This document shows positions 1-34,116 of a stretch of DNA of 34,116 nt, piece after piece. The notes beneath the pieces were generated by a model that had not been told where the DNA came from, ran no database searches, and saw nothing but the letters and a program-made list of their open reading frames with translations. Numbering within the stretch: the first letter of the stretch is position 1; the number at the start of each line of letters is the position of its first letter. This DNA is from an uncultured Acidobacteriota bacterium (GTDB lineage Bacteria; Acidobacteriota; Thermoanaerobaculia; UBA5066): NCBI GenBank assembly GCA_937888435.1, contig CALAQS010000330.1, positions 1-34,116 on the forward strand. Reading direction: 5' to 3'. The position numbers and the translations under genes were made by a program.

Positions 1-72
1 TGCGGACGCTTTCCAGCCGGTACAGCACGGCCCGGAGGATAAACGAAGGGCTACTCGTGTCTCTCCACGACG

Positions 73-1383
73 CTAAAGCGTGCCGACGACGAACGGCAGC
101 GATTCGACCCTTGCACCCGCGGGAGCGATCGTGAAGCAGCCCGCGAGGCGGTCGTAGAACGTGGCGTTCGGTTTCGCGCTCGGGCCGAGCTCCACGACGA
201 GGAGGGGCTCACCCTTCTCCACGGCGTCGCCCGGCTTTTTCTTCACGCGAAAGCCCGAAGCCGGGTCGACGACGTCGTCTTTCTTCGCGCGTCCGCAACC
301 GAGCTCGATCGCGAGGAGGCCGACCTCCCGCGTCGCGATGCGCGTGACCACGCCGGAGGCAGGCGCCGGGACGTCGCGCCGCGAAACGGCCTGCGGGAGC
401 CGCTTCGGCTCGTCGCAGACGCCCGGGTCCCCACCCTGCGCCGCGATGAGCTTCCGGAAAACCTCCAGAGCCCGCCCGTCGGAGAGGGCGGCGTTGAGGC
501 GCCGGCGGGCGTCCTTCGCGCTCGTCTCGAGGCCGGCGGCGAGGACGAGGTCGGCGCCCAGAAGGAGCGTGTTCTCGCGCAGGTCGGCCGGCCCTTCCCC
601 GCCGAGCATGCGAATCGACTCTTCGACCTCGTTCGCGTTCCCCACGGCCTCGCCAAGCGGGCGATCCATCGCCGTCAGGTAGCCCGAGGCCTTGCGGCCC
701 GTCGCCCGCGTCGTTTCGACGAGAGCCTTCCCGAGTCGCTCGGCGTCCTTCGGATCCGCCATGAACGCCCCGTTTCCTGTCTTCACGTCGAAGGCCACGG
801 CGGAAGCTCCGGTCGCGAGCTTCTTGGAGAGGATCGACGCCGTGATGAGGGGAATCGATTCGACTGTGCCTGTCACGTCGCGCAACGCGTAGAGGCGGCG
901 ATCGGCGGGGGCAATCGAGTCGGTCTGCCCGATGAGCGCGCACCCGACGGTGTCGAGGAGCCGGTCGAACTCCGCCTTCGGAACCGCCGTCCTGAAACCG
1001 GGGATCGCCTCGAGCTTGTCGAGGGTGCCGCCCGTGTGCCCGAGACCGCGCCCCGACATCATGCCGGCCTTGACTCCGACCGCCGCCAGGAGCGGCGCGA
1101 GGACGAGCGTGGCCTTGTCGCCCACGCCGCCCGTCGAGTGCTTGTCTGCCACGAAGCCGTGCCGCGACAGATCCCATGTCTCTCCCGACCTCATCATCGC
1201 GAACGTCAGTGCGGCCGACTCGGCGGCGGTCATTCCCCGGCAGCACACCGCCATCAGGAAGGCGGCCGCCTGCTCGTCGGTGATCGTGCCATCCGTGACC
1301 CCGGTGACGAAGGCGTCGATCTCGCCTTCCGACAGGTCGCCGCCGTCGCGCTTCTTCACGATCGTCCGGACGAAGAGGCTCAT
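73..1383 (-). CDS. deoA: Pyrimidine-nucleoside (thymidine) phosphorylase
   Basis: MSLFVRTIVKKRDGGDLSEGEI..., KHSTGGVGDK and SGRGLGHTGGTLDKLE motifs; start trimmed to ATG at 1383, which overlaps the stop of the upstream gene (ATGA). Confidence 0.93.
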   Translation of the reverse strand: MSLFVRTIVKKRDGGDLSEGEIDAFVTGVTDGTITDEQAAAFLMAVCCRGMTAAESAALTFAMMRSGETWDLSRHGFVADKHSTGGVGDKATLVLAPLLAAVGVKAGMMSGRGLGHTGGTLDKLEAIPGFRTAVPKAEFDRLLDTVGCALIGQTDSIAPADRRLYALRDVTGTVESIPLITASILSKKLATGASAVAFDVKTGNGAFMADPKDAERLGKALVETTRATGRKASGYLTAMDRPLGEAVGNANEVEESIRMLGGEGPADLRENTLLLGADLVLAAGLETSAKDARRRLNAALSDGRALEVFRKLIAAQGGDPGVCDEPKRLPQAVSRRDVPAPASGVVTRIATREVGLLAIELGCGRAKKDDVVDPASGFRVKKKPGDAVEKGEPLLVVELGPSAKPNATFYDRLAGCFTIAPAGARVESLPFVVGTL

Positions 1384-2849
1384 TTCGCCGCGACGGGCGT
1401 CGCGAGCGTTGCCGCGATCTTCTCTCGCCACTCCCTCGCATCCTGGATGACCTTCGCCTCGTCGAGGGACGTGACGCGTTTGCCGTCCCAGAGGACGCGA
1501 CCTTCGACCATCGTGAGCGAGACGTCGCTTTCCTTGACGGTATAGACGAGGGTCGAGAACAGGTCCCACACGGGTTGCGTCCCCGCCCGGACGAGATCCA
1601 CCGCAACGAGGTCCGCTCGCTTCCCGGGCTCCAGCGAGCCGATCCGGTCGTCCAGCTTCATCGCCCTCGCGCCCTCGATCGTGGCCATCCGGAGGAGGTC
1701 CTTCGCCGGCAACACAGTCGGGTCCATCGTGGAGACTTTCGCAAGCTTCCCGGCGAAGTCCATCGCCTCCCACATGTCGAGGTCGTTGTTCGAGCCCGCG
1801 ACGCCGTCCGTCCCGAGGCCGACGGCGATGCCGGCACGCCGCGCCGCCACGACGGGTGCGACCCCGGACGCGAGCTTCATATTCGACTCCGGGTTGTGCG
1901 AGAGGCCGACGTGACGTTCGGAAAGGAGGCGGAGGTCGTCCGCGTCGCACCAGACGCAGTGGGCCGCAAGGACGTTCGGGCCCAAAAAGCCGATCGATTC
2001 GAGCCAATTCGTGGGCGTCGTCCCATACTTCTCGGCGAGCTGCCTCTGCTCGTCCCGCGTTTCGGAGAGGTGAATGAGAAGCGGCGCCTTGAATTCCAGC
2101 GCGAGTTCGCGCGCCGCAAGGAGGGACTCCTTCGAGTTCGTGAACGGCGCGTGCGGCGCGACCGCCGCGATGATGCGCGGGTGGCCCTTCCACTTCTCGA
2201 GGAACGCGCGCGTCACCGTGATCGATTCGGCAAGGTTCTTGTGGTCGGGCACCGGGAAGTCGAGCCACGTCTCGCCGAGGACGGCGCGCATCCCGCACCG
2301 GTCCACGGCCGACGCGACGTCCGACTCGTAGTAGTACATATCCGCGAACGTCGTCGTGCCGCCGCGGACCATCTCCGCGCAGGCGAGGAGCGTCCCGGCC
2401 TTCACGAAGTCGGGCGAGACGTTCTTGCTCTCGGCCGGGAAGATGAACTTCTTGAGCCAGTCCATGAGGGGCAGGTCGTCCGCGATGCCGCGCAGAAGGT
2501 TCATCGCGGCGTGCGTGTGCGTGTTGACCAATCCGGGCAGGACGACGGACCGGGGGCGGAAAATCTTCTGCTTCGGGGAATAACGAGAGAGCAGCTCCGA
2601 CGACGTCCCGACCGCGACGATCGCTCCGCCCTTGATCGCGACCGCACCCGGGGAAAAGACCCGGTCCGTCCCGTCCATCGTCATGACGTGCGCCGCCGTG
2701 ACGAGGGTGTCGATCGAAGAGACCGAAGATTTCTGCTTAGAAGGCGCATGGGGGGTCTGCGCGAGGGCGGCCGGAGAAACCGCGACCGCAAGCGCGATGC
2801 ACAGCGCCGCGACCAGCCAGGCGTTCCTCGCGCGCTGCGGGGTTCCCAC
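1380..2849 (-). CDS. Amidohydrolase, MTA/SAH (adenosine-type) deaminase-like, with N-terminal signal peptide
   Basis: VVLPGLVNTHTHAAMNLLRGIADDLPLMDWL, APHAPFT, GLGTDGVAGSNNDLDMWEAM motifs of the MtaD/TrzA family. Hydrophobic leader RNAWLVAALCIALAVAVSPAALAQ. Start codon uncertain (GTG 2849 or an upstream TTG). Confidence 0.85.
   Translation of the reverse strand: MGTPQRARNAWLVAALCIALAVAVSPAALAQTPHAPSKQKSSVSSIDTLVTAAHVMTMDGTDRVFSPGAVAIKGGAIVAVGTSSELLSRYSPKQKIFRPRSVVLPGLVNTHTHAAMNLLRGIADDLPLMDWLKKFIFPAESKNVSPDFVKAGTLLACAEMVRGGTTTFADMYYYESDVASAVDRCGMRAVLGETWLDFPVPDHKNLAESITVTRAFLEKWKGHPRIIAAVAPHAPFTNSKESLLAARELALEFKAPLLIHLSETRDEQRQLAEKYGTTPTNWLESIGFLGPNVLAAHCVWCDADDLRLLSERHVGLSHNPESNMKLASGVAPVVAARRAGIAVGLGTDGVAGSNNDLDMWEAMDFAGKLAKVSTMDPTVLPAKDLLRMATIEGARAMKLDDRIGSLEPGKRADLVAVDLVRAGTQPVWDLFSTLVYTVKESDVSLTMVEGRVLWDGKRVTSLDEAKVIQDAREWREKIAATLATPVAAK
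2725..2744 (-). repeat. AT-rich motif copy (CCTTCTAAGcagAAATCTTC, reads on minus)
   Basis: Exact CCTTCTAAG core; inside amidohydrolase CDS encoding PSKQKSS just after the signal peptide. Confidence 0.75.
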
Positions 2850-2860
2850 CGATTCATTTA

Positions 2861-2877
2861 CCTTCAAAGAAATCTTC
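2861..2877 (+). repeat. AT-rich motif copy CCTTCAAAGAAATCTTC plus TC-rich flank
   Basis: Preceded by CCGATTCATTTA, followed by TCGTCTCCTTCTCGTTCTTTCTCCC. Confidence 0.75.
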
Positions 2878-2902
2878 TCGTCTCCTTCTCGTTCTTTCTC
2901 CC

Positions 2903-3322
2903 TCACCTCGGCCCCTTGAATTCGAAGGCCAGCGGGAGCAGCGTCGTGAGCCGCATGCGGCTCACGACGCGCGCCGGCGTCGCGAGAATGACGTCGATGT
3001 CGCGGCACTGGTCCCAGAGCACCTGCCGGCACGCGCCGCAGGGCGATGCCGGCGGGTCGGTGTCCGTCACGACGGCGACCGCGCGAAACTTCCGCGCTCC
3101 CTCCGAGATCGCCTTGAACACGGCTGTCCGCTCGCCACACACGGTCAGGCCATACGACGCGGACTCGACGTTGCAGCCGCCGAAGATCGTGCCGTCCTCG
3201 GCGAGCAGCGCCGCACCGACCCGGAAGAGGGAGTACGGGGCCGAGGCGTTCTCGCGTGCCTTCTGCGCCGCGCCGACGAGGCGTTTTTCCTCGTCTGCCG
3301 TGAGGGGCCGGGTCGCGCTCAC
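2903..3322 (-). CDS. cdd: Cytidine deaminase
   Basis: GCNVESASYGLTVCGERTAVFKA and PCGACRQVL zinc-binding motifs; GTG start at 3322. Confidence 0.93.
   Translation of the reverse strand: MSATRPLTADEEKRLVGAAQKARENASAPYSLFRVGAALLAEDGTIFGGCNVESASYGLTVCGERTAVFKAISEGARKFRAVAVVTDTDPPASPCGACRQVLWDQCRDIDVILATPARVVSRMRLTTLLPLAFEFKGPR
2941..2970. repeat. 30-bp perfect palindrome GCGTCGTGAGCCGCATGCGGCTCACGACGC
   Basis: Checked base by base; lies within the 3' end of cdd. Confidence 0.95.
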
Positions 3323-3324
3323 TT

Positions 3325-4218
3325 CTACTTCGCCTTCTTCATGCGGGCCGCGGCGCGGGGATCCGGCAGAAACGCGTCTTCCGTCGCTCCCGACCGCCTG
3401 GTGCCGAGCGCCTGGACGAGAAAAGTCAGAAGGCGGACGAAGTCTCCTTTCACCCGCTGCGTCGTCTCGAGGACTTCCCGGTGGTCGAGCTTCTGCTTCG
3501 ACACGCCGGCAGCCATGTTCGTGATGCACGAGATGCCGAGGACGCCGACGCCCATCTGATTGAGCGCGATGACTTCGGGCACCGTGGACATGCCGACCGC
3601 ATGCGCGCCCCAGGCGCGGAAACCTCGGATCTCGGCCGGCGTCTCGTACGACGGGCCGTGGACACCGACATAGACGCCGCGCTTCAACGGGATGCGCTGC
3701 CGCTTCGCGACGGCGAGAGCGAGCGAGCGGAGGTCCTTGCGGTAGGCGTCCGACATGTCCGGGAAGCGCGGGCCGAGGTCTTCGTCGTTCGCGCCGATGA
3801 GGGGGTTCGTCCCGAACGCGTTGATGTGATCCTCGATGAGCATGAGATTGCCGGACTTGAAAGACCTGTCGATGCCGCCGGCTGCGTTCGTCACGATGAC
3901 TGTCCGGCAGCCGAGAAGGCCGAGGACGCGCGCGGGAAATACGACGGCCGGCATGGGGTGGCCTTCGTAGTAGTGGACGCGCCCCGAGAGAACGACCGTC
4001 GGAACGCCGCGCACCCTACCCGCCACGAGCGTCCCCGAGTGCCCGACCACGGCCGACGCCGGGAATCCCGGGATGTCGCCGTACAGGATGGTGACCCGCT
4101 CGTCTACGCCGTCGGCGAAGTCGCCGAGGCCGGAGCCCAGGATGACGCCGACGAGCGGCGGGTGCGGCAGCCGTCCGCGCAGCCACTCCGCGGCGCCCGA
4201 GAGCCTGGAATCCATCAC
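3325..4218 (-). CDS. punA: Purine nucleoside phosphorylase (class I, trimeric)
   Basis: GVILGSGLGDFAD, GRVHYYEGH, VTNAAGGI, GPSYETPAEIR, GMSTVPEVI motifs. Confidence 0.94.
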   Translation of the reverse strand: MMDSRLSGAAEWLRGRLPHPPLVGVILGSGLGDFADGVDERVTILYGDIPGFPASAVVGHSGTLVAGRVRGVPTVVLSGRVHYYEGHPMPAVVFPARVLGLLGCRTVIVTNAAGGIDRSFKSGNLMLIEDHINAFGTNPLIGANDEDLGPRFPDMSDAYRKDLRSLALAVAKRQRIPLKRGVYVGVHGPSYETPAEIRGFRAWGAHAVGMSTVPEVIALNQMGVGVLGISCITNMAAGVSKQKLDHREVLETTQRVKGDFVRLLTFLVQALGTRRSGATEDAFLPDPRAAARMKKAK

Positions 4219-4225
4219 GTGCCTC

Positions 4226-5473
4226 CTAGCCCATCAGAATGCCGGCGATCGCCGCCGTCATGAAGCTCACGAGGGAACCCCCGAGAAGGGCCCGGAAGCC
4301 CAGCCGCGCGAGGTCGGACTTGCGCGACGGCGCGAGGCCGCCGATCCCGCCGATCTGGATGCCGATCGACGAGAAGTTCGCGAAGCCGCACAGGGCGAAA
4401 GTCGCGATGACCTTTCCCTTCTCCGAGAGCGTGCCGACGACGTCCTTCATCATCGAGAAGGCGAAAAACTCGTTGATGACCGTCTTGTTCGCGATGAGAT
4501 TGCCCACCGTGGCCATGTCCTTCTCCGGCGCGCCGAGGCTCCACGCGAGCGGCCCGAGGACCCATCCGAAGATCGTTTGGAGAGAGAACGCCGGACGGCC
4601 CCAGAAGTGTCCGGCCCACCCGAGGAACCCGTTCAGCATCGCGATGAGCGCCACGAAGGCGATGAGCATCGCCGAGATGTTGAGGACGAGCATCATGCCT
4701 TGCGAGGCGCCGCTCGCGGCCGCGTCGATGAAGTTCGCGCTCGTCTTCTCGACCTGCATCTTCACGGTGCCCATCGTGGTGGGCGTCTCGGTCTCGGGCC
4801 AGAGGATCTTCGAGATGAGGAACGTGCCCGGGGCGGCCATCACGGAAGCCGTGATGAGGTACTTCAACGGCGCCCCCATCGTCACGTAGGCCAGCATGAC
4901 GGCGCCCGAGACGTGCGCCATACCCCCGATCATCATCGTCAGAAGCTCCGACGTCGTCATCGTCGCGATGTAGGGCGCGATGAGGACAGGCGCCTCCGTC
5001 TGTCCGATGAAGACGTTCGCCGCCACGCACAGCGCTTCGGCGCCGGAGACCTTCATCGTCTTCTGCATCCCCCACGCCATGCCTTTCACGATCACCTGGA
5101 TGATGCCGAAGTGGTAGAGGATGGAGAAGAACGCGCAGATGAAGATGACGATCGGCAGCACCTTGAAGGCGAAGATGAAGCCCCTGAAGGGCATGCCCGT
5201 CTTCTCGCCGAGGGTGTCCATCGGCCCCGCGAGCCACCCGAAAAGGAAGCCCGATCCCTGGTCGGCGAACGCGATGGCGTGAGAGACGCCGTTCGAGAAC
5301 GACTCCAGCGCCTGCTTGCCGCGTTCCCAGTAGAGAACGACGAGCCCGAACGCCATCTGGAGCGCGAACGCCCAGCCGACCGTGCGCCAGCGGATTGCCC
5401 GCCGGTTCTTCGAGAGCGCGAGCGCCACGGCGAGCACGACCGTCAGACCGATCAGACCGGTGAATCGCCCCAC
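4226..5473 (-). CDS. nupC: Concentrative nucleoside transporter (CNT/NupC family)
   Basis: Multi-TM protein with GQTEAPVLIAPYI, ANKTVINEFFAF and FALCGFANFSSIGIQIGGIGGLAP signatures of CNT carriers. Confidence 0.93.
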   Translation of the reverse strand: MGRFTGLIGLTVVLAVALALSKNRRAIRWRTVGWAFALQMAFGLVVLYWERGKQALESFSNGVSHAIAFADQGSGFLFGWLAGPMDTLGEKTGMPFRGFIFAFKVLPIVIFICAFFSILYHFGIIQVIVKGMAWGMQKTMKVSGAEALCVAANVFIGQTEAPVLIAPYIATMTTSELLTMMIGGMAHVSGAVMLAYVTMGAPLKYLITASVMAAPGTFLISKILWPETETPTTMGTVKMQVEKTSANFIDAAASGASQGMMLVLNISAMLIAFVALIAMLNGFLGWAGHFWGRPAFSLQTIFGWVLGPLAWSLGAPEKDMATVGNLIANKTVINEFFAFSMMKDVVGTLSEKGKVIATFALCGFANFSSIGIQIGGIGGLAPSRKSDLARLGFRALLGGSLVSFMTAAIAGILMG

Positions 5474-5586
5474 GAAGACCTCCGCTTGTCGAAAGAGGCC
5501 GAAGAATACTCCACGGCGGGCCGGTCTCCGGCGGCCGCGCTCAGAGCTCGAGCGTCCCGGCGAGGAAGGCGAAGCTCAGCGCTCCG

Positions 5587-6024
5587 TCATTTCTCGTGCC
5601 GGCCGTGGTAACTCTGGCAAAGATAGTGGATGCCGACCATCATGACGGCCTCCCACGCATGGTCGACCTCGAGAGACCACTCCGGATCGCACGCCTTCAC
5701 CGTCTCGAGGAGACTGTCGAGCCAGAAGTCGTAGAGGCTGGCTCCTACCTCGAGCTGCCCGGATCCATGCCGCACCGCGACGTCCGAAAGATAGGCGTCC
5801 GGCGTCTGTTTGCGGTCATGCGCGACGAGAAGAAGGTGATGGAAAGAAGCTTTCAAAGCGCGCTTCTGCCGCACGAAGTCCGTTCCCGCGAATTTCCCGG
5901 CCACCTCGGGCGACGAGGCGATGAACTTCTCGTAGAACAGGTCGAGAAAGCCCGGCCGCGCCTCGCACCTCGCGAGGCTCCTCTCGAAGAGGTCGAGCGT
6001 GCTGGAATCCACGATGTCGCTCAT
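5587..6024 (-). CDS. Single-domain globin family protein
   Basis: MSDIVDSSTLDLFERSLARCEARPGFLDLFYEKFIASSPEVAGKFAGTDFVRQKRALKASFHHLLLVAHD...; globin-like spacing of the distal region and HD/H helix. Confidence 0.75.
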   Translation of the reverse strand: MSDIVDSSTLDLFERSLARCEARPGFLDLFYEKFIASSPEVAGKFAGTDFVRQKRALKASFHHLLLVAHDRKQTPDAYLSDVAVRHGSGQLEVGASLYDFWLDSLLETVKACDPEWSLEVDHAWEAVMMVGIHYLCQSYHGRHEK

Positions 6025-6131
6025 CAGGAGCCTCCCGGGTGCCGGACGCAATCGTCATGTGAGAGCTGGTCGCAGTATAGGAGCAGACGGGCCAGCCGTA
6101 TGCCTCGCGTGAGCCTGCGTCGGGCGGCTCG

Positions 6132-7304
6132 TCAGGCCGCCGGACGGATCAAGCGGAGGAAGCTCGTGCCGGTCAGCGGCGGAACGCCGAGATGCTCGGC
6201 CGCGGTCGCGCCGAGGTCGGCGAACGTCTTCCGCGTGCCGATGTCGGCTCCGCCCGTCACGCCCGGGCCCGCCGCGACCATCGGGACGTACTCCCGCGTG
6301 TGGTCGGTGGACGTGTCGCACGGGTCGCCCCCGTGGTCCGCGGAGAGCATGAGGAGATCGTCCGGACGAAGAGCGTCCACCATCCCGGGCATGAAGGAGT
6401 CGAGCTCCTCGAGGCACTTCGCGTAGCCGACGACGTCGTTGCGGTGTCCGTACTTCGTGTCGAAGTCGACGAGGTTCGTGAAGACGAAGTCGTCGTGGCG
6501 GTCGCGGATGGCAGAGATCGTCTTCTCGATGCCGTCGCGGTTCGAGACGGTGTGCACGGCCGTCGCGATCCCGCGTCCGGAGAAAATGTCCTCGATCTTG
6601 CCGAGGGCGTGCACCTTCAGGCCGTGCAGGGCCGCGCGGTCGAGAAGCGTCTCGCCCGACGGCGGAACGGAGAAATCCCTTCGCCGGTGGGTGCGCTGGT
6701 ACTTTCCGTTCGCCCCCACGAAGGGCCGGGCGATGACGCGGCCGACCCGGTGCGGGGGCTTCAGGATCTCGCGCGCCGCCCGGCACCACGCGTACAAGGT
6801 GTCGATCGGAACGACGTCCTCGTGTGTGGCGATCTGGAAGACGGAGTCTCCGGAAGTGTAGAGGATGGGCCGCCCGGTCCTCACGTGCTGGTCGCCGAGC
6901 TGCTCGAGGATCGTCGTCCCCGAGGCGGGCTTGTTCCACAGCACCTTCCGTTCGATCGCCCTCTCGAACGGCTCGACGACCTCGGGAGGAAAGCCGTCGG
7001 GATAGAGGGGAAAAGCCACGTCGAGCGTGAGCCCCATCAGCTCCCAATGCCCCGTCGTCGTGTCCTTCCCGGCGGAGGCCTCGGCGAGACGGCCGAAAGC
7101 GCCCGTGGGCGCGGGCAAGCCGGCGGGCGCGTCCGCGTACATCGTGTGCAGAAGGCCGAGCCGCGTCAGGTTCGGAAGGTGCGGCTTGCCGTCGCGGAGG
7201 ACGTGCTGAAGCGTCTGCTTGCCCTCGTCCCCGAAAAGCGCGGCGTCCGGCGCCGTTCCGACGCCGAGGCCATCGCAGACGATGACGATGACGCGACGCT
7301 TCAC
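6132..7304 (-). CDS. deoB: Phosphopentomutase
   Basis: MKRRVIVIVCDGLGVGTAPDAALFGDEG, GKDTTTGHWELMG, SADHGGDPCDTSTDHTREYVPM motifs. Confidence 0.95.
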   Translation of the reverse strand: MKRRVIVIVCDGLGVGTAPDAALFGDEGKQTLQHVLRDGKPHLPNLTRLGLLHTMYADAPAGLPAPTGAFGRLAEASAGKDTTTGHWELMGLTLDVAFPLYPDGFPPEVVEPFERAIERKVLWNKPASGTTILEQLGDQHVRTGRPILYTSGDSVFQIATHEDVVPIDTLYAWCRAAREILKPPHRVGRVIARPFVGANGKYQRTHRRRDFSVPPSGETLLDRAALHGLKVHALGKIEDIFSGRGIATAVHTVSNRDGIEKTISAIRDRHDDFVFTNLVDFDTKYGHRNDVVGYAKCLEELDSFMPGMVDALRPDDLLMLSADHGGDPCDTSTDHTREYVPMVAAGPGVTGGADIGTRKTFADLGATAAEHLGVPPLTGTSFLRLIRPAA

Positions 7305-7310
7305 GGCGCG

Positions 7311-8024
7311 TTACAGGCTTGCGAGCTTCTGCTGTGCGTCGGTCCGGAGAGGGGAATCCGGAAAGTCCGTCACGAGGCGCTGGTAAAAGCTCTTCGCCTC
7401 GACATTCTGTCCCGTCTGCTCGTAAAGGCGCGCCATCGTGAAAACGAGGACGTCCTTCGAGACGGGCGAGTCGCTGGCCTCGAGGTACCTCTTCGCCGTT
7501 TCGAGAGCTTCCTTCGGGCGGCCCGCCGCCGCCTCGGCGTCGATCGCCGCGACCGCCGCGACTCCGGCCGCGATCGTGCCGCTTTCGGACTTCGCGAAGG
7601 CCTTTGCCGCGTCGAGGTTCGCGCCCGTCGCCGCTTTCGGGCCGTCGAGCGAAAGCACGACGACCGCCGCGGCGCGGCCGGCCGGGGAAGATGGCGCATC
7701 CTTCACGAGGGAGGCGAGCTCCGACTTCGCCGCGGCGGTCCGTTCGGCGACGTCCTTGAAAACGCGCGCGCCGGGCGCTGGAGCCGAGTCGGACGCGAGC
7801 GGCGCGTCGAAGAGCGCCAGCGCGGAGGAAAACCGCGCGGCGAGACGGCCGTTTCTCAGAACGATTCCGCCCCAGATCGCGCCGAGGATAAGAACCGCGC
7901 CCCCCGCGATCAGCGCCCAACGCGTGGTCTCGGACCGGTGGGCGGCGACATAGTCGCGCGCATCCGTCAGCGCGTGCTGAAGCTGATCGGTCTTCATCTG
8001 TTGTTTCGTGAGTCGATTGGACAT
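7311..8024 (-). CDS. Membrane-anchored tetratricopeptide protein (YfgM-like)
   Basis: N-terminal TM (WALIAGGAVLILGAIWGGIVL) then TPR-like helices ending ARLYEQTGQNVEAKSFYQRLVTDFPDSPLRTDAQQKLASL. Confidence 0.7.
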   Translation of the reverse strand: MSNRLTKQQMKTDQLQHALTDARDYVAAHRSETTRWALIAGGAVLILGAIWGGIVLRNGRLAARFSSALALFDAPLASDSAPAPGARVFKDVAERTAAAKSELASLVKDAPSSPAGRAAAVVVLSLDGPKAATGANLDAAKAFAKSESGTIAAGVAAVAAIDAEAAAGRPKEALETAKRYLEASDSPVSKDVLVFTMARLYEQTGQNVEAKSFYQRLVTDFPDSPLRTDAQQKLASL

Positions 8025-8045
8025 GCGCACTTTCGAGGCCGCTCA

Positions 8046-8073
8046 GCAGGACGCGGCGCATGCCGCGTCCTGC
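8046..8073. repeat. Perfect 12-bp-arm inverted repeat, GCAGGACGCGGC-GCAT-GCCGCGTCCTGC
   Basis: Read directly; lies in the gap just downstream of the peroxiredoxin stop. No U-tract. Confidence 0.9.
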
Positions 8074-8097
8074 CCTCGCCGCGGCTTCAGCGTTTCC

Positions 8098-9048
8098 TTA
8101 GCGTTTCGACTTTTTCGCCGGCTTGCGAGACTTCTTCGCGGCCTTCTTCTTCTTCGGGGCGGACCTCTTCGCCGGTCTCCTCTTGGGAGCGGATTTCCTG
8201 GCCGCTTTCCTCTTCGGAGAGGACTTCCTCGCGGTTTTCTTCTTCGCGGCCTTCTTTTTCACGGCGACCTTTTTCTTCTTGGTCGCCGCCTTCTTCTTCG
8301 GAGAAGCCTTGGCCGCCGGAGCCGCTGGCTTCGGAGCGGGAGGAGCTGGCGCCTTCGGGGCCGCCGGAGCCGCTGGCTTCGGAGCGGGAGGAGCTGGCGC
8401 CTTCGGGACCGCCGGAGCCGCTGGCTTCAGAGCGGGTGGGGCTGGCGCCTTCGGGACCGCCGGAGCCGCTGGCTTCGGAGCCGGTGCGGGAGCTGCGGCC
8501 GCGGGAGCAGCGGATTTCGGCGCCACTTGAGGAGCGGGGGCCGGCGCGGGCTTCGGCGCGACCGCGACGCCCGCTGCCCGGAGTACCTGCTCGGCGTGGT
8601 GCTCGGTGTCGACCTTGTCGAAGACGTGGCGAATTCGCCCGTCCTTGCCCACGAGGAATGACTTGCGCAGCGGACCGACTCCCCACGCGGGATTCGGGTT
8701 CTGGCCCCAAGCGCCATACGCCTCATGGACGGCGTGATCGGCATCCGTCAGGAGCTCGAACGGCAGGTTGTACTTGGCAGCGAACGCATTGTGCGACGCG
8801 GAGTCGTCGCGCGAGATTCCGAGGACCTCGATCCCGGCGCTCTTCAGCTCGCCCCAGGAGTCGCGCAGGCTGCACGACTCGCGCGTGCATCCGGGAGTGT
8901 CGTCTTTCGGGTAGAAATAGATCAAAACGTCCTTGCTATTGCGATAGTCGTGCAGCGAAATTGTCTTGCCCGAGCGAGCCGGAAGCGAAAAATCGGGAGC
9001 GGTCGAACCGGCGCTCAGGGGCGTGGAAGCCTTCATTTCATCGGCCAT
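8098..9048 (-). CDS. bcp: Bcp-type peroxiredoxin (thiol peroxidase) with C-terminal Lys/Ala/Pro-rich histone-H1-like tail
   Basis: YFYPKDDTPGCTRESCSLRDSW catalytic motif; followed by ~150 aa APAPKPAAPAVPKAPAPP... and KKKAATKKKKVAVKKKAAKKKTARKSSPKRKAARK... Confidence 0.9.
   Translation of the reverse strand: MADEMKASTPLSAGSTAPDFSLPARSGKTISLHDYRNSKDVLIYFYPKDDTPGCTRESCSLRDSWGELKSAGIEVLGISRDDSASHNAFAAKYNLPFELLTDADHAVHEAYGAWGQNPNPAWGVGPLRKSFLVGKDGRIRHVFDKVDTEHHAEQVLRAAGVAVAPKPAPAPAPQVAPKSAAPAAAAPAPAPKPAAPAVPKAPAPPALKPAAPAVPKAPAPPAPKPAAPAAPKAPAPPAPKPAAPAAKASPKKKAATKKKKVAVKKKAAKKKTARKSSPKRKAARKSAPKRRPAKRSAPKKKKAAKKSRKPAKKSKR
8321..8488. repeat. 48-bp tandem repeat, about 3.5 copies
   Basis: GCCGCTGGCTTCGGAGCGGGAGGAGCTGGCGCCTTCGGGGCCGCCGGA repeats from 8321, 8369, 8417 and (partly) 8465; encodes the PAAPAxPKAPAPPAxK repeats. 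Confidence 0.9.
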
Positions 9049-9075
9049 CTGGCGGTCCTCCGGCCGGGTAGGATA

Positions 9076-10071
9076 TCAAAGTAAGGCGGCCGGCACGAGG
9101 CGGTAACGGTCGCGTGTTTCGGAGACGATTTTCTCGACGCGCCCGGTGTCCTCGAGGTACATCAGGAACCCGAGGATCTCGCTGTAAGCGAGGAAAACGT
9201 TGAGCGTCTTCACGCGCGGGAAGATCGCGGCCACCAGGTCGCGGACAACCGCCGGCCCCTTTGCCAGTTCGCGCTCGATCTGCCCGACGCGAATGCCGTA
9301 CCGCCGGTCGAGCGTCTTGCGGTGAGCGGACCAGTCCGTGACCGGCGCACCGTGTCCGGTGAGCAGCGTCGCATCGCCGCTCGTCCTCCCGATCTCATCG
9401 AGCGTCTCGAAATAGCGCGTGACGCTGCGAAAAGGGCGGCCGGACTCCTCGGGGTCCTCGTCGACGACCGCGTTCGGCGTGATCTCCTTCAGCACGGTGT
9501 CCCCCGTGAAGACGACGCCCGCCTCCGGGATCGTGAACGTGAGGCTGCCGGGCGTGTGCCCGGGTGTCGATCGCACGACGACGGACCAGCCGTCGCCCGG
9601 CAGAGTCTCCCCGCCCGAGAGCTCGTCCCACACCTCGAGCGGCTTCGCGAAGCGGTCGACGGCGGTGACCGAGGCGACGACCGCGAGGCGCGGCAGGAGG
9701 CCGAAGCCCGCCCGGGCCATGTCCTCGAGGAGCAGCCCATGGCTGCGCTCCTGCCGGAAATTGCGGCGGTCGAGCCTCCCGCCGTACAGCGTCGCGCCCG
9801 AAGCGTCGGCCACCTTCTCCGCGAGGCCGTAATGATCTTGATGGCCGTGAGTGAGGAGGACGCGCTTCACGTCGGAGACCTCGAGGCCGAATCTCTTCAG
9901 GCCCGCTCCGAGCGCGTCCCAGGCCTCCTCCGTCAGCGGCCCGCTGTCGATGAGCGTGATGGGATCGCGCAAGATCACATGGACGTTGACGGGCCCGACG
10001 GGAAAGGGGGTGGGTACCGAAAGAGTTTCTATGAATGATGAAGAACGCCCCGGCGCGCCCCTTACGCCCAA
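9076..10071 (-). CDS. MBL-fold metallohydrolase
   Basis: LLTHGHQDHYGLAEKVA (HxHxDH variant), STPGHTPGSLTF, FTGDTVL, LLTGHGAP. No obvious ATG; start uncertain (a TTG at 10071 is one candidate). Confidence 0.85.
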   Translation of the reverse strand: MGVRGAPGRSSSFIETLSVPTPFPVGPVNVHVILRDPITLIDSGPLTEEAWDALGAGLKRFGLEVSDVKRVLLTHGHQDHYGLAEKVADASGATLYGGRLDRRNFRQERSHGLLLEDMARAGFGLLPRLAVVASVTAVDRFAKPLEVWDELSGGETLPGDGWSVVVRSTPGHTPGSLTFTIPEAGVVFTGDTVLKEITPNAVVDEDPEESGRPFRSVTRYFETLDEIGRTSGDATLLTGHGAPVTDWSAHRKTLDRRYGIRVGQIERELAKGPAVVRDLVAAIFPRVKTLNVFLAYSEILGFLMYLEDTGRVEKIVSETRDRYRLVPAALL

Positions 10072-11846
10072 AGGTCGTACGGGTATCCGCCCGCCTCGTA
10101 CACGCGGTCGCTGATCGAGGTGCACTCGGCGTCGCGGTTCTTGTCGAGCGCTTTGAGGTTCGCGACCATGCGGTGCCTGGCCTTGGAGCCGAACCAGCGC
10201 GCGATCTCGATCTCCCCTGCGGCTTTCTCCTCGCCTTTCTTCGCGATCGAAGCCGTCACGCGCGACAGCGTCGCGATCTGGGCGTAGAGGTCGATGAGGA
10301 CGTCGGCGAGGCGCTCCTGCTGGTACTCCTTGTCGACGACCTTCTTCCCGTGCTTGCGCAGGATCGTCTCGCACGCATTCGCGAAGATTCCGGCGTACCG
10401 CCCGACCTGGTCGGCCTCGGGAGCGAGCGACGGGTGCACCTTCGTGAGCCTGTCGTGCGTGATGACTCCTTTCAGCCGCTTGTGGGCGTACTCGGTGAGG
10501 ACCCCGCGCTGCGCCAGCGGGCTCCTGAGCGCGCTCTGGACCTCCTTGAGCGAATCGCCCAGGTCCTTCATGCCCGAGAGGGCGAGCAGGAGGCGCAGGA
10601 TCTCGTTCGTGCCCTCGAAGATCATGTTGATACGGCTGTCGCGGAGCGCGCGCCCATATGGGTACTCGTTCATGAAGCCGTTGCCGCCGGCGATCTGCAG
10701 GCCGTCGTTGATGTTCTGCCAGAGGACTTCCGTGCCGAACACCTTGCAGCACGCCCCCTCGAGCGAGTAGTCGCCGATGCCCTTGTCCACGAGGCCGGCC
10801 GTCAGGTAGACCATCGACTCCAGGGCGTACGTGGTCGCCGTCATCCGCGCGATCTTGTGGCGGATCATCTCGAAGTCGGCGATGCGGGTCTTGAACTGCC
10901 TGCGCTGCGTCGCGTGGTCGACGGCGAGCTTGAGCATCATCTTCGAGCCGCCGACCGAGCCGGCGCCGAGCGACGTACGACCCGTGTTGAGCGTCTCGAG
11001 GGCGATTTTGAAACCGTGGCCCTTCTCACCGATGAGGTTCGCGGCGGGGACGCGGCAGTTCTCGAAGATGATCTGGCACGTGGAGGACGCGCAGAGGCCG
11101 AGCTTCTTCTCCTCGGCGCCGCGTGAAAGGCCGGGCAGGGTGCCGTCCTCGTTCGCAATGACGGCGAAGCAGGAGATCTCCTTGTGCTTTTCCTTCTCGG
11201 GGGTCTCGGAGGGGATACGGGCGAACACCGAGAAGAAGCGGGCGAATCCGCCGTTGCTGATCCACTGCTTCGTGCCGTTCAGGACGTACTCGTTCGTGGC
11301 GGGGTCGAAGACGGCGGTCGTCTTGAGCGAGCCCGCGTCCGAGCCGGCCTCCGGTTCGGTGAGGCAGAAGGCCGCGATCAGCTTTCCGCTCGCGAGAGAG
11401 GGCAGCCATTTCTTCTTCTGCTCGTCGCTCCCGAAGAGGACGACGGGCTTGCAGCCGATGGACAGGTGCGCCCCGACGACGATGGAGGCCGAGGCATCGA
11501 GCGGCGCGATCGTCTCCGTCATCCGGCAGTACGCCGCCGACGAGAAGCCGCTGCCGCCGTATTCCTCGGGAATCGTCATGCCGAGGACACCTAGCTCGCC
11601 CATGGCCTTGACGGCCTCGCGCGGGAAGAAGTGCGCCGCGTCCATCTTCTCGGAGTCGAGATGGGCCGCATCGAACTCCGTGTAGGCGCCCGCGAACGCC
11701 TCCACGGTCTCCTTCACGTCCTGCGGGATCTCGGGGAACGGAAAGACGAGGTCCTCCGCGATGTGGCCCTGAAACAGCGTTTTCAGGAAGGATTCGACTT
11801 CGACGGTTTCGGACTTGGCGATCGTCGGTTCTTTGACTGTGGACAT
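10062..11846 (-). CDS. Acyl-CoA dehydrogenase (~594 aa, long-form)
   Basis: GMTIPEEYGGSGFSS, AFCLTEPEAGSDAGSLKTTA, QIAGGNGFMNEYPYGRALRDSRINMIFEGTNEI motifs. Confidence 0.95.
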   Translation of the reverse strand: MSTVKEPTIAKSETVEVESFLKTLFQGHIAEDLVFPFPEIPQDVKETVEAFAGAYTEFDAAHLDSEKMDAAHFFPREAVKAMGELGVLGMTIPEEYGGSGFSSAAYCRMTETIAPLDASASIVVGAHLSIGCKPVVLFGSDEQKKKWLPSLASGKLIAAFCLTEPEAGSDAGSLKTTAVFDPATNEYVLNGTKQWISNGGFARFFSVFARIPSETPEKEKHKEISCFAVIANEDGTLPGLSRGAEEKKLGLCASSTCQIIFENCRVPAANLIGEKGHGFKIALETLNTGRTSLGAGSVGGSKMMLKLAVDHATQRRQFKTRIADFEMIRHKIARMTATTYALESMVYLTAGLVDKGIGDYSLEGACCKVFGTEVLWQNINDGLQIAGGNGFMNEYPYGRALRDSRINMIFEGTNEILRLLLALSGMKDLGDSLKEVQSALRSPLAQRGVLTEYAHKRLKGVITHDRLTKVHPSLAPEADQVGRYAGIFANACETILRKHGKKVVDKEYQQERLADVLIDLYAQIATLSRVTASIAKKGEEKAAGEIEIARWFGSKARHRMVANLKALDKNRDAECTSISDRVYEAGGYPYDLWA

Positions 11847-11906
11847 CTCCGCTCCCCTCAGCGCGATTCAGAATTTCTTACAAAGTGAATGTGGGCCGTC
11901 CTTTTC

Positions 11907-14120
11907 TCATTCGAAGAACTTCTTTCCTGTGTTGGCCATCTCGATCAGCAGCGGCGCCGGGACGAAACGCTCGCCTTTTTCCTTCGCGAGCTTCTGGAGA
12001 CCCTCGACGATCTCCTTCGCGCCCACGGAATCCGCATACGCGCACAGGCCGCCGCGGAAGGGCGGGAATCCGGTGCCGAAGATCATCGCGAGGTCGAGCT
12101 TCGCGGGGCTCGCGACGATGCTTTCGGACAGGCAGTACGCGGCCTCGTTGATCATCGGGAGGATCAGGCGCTCTTCGATTTCGGAAGAAGAAAGATTCTT
12201 AGAAGGTGAAGAAAGGCCCAGCTCGCCATACACCGCCTGGTCCGGTCCGCCGCGCTTGTCCTTTTCGTAGAAATAAAATCCCTTCCCGACCTTCCGGCCG
12301 AGGCGGCCGGCCGCGACGAGCTTTTCGAGCGCCGGATCCGCGGGCATGCGCGCCGGGAAGGCGGCCGCCATCGTCCCGCCGGCCTTTGCGGCGACGTCGA
12401 TGCCGACGTCGTCGAGAAGCTCGATCGGCCCTACCGGCATTCCGAACGTGCGCATCGCCTTGTCGATGGACTCCATCGAATTGCCTTCGAGCAAGAGCCG
12501 CACCGCCTCGCCGATGTAGGGGCTGAGGATGCGGTTCACGAGGAAGCCGGGCGAGTCCTTCACGACGACCGGCGTCTTCCCCAGCTTTTTCGCGAGATCG
12601 AAGACCGTTGCCGTCACCTCGGGGTCGGTCTTCACGCCGTAGATGACCTCGACGAGAGGCATCTTGTGCACGGGGTTGAAGAAGTGCATTCCCACGACGC
12701 GCTCGGGGTGCGCCGCTTTCGAGGCGATCTCGGTGATCGGAAGCGTCGAGGTGTTGGAGGCGAAGATGGCCTTCGCGGGCACGACGCGCTCCCAGTCCGC
12801 GAGAACCGCCTGCTTGACGGCCATCTTCTCGAGCACCGCCTCGATCGTGATGTCGCAGCCCTCGAAGCCCGCGTACTCGAGCGACCCGCCGAGGAGCGCC
12901 ATCTTCCTCGCGAAATCGGCGCGGGTCATCCGGCGCTTTTTGAGCAGCTCCTTCCAGATACGCGCCGCCTGCGCATATCCCAGTGCGAGCGCCTCGGGCT
13001 TGATGTCCTTCATACGCGTCGGATAGCCCTTGTCGGCCGCGAGCTGGGCGATGCCGCCTCCCATGACGCCGGCGCCGAGGACGCCCACGCGCGCGATCTT
13101 CCGCGGTCTGACTCCGGCGCCGGGCGCCCCGAGAGCTTCGACGCCCGTCTCCTTTTTGACCTCTTCCATCCGGAAGAAGAGGCCCATCAGGCTCCGCATG
13201 ACCGGCGTGCCGATGAGCGATCGGACGCCTTCGACCTCGAATTCGAGCGCCTTCGCGAAATCTTCGCCGAACCCTTTCTCGACGACACCGAGCGCCGTGA
13301 GCGGCGCCGGATACTGGCCCTTCGTCTCTTTCAGGACCGACTGGCGCGCTTTCGAGAAGACGATGCCTTTGCCGGCCCCCTCGAGGAATTTCTCCACGAG
13401 CTTCGGCTCGTGGACGCGTGCCGGCGCGCCGCCCGGACCCGCGTTCGAGCGCTTTTTCGTGCCGAACTTCCCCCGGGCGAACGCCTTCGCCCAATCCCCG
13501 AGGATCGCCTGCGGGACGACCTCGTCCACGAGGCCGATCCGCTTCGCACGCTTCGCGTCGAGAACCTTCCCCGCGAGGATGACGTCGAGGGCGTTTGCGA
13601 GGCCGATCATGCGTGGGAGGCGCGTCGTGCCGCCCCAGGCCGGCAGGATGCCGAGCTTGATCTCCGGAAGGCCGATCTGGGTCTTCGGCGAGTCGGACGC
13701 GAGCCGCCAGTCCATCGCGAGAGCGGTCTCGCAGCCGCCGCCCACGCAAGCGCCGTCGATCGCGGCGACCGTGGGAAACGGCAGATTCGCGAGCTTGTTG
13801 AAGGTCCGGTGCCCGCCCCGGATCATCTCGGGATCCGCGTTCCGGTCGGCCTTTGCGATCTCGTTCACGTCCGCGCCGGCGATGAAGACTCCCGGCTTGG
13901 CCGAGAGAAGCAGGAGCGCTTTCACGTCGGAACGCGCCGCGAGGCCGTCGACGACGCGCTCGAACTCCCTCATGACGGGCGTCGAGAACTTGTTCACCTT
14001 CTCGCCTGGCGTGTCGAAGACGAGAAGGGCGAGGCCATCCGGCTCGACCGTGAGCCGGAAGGGTGAGAGCGAGCCGGCCGAAGCCGTGGCCGGGACTGTT
14101 TCAGCGACGAGCGTGGACAT
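11907..14120 (-). CDS. fadJ: Fatty-acid oxidation multifunctional protein: enoyl-CoA hydratase + 3-hydroxyacyl-CoA dehydrogenase
   Basis: ECH motif AAIDGACVGGGCETALAMDWRLAS, HAD motif VGVLGAGVMGGGIAQLAA and FNPVHKMPLVEVI; start ATG at 14120. Confidence 0.93.
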   Translation of the reverse strand: MSTLVAETVPATASAGSLSPFRLTVEPDGLALLVFDTPGEKVNKFSTPVMREFERVVDGLAARSDVKALLLLSAKPGVFIAGADVNEIAKADRNADPEMIRGGHRTFNKLANLPFPTVAAIDGACVGGGCETALAMDWRLASDSPKTQIGLPEIKLGILPAWGGTTRLPRMIGLANALDVILAGKVLDAKRAKRIGLVDEVVPQAILGDWAKAFARGKFGTKKRSNAGPGGAPARVHEPKLVEKFLEGAGKGIVFSKARQSVLKETKGQYPAPLTALGVVEKGFGEDFAKALEFEVEGVRSLIGTPVMRSLMGLFFRMEEVKKETGVEALGAPGAGVRPRKIARVGVLGAGVMGGGIAQLAADKGYPTRMKDIKPEALALGYAQAARIWKELLKKRRMTRADFARKMALLGGSLEYAGFEGCDITIEAVLEKMAVKQAVLADWERVVPAKAIFASNTSTLPITEIASKAAHPERVVGMHFFNPVHKMPLVEVIYGVKTDPEVTATVFDLAKKLGKTPVVVKDSPGFLVNRILSPYIGEAVRLLLEGNSMESIDKAMRTFGMPVGPIELLDDVGIDVAAKAGGTMAAAFPARMPADPALEKLVAAGRLGRKVGKGFYFYEKDKRGGPDQAVYGELGLSSPSKNLSSSEIEERLILPMINEAAYCLSESIVASPAKLDLAMIFGTGFPPFRGGLCAYADSVGAKEIVEGLQKLAKEKGERFVPAPLLIEMANTGKKFFE
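12192..12206 (-). repeat. AT-rich motif copy CCTTCTAAGAATCTT
   Basis: Exact core inside fadJ encoding PSKNLSSS. Confidence 0.75.
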
Positions 14121-15376
14121 CAGACCGCCTCCAGGAGGATCGATGCGCCCTGCCCGCCCCCGACGCAGAGCGTCGCGAGGCCGTGCGCGACCTTGCGGCG
14201 GCGCATCTCGAGAAGGAGCGTCAGGATGAGGCGCGTCCCCGAGCTCCCGACCGGATGCCCGAGGGCGATCGCGCCGCCGTTCACGTTGAGAATGTCGTCC
14301 GCGATCCCTCCGAGCTCGGGAGACCTCGCGAACGCGTCGAGATTCGCGAGGACCTGGGCCGCGAACGCCTCGTTGATCTCGACGAGGCCCACGTCCTTCA
14401 TCGAAAGGCCGGCCTTCTTCAGCGCGATCGGCGTCGAGCGCGACGGACCGAGGCCCATGCGCTCGGGCTCGAGGCCGGCGAAGCCCCAGCCGGAGATGCG
14501 GCCGAGGGGCCTCAAGGCATGCTTCGTGACGTACTCCTCCGAGGCGACGACGACGGCTGCACCGCCATCCGTGATCTGGGAGGAGTTGCCCGCCGTGACC
14601 GTTCCGAATTTCCGGTCGAAGAAAGGCCGAAGCTTCGCGAGGGCTTCCATCGTCTGGTTCTCGCGCACGCCGTTGTCGAGCGTGAGGACGCGGTCGTAGT
14701 CCGGCGGGACAGGCACGGGGACGATCTCCTCGGCCAGCTTTGCGCGGGCCGCGGTGGCGCGGTGGTGCGAGCGCAGCGCGAAGGCGTCCTGCGCCTCGCG
14801 CGTGAGGTGGCCCTCTTTCGCGAGGATCTCGGCGGTGTCCCCCATGCCGAGGTCGCACACGGGGTCCGTCAGGCCCTGCTTGAGGCCGATCACGGGCTTG
14901 AAGAGGTCCTTCCAGGGCATCTTCGAAAACGCCGATACCCTGCCGCCCGCGGTCTTCGACATGCCGGCCTTCGTGAAGACCTCCTTGACGCCGTCGCGAT
15001 AGAGAAACGGTATCTGCGTCATGTTCTCGACGCCGCCCGCGAGAACGACGTCCGCTTCGCCCGTCGCGATGAGGCGCGCGGCCTCCACGACGGACTCGAT
15101 GCCGGACGCGCAGTTGCGCGAGACCGAGTGCGCAGGCTTCTCCTTCGGAACACCGGCGCGGAGCGCGATGATGCGCGCGATATTCGAGGCGTCGACGGGC
15201 GTCGCGATGTTGCCGAAGATGGCCTGGTCGATCGCGTCGGGCTCGACACCCGCGCGAGCCATCGCCTCGACGGCGGCCGTGCGGCCGAGGTCGACGGCGG
15301 AGACTCCGGTGAAGTCGGTGCCGGCGCGCGCGAAGGGCGTGCGGGCTCCGTGAACGACGAATGCGGTCTTGCTCAC
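14120..15376 (-). CDS. fadI: Thiolase (acetyl-CoA C-acyltransferase)
   Basis: NCASGIESVVEAARLIATGEADVVLAGGVENMTQIPF, NVNGGAIALGHPVGSSGTRL, LCVGGGQGASILLE; GTG start at 15376; ATGA overlap with fadJ. Confidence 0.93.
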   Translation of the reverse strand: MSKTAFVVHGARTPFARAGTDFTGVSAVDLGRTAAVEAMARAGVEPDAIDQAIFGNIATPVDASNIARIIALRAGVPKEKPAHSVSRNCASGIESVVEAARLIATGEADVVLAGGVENMTQIPFLYRDGVKEVFTKAGMSKTAGGRVSAFSKMPWKDLFKPVIGLKQGLTDPVCDLGMGDTAEILAKEGHLTREAQDAFALRSHHRATAARAKLAEEIVPVPVPPDYDRVLTLDNGVRENQTMEALAKLRPFFDRKFGTVTAGNSSQITDGGAAVVVASEEYVTKHALRPLGRISGWGFAGLEPERMGLGPSRSTPIALKKAGLSMKDVGLVEINEAFAAQVLANLDAFARSPELGGIADDILNVNGGAIALGHPVGSSGTRLILTLLLEMRRRKVAHGLATLCVGGGQGASILLEAV

Positions 15377-16074
15377 TGGGGTTTTCTCCTGCGCCTCTCG
15401 GTGACCTTCAAAGAACCTCCCGGCGCGGCGAAGCCGCGCAGCAGCGTGCCCACGAGCTGTTTCGCGTCCGCGATCGGCTTCCTCTCCCCCGACAGCAGCC
15501 ACTCCGAGAGAATTTCGTCCGCGGCGCCGAAGAGAACGCGCACGGCGAGACGGGGGTCGAGGCTGCGGCGGAACTCGCCGCGCGCGATGCCATCGCGCAG
15601 GACGTCGCCGAGGAGGCGGAAATATTCGACGAGCTTGCTGCGAGAGAAGCGTTCGACGAGCCGGGCGCTTCGCCTGAGCTCGATCTGGAACACCGACGCG
15701 AGGTCGCGGTCCGAGCCTATGAACTGGAGATGGAGGTCCACGAGCGCCGTTAGCCGCTCGCCGGCCGGCGCTTTCGAACGCGCCAGAGCCCGACCTTTTT
15801 CGAGGACGCCGTCCATCGACTCGTCGAACACGACGCCGAGGAGGTCTTCCTTGTTGCGGAAATAGAGGTAGACCGTGCCCTCGGCCACCTTCGCCGCGGC
15901 CGCGATCTCGGCGATGCGGGCCTCGTGGAACCCCCGCCGGCCGAACGTCCGGACGGCCGCCTCGAGAATGCGCCGGCGCTTCTCGGGGTCGGCGCCGGCG
16001 GGAGCGCGCTCCTCGCCGGCGGTCGGGAGAACCGCCTCAGGAAGCGCGTCGCGACCCGATGAATGAGCCATCAC
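15373..16074 (-). CDS. TetR-family regulator (probable fatty-acid metabolism regulator)
   Basis: RRILEAAVRTFGRRGFHEARIAEIAAAAKVAEGTVYLYFRNKEDLLGVVF HTH; stop overlaps the thiolase start. Confidence 0.9.
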   Translation of the reverse strand: MMAHSSGRDALPEAVLPTAGEERAPAGADPEKRRRILEAAVRTFGRRGFHEARIAEIAAAAKVAEGTVYLYFRNKEDLLGVVFDESMDGVLEKGRALARSKAPAGERLTALVDLHLQFIGSDRDLASVFQIELRRSARLVERFSRSKLVEYFRLLGDVLRDGIARGEFRRSLDPRLAVRVLFGAADEILSEWLLSGERKPIADAKQLVGTLLRGFAAPGGSLKVTERRRRKPQ

Positions 16075-16127
16075 TCAGTAGCCTAGGCGCGCTGCGCCGG
16101 GCTGTCAAGGGAGACCATAATCCGCGC

Positions 16128-17231
16128 GTGGGCGCCCCCGTACTCGTCCTGAACGCCGGCTCCTCCACGCTGAAGTACGCCGCCTACCGGGCCGACGGCG
16201 GCAGCACGTTGACCGCTCTCGTGAGAGGCAAGGTCGACGGCATTGACCTCGACCCCGTCGTAGAGCTCCTCGAGCGACATCTCGAGGGCGCGAGCCCGTC
16301 CGCCGTCGGCCACCGGATCGTCCACGGCGGCGCGGATTTCCTCGGGCCGACACGCGTCGACGATCGCGTCCTCAAGGCGCTCGAAGAACTCGTCCCTCTC
16401 GACCCGCTTCACCAGCCCAGGAGCCTCGGCGCCCTCCGCGCCGCCCGCGCCCGTTACCCGTCGGCGCTTCACGTGGCCTGCTTCGACACGTCGTTCCACC
16501 GCGGCCACCCGGACGTCGCCGATGTCGTGGCCCTGCCCCGGGCGCTCCGCGAGGCCGGCGTCCGCCGCTACGGATTCCACGGCCTGTCGTACGAGTATGT
16601 CGCGCGCCGCCTCTCGGAGCTCGATCCCGAGGTCGCGAAGGGACGCGTCGTCGCCGCCCACCTCGGCTATGGCGCGAGTCTCTGCGCCCTCCTGGACGGG
16701 AGAAGCGTGGACTCCACGATGACGTTCACGGCGCTCGACGGTCTCGTCATGTCGACGCGCCCCGGCTCCCTCGACGCCGGCGTCGTCCTCTGGCTTCTCG
16801 ACCGCGGCTGGGACAGGGAGCGGATCGCACGCCTCCTCTGGAACGAGTCGGGCCTGCTCGCGCTCTCGGAGAAGAGCGCCGACCTGCGCGAGATTCTCGC
16901 CGCCACTACGCCCTCCGCCCGGCTCGCCGTCGACGTCTTCGTCTACACGGCCGTCAAGGAGGCCGCTGCGATGGCAGCCGCCCTCGGAGGTCTGGACGGC
17001 CTCGTCTTCACGGCGGGGATCGGGGAGAATCAGCCGGAGACGCGGCGGCGCATCGCGGACGGGCTTTCCTTCCTCGGCGTGGCCCTCGACGAGGAGGCGA
17101 ACCGCCGGAACGACATTCGAATCGGCACGTCGGGTGCGCGCGTCGCGACGTTCGTCATTCCCACGGACGAGGAAGACGTCATCGCCCGCTACACGCTCGC
17201 CACGCTTCACAAGGAGAATCCCGCCCCGTGA
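16128..17231 (+). CDS. ackA: Acetate kinase
   Basis: [61 protein letters not shown] start at 16128. Confidence 0.93.
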
Positions 17232-19579
17232 GCCCGCCTGAAGACCTCCTCTCGAAAATGGACGCGTACTGGCGCGCCGCGAACTACCTCTCCGTCGGCC
17301 AGATCTACCTCATGGACAACCCGCTCCTGAAGTCGCCGCTCGTCCTCGAGCACGTCAAGCCGCGACTCCTCGGGCACTGGGGCACGACGCCGGGCCTGAA
17401 CTTCGTCTACGTCCACCTCAACCGCGCGATCGTCGAGCGCGACCTCTCGGTGCTCTACGTGACGGGCCCCGGCCACGGTGGGCCGGGCATCGTCGCGAAC
17501 ACGTACCTCGAAGGCACGTACAGCGAGCTCTACCCGGCCGTTTCCGAGGACACCGCCGGACTGAAGCGCCTGTTCAAGCAGTTCTCGTTTCCCGGCGGCA
17601 TCCCGAGCCATGTCGCGCCCGAGACTCCGGGGTCGATCCACGAAGGCGGCGAGCTGGGCTATTCGCTGTCGCATGCGTTCGGGGCCGCGTTCGACAACCC
17701 GGATCTCGTCGTGGCCTGCGTCATCGGGGACGGCGAGGCCGAGACGGGCGCCCTCGCGACGAGCTGGCACTCGAACAAATTCCTGAATCCCGTCACCGAC
17801 GGGGCGGTGCTGCCCGTCCTTCACCTCAACGGCTACAAGATCGCGGGCCCGACCGTCCTCGCGCGTATTCCGCGCGGCGAGCTGAGCGACCTCCTGCGCG
17901 GATATGGCTGGGAGCCGCTCTTCGTGGAAGGCCACGAGCCGGCCGTCATGCACCGGTTGATGGCCGAGACGCTCGACCGCGCTCTGGACTCCATCCGGGA
18001 CATCCAGTCCCGCGCGCGCGCGAGCAGGAGCGCAGCGCGCCCGCGCTGGCCCATGCTCGTCCTCGCGACGCCGAAGGGCTGGACCGGCCCGAAGGTCGTG
18101 GACGGAAAGCCGGTCGAAGGGACGTGGCGGGCGCACCAGGTCCCGCTCGCACAGCTCGAGAATCCCGAGCATCTCAGGGCGCTCGAGGCGTGGATGAAGA
18201 GCTATCGGCCCCACGAGCTCTTCGACGGCGGCGGAAGGCTCGTGGCCGGCCTGCGCGCTCTCCCTCCGAAGGGCGCGCGGCGTATGAGCGCCAACCCGCA
18301 CGCGAACGGAGGCGCCCTCCTCGTCGACCTCGCCCTTCCCGACTTCCGGGCGTTCGCGGTGGACGTCCCGAGGCCGGGCGCGACGGACGCGGAGGCGACG
18401 CGCGTACAGGGCCGATTCCTCGAGGAGGTCCTCGCGCGAAATGCCCACGCGCGCAACTTCCGAATCTTTTCGCCCGACGAGACGACGTCGAACCGTTGGG
18501 ACTCCGTCTTCGACGTGACCGACCGCATGTCGGTCGCGGAGCTCCTGCCGACCGACGATCACGTCGGGCCGGACGGACGAGTCCTCGAGATGCTCTCCGA
18601 ACATCAGTGCGAAGGCTGGCTCGAGGGCTACCTCCTGACGGGCCGCCACGGATTCTTCTCCTGCTACGAGGCGTTCATCCACATCGTCGACTCGATGTTC
18701 AACCAGCACGCGAAATGGCTGAAGACGTCGCGGCAGGTGGCGTGGCGCAAACCCATCGCCTCGCTCAACATCCTGCTGTCGTCGCACGTCTGGCGGCAGG
18801 ACCACAACGGCTTCTCCCACCAGGATCCCGGCTTCCTCGACCACGTCGTGAACAAGAAAGCCGAGATCGTCCGCATCTACCTCCCGCCGGACGCGAACAC
18901 GCTCCTCTCGGTGACCGACCACTGCCTGAGGAGCCGCCACTACGTGAACGTGATCGTCGCGGGCAAGCAGCCCGAGCCCCAGTGGCTCGACGCCGCGGCC
19001 GCGTGCCGGCACGCGGCCGCGGGCATCGGCGTCTGGGAGTGGGCGAGCCACGACGGCGGCCGCGACCCCGACGTCGTCATGGCCTGTGCGGGCGACGTCC
19101 CGACGCTCGAGACCCTCGCGGCCGTGTCGATCCTCCGGAAGGAGGTTCCGGATCTGAGGATCCGCGTCGTGAACGTCCTCGACCTCATGCGCCTCCAGCC
19201 CGCGAGCGAACACCCGCACGGGCTTTCGGACGAAGAATTCGACGCGCTCTTTACGACGGACAGGCAGGTCCTCTTCGCGTTCCACGGCTACCCGACGCTC
19301 ATTCACCGGCTCACCTATCGGCGCACCAACCACGACAACATGCACGTGCGCGGCTACAAGGAGGAGGGCACCACGACGACGCCCTTCGACATGTGCGTCC
19401 TTAACGACCTCGACCGGTTCCGGCTCGCGATGGACGTCATCGACCGCGTCCCGGGTCTAATCGAGAGAGCGGCCGGGGTGCGCGAGCGCCTCGTCGCGAA
19501 GCGCGAGGAGCACCGCCAATGGGTGCGCGGGACCGGCGAGGATCTGCCCGAGGTGAGGGAGTGGCGCTGGGAGGCGTGA
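17228..19579 (+). CDS. xfp: Xylulose-5-phosphate/fructose-6-phosphate phosphoketolase
   Basis: Canonical phosphoketolase sequence ([77 protein letters not shown]); start overlaps the ackA stop. Confidence 0.96.
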
Positions 19580-19607
19580 ACGAGACGCCCGTCGACCCCC
19601 CGGTCGG

Positions 19608-20564
19608 TCATTCTTGAAAGAGTGTCTCCTGCGACGGGGCCCACTCGATCGTGGCGACTTCGTTGGAGACGAGCGTGCCCGCCTCGCCGCCGAGAATGCG
19701 CGGGATGTCCTCGAGGGCCCCGATGGCGGCCATCCTCCCGGTTCGCTCGGCGAAATCCCTCGCCGCTTCCACCTTCGGCCCCATCGAGCCGGCGGCGAAA
19801 TCGAAGCGTGAGAGCGCGGCGGGCGAGGCCCGGCGCACGGCGCGTGCGTCGCGCGTACCCCAGCCGACGAGGACGGCCGGGACGTCGGTCGCCATGATGA
19901 AAAAATCGGCCTCGAGCTGCTGCGCGAGGAGCGACGCCACGCGGTCCTTGTCGATGACGGCCTCGACGCCGTGGAGCTTTCCGTCCTCGCCGTAGACGGT
20001 CGGAATCCCGCCCCCTCCCCCGCAGATCACGATCGTACCTTTTTCGAGAAGCCACTTCAGGGGACGGATCTCGAAGATTCGCTTCGGCTGGGGCGACGCG
20101 ACGACGCGCCGCCAACCGTCTCCGTCGCGCGCCACCGACCAGCCGCGTTCTTTCGCGACCCGACGGGCTTCCTCCTCCTGGTAGACGGGACCGATGGGCT
20201 TGTCGGGCTTCGCGAACGCGGGGTCGGCGGGATCGACCTCCACCATCGTCAGGAGCGTCGCGAAAGGGACCTCGAACGGCAGGAGGTTCCCGAGCTCCTG
20301 CTCGATCATGTAGCCGATCATTCCCTCGGTCTGGGCGCCGAGGACGTCGAGCGGGAAGTGCGCGGCATCGAGTCCGGCTTCGGCCTGCAGGGCGAGAAGC
20401 CCCACCTGCGGGCCGTTCCCGTGCGAGATGACGAGCTCGTGGTCCCGCGCGACCGGGGCGAGCGCCTCGGCGGCCCGGCGCACGTTGGCGCGCTGCCGCT
20501 CTGCCGTCATCGGCTCGCCCCGCCGGAGCAGGGCGTTCCCCCCGAGGGCGACGACGACGCGCAT
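19608..20564 (-). CDS. arcC: Carbamate kinase
   Basis: [65 protein letters not shown]. Confidence 0.94.
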
Positions 20565-20597
20565 GCGCTCCAGCCCGGACTCCCGCGCCTTCGGGTC

Positions 20598-22400
20598 CTA
20601 CGCTCCGACTCCCTCGTACATCCCGTCGATCAGGTGCTTGAAATGCTGGTCCACGATGCGGCGCTTCACCTTGAGCGTCGGCGTGAGCTCGCCGCTCTCG
20701 ATCGTGAGGTCGCGCGGCAGGATCGCGAAGCGGTTGATGAGCATCTCGTGGGGCTTGCCCATGTTCCACTCGTCGATCGCGCTCTGGAAGATCGCGACGA
20801 CCCGCGGCTCCTTCACGAGGACTTCCAGGGAAAGGCTGCCGAGGCCGTTCTCCTTCGCCCAGCTCGCGAGCTTCTCGAAGTTCGGTACGAAGAGGCACGA
20901 CAGGAATTTCCGGCGGTCGCCGATGAGGACCGGGAGCGAGACGAAGGCGTGGCTCTTGAGGAACCCCTCTATTGGCGCCGGGGCGACGTTCTTGCCGTTC
21001 GAGTTGACGAGGATCTCCTTCTTGCGGTCCGTGATCATGAGGAAGCCGTCCTCGTCGATCCGGCCGATGTCTCCCGTGTGGAACCAGCCGTCCGCGTCGA
21101 TCGCCTCGGCGGTCTCCTTCGGCTTGTTGAAATAGCCCTTCATGACGTGCGGCCCTCGCGTCAGGATCTCTCCGTCCGGCGCGATGCGGCATTCGACGCC
21201 GGGCACGATCTTCCCCACCGTGCCGAGCCGCCACGCGGACGGGCAGGCGAGGGCGATGACCGGGCTCGTCTCCGTGAGGCCGTAGCCCTCGTAAATCTCG
21301 ACGCCGACCGCCCAGAAGAACTCCGCCAGCTCTCTCGCGAGCGGCGCCCCGCCGGAGATCGCGAACTGAAACCTCGAGCCGAGCGCCGCTCGCACCTTGC
21401 GGTACACGAGCCGCTCGTAGATGAAGTGCTCGAGCGCGAGCACAAATCCCGGCGTCTTCCTCTCCACGCGCAGCTGGGTGACCTTCTTTCCAGCCTCGAT
21501 CGCCTTTTCGAAGAGCTTTCGCTTGGCGGGCGAGGACTTCGAGAGGGTTTCCTGCACGCGTCCGTAGATCTTCTCGTAGACGCGAGGGACCGCGCCGAAG
21601 AGGTGCGGGTTCACCTCGGAGAGGTTGTCGCGCAGCTTGTCGATCGACTCCGCGTACGCGATCGTGGCGGACCGGTGGTAGTAGGCGTATTCGATGGTTC
21701 GTTCGAAGACGTGCGAGAGGGGCAGGAACGAGAGGGTGACCGTGGAGGAGTCGAAGGGGACGATGGAGCAGGCCGCGACGACGTTCGAGACGAAGTTGCT
21801 CTGCATGAGCATCGCGCCCTTCGGCTCGCCCGTCGTTCCGGACGTGTAGATGAGGGTCGCGAGGTCGGAGGGCTGGCGCGCGTCCGCGCGTTTCTCGAAC
21901 GCGGACGGGTCGGCCGCGTACGCGGCGCGGCCCTTCTCGACGACGCTGGCGTAAGGAGTCGTGCCGGGCAGCGACGAGGCTTCGAAGACGATCACGTGCT
22001 TCAGCGTCTGCTTCACCTCGGGAGACGCCTGTTGCGCGGCGAGCATCTTTCCCGCCTGGTCGGGCGTCGACGCGAACGCCACGGTCGTTCCGGAGTCCTT
22101 GAGGAGGTACGCCGCCTGATCGGCGACCATCGTGGGGAAGATCGGCACGAGCACGGCGCCATAGCACTGGCAGGCGAAGTCCACGATCGACCACTCGGGC
22201 CGGTTCTCCGAGAGAAGCGCCACCCTGCCGCCCTGCTTCACGCCGAGGCCTTCGAGCGCCGACGAAAGCGCCTTGACCCGGTCCATGAACTCGGCCGTAC
22301 TGATGGGAATCCATTTCCCGCCCTGCTTGGAAAGGAGCAGATCGGGTTTCGGCGTGTCCGCGAGATTCCGGAAAATGTCGACGAGCGTCCGTGGCGTCAT
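20598..22400 (-). CDS. fadD: Long-chain fatty acid-CoA ligase (AMP-binding)
   Basis: LIYTSGTTGEPKGAML, ISGGAPLARELAEFF, EGYGLTETSPVIA, GWFHTGDIGRIDEDGFLMITDRKKEILV. Confidence 0.95.
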   Translation of the reverse strand: MTPRTLVDIFRNLADTPKPDLLLSKQGGKWIPISTAEFMDRVKALSSALEGLGVKQGGRVALLSENRPEWSIVDFACQCYGAVLVPIFPTMVADQAAYLLKDSGTTVAFASTPDQAGKMLAAQQASPEVKQTLKHVIVFEASSLPGTTPYASVVEKGRAAYAADPSAFEKRADARQPSDLATLIYTSGTTGEPKGAMLMQSNFVSNVVAACSIVPFDSSTVTLSFLPLSHVFERTIEYAYYHRSATIAYAESIDKLRDNLSEVNPHLFGAVPRVYEKIYGRVQETLSKSSPAKRKLFEKAIEAGKKVTQLRVERKTPGFVLALEHFIYERLVYRKVRAALGSRFQFAISGGAPLARELAEFFWAVGVEIYEGYGLTETSPVIALACPSAWRLGTVGKIVPGVECRIAPDGEILTRGPHVMKGYFNKPKETAEAIDADGWFHTGDIGRIDEDGFLMITDRKKEILVNSNGKNVAPAPIEGFLKSHAFVSLPVLIGDRRKFLSCLFVPNFEKLASWAKENGLGSLSLEVLVKEPRVVAIFQSAIDEWNMGKPHEMLINRFAILPRDLTIESGELTPTLKVKRRIVDQHFKHLIDGMYEGVGA

Positions 22401-22454
22401 GGAGCGGCCTCCCGGCGTTCTGTGCGCAAACCGAACGGATTATAGTGGGAGCCC

Positions 22455-22970
22455 GTGGCGTTGGCGCTCACACTTTTATCCGTTTTCACGCTCGTGGGGC
22501 TCGTCTTGTCGGCGGCGTCCGGTTGGGCCCTCTCGCACGCGCTCGGCGGATCGGTCACCGCCGCGCGTCACATCGCCGTCGCGATTCCCACGGTGCTCTT
22601 CTCCCTCTTCACGCAGTCGATGGTCCTCTTTTTCTTCATCGGCACGGGAAAGCTCCTCAAGGAGGCCGCGTCGAAGCGCCCGGACGCGGCCGGGCGCGAC
22701 TTCATCCTGGCCCGCGTGCGCGGCTTCAAGCTGAGGACTTCGGCCCTCTGCACCTTCGCTCCGCTGTCCGCTTTAGCCACCGGCCTCCTCGGCGTGACCG
22801 CGCACACCGGCAAGACGCCTGTCTCTCTGCACCTCGTCGCCGCGGCCCTCTGCGTGCTCCTGCACGTCGTTGCCTTCGGCCGCGAGGTCGTGGCAATGGC
22901 GGAAACGAACCAGCTCATGGACGAAGCCGCCACGGCCCTCCCGCCGGGGCCCGAGGCCGCGGCACCGTGA
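22455..22970 (+). CDS. Hypothetical membrane protein
   Basis: Several hydrophobic segments; GTG start; overlaps the start of the next CDS (GTGA). Confidence 0.65.
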   Translation: MALALTLLSVFTLVGLVLSAASGWALSHALGGSVTAARHIAVAIPTVLFSLFTQSMVLFFFIGTGKLLKEAASKRPDAAGRDFILARVRGFKLRTSALCTFAPLSALATGLLGVTAHTGKTPVSLHLVAAALCVLLHVVAFGREVVAMAETNQLMDEAATALPPGPEAAAP

Positions 22971-23770
22971 GCGACGCGAGGAACGCCGCGAAGGTCGCAC
23001 TCGTCACAGGCGGGGCGAAGCGGCTCGGCTTCGAGTTCGCGAAAGCCCTGGCGAAGAACGGGTATTCGATCGCCCTTTCCTATAGAAGCGATGCCGAAGA
23101 AGCGGGTCGCGCAGTAGATTTTCTTAGAAAGGAAGAGGGGGCCCGCGCACAGGCGTTCCGTGCCGACTTCTCCGCCGACGACGCGCCCGATTCACTATTC
23201 AAAGAAATCTTCTCTTCCTCCCTTTTCTCCTCTTCCTCATCTTCACCTTCGTCCGCGCCCCCGTCTTCTTCCCCCGCGCCCCGCCTCGACGCCCTCGTCC
23301 ACGCGGCGTCGCCGTGGATCCCGAAGCCGTTCTCTTCCGTGTCTCTTGCCGACTGGGAGGCGATCTTTCGCGCCGGCCCCCGCGCGGCGTTCTTCCTCGC
23401 GCAGGCGGCGGCGCCGGCGCTGGCGCGCTCCTCCGGGTCGATCCTCTTCATTTCCGACATCGCCGCGACGCAGGCCTGGCCCTCGCACGTCCCGCATGCG
23501 GTCGCGAAAGCCGCGATCAACGCTCTCGTGCGCAACCTCGCCGTCGCGCTCGGTCCGGGGGTGCGGGTGAACGCGATCGCGCCGGGAGTCGTCATGCCGC
23601 CCGCGGACATGAGCGCGGAGGCCGTCGCCGCCCTCGTCGCCAGGACGCCCCTCGCACGCAAAGTCGACGTCGCGGACCTCACCGCGATGGCCATCGCCGT
23701 GCTCGAAAACCGCTCGATGACCGGTCAGATCGTCACCGTGGACGCGGGGAAATCCGTCAGCTCAGAGTGA
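22967..23770 (+). CDS. SDR-family oxidoreductase (pteridine-reductase-like) with Ser-rich insertion
   Basis: VALVTGGAKRLGFEFAKALAKNG, INALVRNLAVALGPGVRVNAIAPG, GQIVTVDAG; GTG start. Insertion FKEIFSSSLFSSSSSSPSSAPPSSSPA sits before RLDALVHAAS. Confidence 0.88.
   Translation: MSDARNAAKVALVTGGAKRLGFEFAKALAKNGYSIALSYRSDAEEAGRAVDFLRKEEGARAQAFRADFSADDAPDSLFKEIFSSSLFSSSSSSPSSAPPSSSPAPRLDALVHAASPWIPKPFSSVSLADWEAIFRAGPRAAFFLAQAAAPALARSSGSILFISDIAATQAWPSHVPHAVAKAAINALVRNLAVALGPGVRVNAIAPGVVMPPADMSAEAVAALVARTPLARKVDVADLTAMAIAVLENRSMTGQIVTVDAGKSVSSE
23116..23132 (-). repeat. AT-rich motif copy, CCTTTCTAAGAAAATCT on minus
   Basis: Near-consensus, inside the SDR CDS. Confidence 0.55.
23187..23240 (+). 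repeat. AT-rich motif copy CCCGATTCACTATTCAAAGAAATCTTC followed by TC-rich tract
   Basis: Shares CCGATTC...TTCAAAGAAATCTTCTC with the 2847-2880 copy; encodes the start of the Ser-rich insertion in the SDR. Confidence 0.75.
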
Positions 23771-23779
23771 TCACGACGA

Positions 23780-23816
23780 CCTGACGAGCGTCGTTCAATT
23801 GACGAGGAGCGTCAGG
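23780..23816. terminator. Imperfect inverted repeat between convergent genes (possible bidirectional terminator)
   Basis: CCTGACG...CAATTG...CGTCAGG spanning the 41-bp convergent gap. Confidence 0.4.
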
Positions 23817-24408
23817 GGCCTGGCGCCGCCTCGAACTCCCCTGCCTCCTGGGCGAGCTTTCGCGCGAACAGGGTCGCGAAGGCGACGCGGTCGGCCGCGA
23901 GGCGCCTGCCGGCCGGGGTCGCGAAGCGGGCCGACTCCATCTTCTCCACGATCTCCTGCGCCATCTCGGCGAGCGTCATGCGCTCGCGCGCGCCGGCGGC
24001 GAGAAGCTGCGTGACTCCGTATGCGCCGACGGATTCGAGGAGCATCGCGTCGTGGACGATCCTCTCCTCGGGGCTCTGCGGGTCGGCCTCGTAGCGGTCG
24101 AGGGAGGAGACGAGGATTCGGATTTCTTCGAAGGGAATCCGGAGGGAGCGCAGGAGCAGATCCTCTCGGCTGTCCGGCGAGATGCGGCGCGCAGCAGGAA
24201 GCCCCGCGAACGCGGTGATGAGAAAGAGCCGGTCCTCGTCGACCTCCTCCGCGCAGCCAGGGCGACGCACACCTTCTAAGAGATTCTTCGCGATCTTCAG
24301 CCGGCGCTCGACGAACCCGAAGTTCGTCATCCCGTCAAGGGAGACCGAAAGCGGCCTCACGAAGTCGAGGATGCGCTCGCGGGCCGCGGCGCCAAGGTTG
24401 GGCGTCAC
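23812..24408 (-). CDS. HD-hydrolase-like protein lacking a clear N-terminal H...HD metal motif
   Basis: EERIVHDAMLLESVGAYGVTQLL resembles the C-terminal 'EAKIVQDADRLDAIGA' region of YedJ-type HD proteins; no clear HD dyad upstream. Confidence 0.5.
   Translation of the reverse strand: MTPNLGAAARERILDFVRPLSVSLDGMTNFGFVERRLKIAKNLLEGVRRPGCAEEVDEDRLFLITAFAGLPAARRISPDSREDLLLRSLRIPFEEIRILVSSLDRYEADPQSPEERIVHDAMLLESVGAYGVTQLLAAGARERMTLAEMAQEIVEKMESARFATPAGRRLAADRVAFATLFARKLAQEAGEFEAAPGP
24272..24290 (+). repeat. AT-rich motif copy CCTTCTAAGAGATTCTTCG
   Basis: Exact core, in the HD-like CDS. Confidence 0.7.
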
Positions 24409-24443
24409 CTTTCGATGATAGGTCTCGACGGCATAATCGGGAC

Positions 24444-25424
24444 ATGAAGCCTCAGCCTCTGGTCCTCCTCACCGTCGCCGCTCTCGCCCTCGTCTCCTGC
24501 GGCGGGGGCGAAGCACCCCCCCGGCCCGCCCGCTTCAGCGTCGCACTCCTGACGCCCGGGCCCATCTCGGACGCCGGCTGGAACGCGGGCGCTTACGACG
24601 GTCTCAAGGCGATCGAGAAGGAGCTGGGCGCGTCCATCTCGCACGTGCAGGTGAAGTCGCCCTCGGAATTCGAGGAGCAGTTTCGCGCCTACGCGGCGAA
24701 GGACACGCGGCTCGTGTTCGGCCACGGCTTCGAGTTCCAGGACGCCGCGGCGCGCGTGGCGAAGGAGTATCCGAAGACGATCTTCGTGACGACCTCCGGT
24801 TCGCGGACGGGGCCGAACCTCGCGCCCATCGTCTTCGAGCTGGAGCAGGCGGCGTATTTGTGCGGCCTCGTGGCGGGCCGAATGACGAAGACCGGCAAGG
24901 CGGGCATGGTCGGCGGCGTGGAGCTCCCGTCGATCAAGTCCACCTTCCTCGCTTACGAGGCGGGCTTTTTGGCGGGACATCCGGGCGGAACCGCGCAGCC
25001 CGTATTCACGGGGTCGTTCGAGGACGTCGCGGGTGCGAAGGCGGCGGCGCTCGCGCTCGCGGACCAGGGCTGTGACTCCCTCTTCCAGAACGCGGACGCC
25101 GCGGCGCTCGGCGTCTTCAAGGGCGCCGAGGAACGCGCGATCTGGGCGTTCGGCACGAACAAGGACCAGAATGCGCTCTCGCCGGCCGTCCTTGCATCGG
25201 CCGTCATCGACATGCCGCGCGCCTTCGTCGAGACCGCGCGCCGCGTGAAGGACGGAACGTTCGACGGCCAGCCGCTGCGCTACGGCCTTTCGAGCGGCGT
25301 GATCTCGTTCGTGTGGAACCCGGCCGCGCTCCCGCGCGTACCCTCCGCGGTCGTCGAGGAGGCGAAGACGGCGGAAGAGAAGATCAAGGCAGGGACGCTC
25401 GTCGTCCCTCGGGGGAATTTCTGA
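24444..25424 (+). CDS. BMP family (nucleoside-binding) ABC transporter substrate-binding lipoprotein
   Basis: Lipobox LALVSCGGG; LLTPGPISDAGWNAGAYDGLKAIE, YPKTIFVTTSG, AAYLCGLVAGRMTKTGKAGMVGG. Confidence 0.92.
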   Translation: MKPQPLVLLTVAALALVSCGGGEAPPRPARFSVALLTPGPISDAGWNAGAYDGLKAIEKELGASISHVQVKSPSEFEEQFRAYAAKDTRLVFGHGFEFQDAAARVAKEYPKTIFVTTSGSRTGPNLAPIVFELEQAAYLCGLVAGRMTKTGKAGMVGGVELPSIKSTFLAYEAGFLAGHPGGTAQPVFTGSFEDVAGAKAAALALADQGCDSLFQNADAAALGVFKGAEERAIWAFGTNKDQNALSPAVLASAVIDMPRAFVETARRVKDGTFDGQPLRYGLSSGVISFVWNPAALPRVPSAVVEEAKTAEEKIKAGTLVVPRGNF

Positions 25425-25459
25425 CGAAAGAAGAGAGGGGAAAGAGAAAGATCTCTGCA

Positions 25460-25476
25460 GCGGCGCTTCGCGCCGC
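25460..25476. repeat. GC palindrome GCGGCGC-TTC-GCGCCGC
   Basis: Perfect 7-bp arms in the BMP/ATPase intergenic gap. Confidence 0.9.
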
Positions 25477-25494
25477 CGATTCTTCGAAGGGTGT

Positions 25495-27150
25495 GTGAGC
25501 GAAGTGCCCGGGCTCGGAACTGGCGGTTCCGCTGAGCCGATTCCCTTTTACCCTTCTAAGAAATCTTCATCTTCGGCTCCCGCGCTTGAACTTCGGCGCA
25601 TTTCGAAGCGCTTCGGCGAGACCCAGGCTCTTTCCGAAGCAGATCTCGTCGTGTTTCCCGGTGAGATCCACGCTCTCCTCGGCGAGAACGGCGCGGGGAA
25701 ATCCACGCTCGTGTCGATCGCAGCAGGGCGGCTCGTGGCCGACTCGGGCGAAATCCTGCGCGGCGGATCGCAGGCGTCGTATCGCAATGCCCGCGACGCC
25801 CGCCACGCCGGGCTCGTTCTCGTGCCGCAGCACGACCTCCTCATCGGCGCGGCGAGCGTGGCCGACAACCTCGCGTTCCTCGATCCCGCCGCGCCTTTCT
25901 TCGAATCCGCCGCGGCGCGGCGCGCCCGTGTCGGGCGGCTCGCGCAGGCGTTCGGGCTCGAGCTCGGCGATGCGGACGCCCGCGCCGACGCGTTGCCCGT
26001 CGGGACCCGCCAGCGCATCGAGATCGCGGGCGCGCTCGCAGGCGACCCGGACGTCCTCATCCTCGACGAGCCAACGGCCGTCCTCTCCCCTGACGAGACG
26101 GCAGCCCTCTTCGCTTCCCTGCGCAAACGTGCCGACGCCGGCGCCGCCGTCGTTCTCATCACCCACCGGCTCGCCGAGGTCTTCGCCGGCGCCGACCGGC
26201 TGACGCTGCTCGCGCGGGGGCGGTCGGTCAAGACCTGCCGCGTGAGCGAGACGACACCGCAGGAGATCGGGGGACTCCTGCTGACGAACACAGAGGGAGA
26301 GAAGAATTTCTTAGAAGGGGTTTGGGGCGCACGGGCGCTCGATTCACGCGCGGACACACCCGGCGGCCGAAGCCAAACTCACTCTTCTGAGCATGCGGCG
26401 CAAAGCGCCGCGACTCAGCCTCTCCCAAGCCTCGTGCTGACCGGATTCGCGCCAGACGAAGCGCGAGCGGTCCGAGCAGAAAGAATTTCTCTTTCCCTCC
26501 TTCCTGGCGAGATCCTCGTTCTCCTCGCGATCGACGGCAACGGCGCCGACACGATCGCCCGCGCCATCGCGGGACTGGAACGATTCTCGGGACGCGTCGA
26601 GGTCGGCGGCGTGCCGCTGCCGCTCTCGGGCGACCCGCTCGCGTTTCGCGCCGCTGGCGGGGCGTTCGTGCCCGCGGACCGGCGCGAGGAAGGCCTCGTC
26701 GCGGCTCTGTCTCTCTCGGAGAACCTCGCGCTCCCGAATCCTCCCGGCAGCGTCTTCCTCGACCGCCCGGCGATGCGCGCTCATGCCGAAGAGCGGCTGC
26801 GCGCGTTCGGCGTCCGCTACGCCTCTCCCGCCGCCCTGGCCGGCTCCCTCTCCGGCGGGAATCAGCAGAAGACCGTCCTCGCACGCGAGCTGGCGCACCG
26901 TCCCGGCGTTCTCGTCGCCGTCCATCCGACGCGAGGCCTCGACCTCGCTTCCGCCGCCGCGGTCAGAAGCCGGATTCTCGACGCGTGCCGCTCCGGGACG
27001 GCCGCTCTCGCCGTCACGGCTGATCCCGACGAGGCGCAGCTCTTCGGCGCGCCGCTTCGCGTCGTCTATCGCGGCCGCCTCTCGGCCGCGCTCGAGCCCA
27101 CGACGCCCCCTGCGGCGCTCGGACGCCTGATGGCCGGACTCGAAGGATGA
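25495..27150 (+). CDS. Nucleoside ABC transporter ATPase (tandem ABC domains) with long interdomain insertion
   Basis: LLGENGAGKSTL Walker A, LILDEPTAVLSPDE Walker B, second-domain LSGGNQQKTVLARELAHRP and DGNGADTIARAI; ~45 aa Ser/Thr/Ala-rich extra linker GEKNFLEGVWGARALDSRADTPGGRSQTHSSEHAAQSAATQP. Confidence 0.92.
   Translation: MSEVPGLGTGGSAEPIPFYPSKKSSSSAPALELRRISKRFGETQALSEADLVVFPGEIHALLGENGAGKSTLVSIAAGRLVADSGEILRGGSQASYRNARDARHAGLVLVPQHDLLIGAASVADNLAFLDPAAPFFESAAARRARVGRLAQAFGLELGDADARADALPVGTRQRIEIAGALAGDPDVLILDEPTAVLSPDETAALFASLRKRADAGAAVVLITHRLAEVFAGADRLTLLARGRSVKTCRVSETTPQEIGGLLLTNTEGEKNFLEGVWGARALDSRADTPGGRSQTHSSEHAAQSAATQPLPSLVLTGFAPDEARAVRAERISLSLLPGEILVLLAIDGNGADTIARAIAGLERFSGRVEVGGVPLPLSGDPLAFRAAGGAFVPADRREEGLVAALSLSENLALPNPPGSVFLDRPAMRAHAEERLRAFGVRYASPAALAGSLSGGNQQKTVLARELAHRPGVLVAVHPTRGLDLASAAAVRSRILDACRSGTAALAVTADPDEAQLFGAPLRVVYRGRLSAALEPTTPPAALGRLMAGLEG
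25537..25575 (+). repeat. AT-rich motif copy GCCGATTCCCTTTTACCCTTCTAAGAAATCTTCATCTTC
   Basis: Full consensus CCTTCTAAGAAATCTTC at 25552-25568, near the N-terminus of the ABC ATPase. Confidence 0.85.
26301..26318 (-). repeat. AT-rich motif copy CCTTCTAAGAAATTCTTC
   Basis: Exact core with one inserted base relative to consensus; in the ABC ATPase interdomain linker. Confidence 0.8.
26387..26418. repeat. GC palindrome CTGAG-cat-GCGGCGC-AAA-GCGCCGC-ga-CTCAG
   Basis: Perfect inner 7-bp arms plus outer 5-bp arms, inside the ABC ATPase linker. Confidence 0.9.
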
Positions 27151-28169
27151 GCCGGGAATCGGCCGCTCGCCGCTTCGCGGTCGCGGCCGCCGCCCTCTCG
27201 GCTGCCGCGGCCGCGCTCGTCGGCCTCGCGCTTCTCGCGGGAGCGTCACCTCTCGACGCGGTCCGTGCCCTCGCCGAAGGCGCGGCCGGCTCGCCCGCGG
27301 CGCTCGGCGAGACGCTGGCCCGCGCGACCGCCCTTGTCCTCACGGCAATCGGCGCGAGCCTCGCCTTCCGCGTCGGGGTTCTGAACATCGGCCTCGAGGG
27401 GCAGTTTCTCGCGGGCGCCGTGGCCGCGGCGGCGGTAGGGCCCCTCCTGGCCGGAAGCCCTCTCGCCGCGCGCGCCGGGCTTCTCGCCGCGGCGGCGCTC
27501 GCGGGAGCGCTCTGGGTGATGCCGGCCGCGTACCTCGAGGCGCGGCGCGGGGTACCGGAAGTGCTCTCGACGATTCTCCTGAACCTCGTCGCCGCCGCCG
27601 GCGTGAGCGGCCTCGTGCGCGGGGCGCTGCAGGATCCGGGAGGCGACTATCCGCAGAGCCGCGCGCTGCCGGACGCCGTGCGCCTCGCACCCCTCGCCGC
27701 GGGCGGCCGTGTCACAGCGGCAATCCTCATCGCGCTGGCGCTCGCGCTCTTCGCGACGCTCCTCCTCGAGTGGACGCCGTTCGGCCTGAAGCTGCGCGCC
27801 ACCGGCCTCGCCCCGGCAGCCGCGCGGGCGATCGGCCTGCCCCGCGCCCGCCTGCGGCTGCTCGCTTTCGCGGCCTCGGGAGCGCTCGCGGGCCTCGCGG
27901 GAGGCCTCGAGGTGCTGGCCGTGACGGGCCGCCTCTACGATCCCTTTACGGCGGGTGTCGGCTACACCGGGATCGCCGCGGCGCTCCTCGGCGGGTCGCA
28001 TCCTCTCGCGGCGGCGGTCTCGGCGGTCCTGTTCGCGGCGCTCGGCACCGGCTCGTCCGCGATGCAGCGCGACACGGGCGTCCCGGGCGCGCTCGCCACG
28101 ATCGTGCCCGGCGTCCTCGTCCTCGCGGTCCTCGCGGCGCGTGCGCGTCTGGCGCGGAAGGCAGCGTGA
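27147..28169 (+). CDS. Nucleoside ABC transporter permease 1
   Basis: FRVGVLNIGLEGQFLAGA, PEVLSTILLNLVA, TAGVGYTGIAAALLGGSHPLAA typical of BMP-type permeases; ATGA overlap. Confidence 0.92.
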   Translation: MSRESAARRFAVAAAALSAAAAALVGLALLAGASPLDAVRALAEGAAGSPAALGETLARATALVLTAIGASLAFRVGVLNIGLEGQFLAGAVAAAAVGPLLAGSPLAARAGLLAAAALAGALWVMPAAYLEARRGVPEVLSTILLNLVAAAGVSGLVRGALQDPGGDYPQSRALPDAVRLAPLAAGGRVTAAILIALALALFATLLLEWTPFGLKLRATGLAPAAARAIGLPRARLRLLAFAASGALAGLAGGLEVLAVTGRLYDPFTAGVGYTGIAAALLGGSHPLAAAVSAVLFAALGTGSSAMQRDTGVPGALATIVPGVLVLAVLAARARLARKAA

Positions 28170-29026
28170 GCGGGTTTCTCGCGGTCACGCTTCTCCTCGC
28201 CGCGCCGCTCCTCCTCGCCGCGGCGGGCGAGCTGCTCCTCGAGCGAGCGGGGTCGATCCAGATCGGGCTCGAGGGCACGATGCTCATCGGGGCGTTCACG
28301 GCCTTCGCCGCCGCGCGCTCCGGAGTCGGCCCCCACTCCGCGCTCCTCGCCGCCGCTTTCGCGGGCCTTCTCGCGGGGGCGGCCTTCGCGGTCTTCGCGG
28401 TGGCCGGCCGGGCGGATCCGATCCTCGTGGGCACCGCTTGGAATCTCGTGGCCGCGGGTGGAACCGCGTTCTCCTACCGCCTGCTCGCCGGGGCGACCGG
28501 CTCGGTCCTCGAGGTCAGGACGCTGCCGCCTCTCGCTTTCGGCCTTCCGGCAGCGGTCCTCGCGGCTTTTTTCGTTCCGGTCGTCGTGGACGTCTTTCTC
28601 GCGCGCACGCGCCCGGGTCTCGCGCTCGTGGCCGCGGGCGAGAACCCGCTCGCTCTCGCGGCGACGGGCGGCTCGGTCGTCGCCGTGCGCACGGCCGCCT
28701 CGGTCGCGGCAGGCGCACTCGGCGCCTTGGGCGGCGCTCTCCTCGTCCTCACGGTGTCGCCCACGTTCGTCGAGGGTGTGACGGCCGGGCGCGGGTTTCT
28801 CGCGCTCGCGCTCGTCGTCTTTGCGCGCTGGAAGCCGCTGCGCCTCGTGCCGGGCGCGCTCCTCGTCGCCGGCGCCACGGCTCTTCAGTACCGCCTTCAG
28901 GCCGGCGGCTCGCGCATCCCCTACGCGGTCTTCCTCGCCCTGCCGGGGCTCCTCGCGCTCTTCGCGCTCGCGGCGGCCCGCGGACGCGGGGGGTCGCCGA
29001 AAGCCCTCGGCACTCCGGCGCCCTGA
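28166..29026 (+). CDS. Nucleoside ABC transporter permease 2
   Basis: GELLLERAGSIQIGLEGTMLIGAFTAF; GTG start at 28166 overlapping the previous stop. Confidence 0.92.
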   Translation: MSGFLAVTLLLAAPLLLAAAGELLLERAGSIQIGLEGTMLIGAFTAFAAARSGVGPHSALLAAAFAGLLAGAAFAVFAVAGRADPILVGTAWNLVAAGGTAFSYRLLAGATGSVLEVRTLPPLAFGLPAAVLAAFFVPVVVDVFLARTRPGLALVAAGENPLALAATGGSVVAVRTAASVAAGALGALGGALLVLTVSPTFVEGVTAGRGFLALALVVFARWKPLRLVPGALLVAGATALQYRLQAGGSRIPYAVFLALPGLLALFALAAARGRGGSPKALGTPAP

Positions 29027-29028
29027 GG

Positions 29029-29628
29029 CTACCGGTCCGGAGGACGCTGATCCGTAGGCCTCTGGTCCGGCGGCCGCTGCTGGGACCGCTCGCGGCCGGC
29101 GCCCGGTCCGGCTCCGCCGCCCGGTGAATGTTCGCCCCCGGCCGCGCCGCGCCTCTCCATCAGGCGTTGCGCGCGCCATTCCTCGCGCCGGTCGAGGACC
29201 TGCTGCCACTGCGCGGCCGAAAGGACGTCCCTCTGCTCAAGGAACATCATCGTGGCCGCCTTGCGCAGCTTGAGCCGCGACTGCTCGAGCGCGTCGACGG
29301 CCGCCGAGACCTTCCTGGCATCGGAGTCTTTCTTCGCGACGAGCTCCTCGACGTCGATCTGGCGGCGCTCCACGTCGGCCTTGAGATCCACGAACTCGCG
29401 CCGGCGGCGCGAGAAGATGTCTTCCAGCTTCGCCTGTTGCTCGGCGGTGAGATTGAGCATCTGGACGATGCGCGGACGCTTCCACCACTTGCCCGGGGGC
29501 GCCTCCGGCATCTGGGCTTCGGCGGGGCGCGCAGGCGCGGCCGCAAAAACCACGAACGCGGCCACCGCAAAACCTCTCCCGACGCGTCTTATCGCATGTC
29601 TTATCGCATGTCTCATCGCGTGTCTCAT
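29029..29628 (-). CDS. Spy/CnrX-like (LTxxQ-type) periplasmic protein
   Basis: Signal peptide; LNLTAEQQAKLEDIFSRRRREFVDLKADVERRQIDVEELVAKKD... helical Spy/CpxP/CnrX-like segment; C-terminal PDQRPTDQRP repeats. Confidence 0.75.
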   Translation of the reverse strand: MRHAMRHAIRHAIRRVGRGFAVAAFVVFAAAPARPAEAQMPEAPPGKWWKRPRIVQMLNLTAEQQAKLEDIFSRRRREFVDLKADVERRQIDVEELVAKKDSDARKVSAAVDALEQSRLKLRKAATMMFLEQRDVLSAAQWQQVLDRREEWRAQRLMERRGAAGGEHSPGGGAGPGAGRERSQQRPPDQRPTDQRPPDR

Positions 29629-29633
29629 AGCGT
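29586..29633. repeat. 4 x 12-bp tandem repeat at the gene start
   Basis: GTCTTATCGCAT GTCTTATCGCAT GTCTCATCGCGT GTCTCATAGCGT; encodes MRHAMRHAIRHAIRR on the minus strand. Confidence 0.95.
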
Positions 29634-30170
29634 CTCTTCCACGACCAAACCGGCGAGCGAGGAGTCCTCGAGCGCGCGGTCGACCGAGACGAGCAGCTCG
29701 TCGTCCGAGGCGTCGTTCACGGCGGCAGGAGTCACCTCCCTGACCTCGCTCGTCGTCACGGTCGCCGTCTGCACGGGAGGCGCCGTCGAACCGGAGCGCA
29801 GGAGCGAGAGGCCGCCCACGAGGAGGAGCGCGGCCGCGAGGCTCGAGAAGGCGAGGGCCGGATGCCGGAGGATGCCGCGCATCCGCGGCGGGAAGACGCC
29901 CACCTCGGGCACGGGCGCGTCCACCGGTGCGCCGGCGCGCACGCCCGCCATCGTCGCCGCGGCCTGCGCCTCCCAGAAGCCGGACGGCAGGTCGTCCACG
30001 GCCCCGCTCACGGCACCGCGGTCGAGGAGCCAGGCGTCGTGCAGCGCGGCGACGCTCTCCTGGCAGTCAGCGCACGTCGCGAGGTGCTCTGGCATGGCGC
30101 CGGCGCGGTCGTCGGCCGGGAACACACGCTCGACGATCTCGTCGGGGGTGAGGTGGCGGGTCGGATTCAT
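29625..30170 (-). CDS. Zinc-finger (zf-HC2-like) anti-sigma factor with one TM
   Basis: MPEHLATCADCQESVAALHDAW (HxxxCxxC) and TM LAFSSLAAALLLVGGLSLL; adjacent to the ECF sigma with ATGA overlap. Confidence 0.85.
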   Translation of the reverse strand: MNPTRHLTPDEIVERVFPADDRAGAMPEHLATCADCQESVAALHDAWLLDRGAVSGAVDDLPSGFWEAQAAATMAGVRAGAPVDAPVPEVGVFPPRMRGILRHPALAFSSLAAALLLVGGLSLLRSGSTAPPVQTATVTTSEVREVTPAAVNDASDDELLVSVDRALEDSSLAGLVVEETL

Positions 30171-30859
30171 CGGAGGTCCTCCAGGCGCTCCCGCAGCTTG
30201 CGGGCCGCGCGAAAAAGGTGTGACTTGATCGTGCCCTCGTCGAGGCCGGTGACTACCTTGATCTCGGCGATGGACTTTTCCTCGTAGTGTTTCATGACGA
30301 AGACCGCTCGCTGACGCGGCGACAGGGCCACGAGCGCTTCGGCGATCCGGCGCCGGATATCCCGCGACAGGAGGTCGCGCTCGGGGGACGTGCCGTCGGC
30401 CGGATCGAAAGCGGCCGGAAGCTCGGGGCCGTCGTCGTCCGGGTCGGCGCGCAGCTCCGAGAAGGACACGACCGGCTTGCGGCGGCGGATGTGGTCTCGC
30501 ACGGCGTTGATCGCGATGCGCGTGAGCCACGTCTCGAAAGCCGACTGCCCCTTGAACTCGGGCAGCGCGCGAAAGGCCTTCACGAAGACGTCCTGCGTGA
30601 TGCCGTCGGCGTCGGCCGGATCGCGAAGGAGCGTGTAGACGAAGCGCGTGATCCGCTTCTGGTATGTGACGACGAAATACTCGAAGGCGTCCACGTCGCC
30701 CGCGACGACGCGCGTGAGGATCTCGGACTCGAGCTCCCGCTTCGCGGCGCGCTCGTCGACGCTCACGGATCGCGCCGCCTGTCTCGAGGGTTTGTCATGG
30801 CGAGCGTGTCTCTTGGCTCCGGAAAACGTCAGGACAGGGGCCAGCGCGGTTCCGCTCAC
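30167..30859 (-). CDS. ECF RNA polymerase sigma factor
   Basis: Region 2 DAFEYFVVTYQKRITRFVYTLLRDPADADGITQDVFVKAFRALPEFKGQSAFETWLTRIAINAVRDHIRRRK, region 4 LVALSPRQRAVFVMKHYEEKSIAEIKVVTGLDEGTIKSHLFRAARKLRERL. Start may be an internal GTG. Confidence 0.94.
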   Translation of the reverse strand: MSGTALAPVLTFSGAKRHARHDKPSRQAARSVSVDERAAKRELESEILTRVVAGDVDAFEYFVVTYQKRITRFVYTLLRDPADADGITQDVFVKAFRALPEFKGQSAFETWLTRIAINAVRDHIRRRKPVVSFSELRADPDDDGPELPAAFDPADGTSPERDLLSRDIRRRIAEALVALSPRQRAVFVMKHYEEKSIAEIKVVTGLDEGTIKSHLFRAARKLRERLEDLR

Positions 30860-30937
30860 GCCGATTGGACGCGCTTTTCTCTCCCATGGTTTACGGCATA
30901 TCCGCCTGTCGGAAATGAGGATAGCCCGCCCGACCGC

Positions 30938-31651
30938 TCAGCGCCTCCAGGGTCTCGCGAAGGCCTTGAAATCGTCCCACAGAACGATCCTCCGCCGGAG
31001 CCAGCGCACCGCGCGGACCGCTCGAGCCGGAGGAAGATCCGGCAGGAAGTAGCTGGAAAGAAGGAGGTTGATGTCTTCGAGCCGATTCAGCCCGGGGCGC
31101 GCGAGGTCCCTGTAGCGAGACAGCGGCGGAACCGGGGCTTTCCCCACCCGGGCCCGGTTCAAGTCCACGAGCCAGAGCTGGAGCGTCCCGGCCTCACCCG
31201 TCACGAGAACGTTCCCATCGGTGAAGTCGCGAAAGAACACCCCCGCGTCGTGCATCCGCCGCCCCAGCCTTCCGAGGGCCACGACGACCTCCTCGAACGA
31301 AAACGGCAACGGCGGACCGGGCCGCCGCGGGTCGTCCCGATGGAGGAACCAAACGCGAATCTGCGCCGCCCCTTCGAGCCTGCGCGCCACGTACCAGCTT
31401 TCGTCGCCCACGATCTCGGCGGCCAGCGGCTCGGGGGTCGCGAGAGAACGAGCGAGAAGAGCCCGGGCCGTGGCGAAGGAGCGCACGGCCTTGGGCGTCG
31501 ACAGGCGCTGCCGGAGGTCGAGCGGCACCTTCTTGACGACGACGGGAATGCGCTCGCCGCCGCGCTCGAGAGTCGCGTTCACGACCTCGTGCCGCCCGGG
31601 GTGGCGTTCGGGGGCTTCCTCGAACACGAGAGAGTCGTAGAGCGGCGTCAT
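30938..31651 (-). CDS. LPS-kinase-like (Kdo/WaaP-type) protein
   Basis: VVVKKVPLD, LGRLGRRMHDAGVFFRDFTDGNVLV, LWLVDLNRARV kinase-like motifs; ATG 31651 overlaps the GT39 stop. Confidence 0.75.
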   Translation of the reverse strand: MTPLYDSLVFEEAPERHPGRHEVVNATLERGGERIPVVVKKVPLDLRQRLSTPKAVRSFATARALLARSLATPEPLAAEIVGDESWYVARRLEGAAQIRVWFLHRDDPRRPGPPLPFSFEEVVVALGRLGRRMHDAGVFFRDFTDGNVLVTGEAGTLQLWLVDLNRARVGKAPVPPLSRYRDLARPGLNRLEDINLLLSSYFLPDLPPARAVRAVRWLRRRIVLWDDFKAFARPWRR

Positions 31652-33306
31652 GGCCGCGCCAGGAGCAGGGCCTCGTCGCCGCCCACCCGCTGCCGGTCCA
31701 GGACGACGAGCCGCGAGAGGCGGGCGTCCGTCCAGTGCCGCCGCTCGCTCTCGTCGGCGAGCACGAGGGCTCCCGGCGTCCTCTCGACCCATTCCGCGAG
31801 CGCGGCGTCTCTCTTGAAGTGCTCGGTCTTCCGCCGGAGCACGAGAATCGGGTAGCAGCGGTACGTCTCGCCGAAGTACGCGAGCGGCTCGCCGTGGGAC
31901 ACGCGCGGACGGAGGCGCTCGTAAAAGGGCTTCCCGGTCTTCAGGGTGTCGATCGCCGGGAAGACCACCGCGCCCGCCGCGACCTCCCCCGCCGCGAGAG
32001 CCGCGGCAAGAGCGAGCAGCGCGGGAACCGCTTCGCGTCTTCGTCTGACGAGAACGGCGATCGTCCCGGCGGCCCCGAGGCCGATCGGGATCGCGGCGAA
32101 CGGCGCGAGGCCAGCCTGTTCGACCGCGAACCGGCGCGCGGCCGGTGCGAGCGCCGCCGCCCCGATGAAGAGGAGAATCGCCGCGAACGCGACCCAGCTA
32201 CGCACCGCCAAGAGCAGCCCGCGGCTACCCGCCCTAGCCCGGCGTTCCGCCTCCACGGCGAGCGCCGCAACGAGCACCGCCGCGAATGGATACGCGGCTA
32301 GCAAGTACTTGCCCTGCTTTGCCTGCGAGAGAGAGAGGAACACGAAGCTCACCGCGGCGGCCGTCGTCGCGAACCGCAGCTCCGGCCGCTCGCGAAGCAG
32401 GCCCGCGCGCGCGAGGACGAAGGGTGCCGCAAGCGCGAGCGCCGTCCACGGGAAGAAGTCGCTCCACATGCTCTCGCAGTAGAACCACCACGGCTGGATG
32501 TGGTCGAACGCCCGGAAGAAGCGGTTCCAGTTCTGGTTCACGACGAGGTCGTAGGCGTACGCGGGCCCGCCCGCCCGTGCCGCGAAGAAATACCAGGGGA
32601 CGACGAGGAGAAGAAAGACGAAAATGCTTCGAAGGGGTTGCAGACGGCCAAGGAGGCGCAGGGACCTGGCCGTCGCGCAGCGGGTGAGGACGACCAGTCC
32701 CACGATGGCGATCGCGAGAGGGCCCTTGGTCAGCACGGCGAGCGCGATCGAGACACGCAGCACCCAGAGCCAGCGGGTGCCGCGCCCCTCTTCACCTTCT
32801 AAGAAGAACACCGAAACCAGACTGAGCATCAGCAAGCAGGAGAAGAGAGCGTCGACCTGGAGAAACTGGGACTGCCAGAAGACGATCGGCGCGACCGCGG
32901 TGGCGGCGCCCGCGACGAGGGCCTCGCGTTCCCCGCCGCGCCGGCCGGCGAAGGCCGCGGCGCAAAAGACGAGCGCGGCGCCTGCGAGAACGGAGGGCAG
33001 GCGCGTCGCGAAAGGCTTCACGTCGCCGCCGGAGAGCGGCGTCGTCGCCGCCACGGCCCAGTAGAACAGGATCGGCTTCTCCGAGTAAGGCTTCCCGTTC
33101 TCGTAAGGGAGGAGGAGGCTCCTGTGCTCGAGCATTTCCCGCACGTGCTCGGCGAAATCGGGCTCGTCGGGGGCCCAGAAGTCGCGCCCCGCCGCGGCGA
33201 CGAGGTACAGCACGGCCGCCGCCGCTGCAAGAAGGAGGGGGATGCGGAGGGAACCTGGTGCCTCTCTCAAGCGCCCTAACGATACGACGCCGCCTCCGGA
33301 TCGCAT
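31648..33306 (-). CDS. GT39/ArnT-like membrane glycosyltransferase
   Basis: DFWAPDEPDFAEHVREMLEHRSLLLPYENGKPYSEKPILFYWAVA and many TM segments. Confidence 0.88.
   Translation of the reverse strand: MRSGGGVVSLGRLREAPGSLRIPLLLAAAAAVLYLVAAAGRDFWAPDEPDFAEHVREMLEHRSLLLPYENGKPYSEKPILFYWAVAATTPLSGGDVKPFATRLPSVLAGAALVFCAAAFAGRRGGEREALVAGAATAVAPIVFWQSQFLQVDALFSCLLMLSLVSVFFLEGEEGRGTRWLWVLRVSIALAVLTKGPLAIAIVGLVVLTRCATARSLRLLGRLQPLRSIFVFLLLVVPWYFFAARAGGPAYAYDLVVNQNWNRFFRAFDHIQPWWFYCESMWSDFFPWTALALAAPFVLARAGLLRERPELRFATTAAAVSFVFLSLSQAKQGKYLLAAYPFAAVLVAALAVEAERRARAGSRGLLLAVRSWVAFAAILLFIGAAALAPAARRFAVEQAGLAPFAAIPIGLGAAGTIAVLVRRRREAVPALLALAAALAAGEVAAGAVVFPAIDTLKTGKPFYERLRPRVSHGEPLAYFGETYRCYPILVLRRKTEHFKRDAALAEWVERTPGALVLADESERRHWTDARLSRLVVLDRQRVGGDEALLLARP
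32789..32808 (+). repeat. AT-rich motif copy TCTTCACCTTCTAAGAAGAA
   Basis: Exact core; in a loop between TM helices of GT39 (FFLEGEE). Confidence 0.7.
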
Positions 33307-33338
33307 CCTGCGCGACAATCTGCGCCGGAGGGCGCCTC

Positions 33339-33584
33339 ATGGAACACAACTACCTGCACACCTTTCGGATCACTGTGGAGGGCCTGCCGGAACCGCTCGA
33401 ATTCGAGATGTTCCACGAGCTCGCCGACGTCACGGAGGTGACCGACGGCTTCGCGAAGTACGTCGCGCGCCAGGAAGACGACTTCCTGCCGCTCGGCGCC
33501 ACCGCCGCCGTACGCGCGAGCAAGGTGATCCACCTCGTTCACGTGAAGTCCGAAAAAGCGGGAGCCGGGCAGATTTCCGGGTGA
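33339..33584 (+). CDS. Small conserved-looking hypothetical protein
   Basis: ATG at 33339; MEHNYLHTFRITVEGLPEPLEFEMFHELADVTEVTDGFAKYVARQEDDFLPLGATAAVRASKVIHLVHVKSEK. Confidence 0.6.
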   Translation: MEHNYLHTFRITVEGLPEPLEFEMFHELADVTEVTDGFAKYVARQEDDFLPLGATAAVRASKVIHLVHVKSEKAGAGQISG

Positions 33585-33627
33585 GATCCGTGCCCGCTTC
33601 GCACGCGCGCACCACCCGCCTGAGAGG

Positions 33628-34014
33628 CTAGTGGTGCTTTTTCTTGTTCCGCTCGGCCGCCGAGAGAGCGTCGGCCGTCTCGCGGTCGGGGTTCAGGATC
33701 TCCACGCCGAGGCCGAACCGGCCCGATTCGTGGAAGCCGGCGCGCCGCACCACGCGGCAGGTGAAGAACTCGTCGGATTTGAGGTTCGTGACCTGCATCT
33801 CGGTGCCGATGTCCAGGTCCTCCGAGCAGATGAGCAGCGCGCCGCCCTCTCCCACGTTGAGCGTGCAGCCCGCCGTCAGCGGCCGCCCGCCCACCCGGAC
33901 GCCGATGGGGATCACGGCCTTGGCCCGATCTCCCTTGCGATGCTCCTTCGTTCCGGCGGCCTCCCCGACCTCGGGCTTCTTTCTCTTCACCGGGCCATTC
34001 TGTCGATCCCGCAT
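33628..34014 (-). CDS. PilZ-domain protein
   Basis: TLNVGEGGALLICSEDLDIGTEMQVTNLKSDEFFTCRVVRRAGFHESGRFGLGVEIL, PilZ-like core. Confidence 0.8.
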   Translation of the reverse strand: MRDRQNGPVKRKKPEVGEAAGTKEHRKGDRAKAVIPIGVRVGGRPLTAGCTLNVGEGGALLICSEDLDIGTEMQVTNLKSDEFFTCRVVRRAGFHESGRFGLGVEILNPDRETADALSAAERNKKKHH

Positions 34015-34039
34015 GCGAGAATCAACTCCCTGCCCCGGA

Positions 34040-34116
34040 GGGCCCGTAGCTCAGTTGGATAGAGCAGCGGTTTCCTAAACCGCGTGTCGCAGGTTCGATT
34101 CCTGTCGGGCCCACCA
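34040..34116 (+). tRNA. tRNA-Arg (anticodon CCT), CCA encoded
   Basis: GGGCCCG/CGGGCCC acceptor, anticodon arm GCGGT-TTCCTAA-ACCGC, T arm CAGGTTCGATTCCTG, discriminator A plus CCA. Confidence 0.95.

Follow-up and report, generated by a model that had tools for sequence, protein, structure and literature searches.

The DUS/USS papers cited here describe self-DNA uptake signals in only two families, the Pasteurellaceae and the Neisseriaceae (PMC1939737, PMC2397512, PMC2346458). Like the motif reported here, each is a single dominantly over-represented directional motif, present in both orientations and lineage-specific, that lies mostly at permissive positions of core genes with enrichment in intergenic DNA, is conserved at the nucleotide level, and accumulates in place by mutation and recombination (PMC1939737, PMC2397512, PMC2346458). 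The accumulation of DUS/USS, themselves highly conserved, in permissive sites of core genes is attributed to drive (PMC1939737, PMC2397512). About 10% of known uptake sequences are inverted repeats (PMC1939737); inverted DUS pairs are at most 21 nt apart and leave transformation unchanged (PMC2397512).

The motif differs from these signals in arrangement, being found mostly as divergent pairs with 30-150 bp between sites, whereas DUS/USS need a single site. It is also 26 bp long and AT-rich in a 68% GC genome. Its estimated ~170-250 copies per genome, a figure extrapolated from samples of which the first comprised contigs picked for having matches and a later one was less dense, are far below the ~1,500-2,000 (about one per kb) of DUS/USS. 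It occurs in each of the four species available for one soil genus of Thermoanaerobaculia (Acidobacteriota), and was recognized in a 34-kb window, the whole stretch of DNA analyzed (34,116 nucleotides).

The initial annotation reported a dispersed 17-bp motif. The 17-mer is indeed enriched in the window (5 matches with up to 3 mismatches versus 0.00 expected), but the full motif is the larger, directional 26-bp sequence CCCTCTTCACCTTCTAAGAAATCTTC, which has a pyrimidine-rich 3' tail. All six exact copies of the core 9-mer CCTTCTAAG were confirmed on their assigned strands, against a mean of 0.05 and a maximum of 1 in dinucleotide shuffles, and no word of the window is more over-represented than TTCTAAGAA/CCTTCTAAG. 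Genome-wide, the count proposed earlier as a check gave 109 copies of CCTTCTAAG versus 47 of the reversed word, and TTCACCTTCTAAGAAATCTTC has 45 copies with up to 3 mismatches versus 1 for its reversed control. Position weight matrix (PWM) scores of at least 14 were obtained at 54, 70, and 68 sites in 404, 425, and 394 kb of three species (reversed PWM: 6, 5, and 9), and a PWM trained without the species concerned found 31 matches versus 4 in held-out DNA. In three species TTCTAAGAA is the top-ranked word (30-33 observed, 0.4-0.5 expected). Chance or composition as the origin is ruled out by the shuffles, reversed controls, word expectations, and held-out DNA. The anticodon arm of tRNA-Arg(TCT) accounts for at least one of the 109 genomic CCTTCTAAG copies, and for a second one where a contig end interrupts that tRNA sequence; a tRNA origin was rejected, as this arm has the 9-mer without the motif flanks. 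A phage origin was also rejected, since viral contigs contained no exact 22-mer.

In the window the copies form the following pairs.

2728..2753, minus strand: pair 1 left arm; exact 9-mer, PWM only 3.9 because CAG is inserted after CTAAG; in an amidohydrolase gene (1380-2849, minus), directly after the signal peptide
2852..2877, plus strand: pair 1 right arm; PWM 36.7, gap 98 bp; intergenic (2850-2902 gap); missing, together with surrounding DNA, in related genome G003
11869..11894, minus strand: pair 2 left arm; PWM 24.3; intergenic; replaced by a clean gap in three other species
11899..11924, plus strand: pair 2 right arm; PWM 18.7; overlaps the FadJ C-terminus (KKFFE-stop)
12190..12215, minus strand: pair 3 left arm; PWM 36.3; in FadJ (11907-14120, minus), coding SSPSKNLSS; conserved in three other species
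12262..12275, plus strand: candidate right arm for pair 3, degenerate (TTTTCGTAGAAATA, matching 9 of 14 core positions); in the GFYFYE segment of FadJ
23115..23140, minus strand: pair 4 left arm; PWM 17.5; in an SDR gene (22967-23770, plus), coding VDFLRKEEG
23187..23212, plus strand: pair 4 right arm; PWM 17.7, gap 46 bp; codes SLFKEIFSS, which sits at a helix position of SDRs
24118..24143, minus strand: pair 5 left arm; PWM 9.9; in ORF 23812-24408 (minus)
24263..24288, plus strand: pair 5 right arm; PWM 12.2, gap 119 bp; exact 9-mer at 24272
25477..25490, minus strand: pair 6 weak left arm, CCTTCGAAGAATCG, 10 of 14 core positions; intergenic, between Bmp and ABC ATPase genes
25543..25568, plus strand: pair 6 right arm; perfect 17-mer, PWM 42.0; upstream of the ABC ATPase core; genome G002 lacks both arms and the interior
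26302..26327, minus strand: pair 7 left arm; PWM 24.3; in the ABC ATPase gene (25651-27150, plus), between its two halves; missing in G002
26383..26396, plus strand: pair 7 degenerate right arm, TCTTCTGAGCATGC; intact as CCCTTCTAAGCA in G002 and G003
32622..32635, minus strand: pair 8 weak left arm, CCTTCGAAGCATTT, 10 of 14 core positions; in a PMT/GT39 gene
32786..32811, plus strand: pair 8 right arm, CCCTCTTCACCTTCTAAG; PWM 25.5; in PMT/GT39 (31648-33213, minus); identical in three species

The close variants noted earlier at 2861(+), 23116(-), 23197(+), and 25478-25490(-) are real; the PWM added 11869(-), 11899(+), 24118(-), and 24263(+), which had been missed. Two details of the earlier host assignments need correction: the 'HD-like' label for the copy at 24272 could not be confirmed, as the ORF at 23812-24408 has no Pfam match, and neither 2861 nor 25552 falls within a predicted coding region, the former being intergenic and the latter upstream of the ABC ATPase core. 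Copies occur on both strands and in all six reading frames, in coding (124/160) and intergenic (36/160) DNA, supporting the view of a family that is dispersed genome-wide, tolerates different frames, and has unrelated host genes. Essential genes are among the hosts. Sense copies are not strongly biased in position along genes; antisense copies show a mild 5' bias.

The initial annotation described neither the divergent inverted pairing nor the restriction to one genus. The unit consists of two inverted, divergent copies with outward tails; the median gap is 82 bp. Among neighbors at most 250 bp apart, 48 were arranged (-+), 0 (+-), 6 (++), and 3 (--), and 387 kb of held-out DNA contained eight (-+) neighbors and no other arrangement. 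An inverted partner lies 10-260 bp away on the 5' side of 61.5% of strong copies, versus 2.8% in controls. Spacing within pairs varies continuously and has no period near 10.5 bp, in held-out DNA as well; DNA looping with a helical phase was therefore rejected for lack of such a period.

Pairs of this kind recall mobile elements, and the arms could be the terminal repeats of decayed short inserted elements resembling MITEs, REPINs, or Rickettsia palindromic elements. Several hundred copies with paired, inverted ends fit this idea, as do some species differences that appear as clean gaps and a genus-specific 13-14 aa insertion in alanyl-tRNA synthetase (AlaRS) that carries one motif copy. However, the units share no common interior sequence: similarity between interiors is mainly between orthologous pairs, and the remaining BLAST matches are weak and short. 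Continuous spacing also argues against this origin, as does the ungapped substitution by which copies arose in conserved protein segments. Full-length elements bounded by motif ends would produce a (-+) excess at 250-3000 bp, and there is none. REP/REPIN sequences with RAYT transposases are likewise short, inverted, and present in hundreds of copies, but they are extragenic, whereas the motif is mostly intragenic, with unrelated interiors and arms that do not covary; the Y1 (RAYT) transposase PF01797 has no match in four genomes of the genus and does have matches in sister genera. Rickettsia palindromic elements and MITEs resemble the motif in lying in frame within protein genes, with some loop insertions, but here there is no shared element body, and copies arise as well through substitutions that leave the length unchanged. 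The analogy to Rickettsia palindromic elements drawn earlier is thus not supported in the strict sense. Insertion of the units as elements is largely refuted, and we consider this origin improbable.

A second possibility is an element at the mRNA level, a hairpin or RNA-processing mark formed by the paired arms. Every transcript of a unit has the purine arm first and the pyrimidine arm second, so that the unit reads alike in both transcripts and its orientation is explained with no need for DNA-level recognition; in 40 of 52 pairs, moreover, both arms lie within a single gene. Against this, the arms of one unit are no more complementary to each other than arms across units (p=0.71), a gap-tolerant test gave a result in the opposite direction, and held-out DNA likewise lacks covariation. 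A hairpin was rejected on this absence of compensatory covariation. Furthermore, unpaired copies have no sense/antisense bias (28 versus 23), some pairs are flanked by convergent or divergent genes, and no Rfam family was found at the units (in the window, only a tRNA at 34040-34113). An mRNA-level role therefore appears unlikely.

How the copies arose is visible in AlaRS. Compared with sister genera, copies there arose in place in conserved segments of the protein, through substitutions without gaps, and residues typical of outgroups were exchanged to suit the DNA motif. Between species 71% of sites are retained (flank identity ~80%), and single copies have come and gone. Conservation at third codon positions is higher in the motif than in its flanks (0.78 versus 0.63; p=1e-7), and at positions 1 and 2 it is equal in both. 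CTAA is never kept where it would be a stop codon (0/29 and 0/15); the central T is swapped for another base wherever it would create one. The stop-free frames noted earlier are achieved by this base change, which had been missed. The motif is under constraint as nucleotide sequence; substitution and short indels created copies at permissive positions of pre-existing core genes and in intergenic gaps, and between species the copies have been kept at this level.

These observations refute a peptide- or codon-level explanation, in which the DNA similarity would be a by-product of rare-codon pauses or of linker peptides that are common (PSKKSSS, FLEGE). Many copies in loops do encode Ser/Lys-rich peptides. 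Nonetheless, six frames and both strands are used, some copies (36 of 160) are intergenic, conservation exceeds that of flanks at third positions and not at positions 1 and 2, bases are changed to avoid stop codons, and AlaRS residues gave way to the motif. The initial annotation was correct in not resting on the encoded peptides, and we regard this explanation as extremely improbable. Single-element transposon, hairpin, and peptide explanations all fail the tests.

The motif is confined to one genus, with 36-80 copies found in each of the four species. It was not found in 10 other genomes of the same family, and 57 genomes outside the genus gave one stray 3-mismatch match in total. Samples of 160-400 kb from three sister genera revealed no comparable over-represented word ('dialect').

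Potentially accounting for this pattern, the motif may be a genus-specific, two-site directional signal in double-stranded DNA that accumulated via preferential DNA uptake and recombination, a reading that we favor tentatively. The ~26-bp sequence would be the recognition site and the divergent pair, 30-150 bp apart, its working unit; a genus-specific protein assembly would read both sites at once, and DNA carrying the signal would be preferentially taken up and recombined, so that copies accumulate by molecular drive. Such a signal would be two-site, whereas Neisseria DUS and Haemophilus USS are one-site. The DUS/USS-like alternative raised earlier matches how copies arise and are kept; the uptake function is putative. 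A ComEC homologue is encoded in all four species; most of the motif-free sister genera have one as well, so its presence does not discriminate. Counting against uptake are the predominance of pairs, where known DUS/USS need one site, and the much lower copy number; the absence of helical phasing also sits awkwardly with a rigid complex spanning two sites of duplex DNA. No receptor or isolate is known to us.

The main rival is a chromosome-organizing signal, in which an intracellular protein (nucleoid-associated, or acting in segregation, repair, or anti-restriction) binds divergent pairs and selection keeps the sites. Nucleotide-level conservation, strand symmetry and a two-site geometry independent of the gene, presence in essential genes, and genus-wide retention all speak for this reading, and binding by a cooperating dimer or a short filament would account for pairs without arm covariation. 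However, single copies are gained and lost among species, in-place mutation accumulating at permissive sites is a drive pattern, and replication-strand polarity is not visible (366 contigs, ori/ter not placeable). The known sites parS, matS, SlmA/Noc sites, KOPS, and Chi are, like the motif, dispersed within coding sequence; they are read by an intracellular protein and are shorter, or palindromic, or strand-polarized. To our knowledge none of them consists of 26-bp directional sites in divergent pairs. We view chromosome organization as possible but rather doubtful.

Whether of uptake or chromosome-structuring type, a putative genus-specific complex may recognize the divergent 26-bp pairs, its recognition having rewritten core-gene coding sequence genus-wide; we judge the chances of this broader proposal to be even. 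For annotation, SPSKKSSS- and FLEGE-type peptides in these genomes should be read as shaped by a DNA motif. If the motif organizes the chromosome, it indicates an unrecognized DNA-binding system discovered from sequence alone. If the uptake reading is true, a two-site signal lies outside the two bacterial families with described uptake signals, and would provide an independent case with paired geometry, in a distant phylum, for testing how such signals start, spread, and constrain proteins.

All six exact copies of the 9-mer CCTTCTAAG that the initial annotation had reported from unrelated genes of the window are in place, where 0.05 would be expected, and the variant copies it named are present as well. 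Genome-wide (3.70 Mb, 366 contigs), CCTTCTAAG has 109 matches versus 47 for the reversed word, and its extended 21-mer form, TTCACCTTCTAAGAAATCTTC, has 45 matches with ≤3 mismatches versus 1. Alignment of 98 copies gave a 26-bp directional consensus, CCCTCTTCACCTTCTAAGAAATCTTC, whose 5' edge is C-rich and whose 3' tail, ~15 nt long, is rich in T and C. At a score of ≥14, the position weight matrix (PWM) found 54, 70, and 68 matches in three species, whereas its reversed version found 6, 5, and 9 (~0.4 Mb each, from contigs picked for containing matches and hence biased). In a held-out genus-mate, G003 (387 kb, contigs ordered by length, PWM trained without this species), there were 31 matches versus 4 for the control. 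Scaling to the genome-wide 9-mer counts, we infer roughly 170–250 copies per genome; the PWM thresholds favor strong copies, and all genomes are apparently fragmented, metagenome-derived assemblies.

The motif appears to be a feature of one genus. Four of its species have 36 to 80 matches each to the 21-mer, and 10 further genomes from the family have none. Outside the genus it is absent from 56 of 57 genomes, the remaining one having a single stray match with three mismatches. In a blind word count, TTCTAAGAA ranked first among 9-mers in three members of the genus (30–33 seen versus 0.4–0.5 expected), and three sister genera had no comparable word. Multiple exact 18-mers occur in three MAGs: Thermoanaerobaculia bacterium CH5 (JAMQPJ), Acidobacteria palsa_351 (PLZI01), and Acidobacteriota bin03 (JARXKK). 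Viral contigs had no match to the motif, Rfam no matching family, and the open-access literature no description for Acidobacteriota, an absence that is weak evidence.

Copies are arranged mostly as divergent inverted pairs. Neighbors within 250 bp comprise 48 divergent, 0 convergent, 6 ++, and 3 -- cases, and held-out DNA has 8 divergent pairs and none of any other orientation. An inverted partner lies 10–260 bp to the 5' side of 61.5% of 143 strong copies (2.8% of control windows); none of these copies has one within 210 bp on the 3' side. In the window, nearly every copy can be assigned to a divergent pair, four with weak partners. The gap between arms has a median of 82 bp (10–90% range, 34–145 bp) and no periodicity near 10.5 bp. 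Interiors are 71% GC and arms 42%; interior similarity is mainly between orthologous pairs, other matches being few, short, and weak. Arms from one pair resemble each other no more than arms from different pairs do, which argues against arm-arm base pairing. An RNA-level reading is weakened: the arms do not covary, unpaired copies have no sense bias, and some pairs lie between convergent or divergent genes.

Several copies have a perfect GC-rich hairpin on their 3' side (window 25460–25490 and 26383–26410; loci L007 and L011), for example CCTTCGAAGAATC-GGCGGCGCGAAGCGCCGC and CCTTCTAAGCAYGCGGCGC...GCGCCGCG; these are possibly a subclass acting as a terminator. In related loci, the 20-nt bin adjacent to the motif on its 3' side (+0 to +20 nt) has 9 instances of a second box, TTCGRACNT, versus 0.1 expected; this box is perhaps a degenerate, overlapping, inverted half-site. 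At locus L212 (G002:C113, ~54269 of the contig), beside a tRNA-Leu gene, the genus-mate G002 has an additional ~100 bp that is absent in two relatives; with its motif arms and GC-rich center, this stretch forms an imperfect palindrome along almost its full length. Two other features of the window are:
8131–8532, 24-bp tandem repeats in an ORF at 8098–9048 (minus strand), which encode a low-complexity tail, apparently Ala/Lys/Pro-rich
34040–34113, a tRNA gene that lies at the window's right edge

Coding sequence holds 124 of 160 copies (78%) versus 94% of the DNA, by approximate gene calls from a purpose-written codon-usage script, and coding copies occupy both strands and all frames. Predicted hosts include alanyl- and cysteinyl-tRNA synthetases, RNase R, alanine racemase, biotin carboxylase, and protein kinases; these identities were assigned from sequence, and hosts in the window were checked against Pfam. 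Paralogous Ser/Thr kinases (L054, L064, L067, L086, L096, L111, L181) have a motif copy in common, in their KVLPEEF segment (EEFFEGEE); some copies have therefore multiplied through gene duplication.

Alanyl-tRNA synthetase gives an example of in-place origin. The genus has CTT CAC CTT CTA AGA ATC where outgroups have, for example, CAG CAC CAC GTG AAG GTG, and eight outgroup genomes align gap-free to it. A second copy in this comparison likewise reflects substitution without a gap, and a third lies within a genus-specific insertion of 13–14 residues. A mobile-element origin is weakened by this ungapped origin, by the unrelated interiors and continuous spacing of the pairs, and by the absence of Y1 transposases from the genus. 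A recognizable copy is kept in 71% of 175 ortholog comparisons (flank identity ~80%), which are partly non-independent because several take in paralogous kinases. Where species differ by a gain or loss, the difference is often a clean gap, and indels are frequent in the pyrimidine tail.

Constraint acts on the nucleotides. In 62 gap-free comparisons between species, third codon positions are 78% identical inside the motif versus 63% in flanks (p=1e-7); first and second positions show no such difference. The preferred center, CTAA, never falls in a frame that makes it a stop (0/29 for TAA, sense; 0/15 for TTA/TAG, antisense), and copies in stop-prone frames have CGAA or CAAA instead. As far as we have seen, the pair-orientation, third-position, and stop-avoidance results are independent of contig bias, gene calls, and thresholds.

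Usage of the two strands is symmetric, paired copies keep a fixed relative orientation, their arms do not covary, and their nucleotides are constrained; together these features suggest that a protein would recognize duplex DNA at two divergent motif sites. Our tentative preference is for a two-site signal of the uptake type, because new copies form by in-place change at permissive positions in core genes throughout the genus and turn over, as is described for uptake sequences (PMC1939737, PMC2397512, PMC2346458). A chromosome-organizing signal, which we rank second, seems somewhat less likely. ComEC is present in the genus but is shared with most motif-free sister genera. Published uptake signals are single sites, in contrast to the paired geometry found here, so we do not class the motif as a DUS or USS (the uptake sequences of Neisseriaceae and Pasteurellaceae, respectively). 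For the two-site signal, we infer an uptake step.
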